In this document: positions 1 through 64,000 of the stretch, in pieces
Layout: each line of letters opens with the position of its first letter
How positions within the stretch are numbered: the first letter of the stretch is position 1
From: Gautieria morchelliformis
Lineage: Eukaryota > Basidiomycota > Agaricomycetes > Gomphales > Gomphaceae
Direction of reading: 5' to 3'
Length of the DNA stretch: 64,000 nt
Assembly (NCBI GenBank): GCA_015179125.1
Contig: WHVA01000090.1
Span: 124,001-188,000 of the forward strand
Notes under the pieces: model-generated
The model's database searches: none
What the model was told of the DNA's origin: nothing
What the model saw: only the letters and a program-made list of their open reading frames with translations
Program-made: the position numbers and the translations under genes

Positions 1-1487
1 ATGAGTCGGGTGCGTGCGGCCAACGGCAGGGGTTGCTAGCTACGACTGATTCTATTTTTCTTTTTGGTACCAGCTGTTATGCAGGTCATCTACTTTTTCT
101 CGTGTCTTGCATTGCTCTCATGTCTTGCATCACCAAGCACAGATGCACACTGTTCCCAGACGTATGCTTGCAGTCTTCCATGCTCTTTAGCACATGCTCG
201 CCCATCCTAGAGGCCCCAAGTAGCCGGCCAATCCAGGTGAGTGTTGATTGATGTCACGTCATGTTCACTGACTTAGGCAGAAGGTCACTGGTGACTGCCG
301 CCTTTGCCTCCTTTCAGCTCCCGGCGCACTGTCGCTGTACTGAAGCAGCCTGGTATGTGGTTCATGGATCTGATCACAGTTTTTCAATGATTTTTACCTT
401 AGGTTTCATTGCTATTCTGCCGCTCCACTGAAGCACCCTGGTATGGGTTTCACGGACTGGAAAGAAGTATTTCAGTGATTTTCACCTTATGTTTCATCCT
501 TATCTTCCCTTGTATATATTGATTTATGACTTGAAATAATGGGGAAGTTTAACTGGTATCCCATGGCATTTGAACAATATCGCAAGGCAATAACCATTGA
601 AAACTCATAGCTATACAACTTAGTATTGACTACAAATTTCATGAATCTTCAGTGATTTGCCTCATATTATTCAGATCTCAGGCCAGTGAGATTCAGTTGC
701 TGTATCTCTGAAATGTGGTGATAGAACCATGGGGTCGTAAGTGACTATCTCACGGGAACCCAGTGGTCGTGGACTCAAAATGCCTGGTTCAATCCATTGG
801 TCTTCCATTGTAGGATCCCTGAATACCCATGAGTCAACCCCTGAAACCAACTCATTGAAACGAAACTTTTTCCACTGAAACCGATTCATTGAATTTTCAA
901 CAGGTTCTATTGGTATTTACACTAGCTATAATGGTTTATATACTAAATCCTCAGTGGGTCCACCCAATAGGATTCATTGGTTGACTACCCACAGTGCCTC
1001 AGGACGCCGCCGTTGTATGCTCTGGATGATGAGCTGTCTTTACTACTTGCAGTTTCTTCCAGCTTGCAACGTGCTCTCACCAAGTTTATTGAGAGCTGAC
1101 TGAGGGTAAGATATAACATTGGCGCAGGTCTTGTCTCACATTCACAAGTTGGGGTTGGGGTTGGCCATGTGTGCATGCTAGTGTTGTGACTTGTAATATA
1201 TGTTCTTCCCCTCAGTTAACGTCTCTTTCCAGGACAAACTGGTTTGTGAAGATCACCATTGATTAACACCACCTTTGCTTCTCACTTGATCGACTCGAAA
1301 GGCCGTTTGTAGAGTGATGAACCTGTTAGGCAGTCAACAGAAATCCTAGCTGTCTCACACGGTACTGGGTTGCAACAAACACCAGAACAGAAAAGCAGGG
1401 TAGGTTACGGTGAAATTATATCATCCGGAGAACATCGTGCACCCTACCTTATTTTCCAACAACCACATCAAGCCTACCCAAGTGCTC
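1..1487. other. Region without recognisable gene
   Basis: No open frame here shows a recognisable domain; the frames are short and overlap on both strands. The only structure I see is an imperfect direct repeat at about 339-425 and 427-505, in which both units run from a TGAAGCA..CCTGGTATG block to a TTTCATT/TTTCATCC block. Sequence from 700 to 960 is rich in short ATTCATTG/TTCAGTG words without clear periodicity. Confidence 0.5.
339..505. repeat. Imperfect tandem duplication, about 87-bp unit
   Basis: Two adjacent units share the order TGAAGCA-CCTGGTATG-GTTTCA-TTTCA(A/G)TGATTTT-ACCTTA-GTTTCAT. They have diverged clearly, so this is an old local duplication. No coding role is visible. Confidence 0.5.
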
Positions 1488-1652
1488 AGGGGTCGCCAGG
1501 AACATCAGGGCGCCACTCACCGTTCCCGGCAATGATTTGGTTCGTCATGTCATCGTCCCAGAGCTTGAGCTCAACAAGTTCCTTGAGTAACCGAGGGCAC
1601 ACAATATGGAACGTCCCAGCAAGAAAACGACCTGTATAGGTGTTGCTGACGG
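1488..1652 (-). pseudogene. Fragment resembling ribonucleotide reductase large subunit
   Basis: On the minus strand this stretch encodes about 50 residues including LLKELVELKLWDDDMTNQII and AGNG. This resembles the conserved segment of class I ribonucleotide reductase large chains (R1) that lies upstream of the region binding the dithiol-proximal loop. The family reduces ribonucleoside diphosphates in the cytosol and its large chain is about 850-900 residues, so only a small piece is present. The frame ends in a stop right after the match and no neighbouring exon with R1 motifs could be found on either side. I therefore read it as a relic or captured fragment. The assignment rests on recall of family motifs and could be wrong. 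Confidence 0.4.
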
Positions 1653-2461
1653 TTCCTCTTCATCAGCAGATATAAGTACTTATACTGTAGTACCTAATAG
1701 CTGCTTTACAATGGCTGTTAATGCTCCATCCAGAACAAATTTTTGTAGAGCTGATTAGGCTGTTTTTTGCGCATTCTCGTGCCTCTCGAGTCTCGGTCCA
1801 TCTTGACTCTTTGGCCTCGGTCGCTCCCCTTTGCCCACTTTTTTTGCAGAGTTACTTATTCTCTCCTCATTCTCCATGACTTCTCGCTTTCTTTTTCCAA
1901 GGGTTTCAACATAAGTACTGTGGAGAAAAATGGCGCTGTTAAATTTTAAACAAGTCTATAAAGCAAGGCAAGGTCTGACCCATATTGGTTGGTTAGGCAT
2001 TGTTGCGGGTGGATTGCTCATAATATGGGATTCATTATACAGTTTCCTGATCATGAACATCGCGGTTGGAGGGTGAGTGTTCCATCTTTTAGACCCTCGG
2101 TAATTACACTACTCTACCCCAGAACAAACTACTGAATCGGAAGTCCAGTACTGCACCCGACTTCGACTTCAAACGACTTCCCCGCCTGCTCCTCCTGCCT
2201 CAAGAAATAATTCATGCCGGTGTACATACTTGATATATAGAGGATCAGATGCATGGCTCCAAACTAAATATTAATATGCATCATTTACAGAGTTGGTTCA
2301 GTGCTGACCAGCTGGGCCCATATCAGACAACTATTCCTCCTCACTAGAGATCAGGGGATGAAGGTGATATGTTTGGAGATAACATCACAGTTCAATTGGA
2401 CACCCAAAATGAGCAGGAGGCCGAGGTGGCACACGCTGCTGATAATGTGATACGTAGGATC
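1653..2461. other. Region without recognisable gene
   Basis: No supported feature. The last about 90 bases before the target duplication of copia D are open on the plus strand (NITVQLDTQNEQEAEV and following) and might be a short piece of a host exon into which D inserted. After D the frame stops within 15 codons, so this is weak. Confidence 0.3.
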
Positions 2462-2466
2462 AACTG

Positions 2467-2602
2467 TATTGGAATCTGCACTATAGTAAGCTCAGACGTT
2501 CAGGGTGCATGAATGACTGAGGAAAGAAGTGGAGAAGCGGAATCGAAACTGCTGACGTGGAGTAGATGTGGGTCCATGTAGGTATGACATTGATTTCTAA
2601 CA
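2467..2602 (-). repeat. 3' LTR of copia D (136 bp, intron-less form)
   Basis: Read on the minus strand it begins TGTTAGAAATC and ends CAGATTCCAATA, directly after a CGAGGGGGAG polypurine tract. It matches the right-hand LTR except that a 55-bp GT...AG segment is exactly missing: hairpin exon 1 (2491-2521) is joined directly to exon 2 (2476-2490) at 2490/2491. It ends in TA rather than CA if the AACTG duplication is taken as the boundary. Confidence 0.85.
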
Positions 2603-5600
2603 CTCCCCCTCGATGGAAAGACCATATCAAGGATTGGAGTGTATGCCAAGAAGCTTATCGTGCGGGGGTCTAGGCAGAGCTTTCATGAGGATGTCGGAAA
2701 TCATGTGAGAGGTTGGTACGTAATAGAACTCGAGTTCCGAAGCATGTACACATTCACGGACATAGTGGTGCTGAACATCAAAATGTTTTGACCTCGCATG
2801 ATAAGAAGGATCTTTGATGATGGAGATCGTGCCCATGTTGTCACTCTGGATGCGTGTTGCAAGCTCTGTTCGTGGCCAAGGAGTTTTAAGAGGCTTCGTA
2901 ACCAGACGGCCTCTTTTGACGCGTGGCATGCAGAGGAGTATTCAGCTTCACAGCTGGATGTGGTGATAGAGGACTGTTTCTTGGAGCTCCAGGTTATCGC
3001 ACCGCCGCCAAGGAAGAAGACGTAACCTGAGACCAATTTCCTGCTGTCAGCCTCAGATGCGTAGTCTGAGTCTGCAAAGCCGGTGAGTAAGATGGAAGGC
3101 GAGATGCCCCCGAGGACAAGATGGTGTGTGCGAGTGGAGTTTAGGTATATCAGGACGCATTTGACAGTGGTCCAGTGAGGGTCGCTGGGGTTTATGGAGA
3201 ATTGTGAGAGGCAGTTGACGGCGAAGGTGATGTCTGGGTGGGTGCACATCGATGCGTACATCAAGGAGCCTATGACAGCACGGTAGGGAATTCTGGACAT
3301 AGTGGCGATCTCCTCTGGGCTCGAGGGTGACTGGTCGGAGGAGAGACCTTTAGCGTCTACACGTAGTGGGGTCCAGACGGGGTGGGCGGTGTCTAGGTTG
3401 AATCGCTTGGTGATGCACTCAATGTAAGACGTCTGGCTCAGTGATATGGTTCTCGCCGTTCGGGCATGGGCAATCTCAATGCCTAGCATCCAGCGAATTT
3501 CACCTATATCTGTGATGTCTATTTTAGTTTGTAGGTCGCCAAGGATCGAGTCCATTTCGGCAGTGGTACTAGCAGTGGCAGCCATATCGTCTGTGTGAAT
3601 CACAATGATGGATTTGCCGAGTTTGGTGGAGCGGCTATAGACACAGTGGTCGGCGGGGTTGCGGACAAACTGGTGAGCGACCATCGCCTTGTCCAGTGTT
3701 TTGTTCCACTGGCGGCCAGACTGCTTGAGCCCATATAAACCCTTCCTCAGCCAGCATACTAGGTGTTCATTCCCTGGTGCAATACTGCCCTCAGCTTGCT
3801 CCATATAGATCTCCTCGTCAAGGTCAGAGTGGAGGAAAGCAGTTGTTACATCTAATTGGCAGATCTCCCAGTCGTTGGTAGCGGCTAGAGATAAGACTAA
3901 ACGGAAAGATTCCAGGCGAGCCACAGGTGAGAAAGTGTCGTGATAATCTTGACCTGCAACTTGAGTGAACCCTTTTGCGACAATCCTAACTTTCAGTTTA
4001 GCCATTTTGCCGGATTCATCATGTTTAATGTGACAGATGGTCTAGCTCTTGACAATCTTCTTGCCAACAGGGACATCGCTTTGGGGGACGAGGTCCCATA
4101 CATGGTGCCTTTGCATGGATTGCAGCTCAGAATCCATGCCTAGCTGCCAGATTGGGCCGTTCGGGTCTTTCAGGGCCTCAGTATAGGACGTGGGGTCTTC
4201 CTCTTCGTGTACAATGCCGGCAAGTAGCATATCTTCGACAAAGTTAGCTTCAAGTGCAGCCTCCCTTTTTGCAGCATGTGCGAGGCGTGCCCTGTTGGTT
4301 GCAGAGGTAATTTCGGCGACAGTACGGTCAGTGCAGCTGGTATAAGGTATGTTTCGCATGGCGGCACCTGCGGCTGAGGGTTTAGGTACATGTGAAGAGC
4401 GGTGTGGTGGGTGTATTGTGGTTGGTTCGTGATCGCCGTCCAATGGTACCTCAATGACATTTTCTCCCCCTTCAGCCACTATGTCCTCTTCGTAGGCTCC
4501 CCCTGCAGCTGCGGCTCCCCCATCAGTGTGACCATCCCTCTGACTGTCCTCCTGACCGTCCATCCCTGATATATCTCGATATTCCATGTTGTCATCACTA
4601 TCGTGATCGGTCTGGTTTCCAACTACGAGGCCGGGATTAAGTGGTCGAGGGGTGGAATCTTGATATTCAATAAAGGTGACATTATGGGATGTTATGATCT
4701 GTCCAGTGGATTGGTTGTAGCACCGCTAAGCTTTGGAGTTCTGTGAGTAGCCAACCAGGATGCATTCGACAGAGCAGTTATAAATGTTTGCTACATGGTG
4801 GTTCTGGATTAGCACAAAAGCTTTGCAGCCAATCTCCCGCAGGTGTGAGACGTCAGGTTTCTGGTCAGTCCATGCTTCATAGGGGGTCATATTGCTAATG
4901 GCCTTTGTAGGGGTTCTGTTCTTCAGGTATACAGCAGTCAGTACGCATTCACCCCATAGACTAGGGGGTAGGTTTGCGAGACCGGATTGCACATGCCCTT
5001 GACATAAGGGTTCAGTGACTTCGCTCGACAACCCCATTCGCAACAGATGTGTATGGCGCTGTGAGAAGGTGTTGTACACCTTGGCTACGGAGATAGCTCT
5101 CATACGACTTAGATGTGTATTCACCACCATTGTTGGTTTTAAATTTCTTGACATTGCGGTTCGACTGGCATTCGACCAGCGCTTGCCAATCGGCAAATGC
5201 GGTGATCGCCTCACTCTTTTTCGCAAGGAGGTAAGTCCAGGTGTGTCTGGAGTAGTCATCTATAAAGTTGAGAGCATAATATTTGCCACCGGCGGGTACA
5301 TCCTCAGGCCCGGTGATGTCAGAGAATATGACATCTAGTTTACTATCAGCCCTCTCTCCCTCTTGCATTTTTGGGACCGGTATCTTGGTCTGCTTCCCGA
5401 GAATACAGTGTTCACAGGTTGGCGGTATAGATGAAAGGTCGGTAGGCATACCTGTAGCCATGCCTTTCTTTGCCATAGCGATGATTGAGGGGTAGTTAAT
5501 GTGGCTGAGGCGTTTGTGCCAAGTTTTGAGGTTAGCGGGGGCTCTTGCAAGGTTAGCATACGCTTGAGATGAGGATGTAACAGGAATGTGATACAATCCA

Positions 5601-5966
5601 CCATTCACTCTGGAACCAATAAGGATCTCCTTCTTCTGTTGATCATACACGCGGCATTGGTCCTTGGAGAAGACTGAGAAGTAGTTACTATCATCTCCGA
5701 GTTTCCCAACTGAGATGAGCCTAATGGTGGCGTTGGGAACGTAAAGAACTTGTAGCAGAGTGAGGAGTTGTCTGCTTGGTGTGATCATTGTGATGTCACC
5801 CACGCCAATGGCTTTGGCGATCGAGCTGTTCATTCCTTTGATAGGGCGAGGTATGATCGGGATGAGCTTGGTGAAGTCCTCTTTGCATGGGATGCAATGA
5901 ACAGATGCTCCAGAGTCGAGGAAGCGAGGAATGCTATCTGTCGAGGCAAGCGCAAGCTCAGGTGTG
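2603..5966 (-). pseudogene. Copia D pol: protease, integrase, RT, RNase H (broken)
   Basis: Four successive open segments cover pol. 5012-5966 contains the protease active site (FLDSGAS), the integrase zinc finger (H..H..CEHC) and the core (SDITGPED, FIDDYSR, TNNGGEYTS). 4726-5259 continues integrase. 4042-4587 is the linker with a NRARLAHAAKREA stretch. 2701-4005 is reverse transcriptase (FSPVARLESFR, VTTAFLHSDLDEEIYMEQ, GLYGLKQSGRQWN, with HTDDMA in place of the usual YVDD box) and RNase H (GFADSDYASEADSRK, SSCEAEY), with the last stretch continuing in another frame at 2627-2929. These pieces lie in different frames, so at least three frameshifts or stops separate them. The family copies its RNA into DNA inside virus-like particles; this copy cannot. 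Confidence 0.87.
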
Positions 5967-6903
5967 CCAGTTGTCAATATTGGTTTTTAGGCGTTAATAT
6001 CATGTATTAGTGAACACAGCGAATGCCCGAATGACTTGTGCGAATAAGTATGCCGTTCGGCGAATAGGTGAACCAATAAATGTTCACAAGATAAGAGGGC
6101 TGCCCGAGCGGAGCTCACCCTATCTACAGTTGTAGCGAAATAGCCCATGGCACTTGACGATGTAACGTGCAAGGTGTCATGGAAGGGTTGTCTAAGTAGC
6201 AACAATCCCTTCACCGGAGAAGGTGCTCCTTCGGAGCCCTTCTCCATCAGCACAGAAAATAGTTCGAAGGCTAAAGTAATGAAGATGAAGTATGAGAACT
6301 CACCAGTGATGCATAAGTCCTCTTCTGGTTGAAGATAGAAATCTCCAGGAGAAGGCTCAAAACGATGATCACAGTGAGGTCAAGTTTGCACAAGATGGAC
6401 GTCGTATGATAATTGAACTGGAGAATATACATGCGAATGTAAACTACTTATATCGAATGCTCATAAGGTATCAGCGAGCAGGAAAGAGGCCATCGTGAGT
6501 CAGGGTTGGATAGGGGTGCGCAGTCATGATACTAAGTAGATGGAATAAACATACAATAGAGTGAAGGAAGAGTGTGAACATGAAACGATGGAGAGTAAAG
6601 GTGGCGAAGGCACCTATGTACAAAACCATGTCTTGGGGCCCGCATACATGCTACCCTGCACGGACTCTTTGTCTACTGGGTTGATCCCGCACGACCTATG
6701 GAAGGGACGTCCTGCGAACACACTTTGGCCATATGAACACCCAAAGGGGTTGGATTAAGAAGATGATGGGGTTAGTGATGAACCATCGCGCTGGGTAAAT
6801 GGTATCGATTGTATTTTGGTGGCGTGCCTGTTGGCGAAATGTGCGAGCAGCGAATCGCGGTTTGGAGAATGGGGCGAACAGCGGATAGAGTGGATGTAGA
6901 GGA

Positions 6904-7391
6904 TGTTGGGTGCATTTATGCTCCTGCACCAAAATCAAGCATAATATATTCAATTTATTGTGTGGTGTTTCAATATTTTCTCATACTGTTCTTGTACCAT
7001 GCATCCACTCCCCTGCTTATTTTCGAAATTTTCTAGCCACTCCCTATCTCTCCATTCCATTCTGTTATTTCTATTTTCACAGGCGGCTGCACCCAGCGGA
7101 GTTTGAAATGACTTCGACGCGTGAGCCCTTGGGCGCTAAAGGGCCGGGTGCAAGTATATGCCTTCTGAGACAGGATTACACTCCTCTCTCAGTGACAATA
7201 AATTCACTGAGAGAGGCGAGTAGTATTCTTCATATTTACATAGCATGTTGACTGAAAATCATGTAGTATATTTGATTCTAGGTATTGTATTAATACATCA
7301 GTGACAATAAATTCACTGAGAGAGTATATTTGATTCTAGCTTTCTAAGAACTCTACCGAACCTTCCTTGCCATAGCCCCTAGTTGCTAACA
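6904..7391 (+). repeat. 5' LTR of copia A (488 bp)
   Basis: Runs from TGTTGGGTGCATT to TTGCTAACA. A TATA-like box TATATG (7155-7160) lies 29 bp upstream of the leader hairpin. The LTR carries the hairpin-intron-exon2-linker-hairpin-exon2 arrangement described separately. Short open frames across it have no coding meaning. Confidence 0.93.
7184..7339 (+). promoter_or_regulatory. Leader cassette in 5' LTR of copia A: unspliced plus spliced copy
   Basis: Exon 1 (7184-7215) is a hairpin with an 11-bp perfect stem, CTCTCTCAGTG / CACTGAGAGAG. It abuts an intron-like segment 7216-7266 (GCGAGT...CATGTAG, 51 bp, with a GTTGACTGA branch-like site). Exon 2 is TATATTTGATTCTAG (7267-7281). After a 16-bp linker (7282-7297) the hairpin recurs (7298-7324) and is joined without gap to the same exon 2 (7325-7339). 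The second copy is what splicing of the first would give. The donor is GC rather than GT, a known minor type. Splicing is inferred from sequence only. Confidence 0.72.
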
Positions 7392-7407
7392 AGGGTTATG
7401 GGCCCCG
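7392..7407 (+). promoter_or_regulatory. Primer-binding site of copia A, initiator tRNA-Met anticodon half
   Basis: Directly after the 5' LTR the sequence AGGGTTATGGGCCC is complementary to the anticodon arm of eukaryotic initiator tRNA-Met (GGGCCCAUAACCC). This is the half-tRNA priming known from Drosophila copia and yeast Ty5. The ATG within it (7398-7400) is also the probable gag start. Confidence 0.7.
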
Positions 7408-10400
7408 CAGACACTTCGCAGAAGCTTTTGGGTGTGGAGAAGCTTGCAACAGATGGAAGTAATTGGCCTCTGTGGCGAGCTACTCTCACAAGTTATTTTG
7501 AGTCCAAAAATCTACTCAGGCATATAGAAGGGAGAGCCATTCGACCTCCTGATCCTCCAGTCATGCCCCCAGGCCATATTCTCACAGAAGCTGAGGAAAC
7601 TCAGATAGAGAAGGCTGAGGAGAAGCTGGAGAAATATCTTGCCAGAGAAGGACAGGCAAAAACCCAAATAATCGTCTCAGTGTCAGAGTCACTAGCTCTG
7701 ATGCTACAGAAGAGACATACAGCAAAAGAAGTCTGGGATGCATTGGTCAATGAGATGACCAAAAAGCCCAAGATGGTCCTCACCAACCTACAGAGACAGC
7801 TTCGCAGTATGAGGTGTCCTGAGGATGGAGACTTGAGAGATCACTTGGACAAGGCCCAAGACCTCTATGCTCGTCTCAATGAGATGGGAGCCAGAATTTC
7901 TGAAGGAGAGTTCACCGACATCATCCTTGCATCACTTCCACCCTCCTATGAGGCAGTTATGAATGCCCTTACCACGTCGCTCGAAGAATGTGGAATGCCC
8001 TTAGTGCCTGATGATATTATCAGAGTACTAAAGGCTCAATATGACAGGAGAAAGACCCTCAATATTTCACAAGAAGAGCAGGCATTTATTGGTTCATCTA
8101 CGAAAGGGCAGAAGGGCCGGAAAGACCCGAAGGTGCTTGCATGCACTAATTGCCACAAGCCTGGACATGCTATAGAAAGTTGCTGGGCTAAAGGAGGTGG
8201 TAAAGAAGGCCAGGGGCCACGTCAGAAGAAGAAAGCGAAAGCCAAAAAGAAGAAGGGCAAAGCCAAGGCGAATGTTGCCGAAGAAGTATCCTCTGAGGAG
8301 GATGAGAGTGGCAGTCCAGCCGCTTTCGCCAACTTCGACTGCTCTAATTTGAGTAGTTTATCTCTGGACACTGTTGTTATTCTCGACACTGGAACGACCG
8401 CACATATGACCCCTCACAAGAATTTATTGAGGGATTACAGTCCATTCTCACAGCCGCGCACAATTCGTGCAGCCAACAAAGGCACTTTTGATGCCTTCGG
8501 TTCAGGCTCACTGTGCTATCTAACAAGGTCGGAGATAAGACTGTGAACATTACATTGAAGGATACGTTCTACGCGCCAAAAATGGCTGTTACCCTCATCT
8601 CGATCGGCCGATGCGATGATGCAGGCTATAACACACAAATAGCTGATCAGAAATGCACAATATCCAATCGTAAAGGCAGGATATTGATGCAAGCACCGAA
8701 GCTGAATGGCTTATATCGATTTGATTTACAACACACAAGTGCCGAAGCGCATGTATGCGCATCAGCCATGGAAATACATCAAAAAATGGGGCACATTTCA
8801 CAAAAGTCCCTACAGCATTTGCTCAACCGTGGCATGATATTAGGCATTGAATTGAGCTCAAAAGGTGACAAGGTTGTTTGCGATGCGTGCATTCAGGCGA
8901 AGATTGCACGTAAATCACTTCCTCAGGAACCCAGAAGCCGATCATCAAAATTCGGTGACAGAATTTATTCTGATGTCTGGGGACCAGCGAGACACTCCAC
9001 AATTGACAAGAAATCCTATTATGTGTCTTTCATCGACGACTACTCAAGAGAATCGGTTATCTATTTGATGGCAAACAAATCGGAAGCATTTTCAAAATAC
9101 AAACTCTACGAGGCCTTGATGCTTCGACAGAGGAATATGCACATCAAAGCACTTGTTTCCGACAGAGGGGGCGAATACACAAGCTCAGAATTTGAACAGC
9201 ATTTGGCCAAGCAAGGCACGAAGCATCGGTTAACCGTACACGACACCCCAGAGTCGAATGGTGTTGCTGAACGTTTAAACCGAACTCTAGTTGAAAGAGC
9301 TCGTGCCATGCTATTGGAATCAAGTCTTCCTAAGACTCTATGGGGGCATGCAATTTTGCACGCCAACTATCTTAGGAATCGGACACACACAAGAGCTTTG
9401 CCAGACAAAACCCCTTTTGAAATGATCCATCATGAGAAACCGAACCTGAAAGACATACACGTGTGGGGAATTGAAGTCTACGTTAAAGTCAAAGAGGGAA
9501 ACAAATTAGCAGCCCGTGCCAAAAGAGCTCGGTGGATAGGAATCTCTGGACAGAGCCATGGTCACTGCATCTACTGGCCTGACTCTCAGAAGGTTTCTGT
9601 CGAGCGGAATGTTATATTTGACTCAGAGATGAAGGGGGGCAAAGCTCCAATCATTTCTATTGAAGAGTCACAGCTACCTACATCCAGAAAAATGGTACAG
9701 GCCATCTCGGCGCCAGCACCTATGCCTAGCCGCTTAGTCAGCGAAGAGGCAAAGATAGAGGAAATTGATGATGATGAACCAGAGGAAGGTCTGAAAGAGC
9801 TGCAACCTAGTCAGACTGTTGATGTCAGACCTAAAGAAGCTGCTCCAACAAGGAGAAGCGAGAGAATCCGTCAGCAGCAGGTGCAGCCGGCCCCAAGTGG
9901 TCCCGTAACAAGATCTCAAACCAAGAGACATGCTGGTGCAGATATCACTACACTAGCTTACGAGGACATTGAGGACCATCAAGACAAATTATTCGAACAA
10001 GATTTATCCTCTGTCACTGACGGCATCAGTGATTATAACCTTGCCATCAGTACACTTTCGACCTCCGATCAAAACAAAGATAATGTGCTGCCGGATTTGA
10101 ATCAGACCGAGCCTAGCAATGCAGATGAAGCCTTAAATGATCCTATATGGAAAGCATCGATGGATAAAGAGTATAAGGTGCTACTCGACAAAGGTGTATG
10201 GGAAGTGGTTAAACCACCTCCTGGGGCAAATATTGTCGGAAATAGATGGGTATTCCTCTGGAAACGCAATCCAGAAGGTGAACCCATTACACCTAGATCG
10301 AGGATGGTCGCCCAAGGCTTTACACAAAGTTTTGGAGTCGACTACAATGAAACTTATGCACCTGTTGCTCGGATGACTTCCTTACGGATTATATGTGCCA

Positions 10401-11647
10401 TTGCTGCCAGGAACAACTGGCCTATTCACCAAATGGATGTGGACAGTGCGTATTTGAATGCTACACTGCCAGAACCTATTTACATGAGACAGCCGTATGG
10501 ATATGAGACCGGAGACAAAGATGATGTCCTCCTGCTGAAGAAAGCACTTTACGGCCTCAAACAGTCTGGAAGGGAATGGTACAAACGTCTGAGTGGTGAA
10601 TTTCTCAAGTTAGGATTCACTAAATCAGCTTCGGATGGAGCTGTATTTTGCAGACGTGGACCGAGAGGGCATGCGATTATTGCAACGGCGGTAGACGACC
10701 TCACTATCACAGCTGAGAGTCAACCAATCCTCGATGGGGTAAAGCATGATCTTGCCCAGATCTTCAGTATGAAAGATCTAGGCGAGATTCATTGGCTTTT
10801 GAACCTCAAAATCGAAAGGGATTGGAATAACAAATCGATTGCAATATCACAAGCTGCATACATCCAAAAAATCATCAAAAAATTCAATCTGGATGATGCC
10901 AAAACATTTTCAACGCCTCTCGACCCAGCCGTTAAATTATCCAGGGACCAATGCCCTTCCACAGATGAAGGCAAACAGAAGATGTCAAGAATTCCATACA
11001 GACAAGCGATAGGATCATTGATGTGGGCAGCAGTAGCCACTCGACCGGACATTGCGTTCGCAGTGTCATTACTTTCTCAATTCCTCGAAAACCCAGGTCC
11101 AACACATTGGCATGCAGTCAAACGTGTCTTTAAATATCTAAAAGGCACGATGGACTACAAATTGACACTTGGGAAGAATCGAGACGGCCTCATTGGGTAT
11201 TCAGATGCGGATTGGGCTTCTCAAGAGCACAGGCACTCATACTCGGCTTATATTTTTCAGATTGATGGAGGGACAGTATCATGGAGTTGTCAAAAACAAT
11301 CCATTGTAGCCCTATCATCAACTGAAGCCGAATTCGTTGCCCTGACTCATGCGAGTAAAGAAGCCTTATGGATGCGCCACTTTATTTCTGAAGTATTCCA
11401 ACCGCTGAATTGTCCCATCAAACTTTATTCAGACAATCAATCAGCCATTGCCATCGTCTATGGCACTCAACAACACACGAGGACCAAGCATTTCGACATT
11501 AGATTATATTTCATCAGAGATATAGTCGAAGATGAAGAAATTAAGCTTGTGTACCTGCCAACGGAACACATGCTAGCCGATCTTCTCACTAAAGGACTTC
11601 CTAGTCCTAGAGTGAGAATCCTCAATGAGAAAATCGGAATATATTAA
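7398..11647 (+). pseudogene. Copia A gag-pol, one-base frameshift
   Basis: Polyprotein of about 1416 residues if undisturbed. Order: gag (UBN2-like, with LATDGSNWPLWRATL and a CCHC knuckle CTNCHKPGHAIESC), basic linker of K/A repeats, protease (ILDTGTTAHM), integrase with zinc finger and D,D,E core (SDVWGP, FIDDYSR, ESNGVAERLNRTL), reverse transcriptase (VARMTSLRII, MDVDSAYLNATLPE, GLKQSGREWYK, AVDDLTI) and RNase H (GYSDADWASQ, SSTEAEF). Relative to copia C one C is missing at about 8512, so the frame breaks shortly after the protease and resumes at 8513-11647. The start is the ATG inside the primer site; the encoded MGPAD is shared with copies C and (as MGPAE) B. Confidence 0.93.
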
Positions 11648-11648
11648 G

Positions 11649-11660
11649 CTTGAGGGGGCG
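11649..11660 (+). promoter_or_regulatory. Polypurine tract of copia A
   Basis: CTTGAGGGGGCG sits immediately before the 3' LTR and after the pol stop codon, the position where plus-strand priming occurs in this family. Confidence 0.7.
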
Positions 11661-12148
11661 TGTTGGGTGCATTTATGCTCCTGCACCAAAATCAAGCATA
11701 ATATATTCAATTTATTGTGTGGTGTTTCAATATTTTCTCATACTGTTCTTGTACCATGCATCCACTCCCCTGCTTATTTTCGAAATTTTCTAGCCACTCC
11801 CTATCTCTCCATTCCATTCTGTTATTTCTATTTTCACAGGCGGCTGCACCCAGCGGAGTTTGAAATGACTTCGACGCGCGAGCCCTTGGGCGCTAAAGGG
11901 CCGGGTGCAAGTATATGCCTTCTGAGACAGGATTACACTCCTCTCTCAGTGACAATAAATTCACTGAGAGAGGCGAGTAGTATTCTTCATATTTACATAG
12001 CATGTTGACTGAAAATCATGTAGTATATTTGATTCTAGGTATTGTATTAATACATCAGTGACAATAAATTCACTGAGAGAGTATATTTGATTCTAGCTTT
12101 CTAAGAACTCTACCGAACCTTCCCTGCCATAGCCCCTAGTTGCTAACA
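11661..12148 (+). repeat. 3' LTR of copia A (488 bp), with the same leader cassette
   Basis: Differs from the 5' LTR at two positions by eye. The cassette is at 11941-12096: hairpin 11941-11972, intron-like 11973-12023, exon 2 12024-12038, linker 12039-12054, second hairpin 12055-12081, exon 2 12082-12096. Confidence 0.93.
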
Positions 12149-12253
12149 GAGGAGGAGTGGTCGGAGGGTGAGGCGAACTCTGACAAAGATGCTAGGGAGT
12201 GATGAGGGGGAACATAGAGGCAGTGGGGTAAGAGAAATAGACAGGTCATGACA

Positions 12254-13279
12254 CCAGTACTGTTGCGCTGATACGCCAGCCAGTCTACATTATATGTGGT
12301 CTCGGTTTTATCTGTGCACACGAAAGACCAATCTCCCTCGTAGAGGTGGTCATCTTGTTGATAAAAAGACATTTGAAAGGATATTGTAGTCGTAGTAGAG
12401 GAGGCAATATTGGCAGACTCTGATTTTGCCTTATTCTCCCCCGCAATGTTGGCATCAGCGGCAAGAGCAACATCTTTCTCTTTCTTCGCATGAGCACCCA
12501 GGCCTCCACCCTCGTCACCACCTCCAGGGTGCCAGCACTTTTCTTTGGTATGGCCGGGTTTGCTGAAATTCGCACAAAAGACCCTGGAGGAGGGTTTCTT
12601 AGAAGTAATAGCGGCAAGTGCCTCCTAAGCGGCGGTAGCTTGATTAGCATGGCGAATCTTAGATGCTTCAAGGCGGAGGCGGGCCTTAATGCTGTCGAAG
12701 GTAACACCATCCTTTGTTGAGGTGAGGATGCCCTCAAGTTGTTCGCGGATAGGGGTAAAGGAGTCATGAGAAAGAGCATTGAGGCAGATAATGATCATCC
12801 AGTCATCCTCCTTAATAGGACCAGCAGCGAACATATCTTTCATAATGTGTTCAAGTGCGAGAAGTGTGACGTCGATGTCCACACCAGGGGAAAAATGGGT
12901 GGAGAGCGCGCACTTGAGCAGGGAAACCTGGTGCATTGGACCTAGGGTGGAGAATGCTTTGCGTATCTTGCCCCATGCAGAGGCGGCAGTGGTGCAACCG
13001 GCAATGACATGGTGAAGGGAAGGGTCCATCATGAGTTGGACCGTGAACACAAGAGTGGTATTCTTCGCAATCCAGATGTCCTTGTCGGATGTTCCTAGTG
13101 TCAGGAGGGATGATAGAGCAAGGATCCTTTGCGTCGAAGTATTTCCATAGCCCGCTCATAGCAAGAACCGCTTTCGCTTCACTCGCCCACGACTCGTAGT
13201 TTTCGCCGCCCAGGAGTAACTTAGACATTTTGGGACAAGCCCAGTTCTCTGGGATGAACAAGGTAATGGAGGAAGTCAT
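12254..13279 (-). pseudogene. Copia D gag and start of protease region (broken)
   Basis: Probable start ATG at 13279 (MTSSITLFIPENW). Upstream half has the gag signature of this group: SKLLLGGENYESW, LAMSGLWKYFD, then QVSLLKCALSTHFSPG and DDWMIIICLNALSHDSF. A degenerate zinc knuckle CANFSKPGHTKEKC has the second cysteine replaced by phenylalanine. The pieces at 12851-13279, 12625-13050 and 12285-12779 lie in different frames. The left end runs into the CCAGT duplication of solo LTR 1 and continues in register at 5966 on the other side. Confidence 0.85.
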
Positions 13280-13387
13280 GGCATGGAGCAAAAAAAACGG
13301 ATATATGTGTTGGTAGAGTGGGGATGGCAAAGGGAAGAAAGAGCTCAGATAGTTCCTGCACGTATGGGTGCAGCGGTTGGCCCATAA

Positions 13388-13783
13388 CACTGGAGGCATA
13401 TAAGAATTTCCTGGTCTGAAAAACTGTTCAAAAAACTGTAAAGATATTCCAAATTTTTTTAGTGTTTTTAATGTAAATAATTTTAATATAATTTTGTGTT
13501 TCCGTTAGAATTTGTTGAGCAAGAAAATTAAAAAAGTTTAAAGTTTTTTGCAGGGTTTTTTATGTCTTTTTATAAGTTTCTTTGTGAAAGCACAAAGAAA
13601 CCCATAAAAAACCCTGAAACAAACTTTGAAGTTTTTTACAATTTTCTTGCTCAACAAATTCTAATAAAAACACAAAATTTTATTATAGTTTTTTTTACAT
13701 CAAAAACAATAAAAATATTTGGAATATATTTACAGTTTTTTGAACAGTTTTTCAGACAAGAAAACTTTTATATGCCTGCAGTG
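13388..13783. mobile_element. Foldback MITE copy 1, CACTG ends, 3-bp duplication
   Basis: 396 bp. The ends read CACTGGAGGCATATAAG and, in inverted orientation, CACTGCAGGCATATAAA, and the inverted similarity continues almost to the centre near 13585, so the whole element could form one long hairpin. A 3-bp duplication TAA flanks it (13385-13387, 13784-13786). CACTA/CACTG ends with 3-bp duplications fit the CMC/EnSpm superfamily. There is no coding capacity. It has landed inside the primer-binding site of copia D. Confidence 0.8.
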
Positions 13784-13812
13784 TAACCTATTGGGATCTG
13801 CACTATAGTAAG

Positions 13813-13867
13813 CTACATGTGAGTAAGTAATATGCCAAGAACAATGAGCGTAACTATGCGTTCTTAC
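13813..13867 (-). promoter_or_regulatory. Intron-like segment in copia D 5' LTR
   Basis: Begins GTAAGAACG, ends CATGTAG, with CTTAC as a branch-site candidate about 13 bases before the end. It is flanked by CTGAG and CTTACTATAG. The other LTR of the same element has CTGAG joined directly to CTTACTATAG, so presence/absence boundaries coincide exactly with GT and AG. Confidence 0.75.
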
Positions 13868-13961
13868 CTCAGACGTTCGGGGTGCATGAACGACTGAGGA
13901 AAGAAGCAGAGAAGCAGAATCGAAACTGATGACGTGGAGTAGATGTGGGTCCATATAGGTA

Positions 13962-15055
13962 TAGTGTTCTCCGGGCTTGGGCTCAGGCCCGGGCTGAGCC
14001 CGAGCCCAGCCCTAAAAAGCCCAAGCCCGGCCCGGCCCAGGCCTCCAAAAGCCCTAGGAGGAGGGCCGGGCTTCGTTTTCAGAAGCCCTGAGCCTGGCCC
14101 TTAAGCCCGGGCTTTTGGGCGCCATTGTGGATCGTCATTTGAGAAGTCCAAAAGAGTGAACTGCAGTTAAAAAAAATACTTTTGAATTAGCTGAAAAATT
14201 TCTCAACTGTTTTTTCATCCCTCCACCTATCCTCACACTCTAAATCCCAATGCCTCACGTGGTCATCGACAGCTCCGAATATGAAATCAAAGCGCTCGAC
14301 CGCATACCATGATCAATGATTGACTCTGGGTGCTGCAAGTATCATCACAGAGATTCAAATATTGAAGCTTGAACGCCGGTTCACCGATTCCGCATTTCTG
14401 GCGGCCGCGCAGGCATGCTGCTGCAATGCTTGCGTGTCCGACAGGCCTGGGGCTTTAACTTTTCAGGCCACAGGGACGCGCCGGATGCAGAGGAGTTGCG
14501 TGCATTGGACGTTTAGTATAATTATGGCGGCTTGCCTGAGGCTTGGAGCCAGGATGCGTTCAGTTGCGCCGTCATTGCACCGCAGCCATGAGTGTGTGGG
14601 TCCTGCTGTTTCACCATGGCACCGGGGACCTGTACATCTGAAGCCTGTGCTTCAGTCCCGACGGGTGCCCCTCGCCACAGCGACAGCGGCGGCGGATAAA
14701 CAAATGGGGGTGAGTGGTGCGACGCGACGCGGCGCATCACTGGGCACTGACTTTGCTTTCGGCGCTGACCGCCTTTGCCTTTGGTCTTCTGCATTTTACC
14801 CGCGTCTCACGCATACCCTGCGCAGGCGCAGGACAAAGCGGGCGCGATCTCCTCGGACGGGCGGCTTGTCGCGGCAGACTCGCTCGACACCATCTTGCGC
14901 CTGTGTGACGTGCAGTCGAGGCAGCTCATTCCACTGTCTCGTGTGGCACAAGGACAGCGTATACAGCGTCGCGTTCACGCCCAAGGGCAACGACGACTTC
15001 CCACACCAGCAGGCCCGGGCTTGGAATTCGATGGGCCCGAGCCCGGAAGACACTA
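13962..15055. mobile_element. GC-rich hAT-like element carrying a Tup1-like fragment
   Basis: 1094 bp with inverted ends TAGTGTTCTCCGGGCT / TAGTGTCTTCCGGGCT and an 8-bp duplication TATAGGTA (13954-13961) / TGTAGGTA (15056-15063), one mismatch. TAGTG ends with 8-bp duplication fit the hAT superfamily. The outer 150 bp are runs of GCCCGGGCTTGGGC-type words, also seen at 26.0-26.4, 36.1-36.25, 53.2-53.3 and 54.5 kb. No transposase is present, so it is non-autonomous. Confidence 0.72.
14605..15005 (+). pseudogene. Captured fragment of a Tup1-like WD40 repressor gene
   Basis: In shifting plus-strand frames one reads TGDLYI then a stop then CFSPDG, YLAT, then SSDGRLVAADSLDTILRLCD, then HKDSVYSVAFTPKG. 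In order and wording these match successive WD40 blades of fungal Tup1 (general corepressor working with Ssn6/Cyc8 in the nucleus): DLYIRSVCFSPDG, then ISPDGR(L/Y)VAAGSLDT, then HKDSVYSVAFTPDG. The intervening blades are deleted and frames are shifted, so it is a dead captured fragment inside the hAT-like element. The Tup1 identification comes from recalled family motifs. Confidence 0.65.
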
Positions 15056-15245
15056 TGTAGGTATGACATCGATTTCTAACAAACTGTGGCCAAAGGGAAA
15101 CCAGGGAGACAGGATCTACATAGTAGCATTTCCGCAACGGTGGTTATAGATTGGGATCGCGAAGATACATCAATGTAGAGCCGCGCTTATGAAGCAGTCG
15201 CAAAACCAGATACATCATTTCTATGCGTCGCCAAAGAACATGAAA

Positions 15246-17676
15246 TCAGCTTGAAATTGGTGTAATCGTTAATGGAAGTTCCACGCTGCGCGAGCTTGAG
15301 CCTTTGATCCTGAATAACAAAGAAATGAACAGGGTTTGAGAAATCCGCTCAAATCTGACTCACATGGGCGACATGAGACCAGTAGCCCCTCTGATGATTT
15401 CGATATTTCCCGGAGGTGGGGAAAATTCAAGGTTCTCAAGTAATTCAATCAGGATGGCTTGCATCTCTATCAAACTGAAATAGTGTTAGAAAACGCACGC
15501 AAATCTCCATCTGCGCGAAGTCAGCGATGGGCTTGGACCGGACGGCGGGACTCACCCAATACAACTACGTTGACCACTACTGAAGGTTGCACTTTAGGGG
15601 TGTTAGCGCTGAGTCAAGTGAACGACAATGCCTCGTACATGTTAGCGAAGACACCCACGCTGGTCTTCTGGCTACCCACACCCTCCGATTGAAGGAATCG
15701 TTCCGGTCGCCATTGATCAGCGTCGTCTCCCCAGACAGATTTAAGCCTTCATATGATGGTAGCCCACAGTTTCAGAACAAAAGAACTTCAAGATAACTAC
15801 CCACCTATTATATCCAGAGATAGAAATGGCGATGCGCTGCCCTCTGCTCACGGGTATGCTGGTGATAGCTTCTCCTGCCCTCGTTTTCTGAGGAATGGCA
15901 AGCGGAATAACGTCATCACGACCAGCTACACGAGCCAGCCCGCTGACAATAGGATGATACCGTAGAGTTTCCTATCCATAGACGTGTGAGTTACCGGACA
16001 ACAAGATGAAGAAAATAAACGTGAACCTTCATCAACGCAAGAAGACAGGTCATAGAATCCAGATCTGCAATGGAGAGATAATGGTCTCCACGCTGAGCTG
16101 CCTGTTCCCGAGTCACCTTGATCTCTTGGCGGACTTTGGTTTGGAAGTCAGAATGCCTAGAAAGTTCGTAGAGTGCCCAGGTAACCGTCGAAGCCGTTGT
16201 CTCATGTCCGGCCAGGAACAGCGTACTGATTCAAGGGAAAAATATTTTATAAGTCTCACGATAAAGCAGAAGAATATTCACGTGAGTTGAGCCAAAATCT
16301 CCTCATTGGTGAGCTTCGTCTTGGGGTTCTCGGATAAGTTCGCTTTAACTGCCGCAGTAACAGTGAGTGGTATAAACTGAACGTGTCAGGGGTATGAGAT
16401 TACTGAGAATGCTCATGACGTCCTTAGATCCTTCTTTAACCGCTACGTTGGATGACATCTGTCGATCTACAAGTTTTTGCCCAACTTCCCGGGCTGTCTT
16501 CATATAACTCTGCCATCTCCGGTACCGTTTAATCGGAGCACGGTGAGCTAATGTCACCAACCACGGGGGAAGTAGACCAACAAAGGCCTGATAAGCGAAT
16601 GTTAATTGGGTACGATTCAGATTTGTTTCTACACTGTATTTATGATGAGCACTTCCGAACAGGCAAGAGTGAAACACTAGGAAACGAACAACAAGTTTTT
16701 ATATGCATTGGAGAGTTTGTTGTCAGAACCCTGGTCAATCGCGCCGAATTGGTAGTCGAATGCCGCTACAGAAAAACGCAGTCAATCTCATCCATACTGC
16801 ATTGCCAGCTTGCTCACCAATACCAATAGCATCCAGAGTCGTGCGTGAGAGCCATGTAGGGACGTTGACAACAGCGGATGACTGCCCATTTTCGTGCACG
16901 TACTCTTTCAGTTTGCTTACGGTCTATACGTGTGTTAGGTCTGACGAGAGCCATGAATGAAGCGCGTACTCTCTGAGCAGTGTGGTGAAATAGAGGAAGA
17001 AAACCCCTGAGTGCGTGATAAGAAAATGCGGGATTCATTATCTTCCTGTGGCGCGAATGTTGCATCCCTACGAAAGTGAAATGGTAAGCTCGCTCATAGG
17101 TCCAGCTACAAAAAGAAACCTTCTGCCCAGGCGATGCCTCTGCCGACAGAAAGTTGAATGCCTGCGCGGATATCCGGAGGTTTAGGGAAATGATAAGCAG
17201 CGGTGTTGAGAACATATTGCAGTGCCTGCGTATTGTCAAACCTTCATACTATACAAGGGAGGGGCGGCCGAAACCTTAGGATCTGTAATAAACAGCACTT
17301 CCGACTATTATCCAAATTTGACTGCGTTCAATGCAATAATAATAGCGTAATATAAGAAAGTATACTCAACGCCAAACGCTCCTTTGATACATATGGCATT
17401 GCCATATTCAAGCGTCCATGCGAAGTCAGCGTCGCCTGCCTCTTTCGGCCTGAAAAATTCTGGAGTATTTCCTAATCATCTGTTCAGTGAGATTAAGCTT
17501 ATGACAATACTGGATACTATACCAGATAGCCATGAGCCAGGCTGAGGCCCTGGGAGGAATGCGATAGAGCGAGCGCGAAGGCGACGGAGCCATGAGCCAA
17601 ACACAATTACGGCAGCAAGCAGTGAAGCTGCTAGAAGGTAGGGAGGTAACATGCTGGTACTGGCAAAGTTGTGCAT
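15246..17676 (-). CDS. Cytochrome P450 monooxygenase (gene 1)
   Basis: Multi-exon P450 with introns of about 50-60 bp. In order: N-terminal membrane anchor (PPYLLAASLLAAVIVFGSWL) followed by the proline-rich hinge LPGPQPGSWLSG; RHRKIMNPAFSYHALRGF (C-helix region, about residue 130); FDYQFGAID; I-helix AGHETTAST; ExxR in ETLRYHPI; PERF-type WRPERFLQ; heme loop FSSGQRSCIG with the cysteine ligand; C-terminal IEMQAILIELLENLEF and SPPPGNIEIIRG; stop at 15246-15248. Exon 1 is 17523-17676. All catalytic motifs are present, and every exon examined reads open when spliced at GT-AG sites, so it may be functional. It is an ER-anchored heme-thiolate oxygenase of unknown substrate, resembling the CYP4-like clan. 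Its paralogue is at 26.7-29.1 kb in opposite orientation. Confidence 0.8.
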
Positions 17677-18330
17677 GTTCTTAGCGCAGTCAACCAGCTT
17701 TTATGACGGGTCCGCCCGAGGGCCGATGTTACTGATCGATAAGGGGCAAAATATACAGGTTTCTAAGTGTGCCGACGCAATGAAATAACTAGTTCATTTG
17801 AACATGTAAATCATAGCTACTTGCTGTAGCATACATCAGGAAACACGGTATTTGCCCGATCGCCGTGGCCTACTCACCATCCATACCTCGGAGGAGGGCC
17901 TATATAGGCTCCGTCTCCCCAACCGGGCTTTGTCGACCTTGATAGAGCGCCGTAGCTTCAGACCGGGCTGTATCGTACTTTGGCGTCTCTCCCGCGCGCG
18001 CGGACCTCCTCAAGGGGTCCGAGCGTTGACGAACTTAGCTCCGGGCCTCGCCACACTCAGCAGACCAACAGGACGGCGACTAATCGTTAAAGAACTGGTA
18101 CATGTATAAATCCATGAAAATCGCTAACATAAAATTGCACGCGTCAATCCAGGGAGTTATTCGTATCTAACGTTGTATCCATTTTAGGGCCGAACCGCGG
18201 TGTCAGGTGGCAACTTCTCCGAATCGAGCTGAGACTGACGATGCCAACCCGTCCAGGGCCTTTCGCCAGAGATACAGCGTACATCTCAGGGCTCGCGACC
18301 GGGGTGCAGAAGGCAGAATACCACTCAAAG
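17677..18330. other. Intergenic, no gene seen
   Basis: Upstream of P450 gene 1. No coding similarity is recognised on either strand; the 5' control region of the P450 presumably lies here. A GCCTATATAGGC palindrome at about 17898 is noted but not clearly placed for the P450. Confidence 0.4.
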
Positions 18331-18592
18331 TGTTGGAACTACGATGTCATACGGGGTCCACACGGACCCACATATGTGTCGGCTTATCATTTTCTAACCC
18401 CGCCGTCCCTCCTTTCCTCAGTCGTTCATGTCCATCTGAACGCCTGAGGTAAGAACGCTCTACTCCACGTACCCAGTTTACTTTACTTACTTTCTACTAC
18501 CCGCACTGTAGCTAATCAGAGTGCAGGTAACAATAAATCAGTCGTTCATGCCCATCTGAACGCCTGAGCTAATCAGAGTGCAGATTCAAACA
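18331..18592 (+). repeat. Solo LTR related to copia D
   Basis: 262 bp, TGTTGGAACTACG ... GATTCAAACA, with 5-bp duplication CAAAG (18326-18330, 18593-18597). It shares with the D LTR the GATGTCATAC start region, the CTTTCCTCAGTCGTTCATG hairpin arm and a GTGCAGATT end. It contains both an intron-bearing and an intron-less copy of the leader in tandem. Confidence 0.82.
18417..18583 (+). promoter_or_regulatory. Leader cassette in the 18.3-kb solo LTR: unspliced plus spliced copy
   Basis: Exon 1 18417-18448 is a hairpin (CTCAGTCGTTC / GAACGCCTGAG, one mismatch). The intron-like segment 18449-18511 reads GTAAGAACGC...GCACTGTAG (63 bp). Exon 2 CTAATCAGAGTGCAG is at 18512-18526. After a short linker GTAACAATAAA the hairpin returns (18538-18568) joined precisely to the same exon 2 (18569-18583). 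This is the clearest case because exon 2 and hairpin copies are nearly identical and the junction is exact. Confidence 0.75.
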
Positions 18593-19540
18593 CAAAGTAT
18601 GCAACCGGGTGAGGATAATTGATTTCCGGTGGTAGGCGAAAGATTGCGTGCACGCGGGCAGTGCGATATCCCAGTTGACGTGTGTATTGGCTTGGATAAT
18701 GTAGGTGTGCTCACTGAGTGCGCTGGTCTCTTGGGCCTTTCCCTGACTCTCTCCGAAGGAGAGGGAGAGTTTGCATGACCATGAATGACTGTGAACATGG
18801 TTATGCAGGTGAATTCATATTCATTTAATTGGATGGCCCTTCCTGCCGGTTTTTTCCGTGCTGGCCTCTCGTTTGAGCCTTGTAGGGGGCAGGGGGGGGG
18901 GGGGGGGGCATTTCTCTGTGTCTCACGGGGGGTAAAATGTATCCCCAGTCTCAAGTTGATTTCCTTGCCTGCCGCACCTTTTCTTTGGCATCCCCTCCCC
19001 ACCCCTTCCCATACTCCGTTCACAGTGGGAACTCTACCTGTTCCTTTTTGGCAGGGCATTCGGAAGGGTGTTGCTTTCGCCACGTTCCTCGGCCTGGTGG
19101 GGGGCCATCTCCAACCTCCTGTGTTTTTCGGTGCTCTGTGCACCCTGGGCTTTCTTGCCATGCCCAGTCCCTTCCCTTATCTACCTGCCTGTTCTACAAT
19201 CCCCTCTGTTACCTGCATCGGTATTCGCTGTCCTTTAGGGCGCATTGGGCGATTTCCCACATATGTAAATTTTCTTTATGATAGCTCGCTCCCCTGTCTT
19301 CCTGGTAGCTGATGTTTGTCGGAGTTTTATGTCCTGGAAAATAGGTGCAGGTCATCTTTTCCTCTTCCTTGGTCATTTGTGATGTCTACCGTTGCATTGA
19401 TGGCCAATCTTTGCCTTCGCGGAGGACATCGTCTGACAATGGCGCTCACATATTATTCCTTTTATGATACTGCCTTGGAGACGTTGATGGCTTCATTCCT
19501 TCCTATAGAGATCCATTTGTAAACACCTCCGGGGGAGAAG
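18593..19540. other. Low-confidence region with long G run
   Basis: A run of about 18 G is at 18891-18908. Several overlapping frames are open on both strands (for example 18785-19312 plus) but none shows a domain, and the C-rich composition alone explains open frames. Nothing further is supported. Confidence 0.35.
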
Positions 19541-20325
19541 TTGCTCTGTGACAACACCGTGGCGCACGTCGTGGGACGCATGTATGCGGCTTCATCCACC
19601 AAAGTGTTGGATGGGGTATCTGTAACCACATATCCGGGAAACCCGTCCAGTGACGACTACGAGGATACCATTCCAGATAATAACATTGTCGTCGTTTGGG
19701 CCCTGGGCGCTGTCCTCCACAATGCTGAGACTGATCTGGATACCAACTTGCAACAGTTTAATCTGGGGGTGTCAGATTACGTTTGTGGTGGCACTAAGAC
19801 ATTCATCATAGAGTGCATCCTCTTATTTTAAGTTTTTTTTATATTTGCCCCATTGCTTATCCGTGCTATGGCAGATGTGTGTATGATGGAAACTCGGTTC
19901 GTTGGAGTCACACTCCTACCCCCAATGTTAACACCGTACTTTACATGTATGGCGCCCTGAAGGAACTCAATGGTGAAGGTAATTTTAGCATAGTTGTCGA
20001 CAACATTGTGATGAACGTGGGCCTGGCCACTTTGGCCCAGTGGTCGCCTGGTTGTGCCAGGATCTCCCCCGTCGGTGCGGAGGGGCAACCGTGCCAACGT
20101 CCTAGGAGATTTGCCGCTCCCCTTGCCAAAATGGAAGATGATCGTGCAGCTGACTATGGATGGTTTCCTGAAGGACAGTGTTCATCTTCGCCTACTTTGC
20201 AGGGCCATTCCGACAGTGGCCTTTCCTCTCCAGAAGGGTCCTCTCAGGTTGATGCTTGCAATCTCACCACAAGAAGTGGTAAGCGACGTGCGGTGCTTAG
20301 GAGGATATTCATAATGGTTATGTAA
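19541..20325 (+). pseudogene. Unrecognised coding remnant, two probable exons
   Basis: A plus-strand frame at 19541-19831 (DNTVAHVVGRMYAASSTKVL and following) appears to continue after a possible intron ending CTATGGCAG at about 19873, with SVRWSHTPTPNVNTVLYMYG and VVDNIVMNVG. The composition is protein-like and the pieces read like one conserved domain, but I cannot name it and find no start or end. It could be the remnant of a gene of unknown function common in Agaricomycetes. Confidence 0.35.
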
Positions 20326-20645
20326 TACAGCATATATGAGTGTATAATATATACTATAAGAGTATTAATAACAACATATAGGAATATATAGTAGTATTTA
20401 TAAGGAGAATAATAGATGTTATTAGATGATTCTGTATATATTTAAACATCTCAAAGATATATATACATATGAGAGAGTATTAGACTACAAGATAGAGTAA
20501 CAGATACTTGTAACAGATATGAGTAGGAGTATTAGTATGATAGTTACAATGAGAGAGTATTAGACTACCATATGGAGGAATAGTAGTTGTGTAGATATTT
20601 GTAATATATATGAATAGTTATAATGATATAATGTATATTAAAAGT
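20326..20645. repeat. AT-rich low-complexity tract
   Basis: About 320 bp dominated by ATATA, AGTATTA and GAGAGAGTATTAGACTA words; the last occurs twice (near 20471 and 20551). There is no coding content. Confidence 0.6.
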
Positions 20646-22289
20646 GGGTAAAAAAAATAAGAAGAGGTGTAAAAATATGAATTGGCGTTCTCGTTGGTGG
20701 AGCCGCCGCTCGGGGAGGGACAAAAGGAAATTTATTTATATCCCAACAATAAGATTGGCATGTACTTTCGTCCTCTTCTTTTCTATAATCTGAGAATAAA
20801 ATGGGTGAAGCTACAGGTAGTAAAAAGTTGTGAGCATCCGCCTTACACATTGAACAGTCCGTTGCATCGTTTGAAAGTGTAACCCTTGTATTTGTATGAA
20901 CTACCATCTCCTGTGTTCTTTGTGGTTTTCCGGTGGGTACTTGAATGTCAGTATCTATGTATACTACTTCGCGTGTTAGGTTTAGCCACTGTTTCCTGTC
21001 CTTCAAAGTGATATATATAATGTCTGTTTATCGAAAGCGATCTTTTTTGATGGTGAATGCTCCATGTCACCCACGTAATGGACATTGTCCCTGGCTGTTC
21101 CAATGGAATTTTTATCCATGGCCGTCTGCATACATTTGTTTGTCAACACTCCTACACCAATATTCATGTGCCTGTAAGGTCACAATGCACCCTTCGTGGC
21201 TCTTGATATTGCATCCCTGTTCAATGTCATATACAGGCCAGATTATTATTTTCTTTTTTACCTATTCAACTAGATTGATTCGTACCCTTGTGCTTTCCAG
21301 CACACATAACACTGTCCGAATGTGTCAGAAGCATATTCAATCCCAGTGAACGCAAACATGTTTTGAACTGAATCACTTAACCCTTGCTTTAAAAGTAACA
21401 TGCAGGGTTCTTCTACCCCAACTCCAACACCAATCCATGCTCCGACCCAACAGTGCTTGTCATTACATCAGTTTGCACTGAGTCACATTAGGGGGTGTTT
21501 CCCACATTGGGAAGTAAGTATGATAGACCACTGTATTATATACAAGTATGGTCTACCACCTCTCCAATTATTACTGTGATTGCCCCCCTCTCCACGCACT
21601 GTGACTTACTACTCATTCGAAAGTGTGCTTTCTCCCCCCTTACGATGTCTTGTCCACAACGGGTAAGTTATCAGTCATCCAATTGTGTCTCCATCTGATG
21701 CTCTTTCTTGGGGCAACTTATGGGAACTGTTTACGCATATTAAATGATTTAAAGTTCATAAAAAGTTCAAATGTCGATCCTTCCTGCGATGGAAATCCAT
21801 CCTGGATGACATTCGATAATAATCATCATCTCGCATGTCTACAATGTTCCCTTAAAAAGGATTTGCTTGCATCCTTGCGTAAAGTTAAACCTCATACTTC
21901 ATATCTTTGCTGTTGTATGGACCATATCACGGTTCTTCTTGTGGAGCTTTATTACGATCATTGTCAATATTTTGCGACATGTTCCAACAGAAATTTGATT
22001 TCACACCTTCGTGGGCTTGGAGTTAAATCTGACATTGAATGGCCTCACAGTTATTTATTGGTGTCCGTTTTTGAAAGTACTTACAGAACTCCAATTTTTT
22101 AGCCCTATGATACTTGTCCCTGCGCCTTGTGATACCATGCCCAGCCCTGAGCTTATGCCCAAGCTTAACCACATGACCGTATTCCCTTAGTTATCTGTTC
22201 CATTCATCATGCATCAATTAGCTATAGTTACCTTGCCCGTATCCCCACATATGCTTGCACCTGATCTCTATCTTGCCTGTATATAAACC
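20646..22289. other. Unassigned sequence with a 159-codon open frame
   Basis: The longest frame, 21623-22102 plus, encodes a cysteine/histidine-rich 159-residue peptide (LACLQCSLKKDLLASLR, YLCCCMDHITVLLVELYYDH) that I do not recognise. It may be the 3' part of a decayed gene. No start context, introns or domain supports it firmly. Confidence 0.25.
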
Positions 22290-22825
22290 TGTTGGGTGCA
22301 TATGTGCACCAGGCTCCAAACCTAACATTTCTGTTGTTCTTTCTTTCGATTTTGATCTGAAACTATGCTGACATTCATTCTATGCCTGTCACAATTTTCT
22401 TTGATTTTTTCGAAGCTGTATCACTACTCCTTTTCATGTTCTGTCCAACCAACCCTTTGTGGGTGGTTGTGGACAAGTTTCCTTTTTGAGCTGTGGCTTT
22501 TCACTAACGTGTTACGTTCTATGGGCGCTTAATTATCCGAAGGGCGCACCATTGCCTCAAGGGCGCTTAAAGTGCCGGAACTTCGTATATGCGAGTGAAA
22601 CAAGCCCATGCGCAGCCTCCCCTCCTCAGTGTTGACTATCACTGAGGAGGTGAGTTTAATAGTGTACTTTCATAGTATGAAACTGAAAAAACATGTAGAA
22701 GATTAAATAGGTAGCATTCCTTTATATTACTCAGTGTTGACTATCACTGAGGAGAACATTAAATAGTTTACTAATCTCCTGCAAGTCCCATCGTTCATAT
22801 CTGGCATATAACTTCCTACTTGCCC
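22290..22825 (+). repeat. Solo LTR of a third copia family
   Basis: Starts TGTTGGGTGCATATGTGC, like the A/C LTR, and ends near TACTTGCCC, with AAACC on both sides (22285-22289, 22826-22830). It shares the GGGCGCTTAA... block, a TATAT box (22586) and the leader architecture with A/C, but most of the sequence differs, so it is a separate family. The right end does not show the usual CA, so its exact position may be off by one or two bases. Confidence 0.75.
22622..22766 (+). promoter_or_regulatory. Leader cassette in the 22.3-kb solo LTR: unspliced plus spliced copy
   Basis: Hairpin exon 1 is 22622-22649 (CTCCTCAGTG / CACTGAGGAG, 10-bp perfect stem). The intron-like segment is 22650-22698 (GTGAGTTT...ACATGTAG, 49 bp). 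Exon 2 is AAGATTAAATAG (22699-22710), linker 22711-22729, second hairpin 22730-22754 joined directly to AACATTAAATAG (22755-22766). The two exon-2 copies differ at one base. Confidence 0.72.
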
Positions 22826-23293
22826 AAACCGAGTTTCTACAAAACCCTCCTGTATGCACACTTATTCCTCAGTCTGAATATCGATGTCAAGATTGTATTT
22901 TAGGCGTTAACATCATGTATTAGTGAACACAGTGAATGCCCAAATGGCTTGTGCAACGAAGCATGTAGTTCAGCAAATAAGATGCACCAATAAATGTTTA
23001 GAAGGTAAGAGGGCTACCCAAACAGAGCTTTCCCTATCTACAGTCATAGTGAAATAACCGGTGATACTTGACTATGTAATGTGCAAGGTCTCATGGAAAG
23101 GGTGTCTAGTAGTAACAATCCTTTCGCTGGTGAAGGTGCTCCTTCGGAGCCTTTCGCCAAAGATAGACGTATGATAATTGAACTGCAGAATATACATGCG
23201 AATGTAAACTACTTATACAGAATGCTCATATGATATCAGCAAATAGGAAAGAGGCCGTTGTGAGTCAGGGTTGGATGGGGGGTGCATGTCATA

Positions 23294-25273
23294 AAAATAT
23301 CAGTAAGCCGTCACTACCACCACAACCTGTCCAACCGCCGCATATACGTTGCCCTGCGTCTCATATACACTTCCACTCACACCACCCACATCTACCCGAG
23401 CCCACGCACGTCCGCATGACACATCACATCATTCCTATCGCTCCATTAATTCGACCCTGACCCAACACCCGCGGATCCACCCACCCCGAGTCACAGCCCG
23501 AGCCCGAGGGACGTTGATCCACGGAGGAGCTAGTCGTTGAACCACATATCTACATATCTTCCATATGACTTTCCTTCCTAAATCACAACCCAAGTTTCTG
23601 ATAGCTATGACCACCTACACCCCTCCCCATTCGATAGACCAATCCCCTAGCTACCGCTGTCTCCGGACCACCGTACTCCTGAGTCCAGACACCTCAATCG
23701 ATCCACGTGTTTGTCATCATGCGTTTATTTCCCATACTCAGATGCTCAGTTTTCCTATTTTCTCACTCCACCTTTGTGTTCTTTCCGATCGCCATTGCCA
23801 TGTTCGGCAACCAATTCTCGCAGTTCACGCCAATTACCATAGCCATGCCGTCAAACGCACGATCGACGTCTTTGGACTGACTTGGCAGTCATCACTGGGT
23901 CTACCACCTCCTCTGTGCAACCCTCTTCCGATGGCGTTCGGGTAATTGGATTGTCATGACCTGTGTATTTCCTGCACCTTGTTATCCCCATTTCCCCTTT
24001 CGCTACTCCTCCTCCGTCTTCGCTCGTCTTCGCCCTCCACCTCGACCACTCCTGCCCTATGTCATCTCCGCTGGCCCTTCCTCGCATTTCGCCAAACGGC
24101 CATTCGCTGCTCGCATCATTCGCCAACAGGCACACCATCAAACCACGATCGACATCCCGATCTGGCAGAATGGCTCGTCAGTAACTCCATCAGCTTCTCG
24201 ATCCAACCCCCTTTTGGTATTCATATGAACAGGGTGCGTTCGCGGGACGTCCTACGCGTGGGTCGTGTGGGATCAACCCAGTAGATGAAGAACCCGTGCA
24301 GGGCAGGGTATATGCGGGCCCCAAGACATGATTTCGTACATAGGTGTCTTCGCCACCTTCACCCTCCGTCATTTCATGTTCTCCCTCTTCTCTCATTCTA
24401 TTGTATGTTTATTTCATCTATGTTGTATCATGACTGCGCACCCCTATCCAACCCTGACTCACAACGGCCTCTTTCCTATTCGCTGATACCTTACGAGCAT
24501 TCGATATAAGTAGTTTACATTCGCATGTATATTCCCCAGTTCAATTATCATACGTCGTTCACCTTGTGCAAATTTGACCTCGCTGTGGCCATCATCTTAA
24601 GCCTTCTCTTGGAGATCTCCATCTTCGACTAGCAGAAGACTTAGGCACCACTGGTGAGTTCTCATACTTCTTCTTCGCTACCTTAGCCTTCGAACTATTT
24701 TCTGCGCTGTTGGCGAAGGGCTCCAAAGGAGCACCTTCGCCAGCGAAGGGATTGTCGAGACTTAGACAGCCCTTCCATGAGACCTTGCACGTTACATCGT
24801 CAAGAGCCACGGGCTACTTCGCTATGACTGTAGATAGGGTGAGCCCCGTTTAGGCAAACCCTCTTACCTTGTGAACATTCATTGGTTCACCTATTCGCCG
24901 AACAGCATACTTATTCGCACAAGTTATTCGGGCATTCGCTGTGTTCACTAATACACAATATTAACGCCTGAAAACCAATCTTGACAGTGTTCCCCCTCCG
25001 CTCTTCACGCCACAGCACACATCGTAGCTAGATAAATAGTTCAACATGTATATCCACATTCTCCGGTCAATTAGAACTCACACTTTCGAAGTGTCTTGGA
25101 ACTCTGTGATGCACAGCCTTGCGTAGCTATAACTAAAGAGAATACACACACCATGTTTTCTCTACATCTCTGTTTTTGCGATCCTACTTGATTCGACTTC
25201 GAATAGAAGTCTGAATCCAACACCCTATCCATTCTATTATCAGCTAGTCTTAGTATTTCACAGTGCAGTCAGG
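23294..25273. mobile_element. Unidentified inserted block inside solo LTR copy 2
   Basis: About 2 kb that separates the two halves of copy 2. Outside solo LTR copy 3 it holds about 700 bp without recognised coding content or clear terminal repeats. It may be an LTR fragment of another element. Its boundaries are taken from where similarity to copy 1 stops and resumes. Confidence 0.4.
23712..24986 (+). repeat. Solo LTR copy 3 (TGTCA family)
   Basis: 1275 bp, TGTCATCATGCG...CTTGACA, with 5-bp duplication GTGTT (23707-23711, 24987-24991). It contains an internal tandem duplication: the first about 240 bp (TGTCAT.ATG.GTTTATTTCC) resemble the next block starting TGTCATGACCTGTG at about 23952. Nearly identical to copy 4 over several hundred bp, so both are recent. 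Confidence 0.85.
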
Positions 25274-25703
25274 CTACAAATAGATGAAACACATATACAA
25301 TAGAACAAGGGAGGAGTGAACATGAAACGATGGAGAGGAAAGAGGAAACAGGTACCGATGTAAGAAAACACACCTTGCAACCTGCATACACGTTACCCTG
25401 AACAGACTCTGGGTCTGCTGGGTCGATGCCACAAGATCTACAGGTAGAACATCCTGCAAATGCACCCCAGCCATAGGAATGCCCAAAGGGGGTTGAATCG
25501 GGAGGATGATGGGGACAGTGATGGACCATCACACCGGGTAAGGGATGTCGATCGTGTTTGATAGTGTGGCTACTGGCGAATGATACGAGTAGAGAATGAT
25601 CATTTGGTGAACCCGGCAAAGAGCGAATGGAGCGAATATAGAGGTGGATGGATCGAAAGGCAAAATGGAGGTAACTTGATACGAGAATAAACAGGTCATG
25701 ACA

Positions 25704-26707
25704 ATTGACTACCATACTCCCTTTGATCTTGAGCTAGTTTCCAAGTACTTGCCTCTTGACTCAAACCTCACCTTTTATTTGTTCACCCTAAGACATTGGG
25801 ACTTGTACGTAGGGCCAGTGCAGCACACAAGCTGAAGCCAAGTCCCTCTCTGACTTCCCTATTCAAACCTCGCTCTGTAACCTCGGACCAAGTGCCACGC
25901 CATCAGCTTTCACTCCTGGAAAGAACGGCGGGTTTGTGGATAGGCCGTGTCTGCACTCACATATCAGTCGGGAGTACAAAATAAGCATATCACGCAAGCT
26001 GATTCCTGCCTGTGTAGCGAAACACGTGGGCACCGTACCGTAGCCGAGCCCTTGAAAGCCCGAGCCGACCCTCGGAAAGCCCGCTGCAAGGCTTGAGATC
26101 TAGGAAGCCCGAGCCTGACCGTTACATAAGCCCGAGGCTTCGCTGGATCGCAGTCCAAATATAGATATACATGTATACCGATAATTAAATCGAAAGTCAG
26201 GGTCAAATCTGTAGGTACCGCTGACGTACAGACTCGTTTTGCAAAATGTAGTTGCTTCCGGTTCAGATCCGCCACCAACCGATACCGGTATGTCCTTCGC
26301 TCGGGTTATGTATGGACGCACTTGCATGAGGAGCCCAAGCCCTTTATAGCCGAGCACTGACACGGGCGTTTGAGCCCGGCCAAAGCCAGGAAGACACAAT
26401 GAATCCCCGAGAATATTGTCTGCGCAGCTGCGGCGCCTGCCAGTGACTCAAGGCCTGGATGATAGTGAGGATACGAGAAATCGGATCCACAAACAAATTA
26501 GAGAAAAAAAGCGTCTCCATGCAATTTGTTCTCATCAGATTGGTACTCACGGCGACATACAGTAGGTTCCATTTCTTCCTGCCAGTTTCATTGCTAACCG
26601 AGCCTAAAGTTAATTATGTCAGTTCGGTCAGACAGCCATATAAGTATAACCGCACCGCGACACTGTTGAGGCGGAATACCCACTCAGGACAGCACACCCA
26701 CAGCGAC
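25704..26707. other. Intergenic region with GC-rich repeat remnant
   Basis: No gene is seen. The block at about 26035-26399 has GCCCGAGCC/GCCCGGCC words and an AGGAAGACACAA end like the right end of the 14-kb hAT-like element, so it is a decayed relative. The last 300 bp should hold the P450 gene 2 promoter. Confidence 0.5.
26035..26399. repeat. Decayed copy of the GC-rich hAT-like family
   Basis: GCCCGAG words at both ends and a right terminus resembling CCGGAAGACACT. The left terminus is not clear and no target duplication was found. Confidence 0.5.
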
Positions 26708-29101
26708 ATGATTCTCTCCATCGGCCTGCCGCTGCTCCTACTTAGTTTCCTGTTGCGTGCCATTATTCGCCGATCCCTCGGTCGCTCGATCTCACACCTT
26801 CCTGGACCAGCTCCTGGCCCTTGGCTCGTCGGTGATGTCACCATATATCTACAACTAATGGAACTTTCACTTACTTATATAAACAGGAAATCTCCCTGAG
26901 CTACTTCGACCAGACAACGTAGCAGAGGCCGAATTTGCATGGACCAAGAAATATGGGACTGCCATGAAGATCGAGGGGGCATTTGGGGTGTGTCCTTGTG
27001 TTGTTGGAAATAGGCGGTATTTGCTCATAGTGGCGAGTGCAGGTCGATGTACTTTTTACAGCGGACCCAAAGGTACTAGAAAACCATGCATATTCCATTA
27101 TTTCAGTCATCCTGAGCACGATGGCAGGCTATGCAGTACATCCTCAACATCGCCGGGTACAACTTTCCTGGAAACCCGCAATCAATCGCTGGATTAAAGC
27201 TGATTGTGGGCCCAGGCATTCTATTTGCTCAAGGTCCTCTTCTACTTGCCGTTCGCGACCAACCGCTTATACCTAGCCTTTACGTAGGTGCTGAACACGC
27301 CCGACACAGAAAGATCATGAATCCTGCTTTCTCTTACAGTGCCTTGCGGCTCTTTCTACCCATATTCCATAATATCTCGGAAAAGGTTCCCGAATGGATA
27401 TTTACCGTTAATCTGTACTCAACGTGTGTCTCTAGACTGTAGCCAAATGGAAGGACGCTGTGGCACAGAACGGCGGCCTATCAACAGTGATCGATATCCC
27501 GTCGTGGTTAGCTCGCACTACTTTAGACGCCATTGGACGAGGTTATTCCTTTCAGGACCAACGGTACTGAGTTTTGCTGACTTATTACAGCTGCTTTCGA
27601 TCACGATTTTGGAGCCATAGATGAAAAGGAAGACGAGCTCTCGGTCGTCTACAAAAATCTCTTGTAAACAGACCCTATCCTTGGAAATTTCTCCATTAAT
27701 TTCTGTGGTTTAGTGCCGACTCGTTCTTCAAGCGCTCTGCTTCGCGATCGCATTTGAGAATCTCTGGGGTTATATGCCTCTATGGGTGGTGTCGGCCATG
27801 CCACTGCTACCGATCAAGCGGCTCAGGAGGTTGTGGAGGTATACAAAGGTTGCACACCGCGTAGCCAATGGCATCGTGCAGACGCAAACAGAGTCATATT
27901 CAAGGGGCAAGGAATGCGGAAAGGATATTATGAGCATTCTCAGTACGTGTCAGGTGCACTTGTTAATGCTATTGAGATCAGAACAAGTCCTAGTCAGAGC
28001 CAATCTGTCAGAAGATCCGAAATCGAAGTTGAGCGAGACCGAGGTAATGGCGCAATTGAAGTCAGTTTGCATCGCATTGCTAGAGAACGCATTCCCTGAC
28101 GATTTGACCAGGACACTGATGATTACAGGCCAGGAAACTACTGCGTCGACGCTAAGTTGGGCGTTCTATGAGCTCTCACGGAACCCCGGGTTTCAGAGTC
28201 GTGTGCGGGAGGAGATTAAGACCACTCGTGCTCAGGCAGCGCAAAGCGGCAACGGGGAACTCACCATCGCTGACCTGGGCTCTATGCAATGCCTGCTCTC
28301 TGTCATGAAGGTGGATGGTTTACATGTCATCTGAGCTAATACTAATCCCTCATGCAAAAGGAAACACTGAGATATCACCCAATTTTGACAATATTGTCGC
28401 GTGTGGCGGGTCGCGAGGATATTATTCCGCTTTCGTCCCCACAGACAACGAAGACGGGTGAGGTCGTGACCAGCTTCCCTGTGAGTAAGGGACAACGGGT
28501 ATTGATTTCCATCGCGGCTTATAACAGGCGAGTTCAATGTCTGCATATGCGGTGTCGTAATAATAATAGCACATAGACTGCCATCAGTCTGGTGTGATGA
28601 CGCCGATGTGTGGAGGCCTGAGCGTTTCCTGGAAGGTGTCCATGCCAAACAGCAGACGGGGCTTGGCGTGATAGCTAACCTGTGCGAGGTACCTATTCCG
28701 TGAACGCATAGCGGCTAACTCTACTCATGCAGCGCGACGTTCGGCAGCGGAATACGTAATTGTATAGGGTGCGTGAGGCCCTCTGGATTGTGTACCATTC
28801 CATGACATAATGGCGCGCTCCAGGTGGCGCTTTGCGTATGATTATTATTCTATGAAGGTTCTTCGTTCTCAAAGTTTTACAGATTGCTTGAGATGCAGAC
28901 AATACTCATTGACTTTCTCGAAAACTTTGAGTTCTCCCCTGCACCGGGAAATCCCGAGATAATTAGGAGTGCTACGGCGGTTATGAGTCCCATGTGCGTT
29001 TTTTTCGACATTTATCAAGCAATGCGAATGACTTTCTGTTTAGGGTCAAGGGACAACCTGGCCGCGCTCAGCTGCCGCTCACCATAACAGCACTGAGGTG
29101 A
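26708..29101 (+). CDS. Cytochrome P450 monooxygenase (gene 2)
   Basis: Paralogue of gene 1, in opposite orientation. Start ATG at 26708: membrane anchor (ILSIGLPLLLLSFLLRAIIR) and hinge LPGPAPGPWLVG; after a short intron NLPELLRPDNVAEAEFAW; RHRKIMNPAFSYSALRLF; FDHDFGAIDEKEDELSVVYK; I-helix TGQETTASTLSWAFYE; ETLRYHPI (ExxR); WRPERFLEG; heme loop FGSGIRNCIGWRFA split by two introns; LENFEFSPAPGNPEIIR; last exon ends in PLTITAL-type residues with stop TGA 29099-29101. Two places, about 27100 and 27700, do not join cleanly with ordinary splice sites, so a frameshift or unusual splicing is possible there. Likely an ER heme-thiolate oxygenase; substrate unknown. Confidence 0.75.
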
Positions 29102-29554
29102 GAAGCTCGGAGTCACACTTCCCTCGATGGAGTGCTCCATAGCATGACGAATCGCTTTTCTCATTACCCGTATTCTTTCTGTGATTTGCGATGTCCCTTA
29201 TTCTATGAAATGCTTCTCTGAACGACGTACCAACAATTTTTTTAACGCTGCAGCCCCATGCTGTACTCCAACTGAGGATAACGTGTCTGCTACATGTTCA
29301 ATAGGTGATATGATCTTTGGCAACTGCGGCCTAATATGCGCAAAGTATAGGAATGCAAAAGACATCCTGAAAGATCTTAAAAGGAGCGATTCTCCAAAAC
29401 CTGATAATTTGTCTAACCCATCGCACCAACTTGTAGCCCCATTCAGGCTCACAGACTCAGCGAAGAAGTCAGCTGTGGCTCACGGAAATGATCCCAATCC
29501 TCGATAAATGTGTCTGGAAGACCTGCCCAAACGATCATACATTTCATATCCAGA

Positions 29555-30130
29555 GTGGCGCAGGAAACTGCAGTTGCTCTTCCGTCAACTCGGATGCCAA
29601 TCTTTCCAAGAACTCAAGGGCTCGACTAGCAGTAAATCGGCGACTGATATCACGCGTCGTCATTTCATCGATCAGGGGAGCAGACATTGGGTAAATTGCT
29701 GTAGCACAGCACATGGGTTAGTCACTTCCCTTAGGACTGCACGGCACAGCGAATGGAAATGGACTTGAAAGTGTTTGCAGAAGCGAACACCAAACCCTAC
29801 ATCAAACGCGACGGGTCATAATCGGGTTCGCCTTGCCTAGTGTCGTAAGGTTGGTCCTGATCAACGGCATACACTCAGTGGTTATCACGGCGATTTTTCT
29901 TCGCAAGTCGTTCAAAGAGTTATTGTGGAAAGCCCCAAAATGCGTACCATGTATAGTGGGTGACATCGCGGTCGTCACCATAGAAATCAACCTGTGGATG
30001 TTGCTCAGGAATTGTACTTGACACGCGCAGTAACAGAACGCGACTACGCAAGTAACGCAAGCCTGTGGGTGCTGGTATACGCGTCTCGGTCACGGTAAGT
30101 GTATTGAACGCACAAATAGAAGGACTCATT
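29555..30130 (-). pseudogene. Protein-kinase-like remnant
   Basis: On the minus strand PLIDEMTTRDISRRFTASRA then LEFLE (about 29570-29690), preceded across a probable intron by DPVAFDVGFGVRFCKHFQ (about 29770-29822). Both resemble the C-lobe end of a group of fungal protein kinases expanded in Agaricomycetes. Further upstream no intact ATP-binding or HRD/DFG motifs could be found, and the stretch to 30130 has stops. I read it as a decayed kinase gene. Confidence 0.4.
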
Positions 30131-30509
30131 CCACGAGGCAGTATTGCACCTCGCAGCTACCCCAGTTCTGGATATCCTTATCGAATGTGGTGGCTTTTCA
30201 GGTCTGTTGTCGATCTGCAAGAGTCAATATGCAATACGCAGCGCAAACGAAAGAGTTTTTTTTGATTCCTGCGGGAATACTTCAGGGTGGAGAGTGAACA
30301 GTTGGCTCATTAGAGAACTGATCGTGGGCTTACGGTGCTGTCAAGTGCCTTCAACATTGTCCTCAACGTTGTTCATCGTTCGCAGTGTGGTGGGTGGTAG
30401 GCGGAAAAAGACGACGAGAGACGCTGCATGGCAGTCCGTACTTCGCCCGGCATCCAGGTGAAGCGCCCGTCGGTGTCACTCCTGTGTTAGAGAGGACTTT
30501 GAAATATCC

Positions 30510-30810
30510 TATTGGGATACGACACCGTTGGTAAGCGTGGAACGCAGCAGGGCCGTCCCCGGCATCAACGTAGGGAGGATACTCGTAGCTTCGGTCCTGC
30601 ATGACCGAAGCTAGTATATAGTTCAGACGTACGAGCAGTCGCACCTCAGTGAAGCTATCGTTCACTGAGGTACGCATTGTCTCTATAGTTACACACGCAT
30701 CGCTAATCGTAATGTATAGCCCATCGTACTTAGGTAGCTATACAACTTACAGTGAAGCTATCGTTCACTGAGCCCATCGTACTTAGTCTACTGCGCATAA
30801 CCCATGAACA
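30510..30810 (+). repeat. 5' LTR of copia B (301 bp)
   Basis: TATTGGGATACGACACC ... ATGAACA. It has TATATA (30615-30620) 30 bp upstream of the leader hairpin and the double leader copy at 30645-30786. Confidence 0.88.
30645..30786 (+). promoter_or_regulatory. Leader cassette in 5' LTR of copia B: unspliced plus spliced copy
   Basis: Hairpin exon 1 is 30645-30669 (CTCAGTGAA / TTCACTGAG, 9-bp stem). The intron-like segment is 30670-30719 (GTACGCATTG...AATGTATAG, 50 bp, branch-like GCTAATC). Exon 2 is CCCATCGTACTTAG (30720-30733), linker GTAGCTATACAACTTA (30734-30749), second hairpin 30750-30772 joined directly to an identical exon 2 (30773-30786). Confidence 0.75.
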
Positions 30811-30824
30811 GGTTATGGGCCCCG
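30811..30824 (+). promoter_or_regulatory. Primer-binding site of copia B, initiator tRNA-Met anticodon half
   Basis: GGTTATGGGCCCCG follows the LTR directly. It is the same word as in A and C and contains the gag ATG (30815-30817). Confidence 0.68.
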
Positions 30825-33800
30825 CAGAGCCCACCACGTCTTCCTCTACTTCGAAGTCCTTCGTCGTACCCAAGCTTGCCCGAGATGGCACGAACTGGGT
30901 TACCTGGAAAAGTCAAACGTTAGCCACACTAGCGTCGACTCGTGGTGCAAAACGACACCTGGAGGGAACCGCCCACATCCCCCCCCCAATCCCCACTTAC
31001 CCTACTGGCCACTCGCTAATGGACGAACAGGAGGAAGAGCTAGACGATCTAGAGAAGCGTTGGGACGACTACAACCAACGCAAGGCCACAATCATGGCCC
31101 AGATCTTCACCACGGTCCCGGACAGCGTACTCATCGAAGTACGGAACCTGACGACGGCAAAGGAGGTGTGGGAAGCGGTATGTGCCAAACATGAAAGTAA
31201 AGCACTCACAGTGAAGATCGACATGAGACGACGGATGTACGAGATGAAATGCGAGGACGAGTCGAACGTCCGTATGCACCTGGAAGGTCTCATGAGAATG
31301 CAAGAGCAGCTATCTGGAATGAATGCAGCACTCACCAACGACGACCTAGTCACCGTCATCCTCGGCTCGCTCCCCAAATCATATCGCTCACTCATCAATG
31401 CTATCACAATGTCTGCCGCACACGCCAAGGCAAAGCTAGAACCGGATCAAGTAGTTAGTACGCTCATTGACGAGTTCGAGAGACTCACCATCGAGGAGCG
31501 CCAGCTCAAGGCGAGTGAGAACGCCCTCGCGGCAGCTAAAGGTCGTGGGAAGCCCCAAGCGCGCGCAAGCACCTCCAGCACCACAAAGATCGACGTGGAA
31601 TGCTGGAAGTGCGGCAAGAAGGGTCATTTGAAGGCGGACTGCCATTCAAAAGCCAAGAAGAAGGAAGAGAAGAAGGGAGGTGGGTCAGCAAATGCAGCAG
31701 CTGAAAGCGAGGATTTCGCGTTCACAACTACCTTTGCTGGGACCACACTCGCGCTGGAAACGAGTCCGTTGACTGGTCAGGAAATCAACGTCTACGACTC
31801 GGGTGCATCAGGTCACATGTCGCCGAACAAGCATCGCTTTGTTACCTTCAAAGCAATCACGCCGCGCACGATCAACGCCGCGGATAAGACGGTCTTCCAA
31901 GCTACAGGAATAGGAAATATGAGGATTGGCATCCCCAATGGCAAGACAACGACGCACGTCACCTTGAAAGACGTGTTATACTGCCCTGACCTCGCGTTCA
32001 CCCTAATCTCACTGACGCGCTGCGATGCAGCCGGTTACTCGGTCCTCTTGCAGGACCGAAAATGTCTAATACGAGACGCGAAGGGGATGCTGCTTGGGCA
32101 GGTCCCGCTCTCAAACAGGCTCTACAAAGTAGAGCATAAGGCTACAGCAGCGGTCGCGAACATCACGACCAAGTCACTTACGGTGGACGAGCTACACCGC
32201 CACATGGGGCACATCTCCCCACAGGCCGCCCGGAAACTTGTGCAGGATGGCACGGTGACCGGCCTCGACGTAGACGCGTCGAGCCAGCCCAGCTTCTGCA
32301 CGACGTGTGCACAAGCAAAGCCGACTCGCAAGCCCGTCCCGCAGAAGCGGGAAGGACCGTGAGCTGCGAGCTTTGGCGAGAAGGTACACTCAGACGTATG
32401 GGGGCCCGCGAGCCCCCAAAGCTACGACGGGAAAGATTACTTCATCAGCTTTACCGATGATCACAGCAGATGGACTTACCTAGTGCCCATGGCAAAGAAA
32501 AGCAACGCCTTCGACTGCTACAAGCAGTACGAGGTGTGGGTGGAGACCCAGCACAGCACGAAGCTAAAGCGCCTGCAAACGGATCGAGGGGGAGAATACT
32601 TGTCCGAGGAGTTCACCGCTCACCTTCAATCTAAAGGGACAGTCCGCAGTTTAACCGTGCACGACACACCTGAGGAAAACAGCGTGTCAGAAAGACTGAA
32701 CTGCATGCTGCTGGAACACGCACGAGCGATGCACCTAGCAGCAGACCTACCGAAGTTCCTCTGGATGGAATCGGTACAACATGCCATATGGTTGAAGAAT
32801 CGAACGTCGACCCGCGCACTGGACGGAAAAACGCCATATGAGGTCATGCACCATGAAAAGCCCGATCTGACGGACTTACCTGAGTGGGGCGCGAGGGTCT
32901 ACACTCTCAGAGAAGACCGCGGCAAACTAGAGCCCAAAGTGGACGAGTGCAGATGGGTCAGATATAGCGACAAAAAGGCCATAGGATCTATTGGCCTGGG
33001 AAACGTCGCGTGAGCATCGAAAGAAATGTTACCTTCGACAACTCTGTCCTGGTCACCCCGAGCGACACACAGACTGAGGGGGAGTCAACCACCCAGGGCA
33101 GTCAAAGTGCCGCTCGACACGACCAGCCGCCCGTACCGCCCCCAGCTACTCCGCGCGTCGATCCGCTCGAGGGCCTTGAGGTGCCAGATCCCCCAGAAGA
33201 CCAGCCACTGGGCAGGGGACACCGGACGTGGAAACCATCCGCGTACATAAGGGACATTGCCGACGGTGCAGGCAGCAGCACCGGTCGCGCGAACACCCCT
33301 GTGTACCCCAAGGGACTGCCCATCCCCACAGGGAATGTGGCCCTAGCGGTCCTGGAGGAGCTGGGAGAGGACATGGAAACGGAGGGGGAGATGCGTCGCC
33401 CTCTCGAGCTTTTGATGTCCGCGGCTGCGCACGTGGGAATCAACCCCACTAGTCTGGACGACGTGCGCTCCCGTGAGGATTGGCCGCTCTGGGACACGTC
33501 TATAAGACAGGAGCTGGATCAACATGAGAGAGTGAAGACGTGGGACCTAGTGGAACCCCCACCTGGCACAAACATTGTAGGAAGCAAGTTGGTCTTCCGG
33601 TACAAGCACGACGCCAGCGGTGAGATTGTGAACAGCAAGACAAGGCTTGTTGTGCAAGGGTTCTCGCAAGCGGAAGGCATCGATTACAGCGAAACTTTCT
33701 CACCCACCGCTAAGCTATCTGCAATCCGCGTCATCGCCGCCATCGCCACCAGAAATGACTGGGAGCTAGAGCAAATGGACATAGACGGCGCATATCTCAA

Positions 33801-34998
33801 TGCTCGCCTCACGGAAACCATTTACATGTGTCAGGCAAAGGGATATGAGGCCCCTGGGAAGGAACACCACGTATGCCGCCTTAACCGCGCTATCTACGGA
33901 TTGAAACAGTCGGGAAGGGCATGGTATGAACTATTCTACAGCGTACTACTCAGGTTCGGGTTCACTCACTGCGAGGTGGAACACACCGTGTTCCACAGGC
34001 ACATCGGCCAGGAGGTGCTCATCGTCGCCGTCGATGTAGACGACCTCACGATGGCCGGAAATACGAAGGAGGTCATCCGGAAGTTCAAAGACGAGCTACG
34101 CACCGTGTTCAAGATCAAGGATCTCGGCGACCTGCATTGGCTACTTGGGATAGAAGTGGCACGAGACCGCAAACGACGCACAATATCATTCTCACAGCGT
34201 GTGTACATCGATAAAATACTCGAGTGTTTCAACCTGCAGGATGCCAACCCGCTAAGCACGCTGCTCGATCCCCACCATAAATTAAGTCTATCGCAATGCC
34301 CCACGACCCCACGCCAGTTCGACGACATGTGCAACGTACCTTATCGCGAGGCCATTGGCTCACTCATGTACGCTGCCCTGGGCATGTGCCCAGACATTTC
34401 CTTCGCCATCTCCTTCCTGGCGCAGTTCATGCAAAATCCCGGTAGGCCGCACTGGGAGGCCATGAAGAGGGTATTCCGATATCTAAAAGGAACTAAGTCA
34501 GAGTGCCTCGTCATTGGCGGTGCTCACAGAGGTCTCGAAGGATTCTCAGATGCGGACTGGGCGTCGCAAGAGCACCAGCACTCGATCTCAGGATACGTCT
34601 TCACGATAGACGGCGGCGCGATCTCCTGGAGCTCGAAGAAGCAAGGGATCGTCGTGCTCTCCACGACAGAGGCCGAGTATATCGCAGCCATGCATGCCGC
34701 GAAGGAAGCGCTATGGCTGCGCATGTTCCTAGCCGACATCGCATGCCCACTTGAAAAGCCACTCACCATCCACCTTGACAATATCTCCGCCATCTCTATC
34801 ACCAAGAACGACGAATATCATCCGCACACAAAGCACATCAATATCCGTTATCACTTCATACGTCACGCCGTTCAGGAGGGGCTAATCCAGGTTGACTACG
34901 TCCCGACAGCAGATATGGCCGCGGACATGTTCACCAAGGCTCTTCCGCGGCACAAAGTCCTGCATCTGAATGCGCTCGTTGGGCTGCGTTCAGCTTAA
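30815..34998 (+). pseudogene. Copia B gag-pol with one stop and one frameshift
   Basis: Gag: LARDGTNWVTWKSQTLATL, LGSLPKSYRSLINAIT, knuckle CWKCGKKGHLKADC. Protease VYDSGASGHMS. Integrase: H..H zinc finger, CTTCAQAK, SDVWGP, FTDDHSRW, TDRGGEYLS, PEENSVSERLN. A TGA at 32360-32362 interrupts between the zinc finger and the core in the same frame. A one-base shift near 32980 ends the second segment at 33013, and the frame resumes at 33010-34998 with reverse transcriptase (FSPTAKLSAIRVIAAIA, MDIDGAYLNARLTE, YGLKQSGRAWYE, DVDDLTMAG) and RNase H (GFSDADWASQEHQHSIS, STTEAEYI). The start is the ATG in the primer site (MGPAE). Confidence 0.92.
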
Positions 34999-35005
34999 GG
35001 GGGAG

Positions 35006-35254
35006 TATTGGGATATGACACCGTTGGTAAGCGTGGAACGCAGCAGGGCCGTGCCCAGCATCAACGTAGGGAGGATACTCTTAGCTTTGGTCCTGCATGA
35101 CCGAAGCTAGTATATAGTTCAGACGTACGAGCAGTCACACCTCAGTGAAGCTATCGTTCACTGAGGTACGCATTGTCTCTCATAGTTACACACGCATCGC
35201 TAATCATAATGTATAGCCCATCGTACTTAGTCTACTGCGCATAACCCATCAACA
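35006..35254 (+). repeat. 3' LTR of copia B (249 bp), single intron-containing leader
   Basis: Hairpin 35141-35165, intron-like 35166-35216 (GTACGC...GTATAG), exon 2 35217-35230, then directly TCTACTGCGC. The linker and second hairpin-exon2 copy of the 5' LTR are absent. The deleted block can be read as GTAGCT...CTTAG or as loss between the 14-bp direct repeats CCCATCGTACTTAG. Confidence 0.88.
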
Positions 35255-35398
35255 TATCCTTAGTGGATGGGATAACCAGTTGGAACCAAGTGTATCTTGG
35301 GGGATCAGTTCTCTCTAGTTTACATGTATACATTCCTAGACTACACAGCCAGACGTTAAGGATATACTCGGTATAAGCTGCTACTGGAGATGCCCCAT

Positions 35399-35776
35399 CA
35401 CTGCAGGCATATAAAAGTTTTCTTGTCTGAAAAACTGTTTAAAAAACTGTAAAGATTTTCCAAATATTTTTAGTGTTTTTTATGTAAAAAAAACTATAAT
35501 AAAATTTTGTGTTTTTTTTTTTGTTCAGCAAGAAAGTTTTTTTCAGGGTTTTTTTATGGGTTTCTTTGTGTTGTCACAAAGAAACTTACAAAAAGACATA
35601 AAAAACCCTGCAAAAAACTTTAAACTTTTTTACAAATTTCTTGCTCAACAAATTCTAATAAAAACAGAAAGTTTTGTCTAAGTTTTTTTTACATTAAAAA
35701 CACTAAAAAATTTTGAATATCTTTACAGTTTTTTGAACAGTTTTTCAGACCAGAAAATCTTTATATGCCTCCAGTG
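35399..35776. mobile_element. Foldback MITE copy 2, CACTG ends
   Basis: 378 bp; ends CACTGCAGGCATATAAAAG and (inverted) CACTGGAGGCATATAAAG; 3-bp duplication CAT (35396-35398, 35777-35779). Inverted similarity runs to a centre near 35575. Same family as the copy at 13388-13783. Confidence 0.8.
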
Positions 35777-35779
35777 CAT

Positions 35780-36458
35780 GTGAAACCAAAGTTGCCTTCT
35801 GCTTGAGCTTGGTCGAAGCCCAGTGTCAAAGCCGAGAGAATCAGATAAGCTCAGTGCAGGCTGACGCTTAGACCGAGCATTGTTGACTCATGACATGCCA
35901 CGTCCAATCTCTGCCTGTGGCTTCTGCTGCAGACTATCATAGGCTCAGCTCGGGGCGCGGTCAATGCCTGATGCCTGATGTCCAGGCCGAAAGATAGGTC
36001 CAGTGCAGGCTGCAGCTCAGACCCAGTGTCTCTTGACACACACTGTGCCATGCTCACCTGGAAAGCAGTATAGTTCACTCGCATGGAAAGCACACTTAGT
36101 GATGCACAGACCGGGCTGGGCTCAGAAAGCCCGGGCTTGGGCTTGGCTTTAGCAGGCTCAGACTCAGTGAAGCCTCAAGCCCAGCCCATTAGTCAGGCTC
36201 GGCCTGGGTCGGGCTCGGCCTGGGCTCAAGCCTTGGCTTCAGCTATGAAAAAAAAAAACAAATATGAAAATAAATTATGATTACGCCATAGCATCAATAG
36301 TAAATGTTCTCTGATTCATCATCGCTCTTATCGATGTTGGCAAGTGCTTGTACTGGATAGATGACAGCATGTTATTGTCTCAACCACAATATCAATCGGA
36401 TCCACATACCCGCGAAATTTACATGCATGTCAGTTGTGAACTTTTCCATCCTTGCCAG
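35780..36458. other. Region with GC-rich repeat, no gene
   Basis: 36106-36246 is another stretch of GGGCTTGGGC / GGCTCGGCCTGGG words related to the hAT-like ends, followed by an A10 run. Other parts show repeated GCTCAGAC/CCAGTGCAGGCTG words. Nothing coding is supported. Confidence 0.45.
36106..36246. repeat. GC-rich hAT-like end, decayed copy
   Basis: About 140 bp of GGGCT-GGGC words in both orientations. No clean terminus or target duplication was found. Confidence 0.45.
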
Positions 36459-37029
36459 TCACAGCCGCTGGTTCTTCAAAAGATCCATCAAGGTCGCGAT
36501 TTGCATGCTTTCAAATAATCTTCCTTGATGGTGCAGAGATATCAACAATATCAATGTTAGCAAGCATGTTATTAGCGTCCACATCGATGGGATTGGTAGC
36601 CGACTAGCTGGGAAACAATACAAGGTATAGTCTACTAAATGATCTGAACTGAGGAAATCCTGCTTACCAGGCTTTTGCTTCTTCTTCTTACACTGGGTTT
36701 TGGTGCTTCCAGTGGAGTCACTGGAATTTTCTCCCTCGTCCGCTGCAAATTCTGAATCAGTGAGTTCAACAATGTCAAGAGTCTTCCACTTATTCAAGTG
36801 GGAAGAATTGTTGCCTGCAGCAGGCTTCTTGGCCACAACTCCACCAAGTGCATTCTCTGTGTGGTCAGTGGTTTCACTAGTATGAGGGGTATTTCCAGAT
36901 CCCTCCACAGCCCGTCCACCAATGCACTCTGGCGATGGAGCAGAGGGCAGTTTTGCTGCAGCAAGATGTTTTGCCATGGCAGCTGTAGCTGCTGCCTGAT
37001 GTGAAGCAAGTGTTGGAATGGAGGCATTG
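36459..37029 (-). pseudogene. Hypothetical gene fragment, N-terminal part lost to an LTR
   Basis: A minus-strand frame running up to the solo LTR at 37030: ATAAMAKHLAAAKLPSA, then a Ser/Thr/Asn-rich acidic stretch (DIVELTDSEFAADEGENSSD) and a lysine cluster CKKKKQKPGKQ. Such low-complexity openings are common in transposase-derived or hypothetical proteins of Agaricomycetes, but no domain is seen. The probable intron after QKPGK makes the frame beyond 36670 doubtful. Confidence 0.35.
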
Positions 37030-38287
37030 TGTCATGATGTGTTTATTTCCTATACTCAGATGCTCTGTTCTCCCATTTCCCACTCCACCTCTGTGTTCAC
37101 TCCGATCGCCCTTGCCGTGTTCGGCGACCGATCTTCGCTGTTCGCACCATTTACCAGAGCCACGCCATCAAAGCACGATCGACATCTTTGGACTGACTTC
37201 GCAGTCATCGCTGGGCCTGTCACCTCCTCTGATCAACCCTCTTTCAATGGTGTTCCTATGATCAGATTGTCATGACTTGTGTATTTCCTGCACCTTGTTA
37301 TCCCCATTTCCCCTTTCACCACTCCTCCCCCATGTTTGCTCGGCTTTGCCCTCCACCTTGACCACTCCTCCCCTATGTCATCTCCGTTCGCCCTTCCTTG
37401 CATTTCTCCAAACAGCCATTCGCTGCTCACATCATTCGCCAACAGGCACACCATCACATCCCTACCCGGCATGATGGCTCATCAGTAGCTCCATCAGCTT
37501 CTCGATCCAACCCCTTTTGGTGTTCATATGAGCAGGGTGCGTTCGCGGGACGTCCTACGCGTGGGTCGTGTGGGATCAACCCAGTAGATGAAGAACCCGT
37601 GCAGGGCAGGGTATATGCGGGCCCCAAGACATGATTTCGTACATAGGTGTCTTCGCCACCTTCACCCTCCGTCATTTCATGTTCTCCCTCTTCTCTCATT
37701 CTATTGTATGTTTATTTCATCTATGTTGTATCATGACTGCGCACCCCTATCCAACCCTGACTCACAACGGCCTCTTTCCTATTCGCTGATACCTTACGAG
37801 CATTCGATATAAGTAGTTTACATTCGCATGTATATTCCCCAGTTCAATTATCATACGTCGTTCACCTTGTGCAAATTTGACCTCGCTGTGGTCATCCTCT
37901 TGAGCCTTCTCCTGGAGATTTCTATCTTCGACCAGAAGAGGACCTAGGCATCACTGGTGAGTTCTCATACTCCATCTTTGTTACCTTAGCCTTCGAACTA
38001 TTTTCTGTGCTGTCTGCGAAGGGTTCCGAAGGAGTACTTTCGTGGGCGAAGGGATTGTCGCTACTTAGACAACCCTTCCATGACACCTTGTACATTACAT
38101 TGTCAAGTGCCAGGGGCTACTTCGCTACGACTGTAGATAGGGCGAGCTCCGTTCGGGCAACCCTCTTATCTTGTGAACATTTATTGGTTCACCTATTCGC
38201 CGAACGGCATACTTATTCGCACAAGTTATTCGGGCATTCACTGTGTTCACTAATACACGATATTAACGCCTAAAACCAATCCTGACA
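37030..38287 (+). repeat. Solo LTR copy 4 (TGTCA family)
   Basis: 1258 bp, TGTCATGATGTG ... CCTGACA, with 5-bp duplication CATTG (37025-37029, 38288-38292). It has the same internal tandem duplication as copy 3 (second unit starting at about 37268). The 24.2-24.6 and 37.5-37.9 kb parts are nearly identical. Confidence 0.87.
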
Positions 38288-38292
38288 CATTG

Positions 38293-38693
38293 CTGGGGTC
38301 GACGACTTTCTCCGTTGCGGTAATTTTGCGCTTTGGTTGACTGTTGTTGGTGATCCCCAACATATGGCTTCGGGCAGGAGGCAGAACAAGAAAAATAACC
38401 TTGTTTCATGTATGTACAGTTGCCGTCCAAATCAAGGCAAAGTTATACTATATAAGTGCAGCAAAGCCCAGGCTCAATGTAAAGGATGTCGATCTTAAGA
38501 CCTTGTATCACAAGGGCACTACAGAACTTGACCAATGAGTGGTATTCTGAATGCTACGTAGTGACAGGTAAGAGGTAAGAGTAAGATGCGATGGGAACCG
38601 CTGGCCTGTTCCCACGCATAAACTATACAGTGGGTCCCTAAGGGGCCCACTGGGATTATGTAATAACTATTGTACATGTAGATACACGGGTTA
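38293..38693 (-). repeat. Possible LTR downstream of a gag-like ORF
   Basis: Read on the minus strand, the ORF at 38736 ends, a purine tract AGAGGGGGAGGG follows at about 38693-38705, and then TGTAAATAACCCGTG. This is the layout of a 3' LTR start. Neither the other end of the LTR nor a matching 5' LTR was found, so the call is tentative. Confidence 0.35.
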
Positions 38694-38735
38694 TTTACAC
38701 CCTCCCCCTCTATAGACAACTATAGGGGTCAACTA

Positions 38736-40036
38736 CTACTCATAGAGGTCATCCATGAGGGAGTCCTCTAGAGTGGCCGATACGATGACGTCGTCGTCGT
38801 ATGGGGCCGGTGGAGCACGTGACTCCTCCGGGGGCACCTCCGCATCATCGGTGGTGATTGGGTGAGGCTGGTCAGCCTCACCACTAGCGGCGGTATCCGC
38901 TTGGGTGATGGGACCAGTGTCCTCGCGGAGCATGGCCTCAATGGCTGGGTCCTCAGTCTGAGGAGGGGGCCAGAAGCGCGCTAGCTCTTGGTCGAGCTGA
39001 GCGTGAGTGAGCGGTCGCGGCACCGCAGCCCTCACATGGCTGGTCTCGATGACCTTTTGTTGGCCCTCGCGGGCGGTGGCACTGAATTCCGCGCCGGTGA
39101 TGCTACGTTGAACATAATGTTCAATGCGTGCCACTCGCTCGCGAGTGACCCCTGCGGAGCAGGCCAACCATCTTGTGATCTCGGCGAGGGGGATGTCAGG
39201 GCCAGCTCAGCCCTCCACAGGGAATGGGCCCGTGATTGAGAGCCGCAGGGTGGTGCTCTGAGGCGTCAGCACTTCCCTGGCGTCGACAAGGCTCGACCAT
39301 TGGTCTGTCGAGCCGAATAGGTCGAGTAGCCTCACCCTGAGAGGTGATGCGACCCCTTTGACCCAGGGCGCAAGGGCCTTCAACCACATCCAGATGTCCA
39401 TGTCGTCTAGGTTGAAGGTGCCATCCGCGTTGTCACAGATGGCAGATGGGATTCCTTCAGGGTTGTGTATCCAACCCTTCAGGATGGCCGCGATATCGTG
39501 CGAGGTACCGCCCGCTATCATGAGACAATCCCTTTTGGGATTGCGAGCGCGTTGTTCACGCTCAATGTGTTTGAATACGCCGATCATCTCACGCGTACGC
39601 GCGAGCTGCGGCGTTTCTTTTGCCCGCACTATGAGTTCGACGAAGCGTGGGTCGTCGAGCGGGCAGACGTCGTACCATTGAGTATGACGCTGTTGGGCCT
39701 TTCCTACCGGCCGTGGTAGGAGGCCCATCTCGGAGATCGGTGGATCTCTGAGTGGGATGAGCGTCCCCTCCCCCGGGTAGGGAGGGTGAACTGTCCCCAC
39801 CGGTGGAGGCAGGGCCACGCCAGGCCCGATGTACTGGGCCTCGATCTGTGCTACCCGCCGCTGAAGGGCGGGGTCATTGACAGTGTGCGACGATGATGCT
39901 TCTAGGTAAGTGCTAATCGCGCTTTCCTTCGCAATGGCTAGCCCATTGATGGTGTGGGGGGAGCCACGCAATTTCTTGCGCTTTTTATTTGGCTGCTCTG
40001 CCAGCCCCTGTGCCCTTTCCGGGTTGGATGGCGCAT
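38736..40036 (-). pseudogene. Gag-like hypothetical ORF with one internal stop
   Basis: A minus-strand frame of about 430 codons, interrupted only by TGA at 39207-39209. N-terminal side has NKKRKKLRGSPHTINGLA and a proline-rich spacer (GVALPPPVGTVHPPYPGEGT). A central globular part has DIAAILKGWIHNPEGIP, DDMDIWMWLKALAPWVKG and RLLDLFGSTDQW. The end is acidic and proline-rich (EDSLMDDLYE). No ATG is present before the frame closes upstream, so the 5' end is missing or lies in another exon. The polypurine tract and LTR-like start behind it suggest the capsid-type ORF of a non-autonomous LTR element; no domain was recognised. Confidence 0.4.
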
Positions 40037-40423
40037 TCTAATCTAATGCTACTCAATGTTAAAGTCAGTGAACTAGTACAATGGCTGTGGCCAAAACTTA
40101 TCCAGCAAGAATTAGATGAGCTTCGGGATCGCTTCAATAACCATCATGTGCGAAAGGATCGGAACAAGGTCCTACCCTCTGGTGTATCACCGAACGAAGC
40201 CTTCGCATTGCACAAAGAATATAGCGCTGAAAATCTCCTCCAGCCTGTTAACAAGGGTGTTGTCCGGGAGTTAATGGTGTCAATTGGTGGTGATGACCTT
40301 ATTTGGTTTGTGAGCGTTGAGTACGCCGTACATGCTCAGGAAGTATATGATTCATTGGGTATTCAAAAGCTGACAATGTTCAATGTGTGGACCATTTTTC
40401 AAGCCATGTTCCCGCTGATATAG
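40030..40423 (+). pseudogene. Fragment of a fungal integrase-core protein
   Basis: Plus-strand frame with SELVQWLWPKLIQQELDELR, RFNNHHVRKDRNKVLPSG and VSPNEAFALHKEY. This resembles the C-terminal part of a large family of integrase-core proteins found in Agaricomycete genomes. The catalytic D,D,E region is absent; the fragment starts where the gag-like ORF of the other strand ends. Dead fragment. Confidence 0.45.
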
Positions 40424-40693
40424 GCACCAATCAAGCTACACAATTAGGGTGTTGTTATAAAAGAGAAAAAAAAGCTGATTAGAATCAGAATTGTTAGAAT
40501 AGTCCCAAATATCTACGAAGCTACCAAGAAAACTACTTGGGTTAATGAAGTAGTATTAGTCCACCAACTCCTTTAATGTCAAATACTTTCCACTGTGCAC
40601 AGTGTCAGGTTTTGATAAAGGATCTAGTTCGGAATTGTTGCCTTTTTTTTCATGCATTGCATCGGCTGAAGTAGTTGAGCCATCTACCTGTTT

Positions 40694-43101
40694 CTAAGGC
40701 ACAATCTCCCTATGAAGCCCTAGTTGCCGGCAGACCTTGTTACACTCGTGTTCTTTAAGAAAGGCCGCAATTGCGGGAGGTCCTTTGTCCCAGAAACCGG
40801 AAGAATAATCATAGCTAATGCATGTTAGCATTATGAATTCCACCGAGTTCAATGAGGTTGGACATACGTATGGGCCTGTGGGTCAAACAGTACGAGGCGC
40901 TTGTCCGAATACTTGAACCCTTCTCGTCATAGCATCAATTGATGCTAAAATATCATGGTAATTTACCATACCTTGAATGTCCACAAACAGATATTCCCCT
41001 TCACTATCAACAAGGGTATGGTGCGTGTACACATCCACCCAGATCCCAACGTGGTCAGTGTTTTCACCGACCTCACCATTGCCCGAAAATTTTTGTTCCA
41101 TGCCTCCCGGTCCGACTGGAAATGGAAGGAGTGGGGTGGCTAGGAATGTGCTATAGAGTAAACTCTGTTTAGACCGCTCATGAGCTGGAACTTCAGCTAA
41201 CGGCTCAACCAAGCACCCGAGGAATGCATCATCTGCATTCCATTTAATATCTGACCGTAGTCATGAACATGACCTTGCACTGAAGAATTACTTAACAAAC
41301 CTGGAATGTTTTTAGCACCGTACTTCCTCGCTCGCTCAAAAAAGGAATCAAGGAAATATTGCCCCCATGCAAGCAGATGAAGCTCATTATGAAGGTCACA
41401 TTGATTTGTGCTCCCCATTATTCCACCAATGTTTTTATCTTGAAATATTGCATATTCTTTTCCGCCAATGCAGCCCTGAGTTTGGTAACTGTGAGTTAGA
41501 ATGTAAAGATATGCCGCAGTTACTGACCGTAAATGCAAACTTGACAAAACCATATCCTAGATAACCCCCCTCCTTTTTCCCCGTATTAATATACTGTTGC
41601 CAATTCTGCAGAATTAAGATAGTTTCCACCTCACTATCCTCAACTCCAATGTGAATGGTCTTGCATTCAGCGGTGACTACAAATGATTCCTTCTTGAAAG
41701 CATAACTGTCATACACGAGCTTTGGGGTTGATGAATTGGCGTTATGACATCGGGATCGGTAGGCACTAATGTATCGCTTTGCGGGTGGGGAGTCTTGTAA
41801 TAAATAAGTAAAAAAAATTGTGCTCGGTTTACAATTGATAAGGACAACTTACCATTTGTGGTTTCAGAAACTTTACGTTTACGCAGATCCATTGAGCGCA
41901 TATTACAATGGCTAGACGTGCTCGGTGAGCGGATGATTTCCATATCTTCGTCTGTCTAATGGTAACAGTTGCAATTGCTGAACCGAGTAAAAAAGACTGA
42001 AGACTTACTGATTGTGACACCTCTTGATATAAGCGCAGCTGCATCGTTATTGTCCTTTCTTTCAAATCCCTACTAGAAATCAACCCATTGGTGGCTAGAT
42101 GCGTATAAAGGGCCTCGGTAGATTCAAGCATTTCGGCCGTGTCAAGATCCAGATAGGAGGTATCAGACACCGTTCTTGCTACTGCAAACACAACATTCTC
42201 TCTAAAGACATGTCCATAAGCAGAGAGTACAAATGATCAGGTTTAAGGTGTATACGTACCTAAGAAAAGACGGCTTCGGCTTCGGCTTATCAACACCACC
42301 TGACTTGTCATAAATGCTTTCTGCATAGACGAGCAACTCATTAATCATAGTGTGCACAAGCTTCGTCGCCTCAAATTTCTGAACAACCGTTGGAATTTGG
42401 ATCTATTGGTGGGTTAGAAGATGCTTCTCGTAGGAAGACAACATGCACTTACTTGGCGTGGTTTCCCGTTTCCTTGTTTTCTTCCCAGCGAATAACACCA
42501 AAAGGTGAGGCGAATACTGACTGAATCTGTCTTATTATACCTCTTCAAAGCTTCATTCTTCTTTGAAATCTCGCCAGCCTTCTTGAGATTGACGTTAAGG
42601 GGCCGCTTCACCTTGTTGAGACGATGTTCCGAGGCGGAAGCCTCATGTATTGAGGATTTATATGCGAGATACTCACTGACCATTGTAGAGTCTAAACAAT
42701 CATTAAAACTAAATAGACTTGAAATAACGGCAATACAAACCATCGAAAACTTGCGGCTCTTAGAAATGGTGAGTTATCAGGTATATAGCCTGTTTAAAGA
42801 GTGTGGCACTTACTGGTTTTGGCATCATCACAGCATGCACCACAGAGCCTCTCCTTGAGGAATGGATATACGACACCACATCCTAGACATTGAGCAAACG
42901 CCTGTGGTATAGCATCGTTCAGCACAAAATATGTAAGACGATTAAAATCCATACCTCGATAGCTTTTCTTTCGGTGTCTGACCCAGCAGCTGTCAGCTTA
43001 TTGCACTTTGCGCACTGGGATTGTGTGGACTCAAGGCCAGGGAAGTTTTGCGAACAGCCCAGGCAGCGAGTCATAGCAGATGGCAGGGCTGTAGATACCA
43101 T
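40694..43101 (-). CDS. Alpha-kinase (MHCK/EF2K family) with N-terminal zinc ribbons
   Basis: Multi-exon gene with introns of about 50-60 bp. N-terminus: CLGCSQNFPGLESTQSQC and CNKL, then after an intron CLGCGVV...CGACC, two CxxC zinc-binding modules. A middle region rich in charged residues follows. The kinase domain begins near 41700 with FKKESFVV, IHIGVEDSEVE, then a glycine-rich loop GGYLGYGFVKFAF with the ATP-binding lysine, ELHLLAWGQYFLDSFF, KWNADDAFLGCLVEPL, QKFSGNGEVGENTDHVG, and the metal/catalytic block LFVDIQG; the last exons give LFDPQAH, GFWDKGPPAIAAFL and the zinc-binding HECNKVC before stop TAG 40694-40696. These are the landmarks of alpha-kinases, which phosphorylate Ser/Thr in substrates unknown for the fungal group. 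The start is 43101 or the next ATG at 43074. Confidence 0.78.
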
Positions 43102-43685
43102 GAGATGAGCCAGACAGTTTTTATATCAACATGACGCCTGCGTTCTCGGGTGATCAGAGAAAACAGAAACGGCCCAAGAGAAAAAAAGCTTACTTCCGAT
43201 CTCAACAGACTATAACCCTCACATTTGGAGTACAGTAGACATTTCCTACTGAAAAATGGAGTCAATGTAGTTCCTGGTAAGCATGCGCACCAGGATCACC
43301 GATGCCACTAAAGCCACACTCTTTGTCCGAAACTAACGGATATCAGCCGATGACTTCGGGATTAACATCCAGCCTTACTTACCGAGAATATTTTTGTAGC
43401 TAGATCTTGTACAGCAATCACGAAAAAGACCTTCCAAGCATGGCCAGGCCGAATGAACGATGGTGGGCTAAATCCAAGCTCATCCTAGACGCCGGTGCTA
43501 ATCAAGGTGCTGCAGAGTTTATTTACTTAACCCTGATGCCCTGCAGAAGCTTGAGAGGCCTCGTCCTGAAGCAGATGTCTCTGTAACCATGTGGGAGTGG
43601 GAGCCGTAGGACTTTGCGCGGTCACGGTGGTTGAAAGGAGTTCAAAATGCCACGTGACTAGTCGAAGGAATACATGTCATCAACT
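43102..43685. other. Intergenic, no gene seen
   Basis: Short frames only. It probably includes the 5' region of the alpha-kinase. Confidence 0.4.
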
Positions 43686-44275
43686 ATACATAATGGAAAT
43701 ACAAATAATGTCTCGTGGGAATGCATTTTTGTCTCCGACAACCAGCCTGATGTCACGACGCATCAGGGGGCACTGTCTCAACGCGGAAGCATTTTGGTCC
43801 CGCGTCGACCACATTTTTGTCTCACCCGAATGACATTTCTGTCTCACCTTTAAGCTACACTCCATATACTTTACCGAAAAATACGAGTGGGGGCTTGTTT
43901 TGTTACCCGAATTGAGCAGTATATGCCAAAATTATCAGTCTGTTGACCCGGGCACGGTGGCACTCAAGTTCGGCCTACCTTGAGATGTCTCTTGGATGTC
44001 CTAAGCGCAAGGTGAGCACGACGTTGTGAAATTTCATGGTAGATTATCACGCATATGCCATTCTAGGAGAATTGTGGGACAAACATTGAACAGCCAGCTT
44101 GGTTACGCACTTTGTATTACTCGGTGGACAATAGCAGACAACGTCGCGTTGCAGTTTGTCTAACGCACTTTCTATGTCTCGTTATGCTGTGTGATTTCTC
44201 AGCTTCTCAGCGTTCTTTTATGCCCCTCAGCTATATAACAGACCATGATGGACTAGTTCTCCACAGTAAATCCCT

Positions 44276-47200
44276 ATGCCACCTGGCAAACGACGCCCTG
44301 GTCGTCCGCTTAAGAGGTTCCATAAACGTGGACGGCAAGCTCAGAATGACACCCTTCGCATATTCGATACTTCTAGTAGCCCCACTGCGGAGAGTCCCCA
44401 AACGGCTCCCATTGCCTCTCCAAACGACTCTGAAATTATCATCACTCCAAGACGGCGTGCGTATCTTGATATGATCTACGAAACTCACAGTGTCCCTCCC
44501 CCTGTTCTCAATACAAGCCGATCCACTAAACCTCTTCTCTTGGACTCCATCAAACACCTGGGGCCAGTATGGAAGGATATGGGTCATGTACTTACCACAA
44601 AGCTGCCGGATTGGTTTGACGCTCAGGTAAGTCATCTTCCTGAGAGTTTATACATGCGCACACTAATGAAACGATGTTGTCATCATAGTTCAATGACTAT
44701 AATCCCTACAGGACAATCACTTCTGTGTCTGTTGACAAGTCCTGGTTTGGACATCCCAACGACACGCCCGTTGATGTCAGGGCACAGCCCTTCATCCTGT
44801 TCTGGAATGAAACATCGGGACTTTCACTCCAGGGATGTGAGGCAGCAATATTACAAAGGAGAGTAGTTACACGGTTTGAATACAAGTGCCGAGGGGCCTG
44901 TGCCTTGGCATCGGACACGTCTGACTCTGCGACCAAGTCCGACCAAGAAGATAAAGGTTCTAACCATCTCACGCAACGTAAAATGCGTTGGAAACAATGC
45001 CCAGGTCAAGTTACACTTGTGGTACTGTCTCGGTTTTATTTAACTATTGTAGCGCTAATGATCCAGTCATACAGCTTGAGGCTTATGCTGATGACTTGAC
45101 TCGTGTCACTGTCTGGCAATCAGGTACTCACGAAGATGCAAATCCAACAGAGTTACTTTGGTCTCGGCGTTTGCGTAACCTGGTATCTGAGCGGCTGAGG
45201 CTGGTAGGTGTCAAGGCTACAATGGTTATGCGTGGTATGTACCTTACCTACTGCAAATACCTTCAGGAGAAACCCACATAAAATTGTGTTACAGAGCTAG
45301 TTAACCAGTATCGGACCCCGTTGCTCACTTCCAGACCAACGAATGCAGCAACTGACATAGGTGACAACTTCCCAACATTCCGCAGGCCAACTGCCAAACA
45401 GATCAGGCAGTTGTTACCTGCCGTCGTTCGCCGAGCACATCTCGACCAGGATCCGTTCACTGCTGTCACAATCCTGAAGAATCGCAATCCGCACAAGATC
45501 TACAAGTGCGTCCCTACGCATATATCCATCACAAACCGTTATTCCTGACATATTTTTGTTAGCAACTAGGGGCTATGGCAGGGAAGGTTCGGTAGAGTTC
45601 TTAGAAAGCTAGAATCAAATATACTCTCTCAGTGAATTTATTGTCACTGATGTATTAATACAATACCTAGAATCAAATATACTACATGATTTTCAGTCAA
45701 CATGCTATGTAAATATGAAGAATACTACTCGCCTCTCTCAGTGAATTTATTGTCACTGAGAGAGGAGTGTAATCCTGTCTCAGAAGGCATATACTTGCAC
45801 CCGGCCCTTTAGCGCCCAAGGGCTCGCGCGTCGAAGTCATTTCAAACTCCGCTGGGTGCAGCCGCCTGTGAAAGTAGAAATAACAGAATGAAATGGAGAG
45901 ATAGAGAGTGACTGGAAAATTTCGAAAATAAGCAGAGAAATGGATGCATGGTACAAGAACAGTATGAGAAAATATTGAAACACCACACAATAAATTGAAT
46001 ATATTATGCTTGATTTTGGTGCAGGAGCATAAATGCACCCAACACGCCCCCTCAAGCTTAATATATTCCGATTTTCTCGTTGAGGATTCTCACTCTAGGA
46101 CTAGGAAGTCCTTTAGTGAGAAGATCGGCTAGCATGTGTTCCGTTGGCAGGTACACAAGCTTAATTTCTTCATCTTCGACTATATCTCTGATGAAATATA
46201 ATCTAATGTCGAAATGCTTGGTCCTCGTGTGTTGTTGAGTGCCATAGACGATGGCAATGGCTGATTGATTGTCTGAATAAAGTTTGATGGGACAATTCAG
46301 CGGTTGGAATACTTCAGAAATAAAGTGGCGCATCCATAAGGCTTCTTTACTCGCATGAGTCAGGGCAACGAATTCGGCTTCAGTTGATGATAGGGCTACA
46401 ATGGATTGTTTTTGACAACTCCATGATACTGTCCCTCCATCAATCTGAAAAATATAAGCCGAGTATGAGTGCCTGTGCTCTTGAGAAGCCCAATCCGCAT
46501 CTGAATACCCAATGAGGCCGTCTCGATTCTTCCCAAGTGTCAATTTGTAGTCCATCGTGCCTTTTAGATATTTAAAGACACGTTTGACTGCATGCCAATG
46601 TGTTGGACCTGGGTTTTCGAGGAATTGAGAAAGTAATGACACTGCGAACGCAATGTCCGGTCGAGTGGCTACTGCTGCCCACATCAATGATCCTATCGCT
46701 TGTCTGTATGGAATTCTTGACATCTTCTGTTTGTCTTCATCTGTAGAAGGGCATTGGTCTCTGGATAATTTAACGGCTGGGTCGAGAGGCGTTGAAAATG
46801 TTTTGGCATCATCCAGATTGAATTTTTTGATGATTTTTTGGATGTATGCAGCTTGTGATATTGCAATCGATTTGTTATTCCAATCTCTTTCGATTTTGAG
46901 GTTCAAAAGCCAGTGAATCTCGCCTAGGTCTTTCATACTAAAAACCTGGGCAAGGTCATGCTTTACCTCATCGAGGATTGGTTGACTCTCAGCTGTGATA
47001 GTGAGGTCGTCTACCGCCGTTGCAATAATCGCATGCCCTCTCGGTCCACGTCTGCAAAATACAGCTCCATCCGAAGCTGATTTAGTGAATCCTAACTTGA
47101 GAAATTCACCACTCAGACGTTTGTACCATTCCCTTCCAGACTGTTTGAGGCCGTAAAGTGCTTTCTTCAGCAGGAGGACATCATCTTTGTCTCCGGTCTC

Positions 47201-50200
47201 ATATCCATATGGCTGTCTCATGTAAATAGGTTCTGGCAGTGTAGCATTCAAATACGCACTGTCCACATCCATTTGGTGAATAGGCCAGTTGTTCCTGGCA
47301 GCAATGGCACATATAATCCGTAAGGAAGTCATCCGAGCAACAGGTGCATAGGTTTCATTGTAGTCGACTCCAAAGCTTTGTGTAAAGCCTTGGGCGACCA
47401 TCCTCGATCTAGGTGTAATGGGTTCACCTTCTGGATTGCGTTTCCAGAGGAATACCCATCTATTTCCGACAATATTTGCCCCAGGAGGTGGTTTAACCAC
47501 TTCCCATACACCTTTGTCGAGTAGCACCTTATACTCTTTATCCATCGATGCTTTCCACATAGGATCATTTAAGGCTTCATCTGCATTGCTAGGCTCGGTC
47601 TGATTCAAATCCGGCAGCACATTATCTTTGTTTTGATCAGAGGTCGAAAATGTACTGATGGCAAGGTTATAATCACTGATGCCGTCAGTGACAGAGGATA
47701 AATCTTGTTCGAATAATTTGTCTTGATGGTCCTCAATGTCCTCGTAAGCTAGTGTAGTGATATCTGCACCAGCATGTCTCTTGGTTTGAGATCTTGTTAC
47801 GGGACCACTTGGGGCCGGCTGCACCTGCTGCTGACGGATCCTCTCGCTTCTCCTTGTTGGAGCAGCTTCTTTAGGTCTGACATCAACAGTCTGACTGGGT
47901 TGCAGTTCTTTCAGACGTTCCTCTGGTTCATCATCATCAATTTCCTCGATCTTTGCCTCCTCGCTGACTAAGCGACTATGCATAGGTGCTGGCGCCGAGA
48001 TGGCCTGTATCATTTTTCTGGACGTAGGTAGCTGTGACTCTTCAATAGAAATGATTGGAGCTTTGCCCCCCTTCATCTCTGAGTCAAATATAACATTCCG
48101 CTCGACAGAAACCTTCTGAGAGTCAGGCCAGTAGATGCAGTGACCATGGCTCTGTCCAGAGATTCCTATCCATCGAGCTCTTTTGGCACGGGCTGCTAGT
48201 TTGTTTCCCTCTTTGACTTTGACGTAGACTTCAATTCCCCACACGTGTATGTCCTTCAGGTTCGGTTTCTCGTGATGGATCATTTCAAAAGGGGTTTTGT
48301 CTGGCAAAGCTCTTGTGTGTGTCCGATTCCTAAGATAGTTGGCGTGCAAAATTGCATGCCCCCATAGAGTCTTAGGAAGACTTGATTCCAATAGCATGGC
48401 ACGAGCTCTTTCAACTAGAGTTCGGTTTAAACGTTCAGCAACACCATTCGACTCTGGGGTGTCGTGTACGGTTAACCGATGCTTCGTGCCTTGCTTGGCT
48501 AAATGCTGTTCAAATTCCGAGCTTGTGTATTCGCCCCCTCTGTCGGAAACAAGTGCTTTGATGTGCACATTCCTCTGTCGAAGCATCAAGGCCTCGTAGA
48601 GTTTGTATTTTGAAAATGCTTCCGATTTGTTTGCCATCAAATAGATAACCGATTCCCTTGAGTAGTCGTCGATGAAAGACACATAATAGAATTTCTTGTC
48701 AATTGTAGAGTGTCTCGCTGGTCCCCAGACATCAGAATAAATTCTGTCACCGAATTTTAATGATCGGCTTCTGGGTTCCTGAGGAAGTGATTTACGTGCA
48801 ATCTTCGCCTGAATGCACGCATCACAAACAACCTTGTCACCTTTTGAGCTCAATTCAATGCCTAATATCATGCCACGGTTGAGCAAATGCTGTAGGGACT
48901 TTTGTGAAATGTGCCCCATTTTCTGATGTATCTCCATGGCTGATGCGCATACATGCGCTTCGGCACTTGTGTGTTGTAAATCAAATCGATATAAGCCATT
49001 CAGCTTCGGTGCTTGCATCAATATCCTGCCTTTACGATTGGATATTGTGCATTTCTGATCAGCTATTTGTGTGTTATAGCCTGCATCATCGCACCGGCCG
49101 ATCGAGATGAGGGTAACAGCCATTTTTGGCGCGTAGAACGTATCCTTCAATGTAATGTTCACAGTCTTATCTCCAACCTTGTTAGATAGCACGAGTGAGC
49201 CTGAACCGAAGGCATCAAAAGTGCCTTTGTTGGCTGCACGAATTGTGCGCGGCTGTGAGAATGGACTGTAATCCCTCAATAAATTCTTGTGAGGGGTCAT
49301 ATGTGCGGTCGTTCCAGTGTCGAGAATAACAACAGTGTCCAGAGATAAACTACTCAAATTAGAGCAGTCGAAGTTGGCGAAAGCGGCTGGACTGCCACTC
49401 TCATCCTCCTCAGAGGACACTTCTTCGGCAACATTCGCCTTGGCTTTGCCCTTCTTCTTTTTGGCTTTCGCTTTCTTCTTCTGACGTGGCCCCTGGCCTT
49501 CTTTACCACCTCCTTTAGCCCAGCAACTCTCTATAGCATGTCCAGGCTTGTGGCAATTAGTGCATGTAGACACCTTCGGGTCTTTCTGGCCCTTCTGCCC
49601 TTTCGTAGATGAACCAATAAATGCCTGCTCTTCTTGTGAAATATTGAGAGTCTTTCTCCTGTCATATTGAGCCTTTAGTACTCTGATAATATCATCAGGC
49701 ACTAAGGGCATTCCACATTCTTCGAGCGACGTGGTAAGGGCATTCATAACTGCCTCATAGGAGGGTGGAAGTGATGCAAGGATGATGTCGGTGAACTCTC
49801 CTTCAGAAATTCTGGCTCCCATCTCATTGAGACGAGCATAGAGGTCTTGGGCCTTGTCCAAGTGATCTCTCAAGTCTCCATCCTCAGGACACCTCATACT
49901 GCGAAGCTGTCTCTGTAGGTTGGTGAGGACCATCTTGGGCTTTTTGGTCATCTCATTGACCAATGCATCCCAGACTTCTTTTGCTGTATGTCTCTTCTGT
50001 AGCATCAGAGCTAGTGACTCTGACACTGAGACGATTATTTGGGTTTTTGCCTGTCCTTCTCTGGCAAGATACTTCTCCAGCTTCTCCTCAGCCTTCTCAA
50101 TCTGAGTTTCCTCAGCTTCTGTGAGAATATGGCCTGGGGGCATGACTGGAGGATCAGGAGGTCGAATGGCTCTCCCTTCTATATGCCTGAGTAGATTTTT

Positions 50201-52391
50201 GGACTCAAAATAACTTGTGAGAGTAGCTCGCCACAGAGGCCAATTACTTCCATCTGTTGCAAGCTTCTCCACACCCAAAAGCTTCTGCGAAGTGTCTGCG
50301 GGGCCCATAACCCTTGTTAGCAACTAGGGGCTATGGCAGGGAAGGTTCGGTAGAGTTCTTAGAAAGCTAGAATCAAATATACTCTCTCAGTGAATTTATT
50401 GTCACTGATGTATTAATACAATACCTAGAATCAAATATACTACATGATTTTCAGTCAACATGCTATGTAAATATGAAGAATACTACTCGCCTCTCTCAGT
50501 GAATTTATTGTCACTGAGAGAGGAGTGTAATCCTGTCTCAGAAGGCATATACTTGCACCCGGCCCTTTAGCGCCCAAGGGCTCGCGCGTCGAAGTCATTT
50601 CAAACTCCGCTGGGTGCAGCCGCCTGTGAAAGTAGAAATAACAGAATGAAATGGAGAGATAGAGAGTGACTGGAAAATTTCGAAAATAAGCAGAGAAATG
50701 GATGCATGGTACAAGAACAGTATGAGAAAATATTGAAACACCACACAATAAATTGAATATATTATGCTTGATTTTGGTGCAGGAGCATAAATGCACCCAA
50801 CAATTTTTACCAAATTTGTAGCTTTATCCCCCATAATTCAAGAAAACCTGATAGTCAGTCCCGATTCACATGCGCTATGGCAGATGGTTTCACTCTGGAG
50901 AATTTAATTCTCCACGGCACACGTGATGTGTTGGCCGCAGATACCAGCTGGCGCAATAAAAATGAGAACCGTGCTGCCGTTACATTCCTGATTGCGGTCA
51001 ATCAGCATCAACACTTTGTGCCAGGTCAGTCATTGTGAGTTGCTGTGGTGTATTGGATGACCAAATCAGAGACATTCTCTCACCGGCAAAGGCAGCTGCA
51101 CATGACTATCTGTGCACAGTCATTGATACTGTTGCAGAGATTCTCTTGCAACCATCAAGAACATCGTTCAACAGACTAGTCGACCAATGGAATGAACGTC
51201 TAGCCAAGCGCACACAATCCACACTTGATGCTGGCCTGACTTTTGACTTTTTTAGAGAACATTCCCAATACCTAGACAATGTGGATGCATACATCATTGG
51301 ATCCTCTTGTGCTAGCAGACTCGCGTGTGTGTTACGAGAAACGCATGGTATTCAGGGCCACCTGGAACAGACAAACCTGGTGTTTGGCCCTGGTTGCACA
51401 ATTCTGGCTTACTATCTGCTAGGTAATCGACTGGGGCTCGGAGCTGAAGAAACGTACGTGCTGGCAGACCAGGGCCACCTGTATCGACCCTCCTCGGATC
51501 ATGAATTGGTATGGGAAGCTATGCGAGGGCGCGTTTTGCTGAGTGTCAAAGGACACGATGATTTTGAACGGACGCACAGGATTATGGACGCGACGATCAA
51601 GCTACCGGGCGTTGAGGTGTCCTTTGCTTCTGATCCTAAGGTCATCACTTTATTTTCTGCTTTATTTGACACTTATCACATAAGAGCAGGCTCATATTGA
51701 AGAAACCCCTTCACATGATGTGGATAAACGTGATGCGGACGCTGGCCACTCTAAAGAACTTGTCCCACAAGAAGCTGTAACCGTAATTCCCGAAGCCAGT
51801 CAACTGGAAAGTCCTGATGTACTACAAGGTCACGAAGGCGAAGCTATGGCGAGTGAAATGGAGGTGCAGCACTCACTCCCCCAACCGCAATTCCACCTTC
51901 CACGTGGTGATCAACAGCCGTTCGTGCCATTGCCATATTCTGCTGGATCCCAGGCTCATCCTTCTTCGGACACCATGTCGCTGTCTGTGGTGCAACAATC
52001 ATCCCCTAGGGTGTACATGACCCTCGATTCTGCAGACGTTTCCAATGCCCGAGAATCCGAAAGTGTAGAAAGGGCTCGAGTGGAACACGCAGCGACCAAC
52101 AAAACACAAGAGACTAGGTTATCTTTAGCTATAGATGCAGCTCCGGAGGTTGGGTCTGCTCTAGCTACAGATCAACTACCCTTGATTCGACTTGTGAAGA
52201 CCGCCGAGGGATGGAAAGCATCTGCCGGTGCTCTTCCACATGGTAAACTGCGAGCACAGGATACCTCTGGTGACGGCTTGGCAACAAATCACACGGGCAC
52301 TCAGAAGACCTCCAACCCTAAGCGAAAGCAAAGCCCTGAAGGAGTCCTGGCACCGGCAGATGTAGGGCGGCGTCTGCGGCCCCGAAAATAG
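44276..52391 (+). CDS. MULE transposase-related gene, copia C in an intron, catalytic half missing
   Basis: Start ATG at 44276 (MPPGKRRPGRPLKRFHKRG: AT-hook-like basic opening). After an intron (44627-44688) comes a zinc-binding, FLYWCH-like region: WFGHPNDTPVDVRAQPFILF, CRGACAL, WKQCPG, ADDLTRVTVWQSGTHE. Then KQIRQLLPAVVRR, DPFTAVTILKNRNPHKIY; a 5.3-kb intron (45506-50821) holds copia C; then PHNSRKPDSQS and the first catalytic region ADTSWRNKNENRAAVTFL. Where homologues continue with the second D and E of the DDE triad I find none: from 51035 the protein is helical (LDDQIRDILSPAKAAAHDY) and ends in a long disordered tail with a basic end (RRLRPRK), stop at about 52391. Either an internal deletion or a chimeric gene. 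Confidence 0.65.
45557..46044 (-). repeat. 3' LTR of copia C (488 bp)
   Basis: Starts after the polypurine tract with TGTTGGGTGC and ends TTGCTAACA on the minus strand. The double leader cassette lies at 45609-45764 (intron-like part 45682-45732). Confidence 0.93.
46058..50308 (-). CDS. Gag-pol polyprotein of copia C, intact (1416 aa)
   Basis: Start at the ATG inside the primer site (50306-50308), stop TAA 46058-46060. Gag with LATDGSNWPLWRATL and zinc knuckle CTNCHKPGHAIESC (about residue 260); K-rich linker; protease ILDTGTTAHM (about 330); integrase zinc finger H-H-C-C (about 450-500), core D/D/E with SDVWGP, FIDDYSR, SDRGGEYTS, ESNGVAERLNRTL (about 530-640); reverse transcriptase with VFLWKRNPEG, FTQSFGVDYNETYAPVARM, QMDVDSAYLNATLPEPIYM, YGLKQSGREWYK, AVDDLTITAE (about 950-1130; the usual YVDD box reads TAVDD); RNase H with GYSDADWASQEHRHSYSAYI, LSSTEAEFVALTHASKEAL, SDNQSAIAI (about 1270-1370). 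Length is normal for Ty1/copia. No frameshift separates gag from pol, so the Gag to Pol ratio must be set otherwise. Confidence 0.96.
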   Translation of the reverse strand: MGPADTSQKLLGVEKLATDGSNWPLWRATLTSYFESKNLLRHIEGRAIRPPDPPVMPPGHILTEAEETQIEKAEEKLEKYLAREGQAKTQIIVSVSESLALMLQKRHTAKEVWDALVNEMTKKPKMVLTNLQRQLRSMRCPEDGDLRDHLDKAQDLYARLNEMGARISEGEFTDIILASLPPSYEAVMNALTTSLEECGMPLVPDDIIRVLKAQYDRRKTLNISQEEQAFIGSSTKGQKGQKDPKVSTCTNCHKPGHAIESCWAKGGGKEGQGPRQKKKAKAKKKKGKAKANVAEEVSSEEDESGSPAAFANFDCSNLSSLSLDTVVILDTGTTAHMTPHKNLLRDYSPFSQPRTIRAANKGTFDAFGSGSLVLSNKVGDKTVNITLKDTFYAPKMAVTLISIGRCDDAGYNTQIADQKCTISNRKGRILMQAPKLNGLYRFDLQHTSAEAHVCASAMEIHQKMGHISQKSLQHLLNRGMILGIELSSKGDKVVCDACIQAKIARKSLPQEPRSRSLKFGDRIYSDVWGPARHSTIDKKFYYVSFIDDYSRESVIYLMANKSEAFSKYKLYEALMLRQRNVHIKALVSDRGGEYTSSEFEQHLAKQGTKHRLTVHDTPESNGVAERLNRTLVERARAMLLESSLPKTLWGHAILHANYLRNRTHTRALPDKTPFEMIHHEKPNLKDIHVWGIEVYVKVKEGNKLAARAKRARWIGISGQSHGHCIYWPDSQKVSVERNVIFDSEMKGGKAPIISIEESQLPTSRKMIQAISAPAPMHSRLVSEEAKIEEIDDDEPEERLKELQPSQTVDVRPKEAAPTRRSERIRQQQVQPAPSGPVTRSQTKRHAGADITTLAYEDIEDHQDKLFEQDLSSVTDGISDYNLAISTFSTSDQNKDNVLPDLNQTEPSNADEALNDPMWKASMDKEYKVLLDKGVWEVVKPPPGANIVGNRWVFLWKRNPEGEPITPRSRMVAQGFTQSFGVDYNETYAPVARMTSLRIICAIAARNNWPIHQMDVDSAYLNATLPEPIYMRQPYGYETGDKDDVLLLKKALYGLKQSGREWYKRLSGEFLKLGFTKSASDGAVFCRRGPRGHAIIATAVDDLTITAESQPILDEVKHDLAQVFSMKDLGEIHWLLNLKIERDWNNKSIAISQAAYIQKIIKKFNLDDAKTFSTPLDPAVKLSRDQCPSTDEDKQKMSRIPYRQAIGSLMWAAVATRPDIAFAVSLLSQFLENPGPTHWHAVKRVFKYLKGTMDYKLTLGKNRDGLIGYSDADWASQEHRHSYSAYIFQIDGGTVSWSCQKQSIVALSSTEAEFVALTHASKEALWMRHFISEVFQPLNCPIKLYSDNQSAIAIVYGTQQHTRTKHFDIRLYFIRDIVEDEEIKLVYLPTEHMLADLLTKGLPSPRVRILNEKIGIY
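50295..50314 (-). promoter_or_regulatory. Primer-binding site of copia C
   Basis: Minus-strand AGGGTTATGGGCCCCGCAG follows the 5' LTR. It is complementary to the anticodon arm of initiator tRNA-Met and overlaps the gag ATG. Confidence 0.7.
50315..50802 (-). repeat. 5' LTR of copia C (488 bp)
   Basis: Appears identical to the 3' LTR. The leader cassette runs 50522 down to 50367: hairpin 50522-50491, GC-AG intron-like 50490-50440, exon 2 50439-50425, linker 50424-50409, second hairpin 50408-50382, exon 2 50381-50367. Confidence 0.93.
50367..50522 (-). promoter_or_regulatory. Leader cassette in 5' LTR of copia C: unspliced plus spliced copy
   Basis: Base for base as in copia A. Because this element is intact and recent, the arrangement is compatible with mobility. 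Confidence 0.72.
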
Positions 52392-53172
52392 TTCATCAAG
52401 TAAATCAATGTAAAATTATTAGAAATATGCAAACTGTACTGGGCACAGTGGCTCTCATTAATGTGCACTAGATCTACCCTAATAACACTCAGGGATGGAT
52501 TCCGTTCAAGGCTGCAAGAAGCAGAACATACGGTGGTATTAAGACTGTACAAACACAAAGATCTACTTATAACTGAATGAACTTTAAAGATATTATGACA
52601 AGGATAATTTTGTCGGAATGTGCTAATGGAGAGCTTTCGATTGAGACCCAGTTCGTGTTTTTTTGGTGGTGTTGGGGAGTAGCGGCTTAATGTTGAGACG
52701 GCTTAGTTATATTCGAGGACAGGCGGCTGTTCGGCGGAGACAGAATTGCATTCCCACGAGACATTATTATGCCTTGCATACATAATTACAGGCCGGTGGT
52801 TTCGGAAGTACACAAAAGTGATTTGATCACTCGTCATTCAAATTTTAGACCTGAGGACGGTCGTGCACCGTACACATAGCATTATGTAAAATCAACTAGT
52901 GTCGCAAAGCGCTGGCCAACTCATGGACATTGGGCCGCAAAGCTGTTGGCTGTTGAAGAACCTATGTGACAGGATCTCAGCCTCAGCATCGGCACACTTT
53001 TAACATATCCTTTTTCTGAATAACCTCATGCAGTGACATGGTGATGCTATGATGAGTGTTCCAACCCGTTGCACGTCTTTTTCGTTCTCAGCAGCGCAAC
53101 TGTGTTTCATTTGTCAGGATCGATACTTAGATAAGGCTCTTAATATTCAAATGAGGGACTTTTTCACCCTGC

Positions 53173-53328
53173 GGCCATGCTCCAGCAAGCCGGGGCCAAA
53201 GCCAAGCCGAGCCGGAGCTGGGCCTGAGCCGTAAAAAAAAGCCCGGCCTGGGTTTTGTGAAGCCCGAGCCGTCTCAGGCCGAGCCGTGACCGGGGCTTTT
53301 GAGCCCAAGCCGGGCCGGGAAAACACTA
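53173..53328. repeat. GC-rich hAT-like end, decayed copy
   Basis: GCCGAGCCGG-type words ending in GGGAAAACACTA, the inverted form of the TAGTGTT..CCGGGC terminus seen at 13962. The left end is missing. Confidence 0.5.
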
Positions 53329-53739
53329 GCTGATATGTTGTTCAGTAGCTAGATACATGAGCAGATGTGTCACGCCACTCACGGCAGTTCTTGAACTGAT
53401 TGTTCCCATGAGGGTTCCGATTGTGAGTCCCAGAACTAGGGCCAATTTCGTTCTGTTCCAAGTCCGGCCACCCATCTTGACCTTCCAAGTCATTGTCGCC
53501 ATCCATGAGAATAGCGACAAGCAAAAAGACGCGGCGGTGAACGACTGGTTATTAGTAACTACATGTACATATTTGAGTTTGGGTTTGAATTTAGTCATAA
53601 TGCTATTTGTCATTTTCGATTTGCGATTAGCGATTCGCAATTTGCGTTTCGTAAAATGAAAACAGACCTTGTCCTTCCTGGACACCGTACACGTGGCGCC
53701 ATGCGGACAATTCATCTCATTGAGGATCACCAATTACGC

Positions 53740-53885
53740 CACATATGACGGCACCGATCAGGCACACGCCACGGGCCTCCGCCAAGAGTCGATTACGCCA
53801 CACGATCACGATCACGCCACACGAACAAGATCACGCCAAGGTCATCGATTACGCGATTGGATCACGATCACGCTACGATCATCAA
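53740..53885. repeat. Degenerate GATCACGCCA repeats
   Basis: Words GATCACGCCA, GATTACGCCA, GATCACGATCACG recur at irregular 10-30 bp spacing, mostly in one orientation. It could be a decayed satellite or part of an unknown element. Confidence 0.45.
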
Positions 53886-54017
53886 TGGCTGCCCTGATCC
53901 GCGTGGTCCTGAGCGCGATCGGTATATATATATCGCCTACTCAAGCTCGGTGACATAAGAAACAAGCATTGAGAGTACAAACTTGGTCAACCATTGTCAG
54001 GATGGTAGGAGAATCAA

Positions 54018-54825
54018 TCACCTACTGTAGCTCTCCGGCTCTCCATATGACGCCTGACATGTATATTTGAGTTTTTCCCTGAATGACCCTGAAATGACAT
54101 CGCCGGTCGTTACATCCCATACCCGAATGGTCCTGTCATACGATCCCGACACAATCCGTTTGCCGTCCCGCGACAATGCTACAGAGCTGACCGCGTTGTT
54201 CTGGCCCTCGAATGGTCTAGAAACGACCTCGCCGGTTGTGATATCCTTCACCAAGCTCAAGTCATCAACCCCTGAGACAATCCGTCTGCCGTCTTGACAG
54301 AACACCCCAGATTAGACAGTGAAAAAGACAGATGAATTGTGGTTGAAAGGTCCTGAAACGAGGCAGATCATGTCGCGATCTGGGGACAGCATGGCCCAGA
54401 GTATAGGATACAGAGACTGGCCTTGCCGTCAGGCGAGAACGCCGCAGACTTAACATAATGGGTGTGACCTTCGAATCGCTTTGCAACAGCATTGCCAGTC
54501 TCTGGGTGCCACACCCGGTTAGTGTTCTCTGGGCTCAGGCTGTGCCCCAAAGCCCGGGCTTGGGCTTGTCGAATTCCAAGGCCGACCCTGACCCGAGCTG
54601 GGTGGGATTGGGAAGTGGATGCCACACACGCACACCTTCTCCACCGTTTGGGTTGGCATTCGCGCCATGTTCCAATATTAGCCGAATGACGTCAACGTTA
54701 CCACCACAGGAAGCCGCTAACGATGCACTGCCATATCCTTGGTGGATCAAGTGGCGGACCGGTAGGAGGAGGACATACCTACTGCGTGCTGAGCTGTGCA
54801 TCAGAAGACTGCTGTCGAGAAGCAC
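54018..54825 (-). pseudogene. WD40 / ankyrin-repeat gene fragments
   Basis: Minus strand. An ankyrin-like block SLAASCGGNVDVIRLILEHG-ANANP (54640-54720) comes first, then WD40 pieces RVWHPETGNAVAKRFEGH and VKSAAFSPDG (54420-54520), then AVSSVALSRDGKRIVSGSYD and TIRVWDVTTGDVISG (54080-54200). Such units belong to the large fungal NACHT/WD40/ankyrin signalling proteins. Frames change several times, and a GC-rich hAT-like end (from 54520, TAGTGTTCTCTGGGCT) separates ankyrin from WD40 pieces. Dead fragments. Confidence 0.6.
54520..54620. repeat. GC-rich hAT-like copy within the WD40 fragment
   Basis: Left terminus TAGTGTTCTCTGGGCTCAGG matches the 13962 element. The right end is unclear; similar words (TGCCACAC) occur on both sides and may be remains of the target. 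Confidence 0.5.
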
Positions 54826-55334
54826 GGCAAGGATATTTCACAATGCTCATGGAAGCTCCAATGTCGGTGCAACAGAGATCGTGGAGCGAATGCCAGGCTT
54901 TGTACCTGGCTGGGATCGCCGTTTTCAGGGCATCACCCCATCACGTGGGGTCTGACGCCCTAACAATGAGCTTGGTCAGCTGCGGACCAGGCCAGGCCTT
55001 CGGAAGCACCAGCTATTTCGTCGCAATATACAGTTTACCATAAGCACCCATACACCTTCGCTTCCTGCCTCCATACCTTTTGGAGAAACGCATTAGCACC
55101 AATACACCAAAACGAGCAACGGACATCGGAGGGCCTCGCTTCGTTTGTGTGTGGAGCAGCTTAGCTCTATTCACAGAGCTAAGCTGCTCCACTTCCCCGT
55201 CATTCAGTCTGCTTTTTCACATTGAGCGACTGTTATCCGACAACAAATTTACTAGGTAAGCGTGAAGGCAACAGAGTTTTGCCCCTTTTGAGCTCACAAA
55301 CAGGTTAAATAGGCCATACATTTACCATGTGGAT

Positions 55335-57079
55335 ATGCCAGCATCGTCTGCTATGTACCCCTCATTTTCAGACTTTCGGAATACTCCAGTCTCGTCTCCC
55401 TCTGTGAAAAGCTCACATTCTGTGCATTCTTCTATGTTATCTCCAACATCCCCTTACTCGGGCCATCCGGGTGTCGATGAAGTCAGTGCGCTTCGGCTGG
55501 AAACGTTTGCGCCCTACCGCGAACGCATACGCACAGTGAAAATGATGTTGACTTGGGCACGCAGCGGTGAAAGGGTATATCACTGGTAAGTTACATTAAT
55601 CACCGGGTTGGGATACTGAGCACTCTCGCAGGCAATGCCATTTAGATAACCAGTTGTATGCCGACTACAAACTCCCGGATGCTTTCCGATCCTTGCACAT
55701 CGACCATCCACAGTGCCCATGTGCTACGCAAGAAACTGACCCAGAAATCATCCTTACGAAATATGGGTCGTACAAAGCGGTAGATACAAGGGTAAAGTGG
55801 CTGCTGCGTGTGCGCAAAAATACCAGGGTTGCGGGTCATGGAGTAAGTATTCTCCAGGTTTGCGTCATAACTACAAATATTAACCAGGTTCAAGTCTGCT
55901 TGACAGATCTCATTAAGGAAAACCCCGACCTGCCTGCAGAAGTCTATGAACTGAGACCGGAAGGTGATGTCGGCCCAGGTTCGCACTCTATAATATTGAC
56001 CTCTTTAGTACGCTTAAAACGATTTCTTATAGGTCTTCCTTACTTTGACAGATATGGTCTTCTCTGCCCGGTGCATGCCACACCAAGTACGTCCCATTTC
56101 TATCATTTGCTCGCTCGGTACTCATGTAAGTGTAGCATCTCGCAGCGGCATTTCTACATCAAGTCCAATTAGTCCTCCACCTCCTTACCAGTTTAATTGG
56201 GGCAGAAGAGGTGGCTTCAGTGGTGGTAAAGTCTCCCATATGCATTTATTCAGCTACTTAAAATGCAATTGACAGTCACAAAAACCGCGAAGAAAGACTC
56301 CGGCATAAACAAAACCCTGCAGCATCACCCAGCAAGTGTTGACGACCCGTTTGTTGTCAGTCCCAGTCATTCCACATCTCCATCTACACCTGGATCGTCC
56401 TCGTTCTCCCTTCCGAATGTCTCTGAAGCACAATCCCATTCCTCTTTGTCAATGTTCACCCTTCCGCAGCTCCCTCTTCCCTCGGAGGCTTTTTTCCATT
56501 CCAGCGATCTTCTGTTATCAAAAGGCCCTATAGTTCCCGATTCATCAAGGATGCCTCTGTCGAACCAGTTGGCTATGACCCATGGGTCAATAAGTACTCG
56601 CTCTCATCCTCAGTCGCGTAAGTCATTCCGATATATCCTACTATAGTTATCAGCTAACAACCGTATTTTTAGCTACTATGAGTGACTATTCAGGCAGTAT
56701 ACCAACCACACCTCGCTCCAGACATAACTTGCACGAAAGGGTAACTATCATGCCTGGTAAGTAACATTGATTCTTATCGGAAACAAGACTAACTTGTTTC
56801 CATCAAGGAGACCGTATGTTCGGTGATACATCATGTCTGTGGGAGCCGCCTGACCCACATCTGGTAGCAGTTTACAACCGCCATGTGCCTCCTTTGCGTG
56901 GCTCTGAGCTGGAGGACGCACTTGCCGCCCTACGCTTGAACGAAGGGGTCGATAGCGCAACATTTTGGAGGATGTTTGATATGTGTAACTGTAATCAGTT
57001 CTTCACGAAGGAAGTCCTGCATTACGTGCATGGGCCGCAGTGCCCAGTGTGGGTTTACGGCAATAATCCTGCCATTTAG
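55335..57079 (+). CDS. Accessory gene of MULE 2, function unknown
   Basis: Start ATG 55335 (MPASSAMYPSFSDF); Ser/Pro-rich opening, then RLETFAPYRERIRTVKMMLT before a GTAAG intron, QCHLDNQLYADYKLPDAFR, CPCATQETDPEIILTKYG, KWLLRVRKNTRVAG, another intron, VQVCLTDLIKENPDLPAEVY. A disordered Ser/Pro-rich middle (about 56280-56640) follows, and a conserved-looking end SLWEPPDPHL-type block, HVPPLRGSELEDALAALRLN, FWRMFDMCNCNQFFTKEVLH with closing cysteines (GPQCP), stop at 57077-57079. Exon joins between 55980 and 56280 are uncertain. No known domain. It is convergent with the transposase and inside the inverted ends, so it probably travels with the transposon. Confidence 0.55.
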
Positions 57080-57461
57080 TCTTTCATCTTGTTTTTCTTC
57101 CGTACTCTTGCTCTCCAACCCCCGCTCTCAAAGATTTCTTGAATGTCTGCTACTCTCCAACAATTTCTTGGATGTATATATGAGAGTAGCTACAAAGAAT
57201 TGGAACTGCTTCTTGTCGTATTATAAAAACCCAGCCACGTACGGAGAAGTATACATCATACACTTTGCGGAATAGGTTTCTTAGTACTATTAATTAAAAA
57301 ATTTTGTGTTGAATAATTATGGACAAAGCTACCCTAACGGTCCGCATGCGATGCCTTGCGATGCTGGTTGCGTTCAGGAGATGGAGGCAGCAGTCGCTTG
57401 ACCGGCAACTCTGAAAGACCATCTGAGGCACCAAACACATGCTAGCATGAATAATATCAGC

Positions 57462-60400
57462 TCATTCTTTCCTTGTAGGATAGAGAGCACTTACACTATG
57501 AGTACTTGCTGTTGCTGGCACAGCTAGTGCACGCAACTCAGGCACAGTGAATTGGCCGGTCATCTGCCTAACACCTATAGCGAGCCTTGAACACACATCT
57601 TCAAGATCGGATAGGTCAGCGAGATCAGTTTGAGAGAGTGGGAAAATTGGGGTCTGATGTGCATCATCTAGAAGTGTAACTATTCCGTGAAGTTTGGGAA
57701 GGTTTACGTGCGCAAAGTGCTTGATCTTATCAAGCACTTGGTGACGGACACCTTCGGTGGCAGTGGTACTTGACCCCTTGGGCTGAATAGGAAAACATAA
57801 ATATATACCATTTAGATCATTAGCCCAATTTGTTTTACTCACTTCATCTATCTTTTTGGTGTGGGAGTCACCGTCCGATTCTGAGCTGTCGATGTCAGAC
57901 TCAGGTGGTTTGTGTGACTCGCTATCGTCATCCTCCATGGTTTGCAATAACCACGTGTTGGTGTGATTAGAAAGAGTCACTGATGCACTGGATGGTGCAT
58001 CAGTGTGATCATTGGTGGTATCAGGAGCAGCAGTGAGCAATGTCGTAGGTACTGTAAAGCACTGCCTATAGATGGTCCGCGCGTCATCTTCGTTTGTGGG
58101 GAAATGGAAAGGATAGGTCACTGGGGCAAGTGATCCTGATTCGGTCAGCTTTGGAATCGCAAGCCGCAATGCCCACAAGTGCTTGCATGCACCACGGTTC
58201 TGACTGAAGGCTGGGCAAGAACAATAAGCCCAGCCATAAACATTCAGTCGCAAATCATAGTGTTTATGATCAGGCACTCGAATGTCAGCCAGGGCACTTG
58301 CACAGGTACCATCGACTGTATAAGGATCTAACCAGTGCACCCGGGACATGTGTGACTGTGAGAGATACGTAGCTTCAGTGATATTATGCTGTTTGTTTTC
58401 AGAAGTCCACCAGGCCACTGGGATGACCGGTGCAGGCAGTTGCTTTGGTGCAAACGGCTGAGTCTTTTGTCTCGCACCCAGATCAACGCCACCAGTCTGA
58501 TCTCGGAAACGTTCTGAGAGCCATTGGTAGCATTCTGCTTCTGTGCTCCGGCGGTTGAAAATGCCTGGTAATATCCGTGTGATCAGCAGGAAAATAAATA
58601 TATCCAAGCGCAGACGTTTGCCAGAGCGCTGCCACCGGTGTATATGTTTCCGCTTCAGGATTGCATTGAAAGCCTCCAAATGGTTGGTTGTAGGTATGAC
58701 ACCTTCAATAGGGATTTTGAGTATTGCGGAAGCATGTGTGCGGCCATTCTGAGACCAACCCTGCCAGAGGGAGACTGGCATCCATGTATCGGTAATATAT
58801 TTGAGGTAATTTAAGCCAGCGCCGGCGTCTGCTACCATCTCCGGAAGCTCTTTCAAGTTGGTGAGCGCAAGCTTTTCTTGTTGATATAATATTCTGCGCC
58901 GCTTCATAGTCACCAGTGAGAAGTAGTCTGTATTTTATGAGATACAAATAATGCTACATAGGTATGAAACTACTTACTCCTCTTCCAGAACACAAATTCT
59001 AGCCTGAACATGTTGCTTTGGAAAGTTAGGTGTCTTTCCCATTCAGAGGACCTGTTTCCGATGATTGGACCAACACTGTCGAACATGAAACTTGCACAGA
59101 ATTAACCATATCTTTGGCCAAATTTGGAGTAGTGCACCGCGCTCCTTTGTGTCAGTATCAGTGATAGCGACCAGCGGCATAAATTTAATGCTGTCCTGAC
59201 AACCCAGAGAGTCCCACCATGCCTTTAGGAGATCAGACAGGATGCGCATGTCGTAACCAGCGTGTGTCACTTTGTTGCCAGTAGGAGCAGAGAAAGAAAG
59301 AATGTGAGTGGTACTCCCACTCTAGCCTCGTCAACACCAAGTGCGATGAATAGAAGGACACGACGGTCACATATACCAAATGTGCCATCGAATATCAGCT
59401 GTTTCTGGTGCGCTAACTTCCATGCTGCTCTTTTCATATCTTCGGTCTGAATGCAGATACACATCCTATCGTCTTTCACGACCCTTGCGTGATAATGAAA
59501 CACTGCTGATGCAATGTTTGATTTGTATTCCGGCGAGTCTGGGTTGAGCCAGTTGTCCAAGTTGTACTGGGGAGCTTGTCCGACGTTTATTCCATGCAGC
59601 TTGGAATATTTTTGGTAGAGGGTACTGGAATCTGTTTGCAAAAACTGGTAGCACACGTTTGCGGTCTTAGGATCGAACGTCGTTTGGCCAATATATAACT
59701 TGGCATGATAGAGCTCTTGGTTGCGAGCCTGAATGGCTGCAATGCTAGATTACAGATATAATATAGAATTCTGAATATACAAGAGAAATACTAACCTGGC
59801 ACCATCATTCAACTGAGCTAGTGCTACCTGCCAGACGTGCTCATGAAGTGGAATGCTTGGGAAGCGTTGCATTACTCTGTTACGACACCCGTCGTTGTGC
59901 AACAGGATCCCCGTGATTCGTCGTACTTGAAAGTTAGAAGTAAAGTATGTGACGTCTAAGTGAGCCAAACACGCCGTAAAATCGTAAGGTCCCTGGCGCC
60001 GCCATTCTTTTTCATTTATGTCGAGTCCTTTGGCTCTACGTCGCTGATCATGTTTCAACTTGTATGCATCAGTACTTGATCCGGATTGGCTTTTGTTTGT
60101 GTTAAAAAGGTTTATATTCCAGAGCTATAAACTATCCCCACCACTGTAGTAAGATGCGAGCGTACTTCTTAGTTCCATTTCCTCCGCGGGTGCTCCATCG
60201 TGTACTCCATCCATTCCCTAAATCCCCCAGGTTGCGCAGGTCTAGGCTTTGTTCTTGTAGTAGCTTCAATGCGGCCTGTTGCGAGTGTACATCCTCCGAA
60301 AAAAGTTGAAACGTGTGAACTCGAGCATCGTATTGTCGCCGGATCTCTTCTTCTTGCCCTGGATCCACGAAGAGCATGTTGATATCAACCTGCAGCATTG

Positions 60401-60640
60401 GATAACAATTAGATGATGTCCAAAAATGTGCTAATCGAAGAACTTAATTTTACTTCACCTCCCCGCTGGATGATTGGTCTGCATGGTGCAGGTGGGATTT
60501 TGTTTGGCCAGCGGTCTGCGCCTGGGAGCATGGAGAGGCGAGGGGAGCAGTAATGACCAGGAAGAAGTAGTGAGGAAGGATGGAATGAACTCGAAGACGT
60601 CCCACCAACGGCGTTTTGGTTTGCGAGCGCGACACATCAT
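57462..60640 (-). CDS. MULE transposase with SWIM zinc finger
   Basis: Multi-exon minus-strand gene. From the start side: a basic opening (RKPKRRWWDVFEF, 60600), DINMLFVDPGQEEEIR (60390), a DNA-binding-type region CLAHLDVTYF...GCRNRVMQRFPSIPLHEH (60000-59800), first catalytic D in LIFDGTFGICDRRVLLFI (59360), second D in PLVAITDTDTKERGAL with the CKFHVRQCW motif (59150-59060), E in TTNHLEAFNAILKRKHI (58680), then the SWIM finger CSCPAFSQNRGACKHLW (58200), and an acidic C-terminal tail with stop at 57462. D, D, E and C-x-C-x(n)-C-x-H are all in place. The protein cuts and pastes DNA at the inverted ends. The 5' end is uncertain: upstream coding-like sequence reaches into the terminal repeat (ATG at about 60889). 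Confidence 0.75.
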
Positions 60641-60916
60641 CGGACTCTCTAGCTACGCCATTGTCAACTTTCAACGGTCATTGAGTGGAATACGTACAGT
60701 GCATTGCTCCACTCCTCCCAAACCCAAGCGAAGTCCGATGATTGAGGCTTGTACGCTTGCGATGGCTTTCTCCAAAAGGGAATGCATGGAACTGCGGATG
60801 TCGTGCGTCATGCCGGGTGTGGCGAAAGCTTCGACCAAATAGCTGGTGCTTCCGAAAGCCTGGCTTGATCCGCAGCTGACCAAGCTCATTGTTAGGGCAT
60901 CAGACCCCATCACGTG

Positions 60917-62426
60917 TGGCAATGTCTAAATTAGGCACGGCTCCGGGCTGAGGTTCGCCTGCAGTAGTAGGTGACTAGGTCCGACATCCGAGGGGGACTG
61001 CGCAGCGCCAAGAATATCTGCTTCGGAAGCAGGGCAAAGTAATACTCTCATGTCTGACCTCGGGCGTCGACACGAAAGAGTTTGAGAGCGACACGCCAAG
61101 TTTTGCTCTCAAACCCTTTCTCGTCACCCGAGATAACGCTGCTTACCGCGAGATCTGGAGCTCGAGAGCTGTCCTGGTGGAGTAAGTATATCAATTGGTG
61201 TCCGCTTCAAGATCGAGAAAGGCACAACCGTGTCGCCAAGCGTGTCCTGAGGGGTGTTCGTAATTGGCCGCGATACAGCGTACATTCATTCCATCACTCG
61301 CTTGGGACGCGTTCCTGCATCGCGGATATACGTTCACGCCATACATTTGCCTCATTCCCGGAAGGTCCCACTTATTCCGATCGTCTTCTGCCATCACATG
61401 ATTGTACAAAATATCTACGCCCCGAAGAAGCACCCCCGCGTTTCGCAGGCCCTCGCTGTACCATTCCCAGGCAAATCTTATTATTCATAAATAATTAAAT
61501 GATGTCAGCCCAGCACGCCGGCGTACGGTTGGTTTGTGGATATTGGGCGCACGCGCATGTATAGAGCCCACTACTGATTCAGTCCGCCCGAAGCTCGCAG
61601 AATTACGGTGTGCATCCCAGTATTCAGTACTTGAACTGCATCCTATCCACGTATCCTCGACCTTTCTGGCTCCGGGATCGTTATATACTGCCTTCCGCAC
61701 CGTAACCATACGCCACACCACCTTCGCCGCTCCCTGTACCAAGTACGCAACCACGGGTTCACTCCAAGCGAGTATATACAGCGCCGCCGCACCAAGGCTG
61801 GGCCATGCTGCAGAAAGGAGCAGCGATTCATGCTTCGTGGTTCCTTCCAGCCCAACGTCTCCTTCGACGTCAACGGCTACCCCCACCTTCCCCTTGCACG
61901 TGACGGGTATGACAGTACGGTGGTCACAAGTATAATAGTATTACACGGCCATTTATCCACTTATGCACCTATTTTCTTTATTTTTATTTGTATTTTTATT
62001 GTTTATGATCATTTTATTCGACCGCGGGCTAGGCCCATGGTGGTCACTACACTGTTTGTACTAAATGGGCAGACCTTTCCCCTCTCTCCCTGGGACTCCC
62101 AGGCCCACTGCGTCCTCGAGTGAGCGGATGCACCGACGACGGGTCCATCGCCCCCCGCCGGCCTGGCTCCTTGAGTCGTTTACCGCTCCCCTCCGTGTGA
62201 TTATGCACCTAAGTCATCCCTAGTGTGCACCTGCCATCCTTGCACCATGGTCAGTTGCCGTGATCCTAGATGTTGTGCTTCACTTTGGCCTTGCCTACTA
62301 ATAAGCTTCTTCCAGCTGTGTTAATGCTAGCTTTTCTGCTCTTTGAACGTAACCAACCGAAAATTGCTGGCTCCGCACCGGAATTTTCATAGAAGCGTAA
62401 ATTATACCCTTAAACAGTCAACGTGA
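60917..62426. other. Mostly unassigned sequence
   Basis: A coding-like stretch on the plus strand at about 61050-61165 reads KEFESDTPSFALKPFLVTRD-NAAYREIWSSRAVLVE and then meets a good donor (GTAAGTATA), continuing with IEKGTTVSPSV after TTCAAG. It is short and unrecognised, possibly one exon of a lost gene. The rest of the region has no supported feature. Confidence 0.35.
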
Positions 62427-63698
62427 TTACAGGTGTAAACAAAATATACACTCGAAAGCAGGTAGCTGACAGAGAGACACTCTAACACCTCGTGTTGCTA
62501 ATAACGGATGTGCGGCAACCATGTCCTTGCTCTCCTGAAGCAGGCTTTCATTGCGGCCATTCCCAGGAAAACCGCCAGGCGTGATATTGATATTGATATT
62601 GATGTCCAGCACCCGCAGAAATTGGAAATGAGGTCCCGCGAGGACGCTGTACACTTCATCCCAAGCCTCCCAGTCCACGCTAGCGTAGAGACCAAAACAG
62701 AGAGGCTCCACACATAAGGCTATATGATATATATGGTTGGATGCGTCCACAGTAGACAGGAGCCTCCTCAAGGTGGATAGGCATTTATGTCCCATATCCA
62801 TGCGAACCAGACTTAAGATTTCAATATTGACGTTGAACGCCAGATTGACCAAGACCGGGGCTTTTGCTCGCATGTCAGGAAGATTTTTGTATTCAATCAA
62901 ACAGGTGGTCACTCACACTCATCTGTCAGGAAAATAGAGACGTGCTTGAGTGAGCTGCCGATGGCGTAAAGTAGCCGGTTGGCACCGTCGTCTTCAGTCT
63001 CAGGGAGGCATATATGCAATGTATGGGCGTGCGATACGTCCAAATGTGGTCGAGGTCCAAGGAGCCAGTTAACAAATACGGAATTGTCCCTGCACATCAT
63101 ATCCAGGCGAGTAAGGTGACAAATGCGATGCCCCTCAAACTTGTCTTTATTGTCCTCCGCTTGTGTTGTTTCCAGTCTGAAAGAGTGCGGAGGATCCCAT
63201 GATGTGTCGATATGATTTAAAAAGAGGCCCCTATTAGGCCTCTGGCGTGATTTATAAAGTTCATAAAGTCGTCCATGCAGATAAATTGAGCGTCTTGGAT
63301 ATATAGAAACGTGATCGAGGGCAGCTCGAGTAACCGGCAAAGCGATTGTCTGAAATCTGCTGGTAAGGTATTCCAAGGCAGGCCCGAAATTTTGAGTTTC
63401 TGCACATGGGTGAACTTGCCCAATAGTGGGGAAAGTTTATCAGAGGTTCGACAATTAGCACTTGTATGTAACTGGCAAGATGGGGCGAGTCGAGTAGAAC
63501 CTGATCCAGTCGCTGGACTTCTGCGTGAGCCCCCCATGTCGGAAATGTTATGTGGTGAAAGAGGCGACGTTGGCTTGAGGGCAGCCATAAACTGCAAACC
63601 AGCGAGCAGGCAAGCAGGTGAGAGAGGCTAATATAGTGCTTCCCGTCGTCAACGTGACCGAGAATCTCATCAATGAGTTCAAAGGGTAAACTATTCAT
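62427..63698 (-). pseudogene. F-box protein gene, two apparent frameshifts
   Basis: Start ATG 63698: F-box NSLPFELIDEILGHVDDGKH, CSLVCSLWLPSSQRRLF, as in fungal F-box proteins that link targets to SCF ubiquitin ligases. Then LVEP-type region; the frame must shift near 63440 to continue as GKFTHVQKLKISGLPWNTL, LCRLLELPSITFLYIQDAQF, and again near 63225 at a T-rich run (CTTTTTAAA) to continue as LNHIDTSWDPPHSFRLE, HLTRLDMMCRDNSVF, LKHVSIFLTDECE. A normal intron (GTGAGTGACC...GCGAG-AG type) lies at about 62875-62905, followed by the last exon with a run of I-N repeats coded by a GATATT microsatellite (62583-62602), stop 62427. Two frameshifts suggest a pseudogene, unless they are sequence errors. 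Confidence 0.6.
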
Positions 63699-63734
63699 GG
63701 CCGTTCGCAGGATTGCCGTGGTATTGGCGTTCAC

Positions 63735-64000
63735 TTCAAAATAGGTTGGCTTGATGCTGAACGGAGAAGCTGAGGACTCGGCGTTAAATTTCGTAACGTG
63801 CTAGTTATCTTAGTATGTACTCACACTCACCGTGGCTGAATATCCGTAGTCTTAAATTCCTACGAATAGAGCAAAAGGGAAACTAAACTGTGCAAAGTTA
63901 GTGTGCGTGCGGAAAGACAGCCTAAAGAAAAGGGTACTTTACCTGTGCGAGGATGCGCTTGCGAAGCGTGCAGATGAGGAGGTTTGTGCGTCGCTGGTAA
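63735..64000. other. No feature seen
   Basis: No frame or motif supports a feature; it presumably includes the F-box upstream region and another gene's edge. Confidence 0.3.

Follow-up and report, generated by a model that had tools for sequence, protein, structure and literature searches.

Paired hairpin–exon leader repeats in copia LTRs of Gautieria morchelliformis: a candidate store of the already spliced RNA start

Introns serve as proof of an RNA intermediate because they are removed by reverse transcription. Foamy viruses are retroviruses that carry env, place the reverse transcriptase before the integrase and have unspliced genomic RNA, and we know of no leader introns or tandem R in either Ty5 or Drosophila copia. 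The major splice donor of foamy virus lies in R and hence in both LTRs, and SHAPE analysis indicated that RNA starting at +1 folds differently from RNA extended upstream by 13 nt; according to its authors, the fold of the 3′ LTR presumably blocks U1 at the donor (PMC3694450). In Ty5, priming occurs from the initiator tRNA-Met anticodon loop; Drosophila copia utilises a half-tRNA (PMC5371799). Barley's BARE copia elements produce a subgenomic Gag RNA by splicing, apart from the pool of RNA that is packaged (PMC3735527), and the functional introns of the plant LTR elements Ogre and EVADE serve subgenomic RNAs via alternative splicing (PMC12786077).

The elements of the basidiomycete Gautieria morchelliformis analysed here would resemble foamy virus in having a candidate donor in R whose masking by upstream sequence is proposed, a likeness of working and not of membership; the passages concerned describe for foamy virus neither an intron lying wholly within the LTR nor a pre-spliced second R (PMC3694450). 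As in Ty5 and copia, their primer binding site (PBS) matches the anticodon arm of tRNA-Met, over 15 bases. BARE is likewise a copia element with spliced transcripts (predicted in the present case), and an LTR intron with a spliced copy does not figure in the abstract on it (PMC3735527). Ogre and EVADE are also LTR retrotransposons with introns (candidate ones here), none of which is described as lying within the LTR in the passages concerned (PMC12786077). A literature search on LTR introns, spliced leaders and strand transfer, conducted over titles and the beginnings of abstracts with most subscription journals and preprints outside its scope, returned no described equivalent, and passages of a review among its results contained nothing similar, which is weak evidence of novelty. 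Scans of viral contigs gave 0 matches for the PBS and 14 loci for the hairpin, which were taken as chance, a second copy being present in 0/14; Rfam gave no match in the window.

The window, i.e., the whole stretch of 64,000 nucleotides analysed, corresponds to positions 124,001 to 188,000 of contig WHVA01000090.1 (assembly GCA_015179125.1). Two of its insertions, A and C, are Ty1/copia LTR retrotransposons with the Pfam order Retrotran_gag_2, rve, RVT_2 (two ORFs in A, one in C), that is, Gag followed by integrase before reverse transcriptase. Given this domain order, and with no env domain among the 10 window proteins scanned against Pfam, they are not foamy viruses. The LTRs are paired, have TG..CA ends and are bordered by short target duplications (5 bp, read by eye as GAGGA for A, AAAAT for C, TATCC for element B, and AAACC and CAAAG for two solo LTRs), the exceptions being those of B, which begin TATTGG, and the 22.3- and 18.3-kb copies, which are solo. 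The PBS of A (GGTTATGGGCCCCGCA, 7394..7409, forward strand), within which the gag ATG sits, is complementary over its first 15 bases to the tRNA-Met anticodon arm, and these bases (GGTTATGGGCCCCGC) have their match in the anticodon arms of a pair of tRNA-Met (CAT) genes identified in the same genome with ARAGORN. A pattern search had yielded six loci with an initiator-like motif, of which two were retrieved, both tRNA-Met, with initiator identity assigned by motif only. The site is of the half-tRNA copia/Ty5 type, and priming of this kind is predicted.

A tandem leader cassette had been reported for four copia families in a preliminary description of the window, and all four were recovered; the LTR order hairpin–intron–E2–linker–hairpin–E2′–U5 occurs in these and in seven further sequence groups of the 122-Mb genome. 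The hairpin (CTCAGTGN{6,16}CACTGAG) recurs beyond chance, with 8 occurrences in the window where shuffled sequence gives 0.01 on average, and the hairpin and intron start of one family have 863 exact LTR matches genome-wide. The 5′ LTR of A (6904..7391, forward strand) was delimited by self-comparison, its TG..CA ends and the target duplication GAGGA. Its first hairpin, H1 (7183..7215), includes the putative RNA start A at 7191, placed by eye from the copy-2 boundary, and is followed by the intron-like, GC..TAG segment termed intron 1 (7216..7266; GCGAGT..CATGTAG, with a TTGAC branch-like site), by the 15 bases of E2 (7267..7281) and by a candidate intron 2 (7282..7339, GTA..TAG) comprising the linker L (7282-7299), H2 (7300-7324) and E2′ (7325-7339). 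The same cassette is carried by the 3′ LTR (11661..12148, forward strand, by self-comparison; H1 11940-11972, intron 1 11973-12023, E2 12024-12038, candidate intron 2 12039-12096) and by both LTRs of C on the reverse strand. The 5′ LTR of C, at 50315..50802 by self-comparison, has H1 at 50491-50523, intron 1 at 50440-50490, E2 at 50425-50439 and candidate intron 2 at 50367-50424, and the cassette of its 3′ LTR (45557..46044) is identical, the two LTRs sharing a 489-base match of 100% identity.

For B, the reported tandem is present in the 5′ LTR (30510..30810, forward strand, target duplication TATCC; H1 30645-30669, intron 1 30670-30719 with GT..TAG edges, E2 30720-30733, candidate intron 2 30734-30786 including H2 and E2′ at 30751-30786) and absent from the 3′ LTR (35006..35254, forward strand), which reads hairpin (35141-35165), intron 1 (35166-35216), then E2 and U5 from 35217, despite the single target duplication around the element. 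The solo LTR of the 22.3-kb family (22290..22841, forward strand) has H1 at 22622-22649, intron 1 at 22650-22698, E2 at 22699-22710 and candidate intron 2 at 22711-22766, with H2 and E2′ at 22733-22766. In that of the 18.3-kb family (18331..18592, forward strand), where 9 bases of U5 follow the cassette, the respective positions are 18416-18448, 18449-18511, 18512-18526 and 18527-18583, with H2 and E2′ at 18540-18583.

Leaders from across the genome were parsed blind to splice sites, by looking for a pair of copies that differ by a single gap, and 116/137 were accepted, some of them being the two LTRs of a single element. In 108/116, a GT/GC..AG register fitted as well as any other; the same test, run along these sequences position by position, succeeded at 980/38,649 places (2.5%), so that the edges of the missing segment are not a matter of chance. 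That copy 2 lacks exactly a GT/GC..AG segment, as first described, holds in that these edges are an allowed register, although the AG shared by the ends of exon and intron leaves the join an ambiguity of 1-5 registers; similarly, the segment length of 49-63 bp is correct for the window and extends up to 66 bp outside it. The 2-8 bases at the outer edge of the first hairpin likewise have no counterpart in copy 2. By eye, intron 1 displays GTRNGT-like donors and CTNAC/TTGAC-like branch sites, motif types known from introns, in the parsed copies inspected. Intron 1 has the GT/GC..AG edges of a spliceosomal intron, and its splicing is predicted.

The single intron of the preliminary description is retained as intron 1; that description did not include a second intron-like segment that the model needs in order to close. 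E2 ends in AG and the linker begins with GT in 11/11 group representatives (109/116 and 107/116 parsed copies, respectively), and therefore the linker, second hairpin and E2′ together are themselves a GT..AG segment, of 51-59 bp in the parsed copies. Judged by eye in the copies inspected, the donor of this candidate intron 2 is weaker (GTA, without GT at positions 5-6), and its branch site is variable with no single conserved one. A TAAT-like motif in L was considered as the branch site and seems too near the donor, and L as a self-sufficient intron was rejected for being too short in the main families, although one leader, L061, nonetheless has GT..ACAG over 43 bases.

The relationship between the two copies was analysed in 62 A-family elements picked by pattern. 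E2 equals E2′ in 56/62, with six haplotypes, against a shuffled mean of 20.1 and maximum of 35; the two matching site pairs, the only variable sites in this single family on which the statistic depends, have r2 of 0.87 and 0.88, and non-matching pairs 0.00-0.01. Since the intervening linker shows no such linkage (r2 ≤0.15 for E2–L and ≤0.19 for L–E2′), the covariation points to repeated rewriting of copy 2 beyond mere inheritance. Four intron-1 sites with r2 of at least 0.38 to E2 are tied slightly less to E2′ (1.00/0.88, 0.66/0.58, 0.56/0.41 and 0.38/0.27), a pattern suggesting that E2 is the source of the copying and E2′ its target. The predicted linkage of E2′ to U5 was not found (r2 ≤0.27; NMI 0.11 vs 0.17 shuffled).

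The hairpin was originally placed at the transcript start; the copy-2 boundary favours a start inside its 5′ arm. Copy 2 begins at the A of TCAGT (an AGT boundary set by eye; the bases just before AGT vary in several groups, and the patterns used presuppose AGT), and this A is probably the RNA start, in which case the full hairpin would exist only in the 3′ RNA copy. In most groups the 5′ splice site pairs with the outer arm of the hairpin, which lies upstream of this A. With the first hairpin located in 120/137 leaders, positions 4-10 beyond the inner stem were Watson-Crick paired at 82/126 in 18 hand-picked representatives (shuffled 54.1; 0/20,000) and at 51/84 in a set of 12 (shuffled 36.4; 1/20,000), values whose significance the shuffles overstate because the representatives are related. 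Sliding the arm by −3 in the latter set gave 41/84 Watson-Crick against 51/84 in register, and 54/84 against 53/84 with G-U allowed. In folding predictions, the unpaired probability of the donor 9-mer was 0.39 from the start A and 0.15 with 40 nt of U3 (26 in one), being lower with U3 in 17/18, and 0.28 with shuffled U3. The pairing is not general: the L025 group pairs only at positions 1-4 and isolated ones, leaving most of its donor uncovered, the L102 group behaves much the same, and in the 18.3-kb rows position 5 is unpaired. With these two groups pairing poorly, covariation and folding favour, by prediction, a donor in R that may be masked by structure only in the presence of U3.

Taken together, it is reasonably probable that the LTR keeps, inside an intron, an already spliced version of the start of its RNA, which takes part in a full splice-and-dock cycle. 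Transcription would begin in the 5′ arm of the hairpin, with the bracketed A of TC[A]GT as first base, and the 5′ leader would then lose both introns, leaving hairpin|E2|U5 ahead of the PBS and the gag ATG. In the 3′ RNA copy, the U3 arm is predicted to pair with the 5′ splice site in most groups and may thereby block splicing, so that H1-I-E2-L-H2-E2′ would be kept; the pairing draws on the covariation and folding above. The spliced strong-stop cDNA (hairpin|E2|U5) could move onto H2-E2′, its sole contiguous match, and be extended into L. Both introns would thus be restored and H2-E2′ rewritten from H1 and E2, a rewriting that the linkage statistics back and for which this route is proposed; genomic RNA could then be spliced and its introns nevertheless inherited. 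The earlier proposal of a leader intron with copy-back of the spliced leader at strand transfer is strongly supported by the sequence, short of proof, through the GT/GC..AG joins in 11 groups, the way in which E2 and E2′ vary together, and the start position of copy 2. The use then suggested for it, namely to keep translated RNA apart from packaged RNA, gains no support from these results.

A tandem made once or a few times by splicing and copy-back, its copies kept alike by conversion or unequal exchange and copy 2 being unused, is rather improbable. Other LTR states do occur (49 I-E2-U5, 24 H|E2 and a few expansions), and hairpin|E2|U5 or hairpin-I-E2-U5 stands alone beside the PBS in 13/99 sampled elements. 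Since contractions and expansions occur at repeat boundaries and the LTRs within one element can differ, as in B, exchange between copies probably takes place; recombination between direct repeats also yields such states and asymmetric pairs, which therefore do not discriminate between readings and were discarded as proof of the splice-and-dock cycle. A state without intron 1 but with L was seen in 0/23 intron-1-less A copies read (24 in total), as expected if the 3′ RNA copy stays unspliced. Against exchange alone, E2 and E2′ stay matched at two sites across a scrambled L, conversion would have to hit E2 and H one by one and leave the intron behind, and all 11 group representatives share this layout, including a linker that starts with GT.

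Somewhat less probable still is a purely regulatory device, in which the introns aid Gag expression by removal of upstream ATGs or of a 5′ poly(A) signal, reverse transcription uses unspliced RNA with ordinary R homology, and the tandem hairpin has another role, e.g., dimerisation or packaging. Upstream ATGs are present in 9/11 representative leaders when unspliced, 3/11 without intron 1 and 2/11 without both segments (the 11 including winA and L009, which are one family), and the foamy virus donor in R suppresses the 5′ poly(A) site (PMC3694450). Unspliced RNA landing on H1, however, would not keep E2′ equal to E2, and the start of copy 2 at the probable RNA start would be left unaccounted for. 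That no splicing is involved, the GT/GC..AG edges being fortuitous and the tandem arising through replication slippage or template switching, is very improbable: the ambiguity of the join by 1-5 registers speaks for it, but 108/116 against a 2.5% background holds across many different intron and exon sequences, and the branch-like motifs and the donor-pairing arm of most groups are not anticipated by it.

As to the wider meaning of the splice-and-dock cycle, we lean, with somewhat less assurance, towards a retroelement whose genomic RNA is spliced each cycle and whose introns are nevertheless not lost, the pre-spliced repeat docking the cDNA and the U3 arm masking the donor of the 3′ copy. If true, R would be edited out at one end of the RNA and kept at the other, and an element that splices and yet transmits its introns would, through a simple arrangement of sequence, break the intron-loss rule. 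Such an element would constitute a second solution, beside that of the foamy viruses, for making two identical LTRs behave differently.

The source assembly of the window comprises 122 Mb in 1113 contigs. Self-comparison of the window revealed copia elements A and C to be two copies of one family. They lie on opposite strands and share 98.6% identity over 5.2 kb, with identical LTRs in C and LTRs 99.4% alike in A. By DNA searches of the genome, element B and the 22.3-kb and 18.3-kb solo LTRs belong to other multicopy families (for the solo LTRs, the best 40 of 198 and the best 40 of 112 candidate places were scored, some standing in pairs ~5 kb apart). The polymerase of B matched 2208 protein relatives; among the 120 listed, nine named an organism, being eight fungi (e.g., Bondarzewia, Hericium, Gymnopilus, and Dentipellis) and one lupin. 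The four cassettes follow the order given in the preliminary description, namely first hairpin (H1), intron-like segment (intron 1), E2, linker, second hairpin (H2), and E2′, but the 3′ LTR of B has no second copy (H2-E2′). B (30510-35254) thus carries the tandem of both copies in one LTR and none in the other, with one target duplication flanking both. A second element with unlike LTR states (leader L038 and G000:C149:418182) was paired from strand and spacing only. The window also holds two related near-self-complementary repeats of ~400 bp (13387-13784 and 35391-35780), each aligning with its own reverse complement at 77-83% in self-comparison.

A parser without splice-site knowledge, seeking two copies that differ by one gap, succeeded in 116 of 137 leaders from this genome. 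In 108 of the 116, GT/GC..AG was among the allowed registers, against a background of 2.5% in the same sequences. The eight exceptions comprise four in which E2 or E2′ differs in length by 1 nt (L049, L057, L062, and L107), two with substitutions adjoining the join (L103 and L165), one with the acceptor AG changed to AT (L179), and L167. Eleven sequence groups comply (A, B, L011, L075, L019, L025, L102, L090, L134, 22.3 kb, and 18.3 kb), differing in loops, introns, and exons, and are not independent draws owing to common ancestry (L011 and L075 are close).

The primer binding site (PBS) core GGTTATGGGCCCCGCA gave 1232 genome matches at no more than one mismatch, and its reversed control none. 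The 5′ LTRs beside 99 of the first 100 matches listed were scored by parser and eye: 81 were tandem, seven hairpin-intron-E2-U5, six hairpin-E2-U5 with no intron-like segment (one, L034, may be truncated upstream), and two of a variant family (L061 and L099), while the cassette was not seen in three (L015, L051, and L092). These three, with the same PBS and no hairpin cassette by eye, form a natural comparison group. Exact family A patterns occurred genome-wide 863 times for the first hairpin followed by the intron, 24 for the first hairpin followed directly by E2, 889 for intron-E2-linker junctions, 49 for intron-E2-U5 junctions, and five for the second hairpin followed by the intron. Leaders L050 and L187-L191 contain two or three hairpin-intron-E2-linker units in tandem, repeating every 109 bases; landing of unspliced cDNA on H2 would give this pattern, as would unequal exchange. 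In the variant family, a 22-base block occurs twice, separated by one GT..AG linker of 43 bases with a TACTAAT motif, or once with no linker.

E2 ended in AG in 109 of the 116 parsed copies and the linker started with GT in 107, so that linker, H2, and E2′ together form a GT..AG segment of 51-59 bp, a candidate intron 2. Its donor is the weaker of the two introns' donors, and it has no clear branch site. Removal of both segments yields hairpin-E2-U5, the same reading as the second copy plus U5. All 23 copies read among the 24 intron-1-less A copies have this form (18 by script, two by eye with a one-base U5 change, plus L065, L094, and L101).

By eye, the second copy starts at AGT. In A, L011, and L019, a TATA-like box is visible whose first T lies 32-36 bases upstream of this putative RNA start. 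In patterns that assume AGT, the bases directly upstream of it vary in number and sequence within several groups (in the 22.3-kb family, AGTG is preceded by ACT, ACTC, ACTG, or ACC); the putative start is fixed only to about three bases because CTC is also common to both copies in some groups.

In the proposed model, the 5′ leader would be spliced and the 3′ RNA copy protected, and spliced strong-stop cDNA would land on H2-E2′, restoring both introns. Sequence comparison showed that the upstream hairpin arm, outside the inner stem, complements the exon end and 5′ splice site (divided here by a slash): GTACCTC pairs with GAG/GTAC, GCACCTC with GAG/GTGC, GTCTCACCTC with GAG/GTGAGAC, and CTCTTTC with GAAAGAG, pairing being poor past the first intron base in the L025 group and L102. 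Bases past position 3 would be absent from RNA starting at the A of AGT and present in the 3′ copy. At positions 4-10, Watson-Crick pairs numbered 82/126 in 18 representatives (shuffled, 54.1) and 51/84 in 12 (shuffled, 36.4), exceeding every slid register (best, 57/126 and 41/84); with G-U allowed, a -3 slide (54/84) about equalled the true register (53/84) in the 12. Predicted donor accessibility fell from 0.39 to 0.15 with the U3 arm included. The same logic is described for foamy viruses (PMC3694450), there by SHAPE and here by predicted folding and pairing. In the variant family (L061), where intron 1 is absent, a 13-base upstream U3 arm pairs by eye with the end of the exon, directly ahead of GTGAG.

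Two tRNA-Met (CAT) genes, picked out by motif, carry the exact complement of GGTTATGGGCCCCGC, and the gag ATG lies inside the PBS, opposite the CAU anticodon, in A, B, and C (7394-7409, 30811-30826, and 50297-50312). The arrangement resembles the half-tRNA priming described for copia and Ty5 (PMC5371799).

Single-site linkage in the A family is the strongest result for rewriting of the second copy. Two matching E2/E2′ site pairs gave r2 of 0.87 and 0.88, two sites inside E2 were unlinked (0.00), and linker sites between the copies reached at most 0.19 with E2 or E2′. E2 equalled E2′ in 56 of 62 A-family elements, across six haplotypes. Association among haplotypes seen at least three times was 0.89 for E2-E2′ (n = 54 elements), 0.09 for E2-linker (n = 49), and 0.11 for linker-E2′ (n = 47), with shuffled values of ~0.1. 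Those sites in intron 1 that vary with E2 are slightly less tied to E2′, which suggests that E2 is the source and E2′ the copy. Counting against the model, linkage between E2′ and U5 was not found by single-site linkage or haplotype association. L048 and L103 are hybrids whose E2 and E2′ are of different common types. E2 and E2′ differ at CpG (TTCG/TTTG or TTCA) in L011, L073, L075, and L186, suggesting methylation-type decay after insertion.

We know of no equivalent system, and literature searches on LTR introns, spliced leaders, or strand transfer in a limited library listed none by title and opening of the abstract. The cassette structure is real, repeated, and maintained; a spliced leader has very likely been copied into the LTR. 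The best-fitting proposal is that this would happen in each cycle, with a pre-spliced copy inside a candidate second intron as the docking site.
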